From: Spirogloea muscicola
Taxonomy: Eukaryota; Streptophyta; Zygnematophyceae; Spirogloeales; Spirogloeaceae
NCBI GenBank assembly: GCA_009602725.1
Contig: WELB01000048.1
Span: 393,748 to 452,544 of the forward strand
Direction of reading: 5' to 3'
DNA length: 58,797 bases
In this document: one piece after another, positions 1 to 58,797 of the stretch
Layout of the letters: every line of letters begins with the position of its first letter
Position numbering within the stretch: the stretch's first letter is position 1
Notes under the pieces: model-generated
What the model was told of the DNA's origin: nothing
The model's input: the letters and a program-made list of their open reading frames with translations, nothing else
Databases searched by the model: none
Translations under genes and position numbers: made by a program

Positions 1-620
1 AACAAAGAACGAGAAGGGGGCCAGAGGAAGCCAGAGGAAGCGCTAAGAAACCAAAGCACACAAAGAAAGAAAGCAGCTACAAATCACTCAGTAACCCCTG
101 CTAAGCAGCCGCAAATCAGAGAGGCTAGGGTCCTGGAAGTGGGTCCCCTGGACAGAGCCAGAGGCAGCAGCGAGGGCTCGTCCGGCACGAAGGTGCAGCG
201 CACGGGCCATGGACCTCTGCAGCGAGACGGCCAAGCGCATGCGATACACTTGCGCCAGCGACCCGGCTGCAGGAGTACAGAGAGGCGCATCCGATATACC
301 TGAGCCCACGAGCCCGCAGCGTTGAAGTCGGCTGGCTCGCGGCGTCTGCGGGACATAGCCCGCCGCGCAAGCCTAGCCAATAGGTCAAGCCACTGGGACC
401 CAAGAGCCCCGTGCACGTCCACCGCCAAGGGGACGAACTCGTCGGCAGGTGGGTGGTCGGAGTGCTTGGCCGCCTTGCAGCGAGCGGCCTTCGAGGCAGC
501 GTGGCCGGCCCGCGAGGCAGAGAGCCCCAGGTTGGAGCGGTCGACCACATCGGTGGTGACTACATCGGCTATGATCCGCGCGCCACACCTCCCGGCGTGG
601 ACGCCACCAGGTCCACATTA
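1..620 (-). mobile_element. 5'-truncated REL-type LINE 3' end (family A)
   Basis: Reading on the minus strand, this holds the C-terminal end of a retrotransposon polyprotein that stops at 88 with the tail DLRLLSRGY, followed by its 3' untranslated region down to base 1. Upstream segments (PLAVDVHGALGSQWLDLL, then FNAAGSWAQVYRMRL) match the layout of the region after the endonuclease in the larger element at 34379-38145. The coding parts lie in two frames, so there is at least one frameshift near 270 and the copy is dead. Bases 1-274 are almost identical to 5665-5940, so this is a recent family. 5' truncation is expected for target-primed reverse transcription. Confidence 0.7.
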
Positions 621-639
621 CGCGTATGGTGTCCGTCCT

Positions 640-870
640 CTTCGGCTTTGGACATTGTCCATTCTTTTTGGGCTGGCTTTTTTTGCCAGCCCCTCTTTCT
701 CTATGGGCGAGCCTTCTTCTCTCTGGGCTGGCTTTTCAAAGCCCCGCTCACTTCGCCAGTACAGTACGCTGTTGTGGAGACGAGAGAAGCTATTCCGGGA
801 GAGAAGGCGCGCGGAGCGCATGAAATGCAGGGGAGCTATTCCGCGAGAGAGGAGAAGTCCATCCAAACGG
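640..870 (+). repeat. Solo retroelement 3' modules: hairpin and GCGC box
   Basis: A perfect hairpin (GGGCTGGC, a short T-rich loop, GCCAGCCC) lies at about 670-692. It is preceded by a tract reading ggacattgtccattc and followed by ctatgggcgagcc. The same block recurs next to retroelement C-termini elsewhere in the window. A GGCGCGCGGAGCGCATG-like box follows near 807-823 in the opposite orientation. No coding remnant of an element is attached here. Confidence 0.6.
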
Positions 871-899
871 TGGCGATGGTTGGAGGCCAGCCCAAAACG

Positions 900-3200
900 G
901 ATACAAGGGGATCTGCACCTGCGCAGGCTGGGCAGCTCGGGGCCCTCTCAGCAAACCGCGTGTCAGCAACAGCTGAAGTGAGCTGATCCGAAGCAAGAAA
1001 AGCAAGAGCAAGAGGCACCTCCCTGCGCAAGCCCAAGGCTGTTGCCAGTTAACAATTAGCATGGCGGTGCTAGGCCAAGCGTATGGCACATTCAAGCGAG
1101 ATCAAGATGACGCATCCAGGTGGAATTCACACAACACCCAAAGGCCCGGAGCCTCCGTTGCAGCTACCTGTTCGCGTCGCAGTTGTCAGCTTGAGAGGCC
1201 AGCTCAGTGTTCTTAGCGAGGACCAATGACTGCTGTGCATTTTATGGCCAGCAGGTTGAAGGTGCCGCCGGCTGGTTGGTCCTGCTACCCTCTTCTGCTT
1301 GGCTCCTTCACAGAGTAGTCGGCCTCAGAAGTTGCAGGCCCTTCTTGCGGAAGCTGGCGGGACGTCCGTGAGGTGCCACATGCCACCTCCATAGGGGACG
1401 CAACACCTCATTAAGGAGAGTCTGTCCGAGTTGCGCAGGCACCACCCCGTTATATATGTGCTGAATCACTTAATACGCCACCTCCCACAGTGTATGATGC
1501 CGTACATATCGCTGCGCAAGAGGTCGTAGAGCCAGTGCACTCCCTGCGGTGGGAGCAATGAAGCATGTGGGCGCTTGTGTTACAAGGCGTCTTCCTCGAT
1601 GAGCCCACATTTGCACTAGTTCACTCTGCCAGACACAGGAAGGGTACTCGAGATGGCAGTGCATACATCACATAATAGAGCAGTGTTGGTTCACATGCTC
1701 GCATGCAAAGGCAAGGCACAAAGCAACTCAAATACTCCAAGAAACTAGACTGTTAGGAGCTGAGCCTGGCCACGAGCAAGCCCTCCAAGAGCATCTCACA
1801 GATGCTCGACTGGCTGCTCATCTGCAGTAGAGGGCACATCGTTGGAGCATACAGTTCAAAACCGTGCGCCCAGGTATCAAGCAAAGCAAAAACCAACAAG
1901 ATCCAGCGCCAGAGGCTGGCAAGATGCAGTGAGACCCACTTGGCATGCTTTCGTGGTGTACGTATCCCAATCCCTATGGACTTCCTTCAATACTTAGTGG
2001 GCTGTCTTTTCACATCCCTCTCGCTGAGAGCTGCTTCTAAGAATAACTTGAATTCGAAATTTCCCCTGAGCTACATTTTTCCTTGGCGCCAACACATCTG
2101 TACTCGAAAGAAGGCACGCGGTGTGCGGTAGATGGAGAAGAGGCCAAGTCAAGTGTGCAAAGCAGAAGGCAAAGGAAGTGCATTCGATGGGGCTACACGA
2201 AGCGGCGATACCTTGAGGAAGAGACTTACTTTGAAGGCGGCGATGGCTGTAAAAGGTCAACCAAAATTAGATGGCCCTCTTCGAGTAGATGTGGTCCAGG
2301 ATGCACCTGAGAGGAAACGGCAGGACCCAAGGACCGCTCTGGTGTGCCAGTCAGCATGGATGAAGCCCCCTCCACACACTTTCTGTGGTGACGGTGGAGC
2401 ATTCTCTGCATACGAAGAGACGAGCCTGCCATCCCACTGCGCCACCAGCACAACAAGCATTGCCGCGTCATGGCAGCGTCGATTCAATTTCTTCAGCCTT
2501 GTGCGCCCTGGCTCCAACACTGCGAGCACCATCCTGGCATCACAGATATTTCCGTTTGCCGCCTGGGGCCCACTATGGTGCCTGTCCACTTGGGGCTGGC
2601 CTTAGAAAGCCGCCAATACACCTGGAAGTGCCACTGCAACCTCCCGCCACAATGATGCTCTGACGACCGCTTCCTTGTCTAGAAAAGGATCTTCCATATT
2701 CAAGGATCTTCCATGCTCGCGAAAGGGGACCGTGGCTGTGCAATAGCCCAAATGAATAAACAAGATACAGGGAGAAGCCCCATCTTCCTGTTAGCTGATG
2801 TACTAAAGCCACTGCCGACCACATGAAATAAGTTAGACTGGGTCCTGGCATACTTGATCCACTGCTCGTGGTGAAGTGCGTACACCCTGCGTCTTGCGAC
2901 ATAGGTACTCCATAGCTGCTGACGACAGCCGCCTGCTAATGGAAGCAGCCACTTCTACCCGTCCTCTGAGCGGCTTCTTTCTTTATGGGCGAGCCTTCTT
3001 CTGAGCGGCTTTGAGCAGCCAGCTAAATCTTGCAGCCATTCTCTGTATCTCGGAAGTCCACACCTTGTCCATGTGCGTGCCGTCATAGTAGGCCACTTCC
3101 AGCATCACAAGAGCCTACCAGTGACTGGCACTTGGTTGCTGCCCTTTGCGATATACTGCAGTCCTTAAATTTGCGACACGAGTGTCATCAATGACTCAAA
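900..3200. other. Region without a supported gene
   Basis: I see no exon chain, RNA gene or conserved protein motif here. Short open frames exist but lack splice logic or recognisable domains. Around 2240-2275 and 2965-3000 there are degenerate matches to the retroelement 3' hairpin and the gggcgagcc tract, suggesting old, decayed element ends. Confidence 0.5.
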
Positions 3201-3201
3201 C

Positions 3202-5390
3202 TCAGCTGAGCGAGCGTCCTTCACTTAGAAAGCCTATGATGTGATTGACAAGCTCATCCCTATGCCGTCGAAAATTGTGGTCAGCCCCTGCTATCAGTCT
3301 CAGGGAGTTGTTGGCTATGCTAGACGCAAACTCCTGTGCGTCAATTGATGGCACAGTGTCGTCTTCCTCCCCATGAATAATCAGTACCCTGATATATCAC
3401 CAGCAATCGTACCGGTACAGTCAGAGTTCTACATTGTGGTCCTTGTTTGTAGTCATGCTCGTCAAGCCTGCTCTATTACTTGAAGAGGCACTTGAATCTT
3501 TGGGTGGAGAAATAAAGAAGAGAATGTGAGCTCAATGTGACGGTTTGCAAAACAACATGGAACAACAACATGCAACAACAACATAGAGGCTATCGTGATC
3601 TCTTACCTGCAGTTTGGTGGGATAGCTTGGGCAACTTTGGCCATGTCAAGGGAGCGCCTCTCACGTAAGCTCTCTTGAGTGACTCTATATGATAAAACTC
3701 CACTATCTGCGAGTGAGAAAGGAAAAGACTGAGGGCTCCACAACTTGTTCAAGAGCATGCTTGACATGTAAGCCGCATTGGTGTTCCTGTAGAGTCATAC
3801 TCATTAAGCAAGTCATGCATTCAAGGAGACTATGTTATTATCCCACATGCTGAGCAGGTAGTGATCATGCATACCTGACTCTCTGACATCATAATAACCA
3901 TCAGCTTGTATCCTCTCGAGTCCTTCTTGTCCAAGTCTCTCCTTGATGCCATTTTCCATGTGGAAACGCCCGCAAACATTTATCACTTTGAGCACATCAC
4001 GATACTTTGATGCGTAGAGGAGGACAATATTGCCACCTATGGAGGTGTGAGATGTGAGCCTGTTAGACTGCTTGACCTTGTGCAATGCCATCCACTAATC
4101 AGACCACACACGTGCAGTTGACGAGCATGACTACAAACAAGGACCACAATGTAGAACTCTGACTGTACCGGTACGATTGCTGGTGATATATCAGGGTACT
4201 GATTATTCATGGGGAGGAAGACGACACTGTGCCATCAATTGACGCACAGGAGTTTGCGTCTAGCACGACTGCATGTTCTCAAGATTTTCTGAGAAAGAGA
4301 GCATGACCTGCAGAGACAGTGCTATTGAGCCTTTATACATACCTTTACTATGCCCCAAAATTGAATAGATGTTCCGCCCTCTTTGTCGCCAGTGGCTTAT
4401 GACACATTTCAAGTCTTCGACTTCCTTCATGTAATTGGCATAACTGAAAGCACCCTCACTCTCACTGCACAAAGAGCAGTTGGCCTGTGTTACGGCAACG
4501 CAATGTGCTTACACTGCTCAAGGTGGAGTAAGCATGCATGACGTGCACTATGAGATCAATGATGAATTCTTAGCAAATTTGGCCAAATCCTTCAAATTTT
4601 GACTTTTCACAGTCAGGGGGCACTGCAACATTGCCTCGGCTAGTCACCCGTTCCCACTGAAGTCAAATCTGAATGTACTCAAACCACTGTCGAGGATGGC
4701 CCCCTCAATGGCGCTCAATGTCTTGCTGTTCTGCCCAAGATTGACGTAAAAGTATGAGTTAGTTGGAGCTTCAACGATGTTTAAGCTCACAAGGTTCCCG
4801 CTTGTCATTGTTTCTGGCTTGACATAAAGATGGCCCCTCACAGTAACACCGATGTCTAGTACTGCTTCATTCGCACTCAACATTTGGCCTTGTATTCAGC
4901 CATCCTTTACACTCCCTACCTTTGACGAGCGAAACCCATGGCATAGGATGCATAGATTTGAGGACCGCCCTTGCTGAAGAAGACCATTCAACCTCTCCCC
5001 TTCAGAATTTCGGATAATTATTGGTTCACCTGTTTTTGGAAGCAAGGATGGCCTTGCACCTAGCAGGTCAATGGCCACGAGCACTTGAATGTCCTAGAAC
5101 TTTGTGCATGGCAAAGCTCAAACCTGATAGTCTTATAGGCCATGTTCCTGCTAATCTGTGAACAGCTCATGATTGAGTACTTGATTATCATGTGACAAAA
5201 GCAACCATGTCAGGTCCAGGTTCCACAGTCGAGGTTGACGAGGATCCTCGGCGAGCGCGTGAATGAGCATCTGATAGAAAGAACGGGCAAGGCTGTACTT
5301 ACTAGAGCTTCGTCCTCCGTTCGCCACAACCTCCACCTCGTCACCTGATGCGTGGACTGGTGGCATCACCATGAGCAGCACGGTACTCAT
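3202..5390 (-). CDS. Alpha/beta hydrolase (BEM46 / serine aminopeptidase-like)
   Basis: Seven exons join in phase with GT-AG introns: 5390-5303, 5029-4920, 4730-4648, 4464-4343, 4036-3875, 3706-3607, 3388-3202. They give 283 residues plus stop. The protein has the plant-type alpha/beta hydrolase plan: CHGFRSSK (oxyanion-loop strand), FRFDFSGNGES, the nucleophile elbow GHSKGGN (catalytic Ser), a late acidic loop HGEEDDTVP (probable Asp) and GADHNF (catalytic His). All triad residues are therefore visible. No clear signal peptide or membrane span is seen, so a cytosolic or organellar soluble enzyme is likely; the substrate cannot be inferred. The ATG at 5390 is chosen because it opens the frame into a strong gtaagt donor at exon 1 and phases fit throughout. 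An inverted copy of the last exon's start sits in intron 4. The family call is strong; exon 1 is less certain. Confidence 0.85.
3318..3465. repeat. 148-bp perfect inverted repeat, arm 1
   Basis: This stretch covers the end of the last intron, its acceptor and the first 71 bases of the last hydrolase exon. Its exact reverse complement occurs at 4118-4265. I aligned both arms base by base and found no mismatch; identity stops sharply at both ends. Confidence 0.95.
4118..4265. repeat. 148-bp perfect inverted repeat, arm 2 (intronic)
   Basis: This is the reverse complement of 3318-3465. It lies inside the intron between the exon ending at 4343 and the exon beginning at 4036, so it should be spliced out of the mRNA. 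In the pre-mRNA the two arms can pair across about 650 bases. Confidence 0.95.
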
Positions 5391-5664
5391 GCGCTTACGG
5401 TGTCGAGGACGGCCTCCCACCGAGCGCGTCCGCGCCTCGGAAGGGCGCAATGGCGACAATGAGAAGCACGGGCTGTGGCATCGAGCAGTCGTGATGCTCC
5501 ATGTGACGCACATCTGTGACATGAAGCCCGGGCTTGTGTTGAAAACTAGCTGACTTTCCTTAAGTATTGCCTCGCGCCAGTGTCTGGGTTGGCGCGGCGA
5601 GCGAGAAAGAAGAAAGGGCTCGCCCATTGAGGATAGGGGCTGGACAAGCCAGCTCAGAAAAGAA

Positions 5665-5945
5665 TGAACAAAGAACGAGAAGGGGGCCAGAGGAAGCCAG
5701 AGGAAGCGCTAAGAAACCAAAGCACACAGAGAAAGAAAGCAGCTACAAATCATTCAGTAACCCCTGCTAAGCAGCCGCAAATCAGAGAGGCTAGGGTCCT
5801 GGAAGTGGGTCCCCTGGACAGAGCCAGAGGCAGCAGCGAGGGCTCTCCCGGCACGAAGGTGCAGCGCACGGGCCATGGACCTCTGCAGCGAGACGGCCAA
5901 GCGCATGCGATACACTTGCGCCAGCGACCCGGCTGCAGGAAAGTC
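5665..5945 (-). mobile_element. Second copy of LINE family A 3' end
   Basis: This is about 98% identical to bases 1-274 and in the same orientation, including the 3' untranslated segment and the RLLSRGY tail. It is joined abruptly at 5941 to the GCGC box that ends the family B element beside it, so one copy inserted next to or into the other. Confidence 0.75.
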
Positions 5946-5959
5946 TACCGGTCACCATG

Positions 5960-6400
5960 GAAGAGAGAGAGAAGGCGCGCGGGGCGCATGAATTGAAAGG
6001 GAGGCCAATTCAAGCCAATACATTGTTCAGGCAGAGTCGAGTGCAGACTAAACAATGCTACATAACACGGAGACCTAATCTAAGGTACCTAAGATGACAT
6101 TAGTACCCACGGGTGAGCACAAACAAATCTGACAAGCTAACTTGGGGAGCTGGAGCGCCGCCACGAAAGCCGGAGGCCTGACTTAGAGCACGCCCTGCAC
6201 GTTGATGAAGAGCCATGGAAGCGACGGGCGATTGCGTGGCGGGCGAGCTGGTTAAGTAGCTCAAGCCACCGAGCGCCCAGTGCCCCATGGATGTCAATTG
6301 CCAACGGGAAGAACTCGTCTTCCGGCGGATGGTCGGCGTACTTAATCTCTTTTGCCCGAGCGGCGCAGGCGACCGCATACCCAGCCTAGAGAAAGGCCCT
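5960..6400 (-). mobile_element. 5'-truncated REL-type LINE 3' end (family B)
   Basis: On the minus strand the coding remnant stops at 6100 with SLSDLFVLTRGY. Its 3' untranslated part runs to about 5965 and ends in a GCGCCCCGCGCGCC box. The upstream coding part shows the PLAIDIHGALG-type segment in a disturbed frame. Near-identical 3' ends occur at 32608-32860 and, more diverged, at 31137-31290, 42350-42500 and 44092-44250. Confidence 0.65.
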
Positions 6401-8100
6401 CGCTACTGACACCTCTTGCTCGAAACGCCTCGTTGGTCAGCTCAAGCTATGTTGTGTCAATGTTGTCTTATCTCTCTCGTCCCATATCACCACGTAGAAG
6501 AAGAAAGGACCACGTAGGGCTCCTCCAGCATTACATTACTGGGGTGCATGGGAGCTTCGATACGACTTCCTTCGTATATCAGCACTTGTCTATGAGCAGA
6601 TGATGGGTGACTGTCGGACTCTGCGCCATGCACCCGGCCTTTCTGAGAAGATGACGCTATACGCATTTTCGAAAGCCTAGCCAGGTGAAAGCTGTGCATA
6701 AATGAAATGAATCACCACATCACAAGCACTGCGGTATCATAGATGGAAATGATAGAAGGCACAGAATGGGCATCTACGCTATCACTGTTGTAGTCTTTGG
6801 TGCCACGATGTGACCTGAGCAAGTTGATAAAGTGAGCTCATCCAAAGGGGGTGAGGGCAGTGAAAGGCCGGCTTGAGAAGATGGACAAGGTCTGAAGAAG
6901 AATATTCGGCTGAAGGGGCCAGAAAGACTAAAAGCACGTGGGTGCACATGTTGGCATCGCCCTAAGCATTTGCAACAAAACACCTTCTGCTGGACACTCA
7001 CATACATGTGCCAGAAATTTGTTGACAAATTCAATATTGAATATATGGGCCTAATTTGACATCTTTGCTAAGAACAACTTCTGTAAGGACACAGTGCTGC
7101 AACAGTAATTTAAAAATACTATGCACGTCAGTTGGAAAGCAAGTTACTGAATGAGGTTGTAAAAATGCTGGTGGTTGAGCAAACATGTAAGCAAGCTTGA
7201 TAATTTCGGGAATGACTCGTCACAATCAGTAGCTCAGGGCACAAATTCAGATTCATTGACATTGTCTACGCGAGCTTTATTCCAGCCTAGGAAAAGTGTA
7301 TGTATCAATGTGGATTGTTATTGCAGAATGTTGGAGGTTTCTTGTTGCATTGTCTCTCAAGTCAAGCTTAATCAAGCTGATACGTACACTCGCTGTTGGT
7401 CACCTACGTTTGACCGTAGGTGACCAACAAATTTTGTTCTATCAACCCCATTATCTACATCTTCACTGACAAGCCTGCAGCTAGAACGGTGTTGTGCCAT
7501 GTGTCGTGGCCACCTAAACCTGCACAGAAGTCATTGATGGCCTAAGGCAGAAAGTGCTCTTGCTAGGGCAGTGGCTCTGAAGGGCCAGCCCAAAAGGACG
7601 CACAGAGTCTATCAGAGAAGAAGCTCTTCAGAAGGAGGCGAGGGCATTGAAATGCCAGCCCAAGACAAATGGACAAGGTCTGGAGGGCCGGAAGTGCAAC
7701 TGGCGCATCTAAGCAAGTGGCTACTACAAATGGGTGCTCGGTGACCTCTAGTCAACAGCCGCAGCATGGAGTAGCTAACAGCCGGCGAAGAGTTGCCATG
7801 CCAAAACGCAGAGATGGCATCACAGGTGCGGCCTGCCCGCAAATGCGTGATGTACACCTGGACATGCTGAGGTGAGATGGAGGCGTATACGGTATATGTG
7901 CTCCTTCCTAACAAGCGAATGAATTTTGGCATTGATGTGTGCTGCTCGCCCAGCTTCCCTCAACACCGGGCCACTGCCTGTTCCCCTTGCGCGAGCAGCT
8001 AGAGGTCTAGGGAGGTGGCCTCAACATGAAAGGACAATACAGTCACCAAACAGGTGACCGCTTCCCAGCCTGTTTGTACGCGCTGATCGAATGCTGCACG
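6400..8100. other. Mostly non-coding spacer with decayed LINE tails
   Basis: No gene is supported. Minus-strand retroelement 3' modules are recognisable at about 6835-6920 and 7615-7700 (a gggctggc-like half, then gccctcgcc and a gaccttgtcc tract). A degenerate RLLTRGH end lies near 7740. The remainder is AT-richer sequence without exon-like frames. Confidence 0.45.
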
Positions 8101-8370
8101 CCGCATTCATGAGCAGCAGAGTGACCCTGCTGTGATCCAAATCACAACAAGCATAACCCATAAAGGGATGAAGATTGCTCTATGATCGAGTTGCAACAGC
8201 TGCAGGTAGAAGTATAATGTAAAATGTCTCTTGAAAGACAACTCAATTTGTCGGGGCAAGCTTGGCTGTACAGTCAACGACCTCGACTGCACTATTTCTA
8301 ATCAAGAGTTGGCATACTTGAAGATCAGATCGACCTTATATTAAGAAAACGTTTGGCTGACGGTAAAGTA

Positions 8371-11300
8371 TCAGCCAATCGCAAAAACAAGATCAAAAGC
8401 ACCAACAAGAGTGTCAGCTCCTGGATTGGTGTGTACAAATGCTGTGAGGGAGTCTTGGCTTCCTTGAGCTCTGTACAAACCCACGGCCAACAAGTGGTGG
8501 TGATGAAGGAGTTGCAGGAATAAATGTTTGTATGGCTGATCAACACAGTCCCTTGGAACGGTAACCTGTTTCAATCTAGGCACTAAGCTTTCTCCAGCTG
8601 CCTCAGGATCTTCTCCTGCTAAGGGACCTGCGATTTTGCCCTTAACTAGAGGACCTCCTGTGACCAACAGGTCAACAATGGTGGCAACATGCCGATTGTA
8701 GAAGCTTGCAAATCTGCAAATCATAGCAATCAGTGGACCATTAGTACTGCAGCAAAGACATCTGCAGGAGAAAGGCATGATGGCGCTTCTCTCATCTAGG
8801 CATCCATAGGTGAGTAGTTTGTGTTCCTATTATCAGGTGCGACTTGTTTATGGGCATTGTGACATAAATGACGAGGGCGGTGTCTTTACTGGTGGAACTC
8901 TTCACAATATGAACTACTTACGAGAAGAACTGGAGGCTTGTTGGGCAGAAAGCCTTGCCCTCAAGGTATGGAGGACAAAAGGCATATAGCGCATCTGTGC
9001 TGCGCCGCAGCATAGCTGGAGTTGCCCTGTATGATGGGAAAAGGCCATTTTATGCTAGAGCTTCTTAACACTTCACAGAGAGCAGATAACCCTGCTAAAA
9101 GATACTTAAAAACTCCGGTGCAAGAGTTGTCATAGAAGCAATCAATGGCACAGTGGACCGCTTTGCCCTCACCGATGACGCTGCAAGGTCCACTTCGGCC
9201 GAAGGTATTGGAATGAAGAAGGGTGCTGGAGCTCGACCAGGGCTGGCTCTGTATCCTTGCCTCGAAGTCTCTCGACATTTGCAGCTATGACGATGTTGTC
9301 AACATCAGCGCTGTAAGTGGCCACCGTGGCGTCTCCGCTTGACATATCCTGTTCGCCTGCTGATTTCTTGATGTCCTCTGTCAATATGAGCACTTTTTCT
9401 GTTACACACAAAGACGTCATCGTCAGGCAGCGACCTGTTGGCAGTGGAGCTCAGCATCGAAGTGCTCTTTCTGTGCAACCTTTGTAAAGCTTAGCAGTTG
9501 AAAATTTCGCAGAACTGATTGTGACTCTGGACCCTCTCAACCTGTCAGAGCATACAGTATACCAAGAAGCAGATGTTGCCAACCCAGCCGCAGTCAACGA
9601 AGGTCAAACCATGTAGCACCATGTGGCTCACCTGCCTGTAGTACACCAGCCCGCATCAGATCGAGCTCGTAGAGTGGAGACCCATTGATGAAATAGACAG
9701 CTGGGAAGACCCCCACAACTCCCCACTCGGAAGCAGTCGGTTGCTGGGGGTACAGTATCACGATGGGGACATGCCTCGCTGTGGACCCTCTGAGGTTTGC
9801 CACCAAGTGATACATGTTCAATGGCCAGCAGCCCTGAATACACACTAGTATGTGAATGTCGTTCCTGTACACCACAAGCGTTGAGGTTGCCAGGTGTGCA
9901 AGGATCTCCGCGCTGCGCCGTCTCAGGACCTCAGGATGTGGAAGGCCATAGGCAGTAGGGGGTGGCCAGGCCAGAAGGCGATCAACTGCTTCCTCCAAGC
10001 TCGCGACATGCTGTGGACCAGAAGGAGCAGGCGCTGCAGCAGCCGCTTCCTCCTCTTCTGGCCTCAGAAGGGACCTCAAGTCCGACTTAGCACTGCCCCT
10101 CGTCGACAAAGTCTCGGCCTCTGTGTCCTTGGGGAGCACAGGAGTCACGGACTCAGGCCCTTTTTCTCCAGCAGCCCTGGTCCACCAGCTCTGTATGACA
10201 TCCAAGTGGTCCTTTTCCAAGTGCTCGCGCTTCCAGCCGCTGCAGAGGCTGCAGTAGCAGCGTCTCATAGTCGAGCAACACGCCTGGCCCTTGCGACTGC
10301 CAGCTTCACCGAAGCGTGAGACCTGGCTAGCAGCCGCTAATGATGGAGCAATGACCAGCCCCACATCCCCCGGAGTGATGACATGGCCTGCTGGGAACAG
10401 AACTACTTTCCGCTGCACAATGGTGTCATCATCATCGTCGTCTGCCACTGGCATGTCCAAGGCAAACAGAGCAACTCCGTACTCGGTGTACACAAACTCT
10501 GCTACCTGTCAGCACAATAAAAGTTGGGCAGGTTACGGAGGTTCTTCCAAATGCCTGAGTTTGCCATGAATGACATTATGCTGATGTGACAGCGGCGTTG
10601 CTTTGTCCTGATGTATGACCTTTAGCATCTGCAGCTAACAATGGCATGCATGATCTGACTCCTGCCACCAGCCACAAGGGCACAGCCGCGCTGCTATTGC
10701 AAGGAGGCGTGAAGTGGGACATGTTAAGTGACCTTCTTATTGCTGCTAGAGGTGATATACTTCACCGTACCTCCTCAAAAAGGTGATGGTGGAGGCCCTC
10801 AGGGAGCAGACTTGGGAAGACTTTGTTCTGGGATCCCTTGTAATATCCTGCCATCCAGTGGCCTTCTGTCACCCTGTCCAACGGCAAAGTTGACTTGAAG
10901 AGGTTCGTGACAAAGGTAGTCATACCCTTGACAGAGCACCTGCACATTGTATTGTGTCAAGGAGACTGTATATGGCATTACTGTGCCCTCTATGCAATAT
11001 CAATTCTTCATCTTAGTAGTGTTACCAGGTAAGCTTCATGAGGCTATGTTTGGAATGCCTGTGAAATACCTACACCTACTTGGGACATACATCACACATC
11101 TGAGCAGTGCGCCACAAATTACGCAGTAAGAGTGCCCAAGGAAGGCGGTCCAGATGTGCCCAGACACATGTGCAGGACGTACGCTGAAGCCAGGAGCTTG
11201 AAGCGCAAAACTCCCATGCAGATGACCTCGACACCGTGCTGTGTGTCATCCCAAATAGCATTGTTCTCACTCTCTGGTTTAAAGACCTCCACAATCACAC

Positions 11301-14300
11301 GTACCTTTCACGCCAATGGAGCACAGCCAGCGGTATCAGTGTGCGCCACACTCCTCTTTGGAAATGACATGTGCACAAACAAGTGCCAGAAGCAAGAGCA
11401 TCACATTCACAGTACTTGGTTTAGGCTTGGAGTCCGGGGTCCCACAGACTACTGCTAAACACACATGCAATGTGAATCTTGTAAACCTGTGCTCCACAGT
11501 GGCGGTGCACTGCAAGAGCCCTGACGAACTGTGCAGAGTCTGCGATGCTCGGATCCTGGAATGCCAGATCACAGTTGCATCGTCAATTAGTGAAGCCCAC
11601 AAATGCTTTAAGCTTTTGAAAATGATTCTGACATCCCAAGATCAGGAGCATCATCTCCCAGTACAAGCAAAACATGTCAACCTGCCGCAGATTGAGCAGC
11701 ATACCAAATTACGCTGGTCACTGAGGAGAAAGAAAGCTGAAGCTGATTTTGCAGACACTCTTTTGAGATCCACGTAGTTCAAAGCATCTCCCTCTTTGAA
11801 CTCCACCAAGCCGTTGTACTGAGCTACCAGTGACTTCAAGTCAAAGCTGCACTTTGCACCTAGTCTTAGTCATGCCAACCAAGAAGACATCTGCTGCTAA
11901 AGACTTTAGTTGTAGAGAATGAGGTCAACACAGCGAGCTCCATGTCTATACACACAGTTGCACCAAAGGATTTGTGCATAGAGCTATGCAGGGAGTATGA
12001 GCACTTACGATGGCTTGTACGGAGCCAAGATGACAACATGAAGTGGATATGCTGACAGATCTGCAAAGTACATGACGTGCAACCAGTGCTTATAAGTGAC
12101 AGTGGCCACTGCTAACGAATAGCACAATGTGTGTCCTGCCATCTGCAGTGTTTTTGTGCAGATCTTCACCTTGAGAATGACGAGGATGGTAAAACTCGAA
12201 AAGGAAGGCTTGGATCGTCTCAAAGGTCAGATTGCCGGAGATGATTATGTAGCGCGATCCCACAACCTTCTGTGCTGAGAAAGAACCACCGTAAGGCCTG
12301 GACATTGCCCAATATGAAGTTGTTAGTATTACAAGGCTGTGGTTGCAGGCATTTGATTGAAGCTTAATACAGGGCTGTCTTTTGCAGACTTGTTAATAAA
12401 GGTTGACATAGGAATGATGATTTGTGCTAAGTGCACAGAGATATAGGCATTGCCCACAACGTCACATACTTGTTAAGAGTGCATCGTGTCTTCAACATCA
12501 GGTGGTCTGCTTGATAGAAATAAGTCTAGTGATGAAGTATACCGACGAGAAACAATCTCAAGTATGCGGTTGATCTGAAGTGGCAGAATAGCTATTGTTG
12601 CAAGGATTGTGCAAATGATGACAAAACGCCCCCAGGAAGATTTGGGAGTAATATCACCATACCCTACAGTTGAGATCTGCATTCAAGAGACAAAGTTGGT
12701 CCACACGACAGCATCATCAGAACATGAGGCCTTTGAAGCAAGATAGCCTCAGAAAAAGTGCAAGCAAGCAAGCGAGGCTGTCTGCTGTGACTCAGAAGCT
12801 CCAGAGTGCTTCGCCAGCTTAAATCTAAAATCAAGAGTAGCCTCAGAGTGGTTGTCACTAAGTTGTTCACTGTACCGTGACAATTGTCAAATAGAAAGCC
12901 TCATAAAAGGATATGCAGCCATACACCGAGTTGCAAGATAAGCTCTCTTTCACAGAATTCGGAGTAGCTTTGTACTCAACCCATTGCAATGTGCCAGCAG
13001 TAATGAAGACTGCGCAAATCAATCACACCAACAGTGCACAGTTAGGTCTCATTTGCCACAGACATTGCTAAGCCTAGAATGACTGCACTGTCTGATGCAG
13101 CATTGTATGTACAGTCCATCACACAACCTACAGGTCACCACCATATTTAATTTCAACTGAATGACTGTGCGGAAACAACATTTACAATTGTGGAAGATAG
13201 TAAGCAATATGTCAACACGTCAATCAACTCAAAAGTGTACTAACTTACGGATTCCCAGAATGTATATTACAAGAGTCAAGACCTGCTGGATGATGGTGCT
13301 ATCAATTATGCCCCATCTCTGAAAAGATTTTATTGGCCTGCCAATTGCATTTTCAGCAATAATGTTTCATACTATGAGACTGTGGCATCGGTGATAAAGT
13401 GTAAGACTATCAATTGAAGTAAAGCCCAACTGGAATTAAACTGCTATTTGAGTACGTTTCTGAAGATGATTACTGCTCCTATGAAATTGAGGCCTCCTCC
13501 TGCATGTGGTGGACTTGTCTGGTAGCATGCTTGCCACAAGCTTGATCAAGGACTTGGCCTGCAAATGCATCAGAATTGTTTGCAAGTCTGTCCAGCATAT
13601 GTAGCCGGTGGGGACACAGATTGGCCAGCTTCGTACCGGAGAACCCGGAGAATGAGTAATATTCTGAAAATTGCCCCATCTCTGCCTGTACCCCTGGCTT
13701 GGCAGAGTGAGAAGAGCAACGATGGCTGATGAGTAAATCGCAACCATCCCTGGAACTTTTGGAAAGCGGGTTCATCTAAGCACCAGCAGCACATAATAGG
13801 AACTGCTCAACACAGACCACCGTGCAGCAATATGGAGAAAGCCTCAATTCATGAGAGAATATTGGCATCAGAGGAGCAAGACGAGACTCACGTCGCAAAG
13901 AAGAAGAGCGGAATTGTGCTCAGGAGGTCAATAATGCCAGGAGGAGAGAAGACATAGTGCAGCCTAACCTGGGCACTGTAATGAAAAAGGCATGAGAGAC
14001 ATGTCTGACCTGATACAAGATATGGCATCCAGTCTGACCCGATGCCTGCACACTATGAAGGCCCTGTCAAACAGAATCTACAACTCAGGCTTGACTTATG
14101 GGATTAACCAAGGGGGAGTACCTGTACAATTTGAGAGCGTAGTCAATGACAAAGAATGCGCTGATGGCAGCAAGCCAGTGTCGAATACCCGCATCTTCAT
14201 GTTTGTGGTACCTGCATGAGCAAGGAGATATACAATTGGGATAGAGAGCCACCGCACTCTGTTGCCTATGGCAAGCATTGGAACATAAGCCTGCATGGGT

Positions 14301-14868
14301 TACTTCACCTCGGTACAGGTGGCGTGATATTCAAATCTGTGGATCAATTGCAGATTCATCAAAAGATTGAGCACCACAGCACAAAGAAGCCCGATCAATG
14401 GTGAATGATTACTCACGTTGAAATTACATAGAAGACAACAGATACAAGACCACCCACAAACTCCATCTGAAAGAGCAGATCACGTCAGACATGGTCCATG
14501 TTGTCTAGATTGTCAGTCTTGAGAGTTCCTAATGCATGCACTTGAATATAACCCAACAAACAGGCACAACTTGGACCTGTGATTGAGTTGCACTGTCACC
14601 TCCAGCACCTGAAAGCTTGGCTTGTAGTCTTGCTCCATTGATTACTAATGCTGATCTATGACCGCTTACGATGAAGGCAGAGGCTAATGCACTGTAGTGC
14701 TTGGGCTATGGCAGCTGGAGACCCACTCACCATTATAAGAATCACTCCCAGCCAGCCTTGTCGAATCGCGCTGCGCACCTTCAAGGTTGGCGGTGTGCTT
14801 CCATACAGTACAGAGTCATGATAGCTTGCCAACACATCCTGCATCACGCATGCAGAGCTTGTTGACAT
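8371..14868 (-). CDS. Slo/BK-like calcium-activated potassium channel with two RCK domains
   Basis: A long chain of small exons encodes a channel alpha subunit of the plasma membrane or an internal membrane. Reading from the N-terminus: membrane segments at 14731-14868, 14417-14466 and 14304-14336; FFVIDYALKLY (14122-14211); SPPGIIDLLSTIPLFFF (13892-13975); an Arg-spaced S4, FRILLILRVLR (13637-13681); S5 and pore turret (12876-13009); the selectivity filter TVGYGDITP (12543-12676). Next comes the BK-type linker RRPYGGS and RCK1 with SRYIIISGNLTFETIQAF (12170-12297), EGDALNYVDLKRV near 11.75 kb, and TTFVTNLFKS near 10.9 kb. RCK2 follows (GDVGLVIAP near 10.4 kb, then NGSPLYELDLMRAG, SFYNRHVATIVDLL, and a last exon ending FDLVFAIG at 8371). 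A D6 acidic run near 10.43 kb and a long low-complexity linker separate the RCK domains. RCK1 middle exons (11.0-11.6 kb) are only roughly placed. Family assignment is firm; calcium gating is inferred from the family. Confidence 0.85.
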
Positions 14869-14944
14869 GGGAGTACTGAAATAGTTAAATCAACACATCT
14901 GGTCTTGGAAGCAGGCTTCTTGCTTCTGAAGTTGAGATACTTTT

Positions 14945-15397
14945 ACCTTGGTGGCCTTGATACGCTTGACCTTCTCAGGCTGACGGTTGAGGTGATTGAG
15001 CACCCCAGTGACATTCTCAGGAAGGAGGTCTTCCAAGCTGACATGGACTCCTGCTTCTCTGATTGTCTCAGTGAGGGTACTCCTACTCTTGCCACGCTTA
15101 GGACGTCTTGAGCTGGTTTCCTCATTGCTGCTGATGGTGAAATGGCCAGAGCTTGATATCTACAGCGATGAGATGCTGATTCGTCGTGAGTAGGTATTAG
15201 AACTCAAGCTCAAGCTCAAGCTCAAGCTCAAGCACATGGAGAGTCATGTAATGATGATGACTCACCAGGTACTTGCGGGACTTTATTAGTTGATGCTTGA
15301 CAGGTCCATCTTCTGTTGGCTCAACGGGCGTGGATAGCACTGGGACTGATAATTCCAGAAGTGGAGTCTCGCCTCCCTGGAAGGCCCTGCCAAACAT
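14945..15397 (-). CDS. Probable N-terminal exons upstream of the channel
   Basis: Two exons join in phase 0: a start MFGRAFQGGETPLLEL at 15397 leading to a gtgagt donor near 15265, then a second exon from about 15155 (acceptor ctgtag) to about 14945 reading SSSGHFTISSNEETSS and a basic PKRGKSRS stretch. They could be the cytosolic N-terminus of the potassium channel, since the next coding exon on the same strand starts at about 14868. However, the splice phase between 14945 and the next exon does not fit by simple GT-AG joining. They may instead belong to a separate small gene or use a non-canonical site. No domain is recognised. Confidence 0.4.
15203..15233. repeat. Hexanucleotide microsatellite (CTCAAG)n
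   Basis: About five tandem CTCAAG units lie in the short intron between the two N-terminal exons described above. Confidence 0.9.
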
Positions 15398-15639
15398 GGG
15401 GTAACAACCAAACCAAGCGCCAAAGAATCAGTCTCCTCCTGAAGAGGACGTCGTGAATTTGCCCAATGTCCAATGCGTGTCTCAGCTCTGGAGATGTGTG
15501 CCACCATTTCCCAGGTCCCTTTGCTGAACCACACCTGATAAGCATTTGTCGATCTGCGATACAACAATCTCTAATGCTGACAGTTCAAGTAAGTACAATC
15601 TCTGCAGTAGGTTTGCAGTCCCTGCGGACGAGTGCGGGC

Positions 15640-16245
15640 GTCACAGACCTGAGCCCTTGTTGCTCCTGAAGGACTTTCCTGGCCGCCTTTTGGAAGCGAC
15701 CTGCCATCCACCTGGAGGGTGTCGATCGCTGCTCAAGTGCCTGAAGGGACCAGCCTGGCCGTTGATTGCCTCATCCCAGCGGTGAACAGCCTGACCACCG
15801 TAAGCCAGCTCGGTGGCTTGTCCGCTGCATCTGTGACGGCGTCGGACGTCGACTGCAGCGGCAAGCCGCCACCACGGTCGGCAGCCAGCCTCGTGAGAGC
15901 GCAGGTCGCCAACACCTGCACGTCCGCGACCAGCAGGAGCTATGGGAAGCAAGCTCCGAGCTCCGACCTGCCCGTGGCTCAGCCTCCGCCGGCCGCGCAG
16001 CCGCGGGCGGCCCGGCCGTCGCAGCGCCAATGGCAGCAGGCAGTGCTGACGACCACGAGGACAGGAAACTTCGTCAAGAAAGACGGATATGGGTTTATTA
16101 AGAGATGGAGGGCCGGTTGGGGCGAGGGCTGTGAAATGCCAGCGATGGAAGCGATGACAGGGGTCAAGAGAAGACAATGGCAGTGGAAAAAGCAAGCTCG
16201 GTCAGAAAAGTGCACACACGGCCATTGCCTTACATTGGAATAGCA
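15640..16245. other. GC-rich open stretch of unknown status
   Basis: A GC-rich patch keeps long open frames on both strands (plus 15719-16243, minus 15641-16195) but shows no motif or splice structure I recognise. Its right end (about 16100-16150) carries a minus-strand retroelement 3' module (gagggctgtgaaatgcc type), so part of it may be element-derived. I do not assign a gene. Confidence 0.3.
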
Positions 16246-16479
16246 TGTGTTTCTCTTCCTTTTCTGCTATCTGGCTCATTTTTCACCCGCAAATCTTTGG
16301 AGCAACCCCCCCGTCAGTCCCGCCTGTGGCCTGGCTCTCCAACCGCCGCGGGCGGCCGTCGCGCATCGGCTGCTCGCGCGTAATGCGACTCTCGGTCGTT
16401 GACCAGGGATTAGTAGAGACGGTGAGCTCCCACTGGAAACTTCAAACTTGTTCATTGCTTTACCGCTAACCAATCACCA

Positions 16480-16745
16480 TCGCCCTGGCATCTGTTGGAA
16501 GAGTCTCTATTCCAGCTGCATGTTACTCCGACTTGCGGCTGCTGACTCGGGATACTAAGCTCCCATTCGCTGTAGTCTCTTGCATAGCTGTGTGCATTTG
16601 GCGCCTCTCGGCCCTTAGAAAAGAAAGCGCTTTGGACCTTAGAGCTTGGACCTTGGACCTTGTTCATGCTTTCTGGGCTGGCTTTGCCAGCCACTCTTCT
16701 CTATGGGCGAGCACATTCTTTCTGGGCTAGCTTCTCAATCATGCC
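16480..16745 (+). mobile_element. LINE C-terminal tail plus 3' modules
   Basis: The plus strand reads SDLRLLTR near 16535, with the final GY-stop put out of frame by one missing base. It continues into a conserved tract (ttcgctgtagtctcttgcatagctg type) and the hairpin GGGCTGGC TTT GCCAGCC at 16675-16692, then ctatgggcgagc. The same order of modules recurs near 28310-28400 and 29035-29110. Confidence 0.6.
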
Positions 16746-16839
16746 GCTCCAGCAGAAAGGGCGACAGGCCTCCACGCCCGGTGAGTCGACCCGCTGGCCA
16801 CTGCACTGGCTGGTGGACTGCGCTAATTTGCAGATGTGG

Positions 16840-17300
16840 TGACGACAGACGCGTTCGACCGCGCCACACCCCACTCTCATTGCCTCCAAGGCAGGGCATG
16901 CGGTGGCCAGTGCTGCTCGAGGCAAGGAGGTGAAGTATAGTGATCCTCCGCGGGAGGACGAGTTGTTCCCCCTTGCCCACTCGATGGCCACGGCGCGCTC
17001 AGCGCTCGGTGGCTCGAGCTCCTGCGCCGGCTAGCGTGCGGCGCTGTGTGGCTACGTTACCTCAGGGAGCAGGCCAATTATAATGCGGCAGGCTCTCTCG
17101 CTCAGGTGTATCGCATGCGCCAGTCAGTACCGCTGCAGCGGTCAATGGCACACGCGTTGCATCTGCGTGCCGGTCGCGCTTTGCTGCAGCCTCTGACAAT
17201 GGACAAAGGACCCGCTACCTGGAGACTAGTTTTTCTGACCTGCGGCTGCTCAACAGGGGATATTGAGTACCCAGTGGCCACTTGGATCGCTGTATGCTTT
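16840..17300 (+). mobile_element. LINE post-endonuclease segment and tail (family A-like)
   Basis: Reading plus: a VKYSDPPREDELFPLA segment near 16932, then NAAGSLAQVYRMRQSV near 17075, RAGRAL, and an end near 17275 reading LRLLNRGY in a shifted frame. This reproduces the domain order after the endonuclease of the 34379-38145 element. Frames are broken, so it is a pseudogene fragment. Confidence 0.6.
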
Positions 17301-17639
17301 GACGCTTTTCTGGCCCGTTCAACATCTGTGCATTCCTCTTCCTGGGCTGGCCAATAAGAGCCATCGCCCTCTACTGCAAGAGTCTCTCTCTCTTTCACAG
17401 CCCCCGCCCTATTGTGTACATTCCTTTCGTCACTCCGTTTCGGATTGGAAGAGCTATTTCTTCTTATTTTCTTGCTACAACCCGAGGGCGCGGCAGCCAA
17501 ACGCCCAAAGAAGAAGTGGCTCTCCCAAGGAAGGAAATTGCTCGCCCAAGGAAGGTAGGGGCTGGGAAATGGAATCCGCCATCTGGGAAAGGCCCGCCCA
17601 AAGAAGAAGGCTCGCCCATAGAGAAAGAAGAAGGCTCGC

Positions 17640-18225
17640 CCATAGAGAAAGAGGGGCTGGCAAAGCCAGCCCAAAAAGAATGGACAATCTCCAAAGCCGA
17701 AGAATGAGATGCCGAGGAAGGACTCCTCTACTCTACCAATCACGACAACATACTAGGGAAGCTCAGTACCCGCGAGTGAGCAACATCAGGTCCGAGTAGC
17801 TCGAGGCAGGGAAGGAGGCACTCCGCCGAGACCCGGAGGCCGCGGCCAGAGCGCGTCCTGCGCGCGTGTGACAGCGTGGGCAAGGGATCGCTGGAACGAT
17901 ACCGCCAAGCGCATGCGAAAGACCTGGCGAGCGACCCGGCGGCGTTGAAGCGGGGCAGCGCCCCGGGCGGACCCGACCGCCGATCAATAGCCTGACGAGC
18001 AAGCCGCTGGAGGAGATCCAGCCAGCGGCTGCCGAAGGCCCCGTGAACATCTATCGCCAGGGCCGCGAACTCATCACCGACCGGGTGAAAGAGGGGCTGG
18101 CAAAGCCAGCCCAAAAAGAATGGACAATGTCCAAAGCCGAAGAAGGAGATGCCGAGGAAGGACTCCTCTGCTCTACCAATCACGACAACATACTAGGGAA
18201 GCTCAGTACCCGCGAGTGAGAGTGG
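17640..18225 (-). mobile_element. Family C LINE tail flanked by 133-bp direct repeats
   Basis: The minus strand carries a coding remnant (about 18050-17763) that ends ASSYSDLMLLTRGY. The 3' block after it (17780-17648: 3' untranslated tract plus hairpin) occurs again at 18220-18088 with three mismatches in 133 bases. A third, inverted copy lies at 28704-28836. The second direct copy has no coding part attached on its other side. Confidence 0.65.
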
Positions 18226-18463
18226 ACAAGGTCCAAAGGCGCCTAAAACCACCAAAAACGGGGCGATGGCGTCAGCAGGCCCCGGGCTGCCCCTCGGCCG
18301 CCACGCAGCGCGCGCCCAGGCGGCTTTTGCCGCTCGGAGCCAAATTCGATATTTCGAAACCGATAACCCCCTCCCCTCTCCCGCCCTCCCCCCCGCGCTA
18401 ACCTCCCTCCCCGCTGCACCCCCGTACGCGTTCCCAGCCCCTCGCCTTTGAGCCCCCGCCACC

Positions 18464-19215
18464 NNNNNNNNNNNNNNNNNNNNNNNNNNNNNNNNNNNNN
18501 NNNNNNNNNNNNNNNNNNNNNNNNNNNNNNNNNNNNNNNNNNNNNNNNNNNNNNNNNNNNNNNNNNNNNNNNNNNNNNNNNNNNNNNNNNNNNNNNNNNN
18601 NNNNNNNNNNNNNNNNNNNNNNNNNNNNNNNNNNNNNNNNNNNNNNNNNNNNNNNNNNNNNNNNNNNNNNNNNNNNNNNNNNNNNNNNNNNNNNNNNNNN
18701 NNNNNNNNNNNNNNNNNNNNNNNNNNNNNNNNNNNNNNNNNNNNNNNNNNNNNNNNNNNNNNNNNNNNNNNNNNNNNNNNNNNNNNNNNNNNNNNNNNNN
18801 NNNNNNNNNNNNNNNNNNNNNNNNNNNNNNNNNNNNNNNNNNNNNNNNNNNNNNNNNNNNNNNNNNNNNNNNNNNNNNNNNNNNNNNNNNNNNNNNNNNN
18901 NNNNNNNNNNNNNNNNNNNNNNNNNNNNNNNNNNNNNNNNNNNNNNNNNNNNNNNNNNNNNNNNNNNNNNNNNNNNNNNNNNNNNNNNNNNNNNNNNNNN
19001 NNNNNNNNNNNNNNNNNNNNNNNNNNNNNNNNNNNNNNNNNNNNNNNNNNNNNNNNNNNNNNNNNNNNNNNNNNNNNNNNNNNNNNNNNNNNNNNNNNNN
19101 NNNNNNNNNNNNNNNNNNNNNNNNNNNNNNNNNNNNNNNNNNNNNNNNNNNNNNNNNNNNNNNNNNNNNNNNNNNNNNNNNNNNNNNNNNNNNNNNNNNN
19201 NNNNNNNNNNNNNNN
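18464..19215. other. Assembly gap (752 N)
   Basis: This is unresolved sequence. The missing N-terminal exons of the RPA1 gene downstream may lie here. Confidence 0.99.
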
Positions 19216-19340
<125 letters not shown>

Positions 19341-19739
19341 GGCGGCGGGGCCTCCGGCAGTGGCGGCTGCTCCGGCGCCGCCGCCGCCATGGCGCGGGAG
19401 CAGAGCTCCCGGGGCTCTGGGGTTTTGGGACCCCGGGGGATGAGTGACCCTGTCCAGGAGTAGTGGTGCCGGGGCTAATTGTTCACGCCTTTGATCACGC
19501 CGCACCGAGTGCCGTCCCGGTAACGGCTCAGTGTGACCGGCGGCGGATGGTTGCTTTTCCTGGCCCCCCAGCCCGGAAGGTTCCAGACGCGGCTGGCTTG
19601 ACGCGGGGCTAACGCGGTTGAGGGGGGCTTGACGCAGAGTGGGGCACCGCGGGCCACTGGCAGCGTGCTCGAAGCCCAACGCCGGGTTTTTCGGCGTCGC
19701 GCTAAACCCCAGTCCTCCGCTGCAGCTCGGCAGCGCGAG

Positions 19740-19741
<2 letters not shown>

Positions 19742-19835
<94 letters not shown>
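19742..19835. repeat. (CT)47 microsatellite forming an intron polypyrimidine tract
   Basis: About 47 CT units run without interruption into cgcag, the splice acceptor of the first visible RPA1 exon at 19840. The microsatellite is therefore the polypyrimidine tract of that intron. Confidence 0.9.
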
Positions 19836-19838
<3 letters not shown>

Positions 19839-19839
19839 G

Positions 19840-22104
19840 GTGTACTACATCTCCAAGGGCAATCTGCGGGCGGCAAACCGACAGTACAGCTCCGTGCCCA
19901 ACGACTATGAGATGAGCCTTGGGCCTGCATCAGAGGTAGTGGAGGCCGAGGACGACGGCGGCGCCGGCGCGCCCATCCCCACTGCCGCCGCCTTCCACTT
20001 CACCAAGATTGGCAACCTCGGCCCCAGTGTCGGCGGTCGGCAGCTCGTGGGTGAGGGCCCCATACCCACCAAATCTCCTCGAGGCTCGTCGTGGCAGCGG
20101 CAACGGCCTGGCTGCTGACTCTGGGGCGATTTGGTGCACAAGACGTGATCGGCGTGCTACAGAGCGTGGCGCCGGCGGCGAGCGTGCGGCGCAAGAGCGA
20201 CGGCTCCGAGATCCCCAAGCGCGAGATCACCATCGCCGACGACAGGTGGGCTCTCCGGCGCAGCCAGCCGCAGGCCGTGCTTTGCCTGCGCCCGGCAGCG
20301 GTCCCCAGCCCGATGACGACGAGCCGGCTGGCCGGCGGCGGCGGGCGGGGCGCAGCCAGAAGACGGTGGTCGTGAGCCTGTGGAACTCGCTGGCGACGGA
20401 GGAGGGCGAGCAGCTCGCGGTGCTCGCCGCGCACTCGCCTGTCGTGGCCATCAAGGGCCTCAAGGTCGGCGACTACCAGGGTGAGCCTCCCGGCGGCGCC
20501 TCTGCCAGCCGCTCACCGGCACTGAGCCCAGTTGCCAGCACATTTAGATAACTCCCACATAATTAGCGCAATTTCTGTAGCTGAGCTGTGCGCTGGAGCT
20601 GTTGATGTGGTGGCCCCCTGTGCCGGCTCGCTAATTGTCACCAGGAAAACTTGCGTGTATTGATATAATGTAAGGCCATAGTGGCCAAGTACAACGGCAA
20701 GCACATCTGGTGACATGCATTACGCAATTGACCAGCTCAGTAACCGCGGGTCAACACATAATGATCGCTAATTGATGGCAAACTGATGCCATCAGGGGTG
20801 TCTCTGGGGACGACCGGGCGGAGCGTGGTGGTGGTGAACCCCGACAGCCAGGAGGCTCGGGCGCTGCGGTCATGGTGAGGGCCTCCTCTCTCTGCCACCT
20901 GCCTCCGACACGGCGGCCGCAGCAGAAGCAGCAGCTGAGCGCCCTGCCCTTCGGCACTGATGGGCTTGACCGCTCACCGCAGGTTCGACAAGGGCGGCGG
21001 GAGGGAGGCGCCGCTCGCGCCAGCTGGGGCAGGCTTTGCCGGCCGGGCCTCTGGCGGCCGGTCCATGTACACCGAGCGCACCACGCTGCGGGCGCTGACG
21101 CAGCCGTCGGTTGGCCAGGATGGGGTAACGACCAAATGCCTGCCACCCATAATTACTGCCAATTTGCAGCCATCTTGGTGTGCTCGCTCGCAATTAAGGA
21201 ACGATGTATCAGAGCCGAAGCCGACGCCTCCTCGTGCCTGCGTGTCAGGTGGTGTACTTCAACGCGCGCGTCTTCCTGAGCTTCGTGAAAGCGGATCAGG
21301 CCATGTGGTACAGCGCATGCGAGGCCTGCAACCGCAAGGTCGCCGACTCCGGCGCCGACCAGTACTACTGCGAGGCCTGCCAGAAGACTTTCGCTTCATT
21401 CAAGCGCAGGTGGGGCCTGTCAGCTCGATTGCTGGTGCTCTCACTCTCAAGTTCAAGGTCTGGTCGGCATCAGCACAGCAAGTGGAGGTGGCAATTGCTT
21501 ACCGAGGGGCCTGTCATTTGACAGGTATGTCATGAATGCTAAGGCATCGGACGCGACCGGCGAGGCATGGCTCTCGGTCTTCAATGAGCAGGCGGAGCAG
21601 GTTCTGGGCATGCCAGCCGACGAAATCGCTGCCATTCGCAACAGCGTAAGAGCCACTTATGTCGATGACTTTGCCCCTCCCTATCGAACTGCAAACCTTG
21701 GCTGCAGTTCAGCTTTTGAAGTGCGGCCGAGCTCCATTCGGTTCACTTAGGCCAGTAAGACTTTGGCACATTGAGAGCCGTGACTCGGCAAAGCATGCTC
21801 GCATGGCAGATCAAACGAAACTGTGCTGAGTTGCAAGATTTGGGTGGGGCTATAGCAACCCAGAATGTTGCACAAAGCTGGACTTATTGTCTGAGCTGAA
21901 GATGCTTGCTTGGAACAGGACCCGAAGGCGTATGAGGCGGTTCTAAAGCGGGCATCGTATATGCGTCCTTACGTGCTGCGCCTCAGCGCGGTCGTGTCGG
22001 AGTACAGGGAGGAGCGGCGGCAACGTATCAGTGTGCGGAGCGTCCACGCCGTCGACTGGGCCGCCGAGAACCGTCTCCTGCTGGAGCAGATTGCGGCTTT
22101 CTGA
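19840..22104 (+). CDS. RPA1: Replication protein A 70-kDa subunit (N-terminus missing)
   Basis: Eight in-phase exons: 19840-20050, 20143-20245, 20356-20480, 20796-20874, 20983-21124, 21249-21409, 21525-21645, 21919-22104. The product is the single-stranded-DNA-binding large subunit of RPA, which acts in nuclear replication and repair. The visible part starts inside DNA-binding domain A (VYYISKGNLRAANRQYSS, NDYEMSLG), continues through domain B (DVIGVLQSVAP, KTVVVSLWNSLA, VAIKGLKVGDYQG) and domain C with a zinc ribbon (ACEACNRKV ... YYCEACQKTF; Cys spacing 2-13-2), and ends with the C-terminal helix region. The N-terminal domain and the start of domain A are absent; they should lie upstream of the (CT)n intron, in or near the gap. 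No frameshift is seen in the exons. Identification is confident from several conserved blocks. Confidence 0.92.
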
Positions 22105-22426
22105 AAGTGCGTGACGGCTGCCCTCTGGGCCCAAGATAGACCTTGGTGCATCTCCACATGCAGGCTGCACAGGCAGCTACCGGCGGGATGTGTACAGTGT
22201 TAACTTTCAGGCAAGTTCTATGGACAGTCTTGGGCATGGGCCTTGCTCTCTGTCGTCAACCATTGTTCGAGGACGCAAGGGAGGAGGCTGCCAGCTATCA
22301 AGCAAAAGCATGCTTGTCGCCTTTCCATGGTGCTTCATTGGGCTGCAGATGCTCACCTTTGCCAGTCACAAGCAAGGCTTGCAAAGCTGCCTTGCTGAAT
22401 GTGATGAGCGGCGACACCTGTGATCC

Positions 22427-22702
22427 TTATGGCGCAATGCCTTGCTGCTGCTCCTGAGCCTCCCTTTTCTTCTTCTTCACCTGCTCTTCTAGCCTCTTCT
22501 CCTGCGGCAAGCTCACTGCATAGGAGATGGCAAGCACTGTGTAGACAAAGTGATTGAGAGGCTTCACACGGCTGGGGCGGATGTACTTCTGGTGGTAGTC
22601 CTCGAGCCACGCTTGCCAACGCTCGTGCAGCTGCGCAAGCGCACGCCGCCATGCTGACACCGGTGTGCTTGTGCGGGTCCTCTCCAACAGCTTTGCTGCC
22701 AT
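22427..22702 (-). CDS. Small membrane protein, possibly mitochondrial ATP synthase subunit f
   Basis: A single exon of 91 residues runs from ATG at 22702 to stop at 22427; an in-frame ATG at 22741 would add 13 residues. The sequence has an amphipathic N-terminal part, then DYHQKYIRPSRVKPLNH, one hydrophobic segment (FVYTVLAISYAVSL), and a Lys/Glu-rich C-terminal tail. Size, the single membrane span and the YxxKYI..-basic-hydrophobic order resemble subunit f of mitochondrial F1Fo ATP synthase, but the family is short and divergent. The gene is convergent with RPA1, about 320 bases apart. I am confident that it is a real gene, less so about its name. Confidence 0.45.
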   Translation of the reverse strand: MAAKLLERTRTSTPVSAWRRALAQLHERWQAWLEDYHQKYIRPSRVKPLNHFVYTVLAISYAVSLPQEKRLEEQVKKKKREAQEQQQGIAP

Positions 22703-22929
22703 GGCTGGCAGCTGCCCTCGCAGCAACTGCAGGGGTGGCATAGCGTAGCTGGATGTGCGCCCTGCATCGCAGCTTGCAGCTCAACACAAGCAGGGGCCGA
22801 CATAAGCTGCTTGTTGTCTGTGCGTGGCTGCTTCATGGGGTTGTGAAGCACAGCATGCAGGGCCGAGTGTGAGTTCGTTGCATGGGCTGCAACAAGGCCA
22901 CAGTTGTGGGAGGACCAGAGGGCACTCAC

Positions 22930-23490
22930 CCGGTGGCCCCACTTTGTAAATTACACATATACTTTGTTAAAACTTTTCACATTCTGAGATTTGACAGCGT
23001 GATTAAGTACGTGTATGGCTGGTCAAGTTGTTCCTAGGTATTCCTGTACGGCGGACTTGTCCGTAATTAGAACAGCCATTACTGGGGTTCGATTTGATCA
23101 TACACGATATTTAGCTGTTTAAGAGAACCCATTGGAAAGATACGAAATCAAGAACAGCAAGCGAGCCCTCAGAACGAAAGACAAATATAAGAAGATCATG
23201 ACATGAGCAGAAAGGGATCGAATGCATAATTCGCGGCGACAGCCCTCCAGTGGTCTGGGTGGCCATCCTAAAAGGGAGATGGATCAGTAGTCATTAGGCG
23301 AGTAAGACGCATGGTCAGGGAACAGTTGGAGCAGGCAGCCTTAGATGGGCCAGTCGTACAGACGAAGCAGAGCTGGCGAAGAGCATTCAATCAGCCCTTT
23401 GCCCAAGGCGCAAATCTCCTTTTATATCTTTCCATTCCGTAAATCAAGGATTATAGCTACAATGAGTGAGCACGCCAGCACAGAGGGCCA
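22930..23490. other. AT-rich spacer, no gene seen
   Basis: No exon-like frame or motif is seen. Composition falls to AT-rich compared with the flanking genes. Confidence 0.5.
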
Positions 23491-23726
23491 GCGCGTCAGC
23501 CGACCGCCAACCTGAGGAGACAGAGCATGCAAGCCAGCAGCACATGCATACGACTCAGGACTAAGCCGAGTGCAAAGGTGTTGAACGTCCCGCATACAGT
23601 GGCTTGGGGCTTAAGTCCAGAGACTCCGTGGCCAGCCACCAATGACTTCGGGCTGGCCCCTTGCAGCTGTTGCGCTTCCTTGAAATCGTCCCCAATAGAA
23701 AGGAAGGTCACGATCACAGTTGGGCC

Positions 23727-23800
23727 TCAGTAGTCGTTCCTCACAATTTCAGGAATCTGTGCCGGGTGGTCAGTGGGGTCCCAGCCGGCATAGAGCTCTG
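23727..23800 (-). CDS. Terminal exon of an unrecognised minus-strand gene
   Basis: After an acceptor near 23800 the minus strand reads YAGWDPTDHPAQIPEIVRN and ends at a TGA at 23727-23729. The segment looks like a genuine protein C-terminus (acidic, Pro-rich, no low complexity), but I could not trace upstream exons with confidence. The function is unknown. Confidence 0.35.
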
Positions 23801-24019
23801 CTGTGCAGGCCTCTGGCCTGGACCCAGCTCACAGCTCAGCCATAATTTGGCTGCTGGGTGGCAGCATCGCATGGTAGGGATGCCTGCTGCAGGCAGCTGA
23901 TGCCACTTGCATCAAGCGGCGCCAATGGTTAAGCTTGCGCAGTAGACTTCCTGCAGCTCTTGTTGTCCAAGCAACCAGCCAAATCCTCAATCGTTGTTCT
24001 TGAATGCTGCGCCCCTACA

Positions 24020-24260
24020 ATGGCGCCTCCAGAAGAGCAGCAGAATGACTTACGACCCGACATTGCAAGGGTGATGAATGCGTGCATTCAGGTGTGGAGA
24101 AGCAGCCCCCAGCTCCTACAAGTTGGAGCTATCGAGGTTGGCCGAGGCGGGAGCTCAGTCCTGCTCATTGTGTACAAGAGCTTTGCGCACGGCCGTATGG
24201 CCTTGTGTCCCTCAGGGCTTGATGCGGAAGCTTGCAGACATGATAATCCCAGAGGACCAA
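24020..24260 (+). CDS. Possible small gene, unknown
   Basis: A start MAPPEEQQNDLRPDIARVMN opens at 24020 and reaches a possible donor after 24091. A second possible exon from about 24127 (LELSRLAEAGAQ ... KLADMIIPEDQMKC) follows an AG acceptor. The pieces look protein-like, but phase and boundaries are not secure. Confidence 0.25.
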
Positions 24261-24555
24261 ATGAAATGCCTAAGTTGCTCGTGAGGTGCCTAAAGCTCGT
24301 TAAGGATGGTGCGACAATCTAATCTTACTAAGAAGCTTATCTTACTAAGATGCTGTTTCCTACCTGCTAAACAATGGGGCGGCAATGCTGCCAGCCATAG
24401 TACAAGATGTGACACAAGCCCCTGTGGTGGGGCCACCTTTGCTGGAGGGAACGAGAACAACGGCGTGGAGGCAGCTAGTTTCTATACCTGAGCTTGAAAG
24501 TGTCATGGCCGTGTCCTAAGGACATCCAAGGCATCCTGTTCATGTGAATAATATC

Positions 24556-27494
24556 TCAGTGAGGAGCGTCTTGGTAATTCTGCGACTGTTGTAGAAGGTT
24601 AGCCTCGAAAGGGAGGAACTTGTGAAGAATCTCCTGCATGACTCTTCGCACAGTGAAAATCTCCATATAGATGCCTTTCATGTTGTCCTCAAAGTCCTTT
24701 CTCAGAGCCTTCACCTGCCAAGCAGCGCAACGACGACTGCATAAGTACAGCCCAATGGCCACTGCATCATGCAAGGCATAAGGAAAACGCAAACACTGCA
24801 AATCTGTGCCTGAGTTTTGTGGTTTTGCTTCTGTTAGGCGACATTCAACAACTTTGCCCTCATGTTGCACTTGCAGTCACAGCCTTAGCCTTCCGAATTT
24901 TCCATGCCTCCAGTGCTGGCAATAAGAATGCAGGGGTGCCACACCTCACAGCTAATCTGCTCATTCTGCTGCTGGAGGACCATCAAGCTGTCCCTCTCAC
25001 ACTCCTGCAAGCCCCCGGGGCTGGTCAAACACCGCTGCTGCGCAGCAGCAGAGGATGACATGTGGCTGGGCAAGCTATGTGCCGACCGCAGCGCGCTGGG
25101 AATGTTCCCAGACGATGCGGCTCTCCGTTTGCCAATGTCCGAATCCTCCGCTGCCTCATATGTCAACGTGTATCTGCGTAGATTGGATGTTGTATGTCAA
25201 TCAATTGTCACGAAGTTCGCAGTGGAAAACCTTGCACGTTCAGGTGCACTATCATTTGCAAAGCACTTCTTTGCAGTACTGAAGGATGCTTGCACAGCTA
25301 CTGTACACTCACTTTGCCAAAGTCCGCTGCAAATCGACTGGGCCATTGAAAACTCTTCCCGACTTGCGCTGACCACCTTTGCCGTCTACAAAGCAGGTGA
25401 TGAAGTACGGTAAGCTTTCTTACACAGGACTGGATATTTACATCAGCCAATCAGATAAGCTAGAAGCCATTCAGATACAAGCAATCATGACTATGTGCAT
25501 GCCGACCAACAGTGGCCCTAGCCTGACAGTCTTGGAGTAGTCAAGGCTCACCAAAACCTGCACAAGAAAAGTGATGTGAAAGTTGGTTAGCTGACGGACA
25601 CACACAACTGAAGCTCCAAGGATATACGTACAGAATGACATAGCAGATGCATATTGCCTTCCTAGACTTCAACTTCATTTCCGTATGAAGAAACTTCACT
25701 GGTTTCCATAAAGTTACCCTTCAACTTTCAAGCCTCAACTTAAGAGTTTACAATCAACAGTAATTCAATCATGAGCTCGTGGAGCACGCACTTGAGTTTC
25801 CAAGGGAGAGTGCCAACGACGCTTTGGTCTCGTCTGCCAGCTCGAGCTCCACATTTGGCGGCAGCTGCAGTACCACATTTGCACAATCAAGCAGTGCCGT
25901 ACATGTGTCTACGCCATTGCTTATAAGTAAAAGACCCCAAACTCTTCAGGTTCTTCACATTCATTGCATGTCAAGGCAATGTGCAGCATCACTAGGCAAG
26001 GCAGGATGCTAGACCAAAGGACACAGAGCAAGGTGAAAACTAACTTTCAAGAGCTCTGCGTAGTTGGAGGCGTGAAGTGCCCGGTGAAGGGTGCGGAAGA
26101 AAGGAGCAGCACGCAGCTTTGGCTTCTGAGCCATGGCGTTATACACAATCGGCAAAAGTACAAGTCGCAGATGGCCTTGTGGCGTGTTCTCCTCTCCCAA
26201 AGCCTGTGGAGAAAGCACAGCCCATGACTACTGGCCGCTTCTGGTGCAGGATATAGAGATTCTTCTTACGACTACGGCAAGCCAGATCAATACTGAGGTG
26301 ACTTTTCTTGGATAGTGCATGTACCTGGCGAACGAGAACCTTGACCTCATGAGGAGACTCAAACGCCCACTGCCAGTAGACAAATGCGTGACTTGACTCG
26401 CCATCAAGGTAACCCTTTCGCTTCTGCCCAGGACTCTCCCCAGAACAGTTGTCTGTCGAGGGCAGCACTATCAATCGGTGTTTCAAGCTGGAGAGCTTCC
26501 GACTGCACAGCAAAGAACTTGTAGCAATGAGCCACAGAGGTAGCATATATAGGTGGTCATCACCAAGAGCAAGTTGGCTAAGAAGATGGCGCTGCACGCA
26601 AACACCCAGTGAAGCTACTGCAGCATATTACAGACAGGCAAGGGCGTGTTAGTGCCTACAGAGCAGGTCTTAGCACATGCCAATCCACGACTCAAGACAA
26701 GGAGCAACCAAGCTCCAAGCAATGTCCATGCACATCATTTTGTTACCAAGCCTTTCTCGAGTCAGGTCGTCTTGGTGGACGTGAAAGCAGAAAAGGGCTG
26801 TTTGCTCTAAAGCCATGGACAAAGTCTAACTGTAAGATCTTGGAATGCACAGTGGAGCTCTGGTCCTGACCTGTAATTCGCCTCAAAGACACTCTTCATG
26901 TAGATCAAGGGGAGGAGGACATCCCCGGTCTCCTCGTCCTGCACAATTGCACGCCATCCGACATTCATCACATTGACAGGGATACATCAGGCTAGCTATC
27001 TAATGACCAAGCCAAAGATACACATGGTGCCCTCTGCACGTCCTGCATCAAACCAGCGCTCTATTGCACTGAGAGAGAAGAGCCTAGGGCACACAGAAGT
27101 ATGCCAACTTCGCACCTCCAGGAGAAGGTACTTCTCAACATCTGAGACTGGGAGCCAAAGTGTCCGCACTTTCTTCAGCTGCATCAGGCAGGCAATAAGG
27201 TGGAGAGCAGAGACCTCAGTCAAGTGCAACAAAAAAAATGGGTAACATTTCTGGTATAGCACCATAATAAAGTGAACTTCAAGATCCGGCATCAGTCTGC
27301 AGACCAGTCCTGACATCGTGCAGGGAGGGCAATGATTGCAAGAAGGCATGTGAGCAGACATGGCACGCGTGGAATCACCACGCAAGGTCCACGTCCATCG
27401 ACGACGTGGCCTGAGACACGGCCTGAGATCTGCAGCAGCAGCTTACCTGTGGAGGCTCTGCCGGTGACCTCATGATGCGCTCGTCGTCAAGCAT
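24556..27494 (-). CDS. Multi-exon gene, product not recognised
   Basis: Several convincing exons lie on the minus strand. Exon 1 is 27494-27447 (MLDDERIMRSPAEPPQ, strong gtaagc donor). It joins in phase to an exon near 27220-27125 (VSALHLIACLMQL, VSDVEKYLLLE), then DEETGDVLLPLIYMKSVFE near 26925-26860. Further exons are near 26.35-26.4 kb (FVYWQWAFESPHEVKV), 26.04-26.22 kb (GHLRLVLLPIVYNAMAQK) and 25.8-25.9 kb (VVLQLPPNVELELADETK). A Ser-rich plus coiled-coil-like part (ECERDSLMVLQQQNEQ) lies at 24.95-25.17 kb, and the last exon ends at 24556 (LRKDFEDNMKGIYMEIFTV). The protein would be mainly helical and soluble. I do not recognise the family, and the middle exons are only located, not fully bounded. 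Confidence 0.55.
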
Positions 27495-27499
27495 CGCGC

Positions 27500-27926
27500 G
27501 CCGGCATTGACGGTGTCCACGCATTCGCCATTGTCATCTGGCATCAAGACGCGTCTCCAGCTCGACACTGGCAAGGACCAAACCGGTAGCTGCGTCAGCC
27601 GAATAGTAGAGCCCGGGAGAGGCTCCACAATGCCAAGTCGTGCCTGCCACTGCGAACGCGATCCAACGACCTCGGACTGGTCGGCATTCACGACGGCCGT
27701 ATGCGCCGCCGCAAGGTCCGACACGTCGAGCCAGCCGTCCGAGACGCGGCGGCTTGCGACAGGCAGAGCGCACACAGCGCTCGCAGCGCGCCGCAGCCAA
27801 CTGACCAGCAGGGAGGCGGCCAAGGCGGCGGCGGCGGCGGCAGCGGCGAAGGCGAGGTCCACGAAGCCGGCAGCGCCCGCACAGCCGGCGGCGGCGACGG
27901 CGGCGGCGAGGGCTCGGCAGGGGCGG
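27500..27926 (-). CDS. Doubtful Ala-rich ORF with hydrophobic segment
   Basis: The minus frame reads from the single N at 27927 into an Ala-rich hydrophobic stretch (LAASLLVSWLRRA) and then a less biased part (VSDGWLDVSDLAAAHTAVV). It could be an exon of a membrane protein, but the plus strand is also open here because of GC richness. The N marks an uncertain junction. Confidence 0.2.
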
Positions 27927-28026
27927 NGCGCGCTCAATGAGCAGAGCGGACGACGGGGAGGGAGGCGGCGGGGGGCCCCCGGGCAAGCGCTCCGTGAAAT
28001 TTCGCCCCCCGCCCCGGGCCCGACCG

Positions 28027-28037
28027 GGAATCGAACC
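28027..28037 (-). other. Isolated Pol III B-box match
   Basis: The minus strand reads GGTTCGATTCC, an exact match to the tRNA B-box consensus, with a short T-arm-like stem around it. I could not fold a full tRNA or find an A box at the right distance, so this is at most a decayed tRNA or a tRNA-derived SINE. Confidence 0.25.
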
Positions 28038-28259
28038 CCCGTCGCTGGTCCCGCCCGCTCCGTCGCCGAGGGGCGACGTTCTCGCCGTCCGATGCCGCCT
28101 CCGGAGCCCATCGCTCGGCTGGCGGCCCTCGGCACCCACCCACTGGGCGCCCGCGCTCCCGCGCCGACGCGCCGGCCGCCAGTGCCTCCCGCCCCGCTGT
28201 TTCACTCTCGTCGAACTGTTGACCGGGGGGTTGCTGAGGCCGGGGGCTTCCGCGCTGCA

Positions 28260-29160
28260 CGGCCCCCCGCGAACCTCGTACTTCCTTTGCTGCCGCTCTT
28301 TCGCCGTAGTCTCTTGCATAGCCGTGTGGTTTTGGCGCCTTTCGGCCCTTTGATAATCCTGTTCGTACTTTCTGGGCTGGCTTTCACAGCCCCCGCCCCC
28401 TTTGGGGGCTGTCGTCTTCTGGAATAGCTTACTGCTGGGTCTCGTCGGGGTGCTTTGTGTTGGGCTTCTTGTACTCTGCTCATTCTTTTTTGGGCTGGCT
28501 GTTCCAGCCCCTATCCTCAATGGGCGAGCTCTTTCTTTCTTTGTTTTCCTCTGGCCCCCTTCATGCGCCCCGCGCGCCTTCTCTCTTCTCGTACTTTGTT
28601 CATTCTTTTTTTGGGCTGGTTTTTCCAGCCCCTATCCTCAATGGCCTCCGGGTCTCGGCGGAGTGCCTCCTTCCCTGCCTCGAGCTACTCGGACCTGATG
28701 TTGCTCACTCGCGGGTACTGAGCTTCCCTAGTACGTTGTCGTGATTGGTAGAGTAGAGGAGTCCTTCCTCGGCATCTCCTTCTTCGGCTTTGGACATTGT
28801 CCATTCTTTTTGGGCTGGCTTTGCCAGCCCCTCTTTATCTATGGGCGAGCCTTCTTTATTCTTCTTTCTTCAATGGGCGAGCCCTTCTTCAGTGAAAGAA
28901 AGACTCTTCCAGTGATGGGCGATGGCTGTGATCGACCAGCCCAGGAAAAAGCATGAAGAATGTAGAATGCAGCTTTCCAGCTCCTAATTACTCCCATTCG
29001 CGGCTGCTGACTCGGGGTTGCCAAGCTCTCATTTGCTGTAGTATCTTGCATAGCTGTGTGGTTTTGGCGCCTTCCGGCTCAAAATTGTCCTTTCTGGGCT
29101 GGCCTCTCATAGCCCTCGTCCCCTTTGGAAGAGCTCACTTCTCTCATTTCTATTGAAAGA
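28260..29160 (+). mobile_element. Cluster of LINE tails and 3' modules (family C and others)
   Basis: Plus-strand modules follow one another: the tcgccgtagtctcttgcatagccg tract (28305-28330), gggctggc...cagcccc stem (28376-28400), hairpin 28492-28510, a GCGCCCCGCGCGCC box (about 28566-28581), and a second gggctggt/ccagccc stem near 28614. Next is a coding remnant SSYSDLMLLTRGY ending at 28721, the family C 3' block with hairpin (28704-28836), and another remnant SRLLTRG near 29010 with its own tail to 29130. Coding remnants are very short, so most units are nearly pure 3' ends. Confidence 0.6.
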
Positions 29161-31230
29161 GCAAGTTCCTTCCCTTCGGACTGGCTTTCAAGAGCTTTCT
29201 TTGGGCTGGCCTCTCACTGCCATGGCCTACAGTGGAAGAGCTAGTTTTTCTATCACAGCCCTCGCCCAACAGCTTACTTCTTTGTCCATTGGCTTGTGCT
29301 GCTCTTCACAGCTATCGCCCCTAGTGGGAGGATGGCCTCTCGTTCTGTCTTGGGAGTAGCCACATCTTCGACCACAAGGAGGGCTGTGTAAGGCCAGCTT
29401 ATGAAAGAATGGCAAGGCCAAGAAGTGAGCTCTTCAAATGGGGACAGGGAATCTGAATGGCCGCCCAGTAAGTACAAGGTCCAAAGCGCTGAAAGGCGCC
29501 AAAACGACACAGCTATGTAAGAGACTACAGCAAACGGGAGCTTAGTAACCCCCAAGTCAGCAGCCGCAAGTCGGAGTAACTTGCAGCTGGAAAAGAGGCA
29601 CCCCATCCAGACCCAGAAGCAGAAGCCATAGCTCGGCCTGCCCGCAAGTGCATTGCGTGAGCCTGGGACCACTGGAGAGAAATTGCTCGCTGATGGAATT
29701 GCTAATTGGAAGGATAAGTCGGAAGCGTACACCCAGCAGGATAACGAGCGACCACTGAGCAATGGCCGCCCGGTAACCGCTGGTCAGCAGCAGCCGCATG
29801 TCGGACACACTTCCAGGACGGCCTTCCTCCTCCCACATCTGAAGAGCTTCTTCCGATTTCCAGCGACGTGGCAGGCCGCGCAGCGGCTGGCGCTGGACGT
29901 GGACGCTTAGCGCACCGTAGTACAAGCGGGCGGCAGATCGCGCGGGAGCTCAAGCAAGCGGGATGGCACGTGTGGCTCCCCCACCGCGTACGGCGCCGGT
30001 GAAGGCGGCCCTACCGCCCGCTCTGCCTTGTCCCGGCTCCCTTCCCAAATGGGAAAACGTCGGAAAACGTCGAAAAACGGGAGGCCCGCCCACTTGCTGA
30101 CGTCTTGGGAGAACAGTATCCTGCTTTTTGCGTCATCCGGCCCCTTTTTGGACCTTCAGAATTCTTTTCGGGCTGGCTTTTCACAGCCCTTGCCTCCATG
30201 GGGAGAGCCACTGCACTCTTTTAGAGCTTATACATTCCTTTAGGCTGCCTTTCACTGCCTTATATTTGAAATGCTGTTTCTTTCAACTAAGCCCCAAGAG
30301 CCGCACCCCACTTGCGCTCCCCGAAGAAGAAAAGCGCGCGTTCAAACTGAGAGCAGTGGCTGTGAGAGGCCAGCCCAAAGGAATGGACAAGGAAGAAAAT
30401 GAGAGAGAGGAAGATGGATGACTTCCGATAAACAGCTCTTCTAATATAGGCCAATGGCTGTGCGTGACCAGCACAGACGACTGAAAGTCAGCCAATGGGA
30501 GCTCAATGACCCCGGGTCAGCAGCCGCAAGTCGGAGGAACTTGCAGCTTGAAAGAGCCAACCCGACGAGACCCAGAAGTAGCGGCCAAAGCACGGCCTGC
30601 CAGCAAGCACTGCGTGAGCCTGGGAATGTGGGAAGGAGATGGAAAGCTGCATGTGGAACACCTCGGCAAGCGACCCGGCAGCGGAAGCCAGAAGCTCGTT
30701 TTGCTGCCCCTGCCAACAAGTGATGGATTCATTGATGCCGTGCAAGCCGCTGCAGGAGGTCCAGCCACCGACTGCCGTAGGCCCCGTGCACGTTGACCGC
30801 CAGCGCCACAAACTCATCACAGGCAAGGCGATCCTCGTCTTTGGGCTCGTTTCGGCTAGCAGCCTTGCTAACCGCGTGCCCTGCTTATATTGGTGGGTTG
30901 GCGGAGTCGGCGGAGTTGTAGTCACGACGTCTGCGATGATGCAGGGATCCCCTCTGGGTGGGATGGCGAGAGGTCAGCGCGCTGTGTATGGAGACGACCG
31001 TCAGCTCCCAGCTGAATGGGCGTGACAGACGTGATTTCTAAGGCCACGGTGTCGAAAATTTCCAGCAACACGTCAAATATGCCATCTCACAGGAGGTCGT
31101 GAGACCCGGTCCGCTCTCCCCCGTGTGCACAGAGAGAAGGCGCGCGGTGCGCATGAAATTGAAAGGGAGGCTTGTTCAAGCCAATGCATTGTTCAAGCAG
31201 AGGCTAGTGCAAAGTAAACAAGGCTACATG
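29160..31230. mobile_element. Mixed-orientation LINE tails
   Basis: Minus-strand ends can be read near 29545 (LRLLTR-like with frameshift), 29785 (VSDMRLLLTSGY) and 30506 (SSSDLRLLTRGH). The last has about 400 bases of preceding coding remnant (SLAEVFHMQLSIS, PTAVGGWTSC). Plus-strand hairpin halves lie at 29097, 29200, 29230 and 30170-30190. A family B-like 3' end with GCGC box starts at 31137. No host gene is seen. Confidence 0.5.
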
Positions 31231-32100
31231 ATGCGGAGGCCTAAACTAAGGTGCCAAAGGTGACACTAGTATCCACGGGAGAGCACAACGAAGCATGTGC
31301 GCAGTCAACTCCGCGCCGCGTCGGCGTTGCGTACTCCGCACTGGCACTGCACCACACCGACGAGGCAGGGCGGGTGAAGGCCCAGGAGCGGGTGGACAGC
31401 CCTCCGGAAGACAGCGTCTTGATCGGACAAGGTCTGGAAGGGCCGGAAGGGGCACAATGATATGGAACAACTCCCCGTGACTTTCGCGGAAGTCGCTCAA
31501 CAATCTCTAGTCAATAAATGCAGATCGGATCCAGAGGGCGGAAAAGCGCGCAAGGCAGAGGTTTTGGGGAGAACGATAAGGTGCGGTGTCTGCGTGAGTT
31601 GAGAAGGAGGCCAGATCAAGCCAACACACTGTGGGGCAAACGGTGGCCAGCCCAAACGAGTGGGCGACGTTCAGGGAGAGAGGTGAAATAAGCTTCCAGA
31701 AGGAGGCAATGAGTGCGATAAGTGGAATGGACAATGGACAAGGCCTGGTGGAAGACGAAGGCGCGCGGTGCGCATCAAATGAGAAAGAGGCCAACGCAAG
31801 CCCGCACACTGTCTGCAAGCAAAACAAAGGAAAATCTAAGAGTGGCTGAGGTGATAAATTGGTAAAGATAACTAAATGGGGACTCTTTTACCCACGAGTG
31901 AGCACATACACATTTGCCAGACTGATCTGGGGCTTCGGAGCACTACCCTGCAAGCCATCGGCCTGGCTTCATGTGCGCACAGCACACCGATTTGTGGCTA
32001 GAGCCTAATAACGTAAAGTAAACGAGAGACCCTTTCTGTGACTAGCAATTAATGCTTCGGGACGCTAGTAGTATGTCCTAAGCTACCGTCCCGACTACGT
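31230..32100 (-). mobile_element. Decayed family B-like tails
   Basis: A GCGCGCGGTGCGCAT box at about 31758-31772 and a cccacgagtgagcac terminus near 31890 (reverse of a VLTRG-type end) mark two old minus-strand copies. The coding parts are beyond secure reading. Confidence 0.4.
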
Positions 32101-32400
32101 CGACCGGGTGGGCTAGGCGAGAGGATGTGCTTCCAGCCCAGATGGGCATGCCGGCAGCCTATTTGTCATATTTGCAACGTCGTGTGTCAGCCTATTTGCA
32201 GCGAGCTCAAACTCATGCTTTGCACCAGAAAGCGAGCCTTAGCTGGTGGCACAAGAGCTTGTCAATCGCCATCCGGTATTCGAGCATCAGTTAGCGACTT
32301 CTACGTGCTGACTCGTGGTTACTGAGCAGGTCAGCTTAGCAGCAGGTGATGTACATCTGTCAGTTGGCTTGCCTTTGTACTTGGCCAGACAGGCCCTCCA
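32100..32400 (+). mobile_element. 5'-truncated copy of the 34-38 kb element (family D)
   Basis: Plus strand, aligned with 37930-38220: the same GMPAAY-type segment, QKAGRALAAGT-like segment (here altered by substitutions), SGIRASVSDFYVLTRGY ending at 32325, and about 75 bases of matching 3' untranslated sequence (gcttagcagcaggtga onward). Truncated at the 5' side, it shows that the 34-38 kb element belongs to a family that has copied by target-primed reverse transcription. Confidence 0.75.
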
Positions 32401-32607
32401 TCACTGAGTACACACTCTATTGCCAGGCGATGGAGGAGGGAGGACCACTTGATACCGTAGCCCGCCATGGATGTCCGTAGCGCAATGATAAAGTGGTCGC
32501 CCAGGGGGTGGTCCTTGTAGTGCGTCCTCTCCTCAATCCTTTCCGCATGATATTTTGCCCAGCCAGGCACAGTCGGCTGGGGTTCCCCCATTGAAAAGCA
32601 TCAATCA

Positions 32608-32870
32608 GCACAGAGAGAAGGCGCGCGGGGCGCATGAAATGAAAGGGAGGCCAATTCAAGCCAGTACATTGTTCAGGCGAAGGCTACTGCAGACTAAACA
32701 AGGCTAAATATACCTAAAGTAAGGTGCCTAAGGTGACATCAATACCCACGGGTAAGCACAAACAAATCTGACAAGCTAACTTGGGCAGCTGGAGCGCCGC
32801 CACGAAAGCCGGAGGCCTGACTTAGAGCGCGCCCTGCACGTTGATGAAGAGCAACGTCGGGAAGGAGGCG
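32608..32870 (-). mobile_element. Family B LINE 3' end, second close copy
   Basis: This is closely similar to 5965-6205: GCGC box, 3' untranslated part, LFVL-type C-terminal end and part of the preceding coding segment. It stops abruptly near 32850, where unrelated GC-rich sequence begins. Confidence 0.65.
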
Positions 32871-33264
32871 AGGCCCGCAGCTCCGGGGGCTGGCAAATTG
32901 CCAGTTGTAGATCACAGCGTCTTTCAGGACTCCTCAGCATGCGCCAGCAGCCGCCCTGGCCGGCCATAGGCCACGAGGAAGTCTGGGATCGGGAGGGAAA
33001 TTGGCCGCGCCGCTCTTCCATGCTGTTGCCGCACTCCACCAGCCACCGTCGCGATTGGGCAGAGCTGCTTGAGCAAACAATACTGAAAAGTCCGTCCTTC
33101 TGGTCAAGTTTGCAATAGCACATCTTTCCAATAGGGTCTTGACAACCTCAACTTGAGCATTTCAACATCCATTCAATCTTAAGATGCACAATGCTCGAGT
33201 GCATGTAACAACTTGTTCAAGCACCCTCTAGCTACACTAGACCTACTTCCATAGGAGGGTAGCA

Positions 33265-33555
33265 TTGACAATAGATAGTAGAATCGACATCTGTACACCT
33301 TACCTTGGAGTGGGGTTCGATGCAAGTCACTTCGTGCTGCAAATGACGATCAACTACAATCTGTTTGATTGGGCTGTTGATCATCTCATGTACGACTTGA
33401 TGAGTGAGAACTTTACGAAATACGAGGAGTTTACTGCAATTTGGAAGCATCATGCTAAGGTACCGTAAAGGCACCCACTATTGAGCACAGCAGGCCCTCT
33501 ACTGATGACTCATGGTTTGATGTGCACAGGTTGAGCTGGAACTTCAATGATGCCA
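33265..33555 (+). CDS. Possible last two exons of an unknown gene
   Basis: An exon-like plus frame ends at a gtacc donor near 33461 (GFDASHFVLQMTINYN, LFDWAVDHLMYDLMSENF) and can join to a short exon after ttgatgtgcacag that reads VELELQ-stop near 33550. It has no low complexity and looks like real protein. The 5' part is missing, perhaps displaced by the retroelement immediately upstream. The family is not recognised. Confidence 0.3.
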
Positions 33556-34378
33556 AGGGCCAACTTTGACGATGGTTTCAATGTCTCCTTGTATTTTCTT
33601 GTAGTAAAGCAACAACCTTAATTTCCCCTTGACTTATTGTTGTTCTCTCATCCTTATATCTACGGTAGTGGTAAATAAACATTCTGTAGTAGTAAGGATG
33701 TTCCATGAAAGCAAGTCAAGTTGGCATATGCAACTCTGGCGAGCAGGAAAACCTGATCCCACCTATGAAAGCCGAGTGGAAAGGAAGGTCGAGAGTGTAG
33801 TAAACGTGAGGCAGAGAAGCACCCCAGCACACAAGCCAAAGACATGAGGCACTGAATGCAGCGCCTGGTAGTAGTGGCAAGGGCGCTTCCAAGGTGTCTG
33901 TATACACCTTGGAGGCCAGCCCAAACCCGTAACGAGCATACAAAGATTGGGAAATGGAAGGCTTCATTGATGGCGGTGTAGTGAAGTCGCCCCTACACAC
34001 GCAGTTAGTGAGTCAGTAAGTCGTCCTTGTTAAGTTCGGCTGTAGGGGGTTTAGGGACCAACCCACTACACGGCAAAAGCACTAGCGCATAGCGCAGCGG
34101 AAGACTGGCCCTGTGGCGCCGCCGTCCGGCGGCGACTCCACCTCCTGGGCGCGAGCCAGCAACTGGCCCTTTACGGGCGCAGCCACGGACTCCCCGCAAC
34201 GAGCCCCGCAAAAGGCTGCGGCGGCGGCTGCGGCGGCAAGGCTGCTCCTGGGCTTCACCGGGCCGAACTCCTTGTCGAGCCTCAGCCCCCAAGGCTCCTC
34301 GTGCTTCCCCGTGCCACCCCCCCTCCTCAGCAGGCCCGCTGACTCGCGTGCGCCAGCGCCCCCGCCGGCCCCGACGCC

Positions 34379-37300
34379 ATGCTGGGGGCTGCTAAGAGCC
34401 GAGGCGGCTCGCGCAGCTCTTCGCTTCGGCGCGCCGCTCGCTCTTACGGCACCCGCAGCACGACTGCTGCGTCGAGGGCCGCCACTGCGTCAGGGCCCAC
34501 CCTGCCCATCCTCTCAGCGGCCCCTCCAGCTCCTCTCCCTCCCCCTGCTCCAGCGAGTGCGGAGGCCGCCGCGAGCGAGGGTCGCAGCCCTCAGATTGTG
34601 CTCACGCCTGTGGCGACCACGACATCAACGTCAACACCGGAGCCCGAGTTCCTTGGCGTCGGAGTGTCTGCGCCTGTCGAGCAAGCCCAACTGCTTGCAC
34701 ATCCAAGCTCGGCCACCTCGGATGCAGACTCCGAGACTCCGAACATGGACCCGCGAGTTGGCATTGTCGTCAGCCCACCACGATCAAGTGATTCCCCCAC
34801 CTGGCGGCCTTTGAGTTTGTTGGCTCTGCTCTGTCCCTCTCCCCCCCCAGCTCCACCCTTGCACTCTCCAGTTCATCCCCCAGTGCCCGCTCCGGAGCCG
34901 CCACCGTTGCTCCCTCTACCTCCTCTGTTACCTCTACCTCCGCCGCCGCCTGCGCGGGTTGTGGAAAGCTGTCATCAAGCCGGAAGCCGCCCTGGACCCG
35001 GTTGCCGTCGGCAGGGCCGCTCTTCTCAACAGCGCCCAGCCCGCACTGGCCTCGGAGAAGCCCCAGCCACGCGGGTCCCCTGTCCGGGCTGCCAGCGCGG
35101 TTACCGCCCAAGAGGATTGCCAGTCCATGCTCGATCATGCCAGAACCAACGAAACCGTGAAGAGCAGGCAGCAACGTCGCACCTGCCGGGCTCAGCCCGT
35201 CCTCCACCACCTCCCTCTCCCGAGAGCTGGCATTGGGCAGCAACAGTGGACCTCCTTCCCCTCCTCATCCCCGACGGGCTCCACAACCTCCGCCACATTC
35301 CCAAGTGGGCACGACGTGGGTGCTGCAAGGTGCTGACGCCCATCCTCTCACGCGTGGAAGCTGACCCTCTGGACGAGACGGCCTGGGCGCTGTACCTGCT
35401 CTTCCCCAAGCTCGTGCTTGGCCCTCTTCCCTCCTTTGGCGTTGGTGGCCGCAAATGCCTTCAGGACAGATTGGCTCCCTTCGCCAGCGGCAAGTGGGAG
35501 GAGCTGGCCCAGCAGCGTGCAGCAGCCGCTCGGGTCGCGCTCTCAGAACGACGTGCACGTGGAGGCACCCGCAACCAGCCCTCTCAACAGTCCATGATTG
35601 GCAACCTAGCGCGTGCAAGACGCTTTGGCAGAGCAGGAGAGCTCTCTCGAGCCGCTCAGGCCCTCTGCCCCGACCCCTTGGCAGCAAAAAATGAGGCCAC
35701 TGAAGCCACCTTGCGCCAGCTGCATCCTCCTCCTCAGCACCCTCTTGAGCCCTGGGTTGGCGAGCTCCCCACTCCTCTTGAACTTTCAGCAGATGCGCTC
35801 CGCACGGCCCTCACCAAAGCCCCCCGAATGGTGTCTGGAGGCCCTTCTGGATGGCTCTTCGAGCACCTACGGGACATCTTCCAAAATGGAGACGAAAGAG
35901 GCTTCTCTCTGCTCCTCTCCACCTGCCGGCACATCACCAGAGCCACCATCCCCCCCCGCATCGCCGACGCTCTCAACTCCAGCCACCTGCTGGCCCTGGC
36001 CAAGCCGTCAGGTGGTGTCAGGCCCATCGCCATGACAGAAGTAATAATGCTGCTGGTGACCAAGGCTTTGTGCGGCGAGCTAAAGTCCCAGCTGTCCACC
36101 CATTTTGCACCCCACCAATTTGGTGCTGGCATGTCCTGCGGGGCAGAGGCCCTCGTCCACGGGATCCGCGCAGCGCTGGATGTCAACCCATCACACATGG
36201 TCCTTGGATTGGACATAGCCAATGCATTCAACACTGTGGAGCGCAACGCCATCATGGAGGAGCTGCGTGATCACTTCCCCTCCTTAATTTCCTATTTTCT
36301 CATGGCCTATGGCCGGCCAGGGCGGCTGCTGTGGCGTTCGGAGGAGTCTTGGACGACCTTATGGTCCACAACTGGCACACGCCAGGGAGATCCCCTCAGC
36401 CCCATACTTTTCGCCTTGGCACATTCCCGAGCACTACGGCGCACCCAAAGCCTGCACCCGAACCTCCTCTTTCCCTCCTATGCAGACAACACACATATCG
36501 TCAGCCCACCGTCAGAAGTCATGGCGGCTTATCCCTTGCTCGTACACGAACTGAGCACAATGGGCCTGCGGGTCTGCCCCACCAAGAACGTGGCATGGTC
36601 ACCACGCCCCCTTCCCACCAACCTCCAGCTCCCACCAGGCTGCCAGACCCCTGCCAATGGGCTGGCTGTTCTCAAAGTTCCCTTGGCACACCATCCCACG
36701 TTGCAGAGGACTTGCGTGAACGCCTGCAGCAACACCTTGCCCCCCTTCCCTCCCTTCCCCTCCTCGGAGATCCGCAGCTGGCGCTGGCCATCCTTACTCG
36801 CTGCATCGGTCAACGAGCTGGCTACCTGCAGCGGACAGTTGCCCCAACGGACATGGTGGGCGAGCTGTACAAGGAGTTCGACACCTCCCTCCGGCAACCC
36901 CTGGCTTCCCTGATTCAACACCCATCCTTCCCCTCACCTTCATCCTCCCTGCAGGCATCCCTTCCCACACGAATGGGCGGCCTGGGCTGTCGGTCACTTG
37001 AACAGACGGCGCAGGCAGCCTTTCTCGGTTGCTGGCACCAGGTTGCCTCCCTTCTTCCCTTGCGCTTCCCTTGCCTGGCCGGCCCTGCAGCCGAGGTGGA
37101 GGAAGGCTCCTTGGCATTCCAAGTACAATTGAGGAGCATCCGGGAGTCAGCACTCGGCTCCTTCCCGTCCCTACAACCCCTCCTCACCCCCTTCTCAGGG
37201 CTTGCTCAAGCACCAGACAAAGCGGCACAGGCCAGACTCGTTGCGGCAGTTGAGGACGAGCGTCGCAAGGCGTTGAGGACGATGCCGGATATCAAGACCA

Positions 37301-38145
37301 ATCCAAGGAGTCTGGCACGTCTCACATCGCTCGCAACGCCTGGGGCAACGGATTGGCTCACCACAGACGCAATCCACAACGCTTTCAAAATCAGCCCTGA
37401 AGCATTCCGGACGCTTCTCCAGCTGTTCCTGGGCCTGCCCCCCACCTGCCTGATTGGAGTAACTCAGTGTGAGTGTGGCTTCCGTGCGGAGGGCGGAGAC
37501 CTAGCCATCCACATGCTGCGGTGTCCCACAGTGCCTGAGGTGGTGGGCGTCCACAATCTCCTACAGGACGCCCTGGCGGGCTTGATGCGCGACGCCGGCT
37601 ACCGCGCCATCGTTGAAGTGAGCAATGCAATGCCCATCACCACGGATTCCCAGGGACGCCATCACCGTCGCACCCTGGACATTGTGGGTGTACAACCTGG
37701 CGGAGGCCCACGAGCTTTGGTTGATGTGGTGGTGACTGAGGCATACAAGAGTTCCGCTTCCACACACATTGCTGGTCACGCAGTGGGAGGTGCTGAGCAG
37801 AAAAAGCTCCGACACTACTCAGACTACCCCCGCAGTGACCACCTCCTCCCGGCCGCAATCGACACTTTCGGCTGCTTGGGTCCTCGCTTCCATACCCTAC
37901 TCGAGAACATAGCGAGTCTGGGATATGCACGACGCGAGGATATGCTCCCAGCCCAGATGGGTATGCCGGCAGCCTATCTGTCATTTCTGCGACGTCGAGT
38001 GTCAACCTGTCTGCAACGAGCTCAGGCGTATGCTCTGCGTCAGAAAGCTGGTCGAGCCTTAGCTGCTGGCACAAGAGCTAGTCAATTGCCGTCCGGTATT
38101 CGAGCGTCAGCTAGCGACCTCTATGTGCTGACTCGTGGTTACTGA
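34379..38145 (+). pseudogene. Near-full-length REL-type (R2/NeSL-group) non-LTR retrotransposon
   Basis: The polyprotein starts at ATG 34379 (Pro/Ser-rich N-terminal region), with a CCHC-type zinc finger CPGCQRGYRPRGLPVHARSC at residues 234-253. The reverse transcriptase follows: motif A LDIANAFNTV (about 36213), motif B TRQGDPLSP (about 36379), motif C YADN (about 36478). A thumb region leads to a CxC...H...C knuckle (about 37468-37527) and a restriction-like endonuclease (TLDIVG near 37672, LVDVVVTEAY near 37715). The conserved post-endonuclease part KLRHYSDYPRSDHLLPAA and tail SDLYVLTRGY end at 38145. No apurinic endonuclease domain is seen, as in the R2 group. One base is missing near 36685, so the downstream part is in another frame, and motif C has Asn in place of the second catalytic Asp. 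The copy should be inactive, but it is the best reference for all the truncated tails in this window. Confidence 0.88.
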
Positions 38146-38660
38146 GCGGGTCAGCTTAGCAGCAGGTGACGTACGTTTGTCCAATGTGCTTGCCTTTGTA
38201 CTTGGCCACAAATGGCCTCCCCATCTCTCAATATTCACGCATTCCCTCCAGGGGATAGTTTTCCGGCAGCTAGTCTGTCGGATCTGCGGCTCCTCACTCG
38301 TAACTACTGAGTGATCCATCCTCCCTGCTGTGCTGACATTACATCTTCAGGCCCCTCTGTAGCTCCTAAACGTTTGTCGGCCCCTCCGAACCCTTGTCAA
38401 TTCTTTTTGGGCGCCCCGCGCGCCTTCTATCTTTTGGGCTGGCTTATCACATGCCTTTGCCCCCATTTGGCGTGCCACTTCTTCCAGGGGTGTGAGCGGG
38501 TCGCCCCAAGGCCCGCCTTGCGGCAGGCCGAATTTCCTCCCTTGAACGGGTGGATCCTGGCGAGGGTATATTGTGTTTTAGCACGGGCGGGGCCCGCCTC
38601 TGGGCGGGGCACCTGCCCGGCAAGCCAGCCCGCCACCTGGCGGGCCACTTGTCCCAGATG
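38146..38660 (+). mobile_element. 3' end of family D element, then further LINE tails
   Basis: 38146-38225 is the element's 3' untranslated region, matched by 32326-32400. It is followed at 38250-38310 by another C-terminal remnant (SFPAASLSDLRLLTRNY, family E), a GCGCCCCGCGCGCC box (38411-38424) and gggctggc. GC-rich palindromic pieces (gggcggggcccgcc) lie near 38585-38600. Confidence 0.65.
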
Positions 38661-39343
38661 GCCTGTCATGTAATGCCAACAGAGCCATGAGGCTTAACCA
38701 AACGGCTGGTTCATACAGGCGGGGGGAATTTCATCAATCTGAGCGGCTGCTGTGACAAGAAGTCTTCCAGAGGAGGTCAACAAGAATATTTGCAACGCCT
38801 GCTGCGAAGGGCGATGCTGCAGCTTCGTAACACAAAATGCAGGGCCAAGGCCTGCAATGGATGCAAGGCCATCGGCAGCTTCATAGACAAGCGACCATAA
38901 ATTAAGAATTTGTTGACCAACAAATTCATGGGTATGAAGGCATGCCGCTTGCAAACGGCGTGATAATGGCGAGCTGGGCGTGAACGTATTGAGCTTATGA
39001 GCATGCCAGGAAAAGGGTCTGCCCACATGGCAAATACCTTGCGCAACCCGAATGAAGCATATCCATCTCAAGCGCAGCAGCTGTGCATGGCCAGCCAAAT
39101 GTGATTGACAAATGAGGTGAAAGGAGCTACACAAAAGTGATGCATATCTGGGATGCGAGAGGCCAGCCCAATGTAAGCGGGAGACTGGTAAGCAAAGCGA
39201 AAAGGCAGGAGGATGGAATCAGCAGAGCTAGCAGCTCTTGCCAGAAATATTGGTTTCTCAACAGTGCAGCAGCCGTAAGTAGTTGAGCACTGAGGGATGC
39301 TCTGGGGCAGCAGTGACCTTACTGAAACTGTGAGCCCTCTGTA

Positions 39344-39624
39344 CGGGCACCACGAATAACCAAAGTCAGTCCGCACAGTGGGACGTGGAGTGGGACGACA
39401 TGTGTAATGCTACCAGAAACGGGGAGGGAGGCACCACCTGCGTTAACCCCCCCCTGGAGCCCCTTTTCCGGCCAATTGGGTCCTCCGTCTGCATTCGTGA
39501 CGAATTGTCTATCTCTGCGGTCTAGGCTACGCCACGGTCGAAGCCTAGGACAGTGCCGACGGATGTAGGGCATTGCAAATGTCGTCCCACTGTGCGGACG
39601 GAAGTAGGACATTCGTGGTGCCCG
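39344..39624. mobile_element. 281-bp element with terminal inverted repeats (MITE-like)
   Basis: Both ends carry cgggcaccacgaat in inverted orientation, and the pairing extends inward with interruptions through gtccgcacagtgggacg. There is no coding capacity. I do not see a clear target-site duplication. Confidence 0.6.
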
Positions 39625-39715
39625 CCACGTCAGGGAACCGGCCATTGACCGTCCTGATCCACACGGGCTCCACTATTACCACCGTCTTGAATTAATCACT
39701 CATGACTGCTCCTCA

Positions 39716-39860
39716 TCACCAAAGATCTTCATCATCTCTGCGCTGGTAGACAGTCACATTCCCCAAGTACTCTTGGAACTGTTGAGCCCTGCACAATTGG
39801 CACTGCTCACTTAGTTGAGCAAGCATGCTCTTCTCTGCTGGTTCTTCACGCCCCAACACT
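39716..39860 (-). CDS. Possible terminal exon, unknown
   Basis: The minus frame reads EEPAEKSMLAQLSEQCQLC, then VYQRRDDEDLW-stop at 39716. It looks like the C-terminus of a coiled-coil protein. Upstream exons were not traced. Confidence 0.25.
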
Positions 39861-39877
39861 GAGCAGCTGAGAAAGTG

Positions 39878-40300
39878 GAGGTGGAAGCTACTTCCTCGGC
39901 ATCCGCAGCTGCTGTGAGGAAAGTGGCAAACTTGATGAATGAGCAGTTGACCATCCACAACTGGGCCTGGAGGTTGGGGAGAACCCTCCGCTTCTTGGCT
40001 GCCAGTTGTGCAGCCCACGCAGCTCCTTACGATCACTCTAATTCTAAGTTCCAGCAATCAAGCATGCGCCCAGGTCTCCAAGTCAGCTGCTCTGCAGAAG
40101 AGACTCATTGCAGCTCAGACATATGCTCAGACTCAGCACACTCGAGAATGCAAGCTCAGCTTTCATGCAGAAATAGAATCACATCAGCAGATGGCATCTG
40201 GGATGATGCAAGATGGCCACCGAGCGGCAGGCAAGCTGGCAGCGCCACCGACCTCAAGCCCACGATCGCATTGACAATTTGGTTATCAAGTCCCTGGCAC
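39878..40300 (+). CDS. Possible exons of an unknown plus-strand gene
   Basis: Two protein-like stretches: EKVEVEATSSASAAAVRKV near 39878, and after an acceptor at about 40074, VSKSAALQKRLIAAQTYAQ followed by EIESHQQMASGMMQDGHR. Helical and Gln/Ala-rich. The joining phase is not resolved. It would converge on RPC7. Confidence 0.25.
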
Positions 40301-40456
40301 GACCCGTCCACATCCACCAGCTTCTGTCGGCCTCTAGAAGATTGCACCTTCTGCAATGCGCGTCACGGCGCCCGTGGTCACAGCGCCAGCAGTCCAACAG
40401 TTGCCAGAAGCCACTAGTAATACAGCAAGCTGTGGGCCAGCGTGCAGGATCAAGGT

Positions 40457-42287
40457 TCACAATGCTCTAAGCTCACCATCGTCCCCATCGTCCGCATCGA
40501 TGTAACCCTCGTCATCGTCAAACCCGAATGTCTGACAAACAAATGATCGTGGCCAGCAGTGAGGCCACCAACAGCCACAATGCCACATGAAGACTGCCAA
40601 TAAAGAGCATCTGTAGCACTAGCCTTGGCGTCAGTCAATGAGCCAACCTGCGCATAATCGTCGTCGCCGAACTCCTCTTCATCCTCCTCCTCCTCTCCCT
40701 CACCCTCCTCCCCATCACCGTCGCCCTCTTCCGCCTTCTTCTCGTCCTTTGTTGCAGCACTCTTCTCCTGCATCATTCATTTTAAGACACTCGTTTCATC
40801 TGCTATGCGACCTGCCAAGAAGCTCGATACACATTAACAATCACAAGAAGAGCCTCGAGAAGAGGATGAGTCCATGCACCGGCGGCGCTGGCATGTCGGG
40901 CAGCAAGTCATAAAGTGCTGCGATGCAGGTTTGACACTCACTGTATCCTCCCTTTCCACCTTCTGCTCCAGCGTGGCCAGGCGGTCCAAGCGCTGTAGGT
41001 CTGCGAGGATTGAGTAGCAGTGCCAGCAACAGCATGGGTTTCGAGCATTAGCTCAACCTTAACAGACAAGCCTAAGCATCTGTTTAGCAAATAGCTGAAG
41101 CATAAGCACAAGGAGGAAGCAAGCCCTGCTTCTTGGAGCTAAGCCACCTAGATCTCTAGCTTCTCAATATATGAACAAAAGGCCTGAGGTGTCTTAGTGC
41201 ACCATTCACAGCAGAGTCAGCATGCTGCCTCCACTGGGCAGTGCTGGGGGCCGCCTGCTTCCGCCGCTTAGCCTCTGTTCACAGATACGAGGACAAAGGG
41301 TTGGGTTGGGCCACAGATTTACAAGTTGCAACGCAGTAGAAGCAAGAGGGATCCTTGTTGAGCTTGAGCGCAGCCATGCAATCTCATCTTGCGGCGGCAC
41401 CAACCAGCAGTGCAATAGACGCACTCCATGCATACTCTGCGCGTGCATGCTGAGATTCTGGCGAAAATTGCCAAGCTTTTAAGCAGCCGCCTTGCCACAG
41501 CCGCAGCAGTAGCTACCAGGCCCGAGTAGCTGAGCGGGGAAGTGCGCGGGCGTGAGCTTGAGGACGGAGGAGAGCGGCGCCCGCTCCACGCGCGCCTTGG
41601 GCTTGTACTTGTCCGAGTAGCGCTCGATCTCGGCAGCGAGCCCAACTGGGGACAGCCACATTGGCGGAGGAACTAAGATGATGAGAGGTGGGAGGGACTC
41701 CTCAGTCCCCACTTCGCAGCTCGCCGCCCTGACCCCTAGATTGCTAAACCCCAAACCCTGAAAGCGAAGGGGCCGAGCACGGAGAGCTATGGGTTTGCGA
41801 GTAGGGTTTGTGATCAGGCTTTGAGGTTTAGGCGGAGGTCGGGCGAAGTGAAGAGTCGCAGCATTGGAGTTTGGGAGTCGAGGCCGGGGTTTGGCGTTGT
41901 GGGGTCCGGCTGCATGGGAGCCACAGTCACGGGCAGTGGTTTTGCCTTCTTGGCGCCCTCCAGCCCTTTCAGGCCCTGCTCGTGCCTTTGGGCTGGCCTC
42001 TCACAGCCGCCATTGCCACACCAATCGAAGAGCCTTTTCTACCGTCATATTCTCGGTCATGGTGAGGAAGTTGGGAGCTCCGGGTGTGCGGCGCGGCGCA
42101 CCTGGCCGCGGCGCGGGCTTCTCCAGGTAGTACGGCGAGAAGCGCCAGGCGGCGGCCAGCTGCCGGCTGCGCGCCAGCAGGCGCTCGGCGCGGGCGTCCA
42201 GCTGCGGCAGCGGTGGCAGCCGCACGTCCGGCTGCGGGCGCCGCCGNCGCCGCCGCCGCCGCCGCCGCCGCCGCCGCGGGCCGCCAT
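40457..42287 (-). CDS. RPC7: DNA-directed RNA polymerase III subunit RPC7 (RPC31)
   Basis: Five exons: 42287-42043, 41628-41517, 41000-40942, 40767-40648, 40531-40457, all GT-AG and in phase after exon 1. The product is a peripheral subunit of nuclear RNA polymerase III, which transcribes tRNA and 5S genes. Visible hallmarks in order: Gly-rich start MAARGGG, LPPLPQLDARAERLL, the family signature WRFSPYYLEKP, then TENMT joined to IERYSDKYKPK, APLSSVLKLTPAHFP, LQRLDRLATLEQKV, and a long Glu/Asp-rich tail ending near GFDDDEGYIDADDGDD. The start ATG and the downstream frame of exon 1 differ by an indel inside the (GGC)n run that contains the N at 42247; this is most likely a sequence error. Intron 1 contains a retroelement hairpin-like piece near 41990. 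Confidence 0.82.
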
Positions 42288-42344
42288 GGCCTCCTCGCGG
42301 AGCCCAGGGCTAGCGGGGTCCAGGGTTTAAGGTGCAGATTTCGG

Positions 42345-42520
42345 AGGAGAGAAGGCGCGCGGTGCGCATGAAATCGAAAGGGTGGCCAATTCTAGCCTTA
42401 CAAACGTCCTGATAACGGGGTAATGAGCAGGCTGAGGGGGACACTGACATCCCGGAGTGAGCACGTGCATGTCTGACAAGCTAAGCTGAGGAGCCAAACC
42501 ACCGCATCACGGAAGCCATT
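42345..42520 (-). mobile_element. Family B-like LINE 3' end
   Basis: A GCGC box at about 42352-42367, a 3' untranslated part and a cccggagtgagcac terminus (MHVLTPG-like end) lie directly upstream of the RPC7 start. 44092-44260 is a close relative. Confidence 0.55.
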
Positions 42521-42539
42521 AGTGGGCCAATGCACGCCC

Positions 42540-43130
42540 GGCACGCTGGTGTATCGCGACTGCCTGGGAAGAAAGTGCTCGCCTATAGAGAAGAGGGGCT
42601 GCCAAAGCCAGCCCAAAAAGAATGGACGAAGTCCAAAGCCAAAGAAAGAGAAAAGCGCGGCCGAATTGACTGGTGGCTGGGAGAAGCCAGCCCAAAAGGA
42701 ATGGACAAGGTCAAGAAGAGCCGAATGGCGCAGAAAGCAGGGGACTAAGTGCTAAGACGACAACGAGGCTCTCAGCGCTGCACCTGCCGGCCGAGCCCTC
42801 GCTGCCTCTGGCTCTGGCCAGGGGACGTCCTTCCAGGAACATAGCCTCTCTGACCTGCGACTGCTTAGCAGGGGTTACTGAGTAGTTAGTAGCTGCTTTG
42901 TTTCTTCTTGTGTGCTTCTTTCTTAGTGCTTCGCCTTAGTGCTTCGCCTGGCCCCCTTCTTCTTGGGCTTCTTGTACTCTGCTCATTCTTTTTTGGGCTG
43001 GCTGTTCCAGCCCCTATCCTCAATGGGCGAGCTCTTTCTTTCTCAGTAACCTCTAGTCAGCAAGTGCAGGTCAGAATAGCTAGAGGGCGGGAAGACGTCG
43101 CCAAAGAAAGAGGTGCCAAAAAGGGACTAC
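42540..43130. mobile_element. LINE tails in both orientations
   Basis: A minus-strand hairpin lies at 42594-42613. A plus-strand family A remnant ends near 42884 (SDLRLLSRGY in a shifted frame, preceded by FQEHSL). A plus-strand hairpin at 42994-43012 is followed by the gggcgagctc tract. A minus-strand end starts near 43048. Confidence 0.55.
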
Positions 43131-43289
43131 ACTAAAACACTACAAAATACAAGACCATGCAGAAGAAGTGGCACTCCCAATGGGGGCAAGGGCTGTGGAA
43201 AGCCAGCCTAAAAAGACTTGACAAAGGTGCTAAGGGGCCAAAAAGCGGTTAGCAGCTCGAAGGGGCCTGAAGAAGCTGTCAGAACGGGG

Positions 43290-44080
43290 GGAGGATGGAC
43301 CACTCAGTAGTTACGAGTGAGGAGCCTCAAATCCGACAGACTAGCTGCTGGAAAACTATCCCCCTGACGAAAGCCGGAGGCCGCAGTGTCGACGCCACCA
43401 GGTCGACACAGCGCCGTCGGCCCTCTGGAGGATTGGCATAACGGAAATATTCTCCATCGCCACCGCGTATCCGGCCTCCTGGAAGATGCCGAATATTGCA
43501 TCTCGGAGGCGGTCGTGAGCAGCTGTACATTCGCCTCCAGTGGCGCAGCGGAGGATATGCGCCGCCAGCTCCCCTGGGTCCGTCGACTGCTCCTCCCAGA
43601 AGAAGAAGTGGTACTCCCAATGGGGGCAAGGGCTGCGAAAAGCCAGCTTAAAAGAATTGACAAAGGTTCGAAGGGGCCTAAGAGCGTTGAGCAGCTACAA
43701 AGGGGCCTGAGGATGCGATGGGAAAAACAGGGGAGGATGGATCACTCAGTAATTACGAGTAAGGAGCCTCAGATCCGACAGACTAGCTGCCGGGAAGCTA
43801 TCACCCTGACGAAGGCCAGAGGCCGCAGCAAGAGCACGGCCAGCACGCAGATGCAGAGCGTGGGCCATGGACCGCTGGAGGGACACTGACAATCGCATCC
43901 GGTATACCTGAGCCCACGAGCCAGCTGCATTAAAACCAGCCGGCTCGCCGCGCCGGCGGGATACAGCACGCCGCGCGAGCCTGGCCAGCAGGTCGAGCCA
44001 CTGGGACCCGAGAGCCCCGTGCACGTCCACTGCCAGGGGAATGATTCATCTGCAGCCGGGTGGTCGGCGTGCTGCTCAGT
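43290..44080 (-). mobile_element. Two family E LINE ends
   Basis: Two minus-strand remnants stop at 43304 and 43746, both with SFPAASLSDLRLLTRNY. The second has the longer preceding coding part (VDVHGALGSQWLDLLARL, FNAAGSWAQVYRMRL, RAGRALAAASG) up to about 44030. Each is followed on its 3' side by the gactcgttgctcaacgctct-like untranslated tract and gcttttcgcagccc-type stem. Confidence 0.65.
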
Positions 44081-44089
44081 ACCTGCGAG

Positions 44090-44940
44090 TGAGAGAAGGC
44101 GCGCGGTGCGCATGAAATTGAAAGGGAGGCCAATTCTAGCCTTACAAATGTCCTCTTAAGTGGGTAATGAGCTGGCTTTGGGGGGACACCAATATCCCCG
44201 AGTGAGCACATGCATACCTGGACAAGCTATACTGAGGAGCCGAACCACCACCACGGAAGCCACTAGCCTGGGCTATGCACGACCAGCACGCTGGTGAGTC
44301 GCGAGTGCCTGGGAGCGCTGACCCGCGAGTGAGCAACATCAGGTCGGAGTAGCTCGCTGCAGGGAAAGAGGCACTCCGCCGGGAGCGCTGTAGACTCAAT
44401 GATAGCCGCATTCTATAGCATGCAATGATGGCTTGCGGGGAACGCTAGAATGCCCTAAGCTACCAGCCCGACTACGTCGGCGGGCATCGACATGCAGTGC
44501 CAGGCATGCAAGGAAGGTTCAGAAGAAAGCGGCTGCTGATATGAAAGACTCGGCTGTGAAATGCCAGCCAGATGCATACAGGTGTTCATGACGGAGCCCA
44601 AGGCTAGGCAGACAGGGCGCCCTCAATACCCCCGTGTCAGCAGTAGGAAGTCAGATGAGCTGAGGGGAGGAAGAGCAACCCCGCTGCGCAAGCCAGAGGC
44701 TGCTGCAAGGGCGCGACCAGCGCGGCGGTGCAAAGCAAGCGCTTGGGAGCGCTGCAGGGACAGAGACAGTCGCATACGGTAGCAGGACACCAGACCCAAA
44801 GGCACCGAGCCACCGGGAAGGGCAGCACCCTGCTCCCGGCGCCGCTGGTCAGCTGGAGAGGCCAGCAGCGAAAGTAACGAGGACCACCGACCCCCGTAAC
44901 ACCCATGGATGTCCATGGCCAGGGGGGGTAAAAGGTAAAA
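44090..44940 (-). mobile_element. LINE tails next to the TPT gene start
   Basis: This holds a family B-like end (44092-44260), a family C-like remnant near 44320-44380 (SYSDLMLLTRG), and a longer minus remnant 44637-44920 (MDIHGCYGGRWSSLLSLLA, CYRMRLSLSLQRS, SDFLLLTRGY). The last breaks off about 20 bases upstream of the transporter's first ATG. Confidence 0.6.
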
Positions 44941-44960
44941 GGAAAGGAAGGTTCGGAGAA

Positions 44961-45463
44961 ATGTTCCCCCCTCCAGGCTTAAACCCCGGCCCGACCCCCT
45001 GTGGCCCCAAGGCCGCGCCGCGCCCCGCCGCCCGCGGCGGCGGCGGCGGCGGCGCCGCCCCACACCTCTTTTCGACGCTCGCCGTGCTCCAGTGGTGGCT
45101 CTGGAACGTCTCCCTCGTCCTCCTCAACAAGTGGATCTTCCAGGTGCCATACTCGCCATCAGTTCGCCATCACTCCGCCATCATTTCGCCACTATATCGC
45201 CATCATTTCGCCATTGCGCCATGTTCCGCTGAAGCCGCGGCACCTTGGTGCGGCTACCGCAGCTCTGACGCCAAGCGGCCGTTGTCCGTTGTGGCATCCA
45301 GATGTATGGGTTCACGTTCCCATTCACGCTCACCGCCATCCACTTCCTTATCTGCTACGGCGGCGCGCATGTGGCACTCCGGGTGTGCCGCTCCTGGCCC
45401 AACTCGCCGCAGCTCGTCTCGTGTCTGCAGCCAGTGCCTCAGGAGGGGCAGCAGCGTCGCTAG
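44961..45463 (+). CDS. TPT/nucleotide-sugar transporter family protein, truncated
   Basis: Exon 1, 44961-45143, starts MFPPPGLNPG, has a Gly/Ala-rich stretch and the first membrane helix with the family motif WWLWNVSLVLLNKWIFQ. Exon 2 from 45302 (MYGFTFPFTLTAIHFLICY) gives the second helix, GGAHVALRV. The reading frame ends at 45463 shortly before the single N at 45479. Proteins of this family have about ten helices and exchange phosphorylated sugars or nucleotide sugars across plastid or Golgi membranes; only two helices are present here. Retroelement remnants lie directly upstream and foreign sequence follows the N, so the rest of the gene is lost or misassembled. The substrate cannot be judged. 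Confidence 0.65.
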
Positions 45464-45644
45464 CCAGCATGTGGGGTGNGGGCCGCCGCGGCATAGCCGG
45501 CGGCGCGCGCACGCCCGCCGTGCTGGCCGCCTTCCGCCTCCTCCGCCGCCGCCGTCTCCCCTAAGTCCTCCTCGAGACCGTTACCGGCGGCCTCCAGCGC
45601 TCGCCGCCGCTCGCCGGCGGCGACGGCCTCGGCCAGGCGAGCCC

Positions 45645-45726
45645 CTTAACCCTAGAATCGTAACCCTGGTCTTACATTCCCAAACCCTAAACCCTGAACC
45701 CCAAAGCCCAAAACCTTAAACCCTGA
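45645..45726. repeat. Degenerate telomere-like CCCTAAA tract
   Basis: Several AACCCTA / AAACCCT units with substitutions lie between the truncated transporter and the methyltransferase exon. Confidence 0.6.
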
Positions 45727-45800
45727 AGGCCGCCCCGGCGCCGGCCAGGCCTTTGACGCGGCTGCGGGGCGCTCTTCGCCGCGTCGCCCGGCCTTTGCAG

Positions 45801-46683
45801 TGCCGGGCATGACTGCTTCCGGTGCTTTGAGGCCGACGGCCAAGCCGGGGCTGCGGCGGCGACGGCGGCGGCGGCGGTGGCGGTCTATGCCATGGACCTC
45901 TCGTGCTGGTATGCTCCCGGAAACTGCGACTGCCTGCCCACGTTCACGACCACCACCGGCCGCCGCCTGATGCTGGTGCTTCCGGACCGCAGGCGTGCGG
46001 CACTGCTCGGCATCGCCGCCGCCGAGTATGCGCAGGTCCATGGCGCCTGGCCGCTTCAAGACCCAGTAGCAGTCGTGGCCTCGGCTGTTCACAAGACGAC
46101 TGGGGCAGAAGGCGCTTGGTCGCTCAGGCGGGCTGGTCGGGGCCAGCCTTGTGGTGGCGCGCAGGGTTTCCCACCGGACTGGACCGTGGCGGCTGGAGAT
46201 GACGGCCGCGGCGGCTCCACGTTGTCGGCATCGAAGGAGGGCGGCGGCGGCCTGGCGGCCCGCTTCGCCATGGTCGGCAGCGCCGTCAGCGTGCCCGTGG
46301 CCCAGTGGCTGGGCGAGCGGCTGGCCGACCCGCTGTCGCACAAGTACGTGCATGGCGCATCGGACCGCGCGCTGCAAAGTGGGGACAGCTTGGCGGCGTG
46401 GCCGGCGGCCGCCTGGGGCCGCGGCATTGGCCAGCGGTTCGAGGCCACGGCTCTGCTGGCCAGCGGCTTCGCCAAAACCCCAGTGCTGCTGCCGCTTCGG
46501 CCGCTGGGGACTGCCGTCGGCACGCTCATGCGCGAGGGCCTGTGCGCTGCCGACGTGCTCCGCTACGCCCGCAAGATGCGTGACTCCAGCTGGAGCCTGC
46601 ACCCAGCTGTGTGCGGCACACGTGCTGCAGCCTTTGGGCTGAAGGAACGGGACATGGCAAAGCCGTGCGCTGAGAGGAGGTAG
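45801..46683 (+). CDS. DNA (cytosine-5)-methyltransferase, C-terminal part
   Basis: Two exons, 45801-46035 and 46165-46683, join in phase 0. The encoded part includes LSCWY, CLPTFTTTTGRRL and LLGIAAAEYAQ. The spliced junction creates AQGFPPDWT, the QGFP motif (target-recognition end / motif IX) of C5 cytosine methyltransferases. It continues with MVGSAVSVPVAQWLGERLA, which corresponds to motif X (usually GNxVSxPVA; Asn is Ser here). The enzyme methylates cytosine in nuclear DNA using S-adenosylmethionine. The catalytic PCQ motif, the cofactor site and everything N-terminal are missing upstream, where a telomere-like tract and the N at 45479 lie. It is therefore a fragment or a broken assembly. 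Confidence 0.65.
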
Positions 46684-46822
46684 TGCCCGCCACGACGACG
46701 CAACCTCTCACTGGTCGCGGCTGGCCTTTGTGGAGACCCCATGAGGGCTATAAGATCCAAATGCAGGTCGATGTTGACATCTGACCTGACTTTGTGGTCT
46801 CCTCGGACAGTGAAATTCTCGG

Positions 46823-47121
46823 AGAACTTTTCACTTCAGAATCTGATCATGAGGGCTTAAAAGTATGAGGCGGCGCCGGCGGGCTATGTCTCAGAACCCT
46901 CGTTGGGGCGACGTGCCCCACACCATACTCCCCTCGGTACTGGCCGGCTGCGCGCACCGTCAGGGATGCCCGCATCCGGTGGTCGTGCCGCGGGCCAGTA
47001 TCGAGGGGAGTATGGTGTGGGGCACGCCGCCCAAACGAGGGTTCTGAGACACAGCCCCGCCCACCGGCGTCGCCTCAGATTTTTAAGCCCTCGTGATCGA
47101 ATTCTGGAGTGAAAATTCTAA
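46823..47121. mobile_element. Foldback (long inverted repeat) element 1
   Basis: Two arms of about 130 bases, roughly 46823-46955 and 46990-47121, are reverse complements with scattered differences (for example ccccacaccatactcccctcg in both). The loop is about 35 bases. There is no coding capacity of its own; it resembles a foldback MITE. Confidence 0.75.
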
Positions 47122-47124
47122 TGA

Positions 47125-47820
47125 CATTGTGATTGGGGCCAGCGCCCGCAAGCGCAAGCGCGCTGGAGCACAGAGCGGCTCTGCTGCGGCAGCGACATGC
47201 AATGACCTCCAGGTCAGTAGCCACCTCTCCTCAAGCACTGCAAGCAGATGTTGCAGGTCCCGATATGGACGCCTGCCGCATGCGTCAATTTCGAGGAGAT
47301 AAACATCGTGGTCATATGACATTTCGGTTTCGGGGCAAGGGCGTCAGGATCTTGGACTGTTGCTAAGGCACGTCGATGCTGGTCTTTGACTGACCAAGTT
47401 CTTGCCGCCATTGAAGTAAACACTACTTAAGTGGCTATGTGGCGGGCCTTGATTGTGTCACTGCAGGCGGGATGGCAGGTCGCCATGTGTCGAGGAGGAC
47501 GAGCCAGCTGAGCTGAGTCCTGCGCGCTCTCTGAGGCCTCTGCAATTGCGAGCAACAAGAGAGGCAGGCTGTCCCCTGCCACCACCGCCCCTGTTGCCAT
47601 TGCTGCCAAAGCCCGCTTCGCCACCACCTTTGGTGGCCGTTGTTCATCCCAGGACTCGGGCAAGAAGCCGCGCACTGCTGGTTGGACCTTGAGTGCGCGT
47701 TCCTGCTTACAGGCAATTTGGACTGCCTGAGGTGCAATTTAGATCTGGAGGCTTTGTAGCCCAGAAGTATTCTTTTTGCTTGCCTTGTCGTGGGGATCTC
47801 AGCGGGCCATACCATCTGTT
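47125..47820. other. Unassigned, with exon-like fragments
   Basis: A plus frame IVIGASARKRKRAGAQSG ends at a gtcagt donor near 47214, and a Pro-rich frame (REAGCPLPPPPLLPLLPKP) is open at 47.5-47.7 kb. I cannot link them into a gene or name a family. Confidence 0.3.
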
Positions 47821-48216
47821 CACATAGACCTGTCTTTGACTACTTGATTACTTGGTGCATGCACTAACAGGAGATCCTATGGTTTATTGTAAGGCTACCA
47901 TGTGGGCTACCTCATTCTCGGCATCTGGATTGGCTTCGAGGTCAAAGCTTGTAGTCACATCTGTGTGATTGCAAACTGGACTCTGGCGGCCATTGGGCCG
48001 ATGCGCGGATCCTTCTGCAGGACGCCTTGCTGATGGCCGCCACAGTCCGTCCTCCAATCACGCAGTTGTGACTACAAGCTTTGGCCTCGAAGCCATTGAG
48101 CCCAATCGAAATGTTGAGAATGTGGTAGCCCACATGGTAGCCTTGCAATAAACTGTAGGATCTCAATACTGTTAGTGCATGCACCAAGTAATCAAGTAGT
48201 CAAAGACAGGTATATG
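47821..48216. mobile_element. Foldback (long inverted repeat) element 2
   Basis: Arms of about 155 bases (about 47821-47980 and 48055-48216) are reverse complements with small indels; both contain gactacttgattacttggtg and its complement at the outer ends. The central part is about 75 bases. It is not related by sequence to element 1. Confidence 0.8.
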
Positions 48217-48219
48217 TGG

Positions 48220-48850
48220 CACCCTCTAGTGTTACTGGGGGCGTTGTTGCGCTCAATAGATTGGTTCAGAAATTAAGATTGGAAAACTCAAGGAGTTCAG
48301 ATTATGTCGAATGTCAAATGAGCAGGGCACAACAGTTCTTCAATGCTGATTTCTCTAGCCAGATCCACATCACCCTATGCGTATCAGGTACATGAGTTTA
48401 GGGAATGGATGCTAGTAAAAGCGTTCCCACATACAATTTTCCATGAAAGTCTAAAGATGAGAAGTCATCATGCGATGCCTTCCCTGCAATGGCCTCAGAA
48501 AGGCGGAACCTGGTATATGGTAGAAACTGTATACTTGTAACCGGTATGTGTAGGTTGGCATGGATGAGCCAGGGCAGTGGCGGGGAGAGCACTGCAACCT
48601 CTTGAAAGCGATGGATGGTGGACCAGCCACGCCAATGTTGCTTCTATGGATAATGTTGCTGTAGAATGCAGCCAAAGACAAGCCAAGGAGACGTTTCTTG
48701 TAGAGAATGTGTTGAGGTCATGCTGTACTGTCGATCGCTCACAAGAAAATACCTTCTCTGGACGCTGCCGTAGCTTCACTTGTAGTATGTTGGATTCAGG
48801 TGCAAGTGCCGGACTACAACTTTAAATTTGGAGGTTTCACTGGATCGCAT
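48220..48850. other. Spacer, nothing recognised
   Basis: No exon chain, RNA gene or element end is recognised in this stretch. Confidence 0.45.
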
Positions 48851-48857
48851 ATATAGA

Positions 48858-49174
48858 GGTCACGCAGTGGTCACGCAGTGGGCAGTGCAGAACAAAGGAA
48901 GATGCAGCACTACTCCGACTACCCTCGATGCGACCAGCTCCTGCCAGCGGCAATCGACATCTATGGCTGTCTGGGTCCTCGATTTCACACCCTCCTCCAA
49001 AACATTGCCAATCTAGGCTACACACGACGTGCAGATGTGTTTCCGGCTGAAATGGGCTTGCCAGCTGCATATTTGTCGTTCTTGCGACGTCGAGTTTCGG
49101 CCTGTTTGCAGCGAGCTCAGGCTAATGCCTTGCATCAGAAAGCTGGGCGAGCTCTAGTTGGTGACAGAAGGCTT
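48858..49174 (+). mobile_element. Orphan post-endonuclease fragment of a family D-like LINE
   Basis: The plus frame reads HYSDYPRCDQLLPAAIDIYG, GCLGPRFHTLLQNIANLG, LPAAYLSFLRRRVSACLQR and QKAGRAL, closely matching 37800-38060. It is open throughout but cut at the 5' side and, unlike the other copies, also lacks the LTRGY tail: it ends at the single N at 49175. The truncated 3' side suggests either a later deletion or an assembly join at the N. Confidence 0.75.
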
Positions 49175-49238
49175 NTGCCGCGACGGCCTCGGCAAGGCGC
49201 AGCAGCAGCGCTAGCCGTAGTGGCGGCTGACTGCGGCG

Positions 49239-51062
49239 ATGGCGGCGGCGGCGGCGGCGGCAGGCGTGGCGGAGCTCATCCCCAACCACGGCGCGGACGA
49301 GCGCACGACCGCCGTGGCGCGCCTCCTGGTCGTGCGCGAGCTGGCGGACATGCTGGCGGCGGGCAGCCCCCGGCCCGATCAGGCGCTGCCGCTGGTCGAG
49401 AAGATCCTGAGCATGGACCCGGCGGCCGGGGCCGGCGGCGGCGGCGGCAGCGGCGGCGGCGGCCGCCGCGCTCGGGAGAGCCTCCTTCTCGCTTTGCGCA
49501 CGGAGGTTCGAGTCGCCACACGGCCGAGCCGCGGCTGCCGTTTGCTGCCATCGCCGGCGCTCGGATGTATGCCGGCAGTCGCCCGGAAATAGAGGTGCTT
49601 GACCCCGGCGTCTTTTCGGGGGATCGAACTGGCGTCTCCACATTGGCATCTAAAGACCTTAACCAGATGTCATATGGCGCTCATGGTGCACTTCGTCCTG
49701 CGGCAGGCCGTCCTGGTCAACCTGCGAGCCGGCCCAGCGGAGGGCGGCGGCGGTGGGGAGGGCGAGGGTCGGCGGCGGGACTGGAAGGGCTTCAGCCGGG
49801 CGCTGCGCTTCTTCTTCGAGCCGGGGAGCACGGCGGGCCTCGCCGGCGCTGCGCAGCGCCGGGCCGAGCTGGAGCAGCTGAGGCAGGCAAGGGGCTTGTT
49901 GGCCAATCCGGCTCATCCTGCGAGCTGCCCGGATGGAGGACAAGCGCCTGAGGAGCGCGGCGCTGATGCCGGCGCGGCGTCGTGCAGGACAAGCCCAGGC
50001 GGGACGCGGCCGCCGACGCGGCCCTGGCGAGGCACTCCGCCGCCGCCCTGGAGCGCGACCTCCAGCACTTTGTGCAGCGCGCCCGCAAGCGCTTCCCACC
50101 TCCATTCCTCGACGAGGTGCCAGCACTGGCACTTACAGTCACTCATGTCTTATATCAGTCACATTGACAGCATGCATTCCGTTGATCAATGCATTAATGA
50201 ACGGATTGCATCCGTGCTATTTCAGAAGGCCTGGCTGAACATGTAAGGATGTAAGCCCACTGGTCTATAGCCTTCCAGCATGGCACCAGGATTTACTTTT
50301 AGAACTTGTGACTCTTTTTAGTTGCTGCGTTTGCTTAATTGACCGTAGACTTCCTGATGGTTTTCTCCACTTTGTGCTTAAAAGTCTGTAAATGTCATGC
50401 ACCGTTGGCTCATGCAGCTGTACGAGGACGTCGCCAGGGGCTACATCCCCGGCGGCAGCGCGGGTGCGGCAGAGGAGGCGCTGCCCGCGGCGATGCCTCC
50501 GCAGAAGCGCCGACGCACGGCAGCCAGGCCGCAGCCGAGCGCCACTGCGACGGTCGGCAGGGGAAAGCGGCGCGCCAGTGAGGGGCTCAGCAACAGCCAG
50601 GAGGACGACAGACTGGATGTGGGCGACAGCGGCGAGCAGGGCGACGGAGACGGAAGCGAGGGCGAGAGCGACGAGGAGTACGCCGCTGGGCTAGCGGAAG
50701 ACGACGACGAGGACGACGAGGATGAGGATGATGAAGACGAGGAGGACGACGAGGAAGAGGGAGGGGAGGAGGAGGAAGGAGAGGAGGAGGAGGGAGGGAA
50801 GGAGGATGGAAAAGAGGAGGAGGGAGGGGAAGTGCGAGGCCGGCCGGCGCCGCCGCCAGACTCGGACGACCTCAACGACGACGTCTGCCGGGCGTGCGGC
50901 GCCGGCGGGACGCTGCTCCTCTGCGAGGGCTGCCCGGCGTCGTACCACCTGCAGTGCGCCGGCGTGCGCGCGCCGCCGCCTGGCGACTGGTTCTGCCCCG
51001 AGTGCCGCGGCCTGTCGGAGGAGGTGGGCACCCACTTCGTGCATGGCCATTATGGTGGCTAA
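49239..51062 (+). CDS. PHD-finger protein with long acidic tract
   Basis: Start [18 protein letters not shown] at 49239; exon 1 to 49505 (VRELADMLAAGSPRPDQALP). The next exon, about 49675-49905, reads MVHFVLRQAVLVNLRAG and WKGFSRALRFFFEPGS. Exon 49988-50116 reads DKPRRDAAADAALARHS, and exon 50418-51062 reads LYEDVARGYIPGG. The last exon has a basic patch (PPQKRRRT), a roughly 60-residue Glu/Asp-rich tract and a complete PHD finger, CRACGAGGTLLLCEGC ... YHLQC ... WFCPEC (Cys4-His-Cys3). PHD fingers bind histone H3 tails, so a nuclear chromatin reader is likely. The N-terminal helical part is not recognised. The end could be an alternative read-through of a gtgggc donor at 51024. Boundaries of exon 2 are approximate. 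Confidence 0.65.
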
Positions 51063-51066
51063 ACTG

Positions 51067-51112
51067 TAAACCCTAAACCTAACCCTAAACCCTAACCCCT
51101 TAAACCCTAACC
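51067..51112. repeat. Telomere-like (CCCTAAA)n array / telo-box cluster
   Basis: Six or so CCCTAAA/CCCTAA units lie in the gap between the PHD gene's stop (51062) and the kinase ATG (51175). AAACCCTAA is the core of plant telo-box promoter elements, so the array could act in the kinase promoter, or be an interstitial telomeric repeat. Confidence 0.7.
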
Positions 51113-51174
51113 TTGGCTCTGTGGCGGCGCTGACGCTGCGGCCTGGTGGCCAGCGCCGTGCCCAGGGCTTGGAC

Positions 51175-54100
51175 ATGGACGGCGGCCACAAGGAGGACAT
51201 TGCCAACGCCCCGGTAGCTGCGGCCGCCGGCGGCGGCGGCGGCGGCGGCGGAGGCCAGCGTGGGGCTGTCGAGCGTGCGGCGCGGCGGGACGCCGGAGGA
51301 GCTGGACGACACCACGCACCTGCTCTTCTACGCCAGCCAGGGCGACGTCAACGGCCTGGCGGAGGTGCTGCGCCGCGGCGGCGACGTCAACCTCGCCGAC
51401 TACGACGGCCGCACCGCGCTGCACCTCGCCGCCTCCGAGGGCCAGCTGCCCGCCCTCCGCCTCCTCCTCGCCCACGGCGCCGCCATCAACCCCACTGACC
51501 GCTGGGGCTCCACCGTACGCACCGCTGCTGCTGCTGCAGCTGCCGCCGGCGCGGAGATGGGCTGCACTTGCCGTTGCATGCGTGCCCATGGCGCCGCCCT
51601 TGCCGGAGTCCACTGCCGGAGCGGCGCTGGGCCCAGCTGCCTTTGCCAATTGAGGCTTGTTGGGCTCTCGCTGTGAATGTGCTACTGCGCACCTCCCAAG
51701 TTGTCATAGTGACTAATGTCAAGTTTGCCACAATCTTGCGTCTGCAGCCGCTATCTGATGCCCGGCACTACGACCACCTGGACGCCGTGAAGCTCCTGGA
51801 GGCTGCCGGCGGCAAGATGGGGGTGAGCGCCCGCCCTGCACGGCATGCCCATGCCCCAGCCTTCGCACACCCTTCCTTTGCTAAAGTTAGCTGGAGTTGC
51901 TCAATTCACAAGCATTGCTCAATGGCAGCTTTATTAGCTTGAAGACGAGTAAACCAAAAGTCAATGAGCAAATGAGAAGCAAGACCAACGCCTTCCCAGC
52001 CAAAATACACTTTGAATGAAATCATCTCCAATTACCAACATTAGCATGAAGTAGAAACTGAAAGATAACACATAAAGCGAGAACTGTGTGGATCATAGCC
52101 AGCCCTCGGTCGACAACTTGCGAGTCGACAAGGGCGGCTATGCTTACTGCCGCCAGAGCTTGTGCTTGCTTGGCAGCCGCTTTCGAGGGCGCCGTCGCCG
52201 CCGGTTGGCCAAGCGGGGGCTGTGCAGGGTGGCGGGCTACCTCCGCCGCTGGAGTATGAGATTGACGTGTCAGAGCTGGACTTCTCCAAGAGCAAGCCAG
52301 TCGGCAAGGTGCAGCGAGTCGGCTAGGACCTTCTCATTCTGTCAATTTGGCTCAGCAAGCGCATCCTGGCAGGCCATGCAACTCCATTGCATCTTAGGAG
52401 GATGAGGGCAGCTACAGTCAACAACACCACTAACTCTTGAGCAAGAAGCTGATAGCTCGCCGACCTTTGTGGCGGCCCAGGTGCAGGGGGCGTTTGGGGA
52501 GATTCACGTTGTGAATTGGCGGGGCACTCGCGTCGCAGTGAAGACAATTCTTAGCACGCTGTCATCGCAGCCCCAGATAGTGTGAGCATGACCACCGCCT
52601 CATCAATTATTGCATTCGAGCCAACTCCGTTTGCTGCTGCGCCGCTGAGCGGCAGATGCTATGCCGGAGGCCAGGCAGTTGCCTGTACTGAATGCCTCTG
52701 CTGTATCCTGGGACTCTGATGGCCACAACAGCAAGGAATTCCGAGAGGAGCTGACGCTGCTTCAGAAGCTGCGACATCCAAACATCGTGCAGTTCCTGGG
52801 CGCTGTCACACAGACGATGCCGCTCATGATTGTCACCGAGTACCTCCCAAAGGTGTGCCAACCGCCGGCCGGCTGCCTCTTGCTCTTTACTGTTTCTAAA
52901 CACAGGGTCGCATTGGCGAATTCTTGTCTGCTCCTTGTCGGCACTCCTGCTTGCCATATCCAGTGCTTTGAGGTTGTTCTTGTTGATTGCCTGCCTCAGC
53001 AACTTGCTGTGAACGCCATTGCATGTGTATAGTGTATACTCGTTGGTCTTTCAATTGGGACTGTGGCTGCTCACAGAAGATTTCTAGCAAAGTTTCTTGT
53101 TCACTGTGCGGGCTACAGATAGCAGTAGCTTCTGCTTGAAAGTGTTGCAAGTCAAGAAGCCTCTGCCTACCTCTGCAGTGGGCACCCACAATCAGCTGGT
53201 GTCCTAATGTTCTGATGAGCAACGTGCCTCATTGTGAAGCTGGGAATTTGCTGAGCTGCTCCTATTTGTCCTTGGCGCAAGTTTCTCAGCTCTCAGCATG
53301 ACAATGCCTTGCAGGGTGATGTCGCGGAGTACGTGCGGCGAAAGGGGGCGCTGGAAGCTTCCACGGCTGTGTCTTTTGCTCTTGATATTGCAAGGTGCTT
53401 CTGCGGAAGCATGCTTTAGTTGAGGCCTTTAGCTCTCTGTAGGAAATTATCAAGGAGAGAATGTCAAGGAGATTGTCAAGAAATCAAGGAGAGAATGGGG
53501 CAAACGCATGTCCATGGGAGGCCAGGAGGAGGTTGCACACTTGTCGTGCCGATCTCAGTGCTGGCTCCAAGGCAACTTCATTGCAATGCCTGACCCTACC
53601 ATAGGTTCTGTAGGTGGCTTGGAGCAGTGACTTTAGTGGCTTTAGGACGGGGCATTGGCCTGCAGGATCTGACATTGTTGGCATTCGCTTGTGCAATCTA
53701 GAAGTAGCTGGCGCTGTATCTTTGAGGTGGCATGGTCAGGGGGACTGATGTTTGTCCCTCTTGTGGAGCTCTGCTGCAGGGGCATGAACTACTTGCACGA
53801 GCACCGGCCTGATGCGATTGTGCACAGGGACCTCAAGCCCAGGTATGATAAGGAGCTAGAAGCACAGCCCTGGCAGATCCCTGCTCAGAATGTCAGCATA
53901 CATATGAGCTGCTTTTGTTCGATGAAAGCACAGCCTTACTTAAAGCTCGTGCCTTGTCTTTCCCATGACTTTGAAACTGCATGATGTCCACCCTTGATAG
54001 TACAAGCTCACGGCAGGTATTACAATAATCCATCTGAGAGAACGGCCCCACTGCCTGCTCAGTCTCTCCTATGTTTTAACACAATTGATACTTGCATCCC

Positions 54101-55285
54101 ACATTGTCATACTCAGCAGTGCAATTGAATTGCAGGAACTTGCTGCGGGATGATGCAGGGCACCTGAAGGTGGCCGATTTTGGGCTGGGGAAGCTCCTCA
54201 AGGCTAAGGCTGACAGCATCCAAGAGGTGTACCAGATGACTGGCGAGACCGGCTCATGTAGGCCCCCACGTCTAGGCTGACCCTGCTGTCACATCATCAC
54301 CGTGTGCTCGCGTCAGGCTTTGCCATGTCCTGCTTTGTCATGTCCTGCTATTGAAGTACTTGGCATATGAGGGTCCACTATGGCATTTGCACTATCCTGC
54401 TTGGCAATGCCCTCCACATTCCTGTATGAAGAATGTACACCTGCACGTACACCTCAGTCCATCAACTCTCATTTCACGGACTTTGCAGATCGGTACATGG
54501 CTCCTGAGGTCTTTCGGCACGAGGCTTACCATAAGAGCGTGGATGTCTTCTCCTTCGCCATTATAGTCCAGGAGGTAGAAGGCCTTCTGGCCAAATCATT
54601 TGCTGTCCCATTGGGGCGTGCCTTGCTGTGTATCTCACAATAGTAGCACTTGGCGGCACTCATGATTGCAAGGTTGACAATCTTGGTACCCAGTGATGCA
54701 ACTGAGCTTTGTATCCCATCCCACTCGCTCTGCAGTTCTTTGAAGGCAAGCAGGCCTTCAAATTCCAGCTGCCTGAGGAGATTGCGCAGGCCATCGCTTT
54801 TGAGAACCTGCGGCCGCCCTTCAAAGCCCGCACGTACCCCCCTGGCATGAAAGGGTGAGCTTCGACATACAGACTGTCGCAGGCCAATCTCATAGGCGCG
54901 TCAACATGCGCAGAGGCCCACCAAAGCCTGGCCAGCGATTTAAGAATCAAGTAGCACCAGCACTCCTTGGCAAATATGGCTTTTCCATACCTGCGAACAA
55001 TCTCTTGCCAGGCTGTCTTAATAGCAATGCAGGCAACATTGTGAACAATCTGCGGCAGGATCTTCTTCAGGCAAGCAACATTCTTCATCTTGTGGTGCAT
55101 GTGCTCCTATAAATGATTGGTACCCCTTTGTACAATGTGGCAGGCTGCTGCAGGAGTGCTGGGACAAGGACCCCAAGCGGCGGCCGACCTTCACGCAGAT
55201 CCTCGAGCAGCTGGAGCTGATGGAGAGGAAGCTCCCTCCACCCGCAGACGTCATCCAGCAGGGATGCAACTGCACTGTCCTTTAA
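51175..55285 (+). CDS. Ankyrin-repeat protein kinase, ILK-like (TKL group)
   Basis: Eleven exons: 51175-51514, 51748-51822, 52228-52308, 52487-52581, 52732-52852, 53315-53394, 53780-53842, 54136-54257, 54489-54574, 54736-54854, 55144-55285. Ankyrin repeats occupy exons 1-2 ([41 protein letters not shown] joined to [17 protein letters not shown]). A linker, [13 protein letters not shown], leads to a kinase domain with all core motifs: GKGAFGE (Gly loop), VAVK (Lys), FREELTLL (alphaC Glu), HRDLKPRN (catalytic loop), DFG in [16 protein letters not shown]. The order matches plant integrin-linked-kinase-like proteins; a cytosolic or membrane-associated Ser/Thr kinase is expected. The protein ends GCNCTVL. 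In exon 1 the start ATG and the ankyrin frame differ by one base within a (GGC)n run, so the true start or that run is uncertain. Confidence 0.85.
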
Positions 55286-56178
55286 GACGTTGCCCCCCTC
55301 TCCAAGGACTGGGCGTGGGATTCGCTTTCCCATTGGGTACAAGTTTTATTCTCCATCCTCTCCTCCCAGCCCACCCCAATACCCACACCTTGAACATCCT
55401 CACTTTACGAGCCCGATAATCTGAGCTGACCTGACATCCTCAAGTTACACTCCAGCATCGTTGCTGTGGTCTCCTTGACCTGCGGTGCTGGCCGAGCAGC
55501 AGCAGTAGCAGATGTAGTGCGGTTAGCTACTTACTGGATTTGCTACTGTCTCTAGCATGTACACTCCAGGCTCCACTCCGGGCTGGCTTACTCTAACCAT
55601 TTGATTGATTGATTGGTGCTCTACTGAATAAGCTGTTGAAAGCTGCACGGCACAGCCTTCCCATAGACCATACTGCCCTCACCTCTGGGTCCTTGGCCTC
55701 AATCTGAATGCAGGAATATGCAGTCTTGACTCACGGCGACTCAGAAGACCTCAATCACCTGCTTCAAAGGTCAAAGAATGCACGCAGAGAGATGCATAAC
55801 ATCTGTGGTATCACTTAACACTTTGCATACACCACATGAGCATCCCAGTCACTTGGAAGCTTTATATATGTCTTTCTCCAGGTTAGGATAAGGTTCACTC
55901 ATCAACTGTCATCATGGCTTTGCAATTTGACAACCTCAATAAGTTGCTGCCCTCATCTTCCGAGTCAGTCCTTAAGCTGTAGGTCTCCCAAATATGAAAT
56001 ACCACTATGCTGTGTACTGTACTTTAACCAATATGGAAGGGGCTTCCACAACCATCTCATTGGGTCATCGGATTTAGTGTCAAGTTACTATCCTGATACC
56101 AATTTATTGCTCTTTGAGCCAGCCATGACCTACTTGTAGATGCTAAATGTCCAATTGGCACTGAATATTCAGTTTATT
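55286..56178. other. Convergent intergenic region
   Basis: This lies between the kinase stop and the ADPRM stop, which face each other, and holds their 3' untranslated regions. I see no exon chain or element end in it. Confidence 0.5.
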
Positions 56179-58729
56179 CTATGTCACATTCTTGAAAGGA
56201 CAAACAGCAGAAGTTGTGCCTGGTATGCTTACCATTCTGGTGGGCACAGTGCCATGTCCTTCCATGTACACATTTTCATTGAACACCCGCACTATGCAGT
56301 AAGCATTGGAATCCTTAGGAGCCTCCAGGATGGCCGGCACCGTCACAAAGTGGACGGCTCCAACTTGCTTGTAACCACCTGGATGATAGTGTCCTGAACA
56401 CGTGCCAAATGAGCAATCAACGATGCACAATAAGCTTCTTTTAGAAGTGTAAGCCTCTCCTAAGGCTTCTCCGGGACCAGGAAGCCCCTACAGCTAAATT
56501 GCTTTGAAGCAGGCATTTCCAGAGACGCAGATATACAAGTCCTGGATTCACACACATGAAGCTTATATGTCAAAGCATCAACCAGCCAGACGTTAGAAGT
56601 GGCTCACCAGCAAAGACAAGGACCACTGAAGGAGACGCCGTCAACAGCTCCACAACCTGGCAGTGACCAACATGACAACATTGTTGCGTAGGCCAAGGTA
56701 ATGCTGCATCCTTACTGCAAGGTGCTTCTTGCCAGCAAGGGATGCCATCTGCGCTTGGCAAGTACACATAGTGATGTAGAGACCAACATGATCCCCTCTA
56801 CATCAAAATTGGTGTCAAGAAGTGCAACCGCTGACCTCTGTGTGGTTCCACAACAAATGGGTCGCTGGAGCTGCTCCCTCAACCATTGGATGATGACCAG
56901 CAACGATGACCTTTTCTTGATGCCTGCCGACAACGCAAGGGTAAATGTTGTCACGCTCTGATAATCTGCAGGGACTCTCGCCTTTGCGACATGTTTTGAG
57001 CTCGCTGCAGACTCTTTCAAGGGCATTGGCAGACAGAGCAGTGCCGAAAGCGCCACCTTTCTGCAGCTGAAAGGGTGTCCTTGAGCCACGTCATCTGGCA
57101 GCGACTAAGCCCACCATTCCAGTCAGACATTTGAGGATTTATATCGTCAAGAGGATGTGAGGCCCTATACTCTTGCGCTTCCTGCACATCAAGCACATGC
57201 CAATTAACACAAGGTGTTCACAAGCTGAAGTGCCTTTCCTTGTATGATTCTACCAGACCCTCTCAATGTGTGCCTTCAATCATCTCAAAAAGTAGCAAGA
57301 AACATCCTCTACTTGTAAATCAGATGATGGACAGCCAGTACTGGTAGCCTTTCTTACATTTCCTGGAAGCTAAAACGTCTCGACCATACTCAAGCTTAGT
57401 CTTGATTTGGCCCAACGACCAATTCAAATTTGGTCGCTAAAGCTTAAGATGGAGTGACGACCTTGTAGTTGTCACTATCTGCTGGCCACTTGTCGCTCAT
57501 ATCCATGGTGTCAAGGACTGCCTGGAATCACAACAATGCCATCTCACGCTCAAGAACCGAAGCATAGACGTCTGTGCTCAGAAATCATATTTATATCTTG
57601 CAAGATGGTTTAAGAGTAGTTAGATTTGACATCAGCACCAAAGTGACACAGCATCCCTTTCTGTTTGAGCAAGTGCAAGCTTTGCCATAATTGAGTCGTC
57701 AAGCACCTCAAAAGCAGGTTAATACCAGTCGCCAACCAGCATGAAGGGGCACGTCATAGAAGCGCCCCGGCATGTGGAGGCGTTCGAGAAGGGTTGGTCT
57801 TGGAATAACCAAACAGTGATTGCCAAATAGGTGGTGAACTGGCCTCACATCGAGCTGATAGCATTCAAACATTCTTGTGAGCAAGCCAAGTCAATTGTCC
57901 AGGAAAGGCACAGAGTGTTACCTTCACAGATGAATCTGCTCAACGTTCTACACACAATGCATAGCCTCCGTACAGTCTACTTGCATGGCTTATTAACTAG
58001 GGCTTGCGTACCTTCTGGAGAATCTCCATAACAACCTCAAAGTCGGACTGAGTTTTCTCCTCGGTCTTATTGCCATCAATGATATCGCCCAAAGTAAGAA
58101 CAAACCTGAGACAAATGCAACCAATGGAGATGGTCAAGGTCCTGCCTGCACACTCTTGCTCTTCTAGATGCAAGTACATGTCCCCTTTGGTGGTTAAGCC
58201 AGCAACATTCTGCCAGTCACGCCTAGTCAAGCTACACTCTAGACAGCCTTCAGCAGTGACAAGCTTATTGTGGTGGTGCTTAATGCTCATCACACAGGGA
58301 AATTGCTTCTGCCAGGTTGTGATGAGATACTTGGCTTTGAAGTGATTGACAAGGGGGAGAGCTCACGAGAGCTCAGCATTGGCACTGTTGAAGTGATCAA
58401 TGGCAGCGGCAAGCTTCTGTGGGGCTTCGCGGTAGCGCTGCTCACGCTCTTCGATGTCTGCGTCAAGTCGAGTGTGCATGCTTCTGTAGTGGCTGACTGA
58501 TCAAGTATCGACAATCGCGCGCTCTTGACGGCTGGGTCTCAGAGGCCTCAGAAGCGCTAGCGGCCTCGTGGCGAGAATTACAGCGAGGGGATAGAAGCCG
58601 ACATTCCACCCGCGTCGGAACTCAGGCGGCTCACGTCCGCTCACCACCATTGTCCTTGTCGCCGTACTGCACGTCGGCGAGTACGCCGAAGGAGAACAGC
58701 GGCGGCCTCGCGGTGGCCGGGACAGCCAT
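56179..58729 (-). CDS. ADPRM: Manganese-dependent ADP-ribose/CDP-alcohol diphosphatase-like enzyme
   Basis: Ten exons, all GT-AG and in phase: 58729-58645, 58496-58367, 58105-58012, 57854-57726, 57521-57462, 57181-57057, 56923-56836, 56656-56608, 56393-56233, 56190-56179. They give 310 residues, the usual family length. All metallophosphoesterase motifs are present in order: GVLADVQYGD (D-x-Q), TLGDIIDGN (GDxxD), FGNHCLVIP (GNH), VIVAGHHPM (GH), FAGHYHPGG (GHxH), so a binuclear metal site should form. Family members split ADP-ribose, CDP-alcohols and related pyrophosphates. The family features YRASHPLDDINPQMSDWNGG and RLHMPGRFYDVPL are also visible. No signal peptide is seen; a cytosolic location is likely. 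The last exon is only 12 bases (NVT-stop). The ATG at 58729 is the only one ahead of the conserved start block. Confidence 0.92.
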
Positions 58730-58797
58730 GGCGCTCGCGGCGGCGAGTCCGATCGGCGGTCGCGGGGCGCGGGGCGGCGGCGTGCGCGGCGGCGGCG
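58730..58797 (-). promoter_or_regulatory. 5' region of the ADPRM-like gene
   Basis: GC-rich sequence (cgccgccgcg repeats) directly upstream of the ATG; the window ends here. No specific element is recognised. Confidence 0.3.

Follow-up and report, generated by a model that had tools for sequence, protein, structure and literature searches.

The conserved tail described here is the natural C-terminus of LINEs with a restriction-like endonuclease (RLE) and an R2-like reverse transcriptase (RT). We think it probable that these R2-like families end in an extension of about 50 residues conserved as protein, with 5' truncation explaining the tail-bearing copies, the terminal motif perhaps docking and the 3'UTR being the part that would be recognised.

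Tail-bearing fragments in the window

The window, which is the whole stretch of 58,797 nucleotides analysed, gave 16 tails on both strands in a strict pattern search. A tail profile, made from the last 40 columns of the alignment of seven families, gave 31 matches (E up to 1) spread over 29 ORF segments, 18 of them reaching the tail end at a stop codon, and no match when the window was shuffled ten times in blocks of 50 nt. Minus-strand tails at 31266 and 18203 were found by the strict pattern only. In total 20 tails run up to a stop codon (6 on the plus and 14 on the minus strand), which bears out the initial annotation, where at least twenty tail-bearing fragments had been claimed. Family C has the variants LTRNY and LTRTY; a decayed copy near 30506 reads LTRGH, and the tail at 17263 reads LNRGY. 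The features are listed in Table 1; B-like sequence resumes at 6231-6385, beyond the E insertion.

Table 1. Tail-bearing and related features in the window
Feature	Positions	Strand	Basis
Family B fragment, tail SLSDLRLLSRGY	1..274	-	Strict pattern
Family B 3' end with tail, broken upstream by E insertion	5584..5966	-	
Short family E copy with tail, inside B copy, begins at E hotspot	5966..6215	-	
Decayed B/C-like fragment, tail FSDLRLLNRGY	16989..17266	+	
Family F fragment, tail YSDLMLLTRGY and 3'UTR	17607..18088	-	
Second F 3' end, head to tail against the preceding F fragment	18087..18220	-	
Family H (A-like) 3' end, tail SISDHYVLTRGY	20641..20777	-	
Head-to-tail chain of 3' ends B, E, B, F; tail in F part	28465..28836	+	
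Decayed F-like fragment, tail SSDLRLLTRGH	30497..31029	-	
Short E copy ending LSRGY, within F-like element	31131..31288	-	
Decayed E-like tail, SLANVYVLTRG	31891..31968	-	Profile match
Family A-like fragment (84%), tail SVSDFYVLTRGY	32118..32399	+	
Short family E copy with tail, begins at E hotspot	32612..32852	-	
Family A first frame: C2H2-like zinc finger and RT (RVT_1), motif YADN	34343..36913	+	
Family A second frame: thumb/linker, CCHC knuckle, RLE core, helix, tail SASDLYVLTRGY, stop	36271..38145	+	
Family A 3'UTR with stem-loop, without poly(A)	38146..38248	+	3' end inferred from divergence point of copies
Family C tail (LTRNY) and 3'UTR, directly 3' of element A, same orientation	38249..38407	+	
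Family B-like fragment with tail	42775..43040	+	
Family G 3' end, tail YSDLHLLTRGY	43043..43126	-	
Family C fragment, tail LTRNY	43161..43386	-	
Family C fragment, tail LTRNY and 3'UTR	43576..44075	-	
Family D fragment, tail SSDFLLLTRGY and 3'UTR	44522..44937	-	
Family A2 RLE/helix fragment, ends before tail motif	48868..49171	+	

The family A element at 34343-38248 had been described as a polyprotein closing with the tail after the endonuclease. The order holds, as the CCHC/RLE region is followed by the tail, but a single open polyprotein is not present: this copy has two overlapping frames, the second frameshifted relative to the first. Its RT motif is YADN, against YADD in an intact relative (L087). 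An upstream continuation of the family C piece that follows the element was sought 5' of the element and was not found.

Families and protein architecture

Elsewhere in the genome, intact stop-to-stop frames ending in the tail are present for families A (1267 aa), A2 (1350), D (1434), E (1453) and F (1418), and the partial frames of families B and C likewise end in it. All seven were found via the tail or its neighbourhood. The other families are 41-45% identical to A, in keeping with the proposed superfamily of R2-type LINEs in which several divergent families have a common tail. The further claim that the families differ strongly upstream and not in the tail has to be given up, as the seven align along the whole protein and the last 12 residues (58-83% identity) are much like the RT core (50-83%), the sole poorly conserved region being the proline-rich N-terminal part (17-56%). 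The apparent contrast arises because the copies are 5'-truncated, so that the DNA upstream of them is flanking DNA. That the tail is the most conserved part of the protein is also ruled out, the RT core and RLE being of similar identity.

Two blocks of the tail are conserved, YRMRLSxSLQRSxAxALHxRAGRALAAASG and, at the very end, SxSDLxxLTRGY. They are joined by a 10-residue linker that is 0-50% identical. Further upstream the RLE-like R, D, D, K and a CxC..H..C knuckle are invariant in the seven families. The CCHC knuckle and the PD-(D/E)xK-like RLE that follow the RT are recognised by motif and position only: the RLE region has no Pfam or PDB sequence match, an RLE profile gave only chance chaperonin matches in PDB sequences (E 0.64 and up), and neither the tail profile nor element A's second frame found anything among PDB sequences. 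For the seven-family profile the best matches among solved structures are R2 proteins (R2Tg 1.4e-12, other R2 1.5e-10 and 7.2e-9), with L1 ORF2p at 4.5e-4, the R2-likeness of the RT being judged from PDB sequences. At the N-terminus zf-C2HC_2 was found in A, below the cut-off, and C..C..H..C/H motifs are visible in the alignment. The RLE profile found no relative in GTDB genomes or IMG/VR, which hold prokaryotes and viruses and are therefore little informative. Among the 20 best RVT_1 loci in the genome, 15 have YLDD[IF] in a long frame and are LTR-element-like, and five were left unclassified.

Comparison with known systems

The domain order of putative zinc finger, RT, CCHC knuckle and RLE is that of R2 (R2Bm, R2Tg), to which the RT is most similar, and the two Asp and one Lys of the RLE and a structured 3'UTR at the RNA end are also in common. 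In the excerpts of PMC10499050 the R2Bm RLE residues are Asp996, Asp1009 and Lys1026; the acidic spacing is 15 here against 13 in R2Bm, and the Lys is 27 residues on as against 17. A Pfam scan of four full-length frames gave no Myb match. Unlike R2, these elements have no single rDNA target, and they have an extra conserved C-terminal motif of which the excerpts of the R2 literature make no mention.

An RLE at the C-terminus is also found in the NeSL, HERO and R4 clades and Utopia, but no Ulp1-like protease or RNase H was found in our four full-length frames. HERO, as far as the excerpts of PMC4640811 go, includes non-specific families and some that are microsatellite-specific. Dualen/RandI is an RLE-bearing LINE known from green algae (excerpts of PMC8226300 and PMC3747384) and Dualen has both APE and RLE (excerpts of PMC4640811), a combination not seen here, as the Pfam scan of the four frames gave no APE family at E up to 0.1. 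A literature search gave no report uniting RLE, non-LTR and green algae, nor RLE and Chlamydomonas; occurrences of the tail letters LTRGY in papers on retrotransposons were, among the matches listed, judged to be chance letters such as LTR-Gypsy.

Zepp is known for nested copies. Copies are likewise nested and clustered here, as in Zepp and the Zepp-like L1 elements of green algae. Zepp is of the L1 clade and has a poly(A) end (excerpts of PMC3747384), whereas the present elements are R2-like and without poly(A).

Selection on the tail

Comparison of the last 12 codons in five pairs of families gave pN of 0.11-0.24 and pS of 0.66-1.02, the synonymous sites being saturated, and this speaks for selection on the tail. 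Many copies of one family have tails that are 94-100% identical, as would be expected if tails were alike merely through the youth of the families. This explanation is hardly credible given the divergence of the families from A, the presence of the tail or its remnants in decayed fragments at 65-74% DNA identity and above all the saturated synonymous sites, which exclude youth as the cause.

It had also been suggested that the coding tail doubles as RNA structure. In its full form this would make the tail coding sequence itself an RNA element, a 3'-end structure bound by the RT and kept for RNA reasons; short copies do mostly retain that sequence together with the 3'UTR, and R2Bm binds its 3'UTR RNA (excerpts of PMC10499050). 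However where the residue is the same in the last 12 columns, the codon differs in 126 of 180 comparisons (70%), including switches between Ser AGY and TCN and between Arg CGN and AGG. The same comparison gave 3022/5083 for RT plus thumb (RT 60%) and 1172/1875 for CCHC-RLE, and the synonymous sites of the tail thus have no extra conservation. Nor do the last 120 coding nt of the seven families fold better than shuffles (z-scores -1.12 to +0.99), and there are 82-nt copies of the 3'UTR alone (L082). We consider an RNA element in the coding tail very unlikely.

Judged from these codon comparisons, purifying selection acts on the tail as a protein feature; what is conserved is the protein and not the RNA. 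As a protein the tail may be a candidate for RNA 3'-end binding or target contact, but a putative structural or docking role behind the endonuclease seems the likeliest. An AlphaFold2 model of 481 residues with window-only rows had a mean pLDDT of 40.8 and gave no support for a docked tail.

3' ends and truncated copies

The copies of each family diverge at one fixed 3' end, with no poly(A) and no LTRs. All eight 3'UTR ends tested have negative folding z-scores (-1.11 to -3.98); the fold is individually clear only for F and B, equalled by 0 and 2 of 200 shuffles respectively, with 9 to 31 of 200 for the other six. RNA structure is on this evidence located in the short 3'UTR and not in the coding tail, the 3'UTR end tending to fold better than shuffles. 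MAFFT places the hairpins of the A group and of the B/C/D/F group in different registers, and covariation is not claimed.

LINE copies are made by target-primed reverse transcription, starting at the RNA 3' end. 5'-truncated copies retain the tail and 3'UTR because copying starts there, and as 5' truncation alone predicts retention, the tail-bearing fragments lose the value as evidence of function that they had been given.

It is possible, though we doubt it, that many of the short pieces are not random 5' truncations but SINE-like mini-elements in their own right, mobilised in trans. Of 16 D copies, six have a start in common and lack the same 110 nt, and the mini-element junction was found at 28 genomic places (none for the reversed control), giving a copy number of at least 28. 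D has both a discrete 5' end and a shared derived change, the traits of such an element. Starts at the E hotspot are recurrent (5/8 in the first batch, 2/3 in the window and 10/20 in a chosen set), but in a spaced sample of 10 E copies none begins there, and most D and F copies have other starts. The E starts also scatter over several nt and the joint has CTTC, a pattern compatible with repeated joining by microhomology.

Insertion targets

Of 52 3' flanks, 29 match the superfamily. The two backgrounds, neither of them a random genome sample, gave 112 of 446 for chunks of the window and 20 of 1311 for those of LTR-chosen loci. Direct junctions between elements have the same orientation in 15 of 20 cases (p=0.04). 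Both observations would suit tail or 3'-end DNA as a preferred landing site for sister families. We find this quite unlikely, as target positions relative to the stop range between -3302 and +137, no repeat is commoner than the 3' ends and at least one match (L061) resembles a low-complexity match. The pyrimidine-rich flanks of the copies agree with a loose CT-rich target. Head-to-tail chains may be due to template jumping or to repeated insertion. In 60 fetched copies the flanks (at most about 400 nt) are mutually different with no Rfam match, rRNA included, and the window itself has no Rfam match; site-specific insertion in 28S rDNA, a trait of R2 proper, was found in neither.

Proposed mechanism and significance

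The autonomous LINEs would have a zinc finger, RT, CCHC knuckle and RLE, followed by the C-terminal extension, in which a variable linker separates a helix-like block from the 12-residue motif. From what is known of LINEs, 5'-truncated copies with tail and 3'UTR would result from target-primed reverse transcription that begins at the 3' end of the RNA. Least certain is the last part, where the motif may fold back on, or dock beside, the endonuclease/thumb module and a working particle may require it, with the 3'UTR as the putative basis of RNA recognition. A more far-reaching proposal, on the whole unlikely, is that the motif is the docking peptide of the clade, fixing the endonuclease or recruiting a host factor, and that pyrimidine-rich targeting with 5' microhomology leads to a community of elements that settle by preference in one another's 3' ends, provide their own safe harbour in this way and feed mini-elements.

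R2 gene-insertion tools derive from RLE-type LINEs, in which the region behind the endonuclease is little described, and the conserved terminal motif, set off by a free linker, can readily be truncated. With many young families in one genome, clean 3' ends and readable junctions, these elements are a good natural record of how insertions begin and finish.

Tail-bearing copies and the C-terminus of the protein

The genome searched comprised 153 Mb in 471 contigs. A strict pattern, read in six frames, gave 16 tails in the window, and a seven-family profile of the final 40 columns gave 31 matches in 29 ORF segments there and none in ten block-shuffled windows. In 18 of the 29 segments the frame continues to a stop codon at the close of the tail; with two found by the strict pattern alone there are 20 stop-ended tails, which bears out the figure of at least twenty tail-bearing fragments in the initial annotation. 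Library matches to the superfamily (the LINEs with this tail) make up 12,348 of the 58,797 bases.

The tail is a real C-terminus: all seven usable families terminate in it. All were found via the tail or its neighbourhood, so tail-less relatives may exist. Among the first six loci examined for long frames four were intact and two mostly N, the intact stop-to-stop frames being of 1350 (A2), 1434 (D), 1453 (E) and 1418 aa (F). Five further loci included one intact A (1267 aa), two partial (B, 843 aa; C, 718 aa) and two mostly N. Tail queries of B, C, D, E and F each gave at least 150 candidates; none of those scored fell below 94% identity, and copy numbers for these families are thus lower bounds.

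In the case of family A, the proposal that the tail closes a polyprotein at 34379-38145 holds in that the tail follows the restriction-like endonuclease (RLE), but there is no single open frame, a frameshift having broken the protein into two. The first frame has an RVT_1 match at 7.3e-17 (Pfam) together with a weak zinc finger. Nothing in Pfam matches the second, in which a CxC..HxxxxC knuckle and an RLE-like R..D..D..K core precede the tail. This copy has YADN as its RT motif, as against YADD in the intact relative L087. With the C-terminal 377 residues of A as query there were 110 matches from 109 scored candidates, window copy included. Many of these are 97-98% identical and nine sit in 1267 aa frames, so family A is young.

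R2 reverse transcriptases are the top match of the seven-family profile against PDB, and R2-like RLE LINEs are an already known kind of element. Insertion at rDNA was sought in sampled flanks of copies and not found, and for this reason we set the elements apart from R2 proper. We found no printed description of the conserved C-terminal motif in the accessible parts of open papers (Repbase not covered), and three R2 structure papers, in the parts available, describe no comparable motif.

The genome's best RVT_1 matches appear to be LTR retrotransposons, with long frames bearing YLDD[IF] and, at several loci, chromodomain-like ends. The potassium-channel frame in the window is probably a host gene amid the LINEs. 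Near an N stretch there are runs of 123 A and 47 TC, probably assembly gap edges.

Features in the window (positions) and at loci elsewhere in the genome (L numbers)
Feature	Location	Strand
Family A element, one protein in two overlapping frames (34343-36913 and 36271-38145)	34343-38248	
D mini-element, fixed 5' start, 110-nt deletion, tail and 3' UTR retained	L037-L040, L057, L058	
Short E copies starting within a few nt of GGCTCTTCATC	5966-6215, 32612-32852	
Short E copies, same start	L027-L030, L034, ten of L092-L111	
Chain of 3' ends B-E-B-F	28465-28836	
B 3' UTR fragments, about 60 nt	28465-28528, 28585-28644; L028, L059, L069	
Open frame, Slo-like potassium-channel RCK domain (5.2e-14)	9597-10508	minus
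A run; TC run	19216-19338; 19742-19835	
24-bp tandem repeat	17600-17652	
Best RVT_1 loci, YLDD[IF] frames	L001-L012, L015, L016, L018 in part	

Selection on the tail

Identities over 15 family pairs were 17-56% for the N-terminal part, 37-82% from zinc finger to RT, 50-83% for the RT core, 39-77% for the thumb-linker, 43-88% for CCHC-RLE, 25-79% for the RLE end, 36-89% for the helix-like block, 41-91% for the RAGRALAAASG block, 0-50% for the variable linker and 58-83% for the last 12 residues. The final motif is thus conserved about as well as RT, with a free linker separating it from the rest, and the view of a uniquely conserved tail against divergent upstream sequence is not sustained; that contrast arose because the upstream DNA of truncated copies is flank.

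The dN/dS comparison suggested earlier points to conservation of the protein: pN is 0.11-0.24 and pS 0.66-1.02 over the last 12 codons in five family pairs. The idea that the coding sequence doubles as RNA structure, with conserved synonymous sites, fares poorly. Where a pair of families shares a residue (21 non-independent pairs), the codon is different in 126 of 180 cases for the last 12 columns, 281/413 for the helix and RAGRAL block, 1172/1875 for CCHC-RLE and 3022/5083 for RT and thumb. Elsewhere in the alignment, 499 windows of 12 columns had enough such sites, and in 89% of them the value was no higher than in the tail. Folding of the final 120 coding nt is no better than that of shuffled sequence in the seven families (z: A +0.48, A2 -0.01, B +0.70, C +0.30, D +0.48, E +0.99, F -1.12).

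The 3' UTR

The 3' UTRs are 92-145 nt long, lack poly(A) and finish in TTC or TCT, their ends being read off divergence points of copies (one copy each for A2 and H). Folding z values of these ends are -1.92 (A), -1.83 (A2), -2.48 (B), -1.20 (C), -1.11 (D), -1.83 (E), -3.98 (F) and -1.15 (H), with only F and B clearly significant alone. All eight families except E have a stem-loop with GGC/GCC arms that starts 41-48 nt ahead of the 3' end; the stem-loops of the A and B/C/D/F groups are at most putative homologues. Fragments of the B 3' UTR recur at unrelated places, and all of them start at a CTTC near position +72 from the stop. The unit of the 24-bp tandem repeat is the family F 3' end (CTCTATGGGCGAGCCTTCTTC), a pattern that slippage at the 3' end of a LINE would be expected to leave.

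Truncated and nested copies

Target-primed reverse transcription of LINE copies begins at the RNA 3' end, and 5' truncation therefore leaves tail and 3' UTR. The 5' starts are not all random. In family D, 6 of 16 copies examined begin at a common point, to within 5 nt, and have the same 110-nt deletion, and the junction is present at 28 genome places (up to 3 mismatches) with none for the reversed control. The strands of the 28 are oddly unbalanced, 22 reverse and 6 forward.

For family E the tail start has 504 genome places and a pattern extending 18 nt further upstream has 431 (up to 2 mismatches each). Among the matches listed, 36 of 100 exact tail places had no exact upstream match; of 20 of these examined, 10 have their start at GGCTCTTCATC to within about 8 nt, 9 run on upstream with changes and one is N. 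The share of copies starting at this hotspot is only roughly known because list order is biased (5/8 in a first batch, 0/10 in a list-spaced sample, 2/3 in the window). Pyrimidine-rich DNA often precedes short E copies, as if CTTC microhomology made the join. The pyrimidine fraction is 0.68 in the last 12 nt of 5' flanks (24 copies, p=0.002) and 0.57 in 3' flanks (52 copies, p=0.02), which with the CTTC starts suggests microhomology at insertion joins.

Nesting was assessed in 60 copies from families A, C, D, E and F. The 3' flank was testable in 52 (the others lacked a readable stop or had N), and superfamily matches occur in 29 of the 52, against 112/446 window chunks and 20/1311 chunks from LTR-chosen loci; neither background was sampled at random from the genome. 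In twenty flanks the match lies no more than 20 nt from the junction; orientation is the same in 15 and opposite in 5 (p=0.04). Relative to the stop codon, the target positions span -3302 to +137, the -3302 match (L061) being probably one of low complexity. At L075 target sequence flanks an F insert on both sides, with about 6 bp shared, and at L082 82 nt of B 3' UTR lie within C. In the B-E-B-F chain four 3' ends lie head to tail, each stopping near its own 3' end; either template jumping or successive insertions at a single site could have produced it.

Proposed function

With R2Bm as model (PMC10499050, accessible part), the protein would most likely work as R2 does, the zinc finger and RT region contacting target DNA and RNA, knuckle and RLE making the nick, and RT copying from the 3' UTR end. 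We infer that the tail, directly behind RLE, probably packs on this module or binds a partner.
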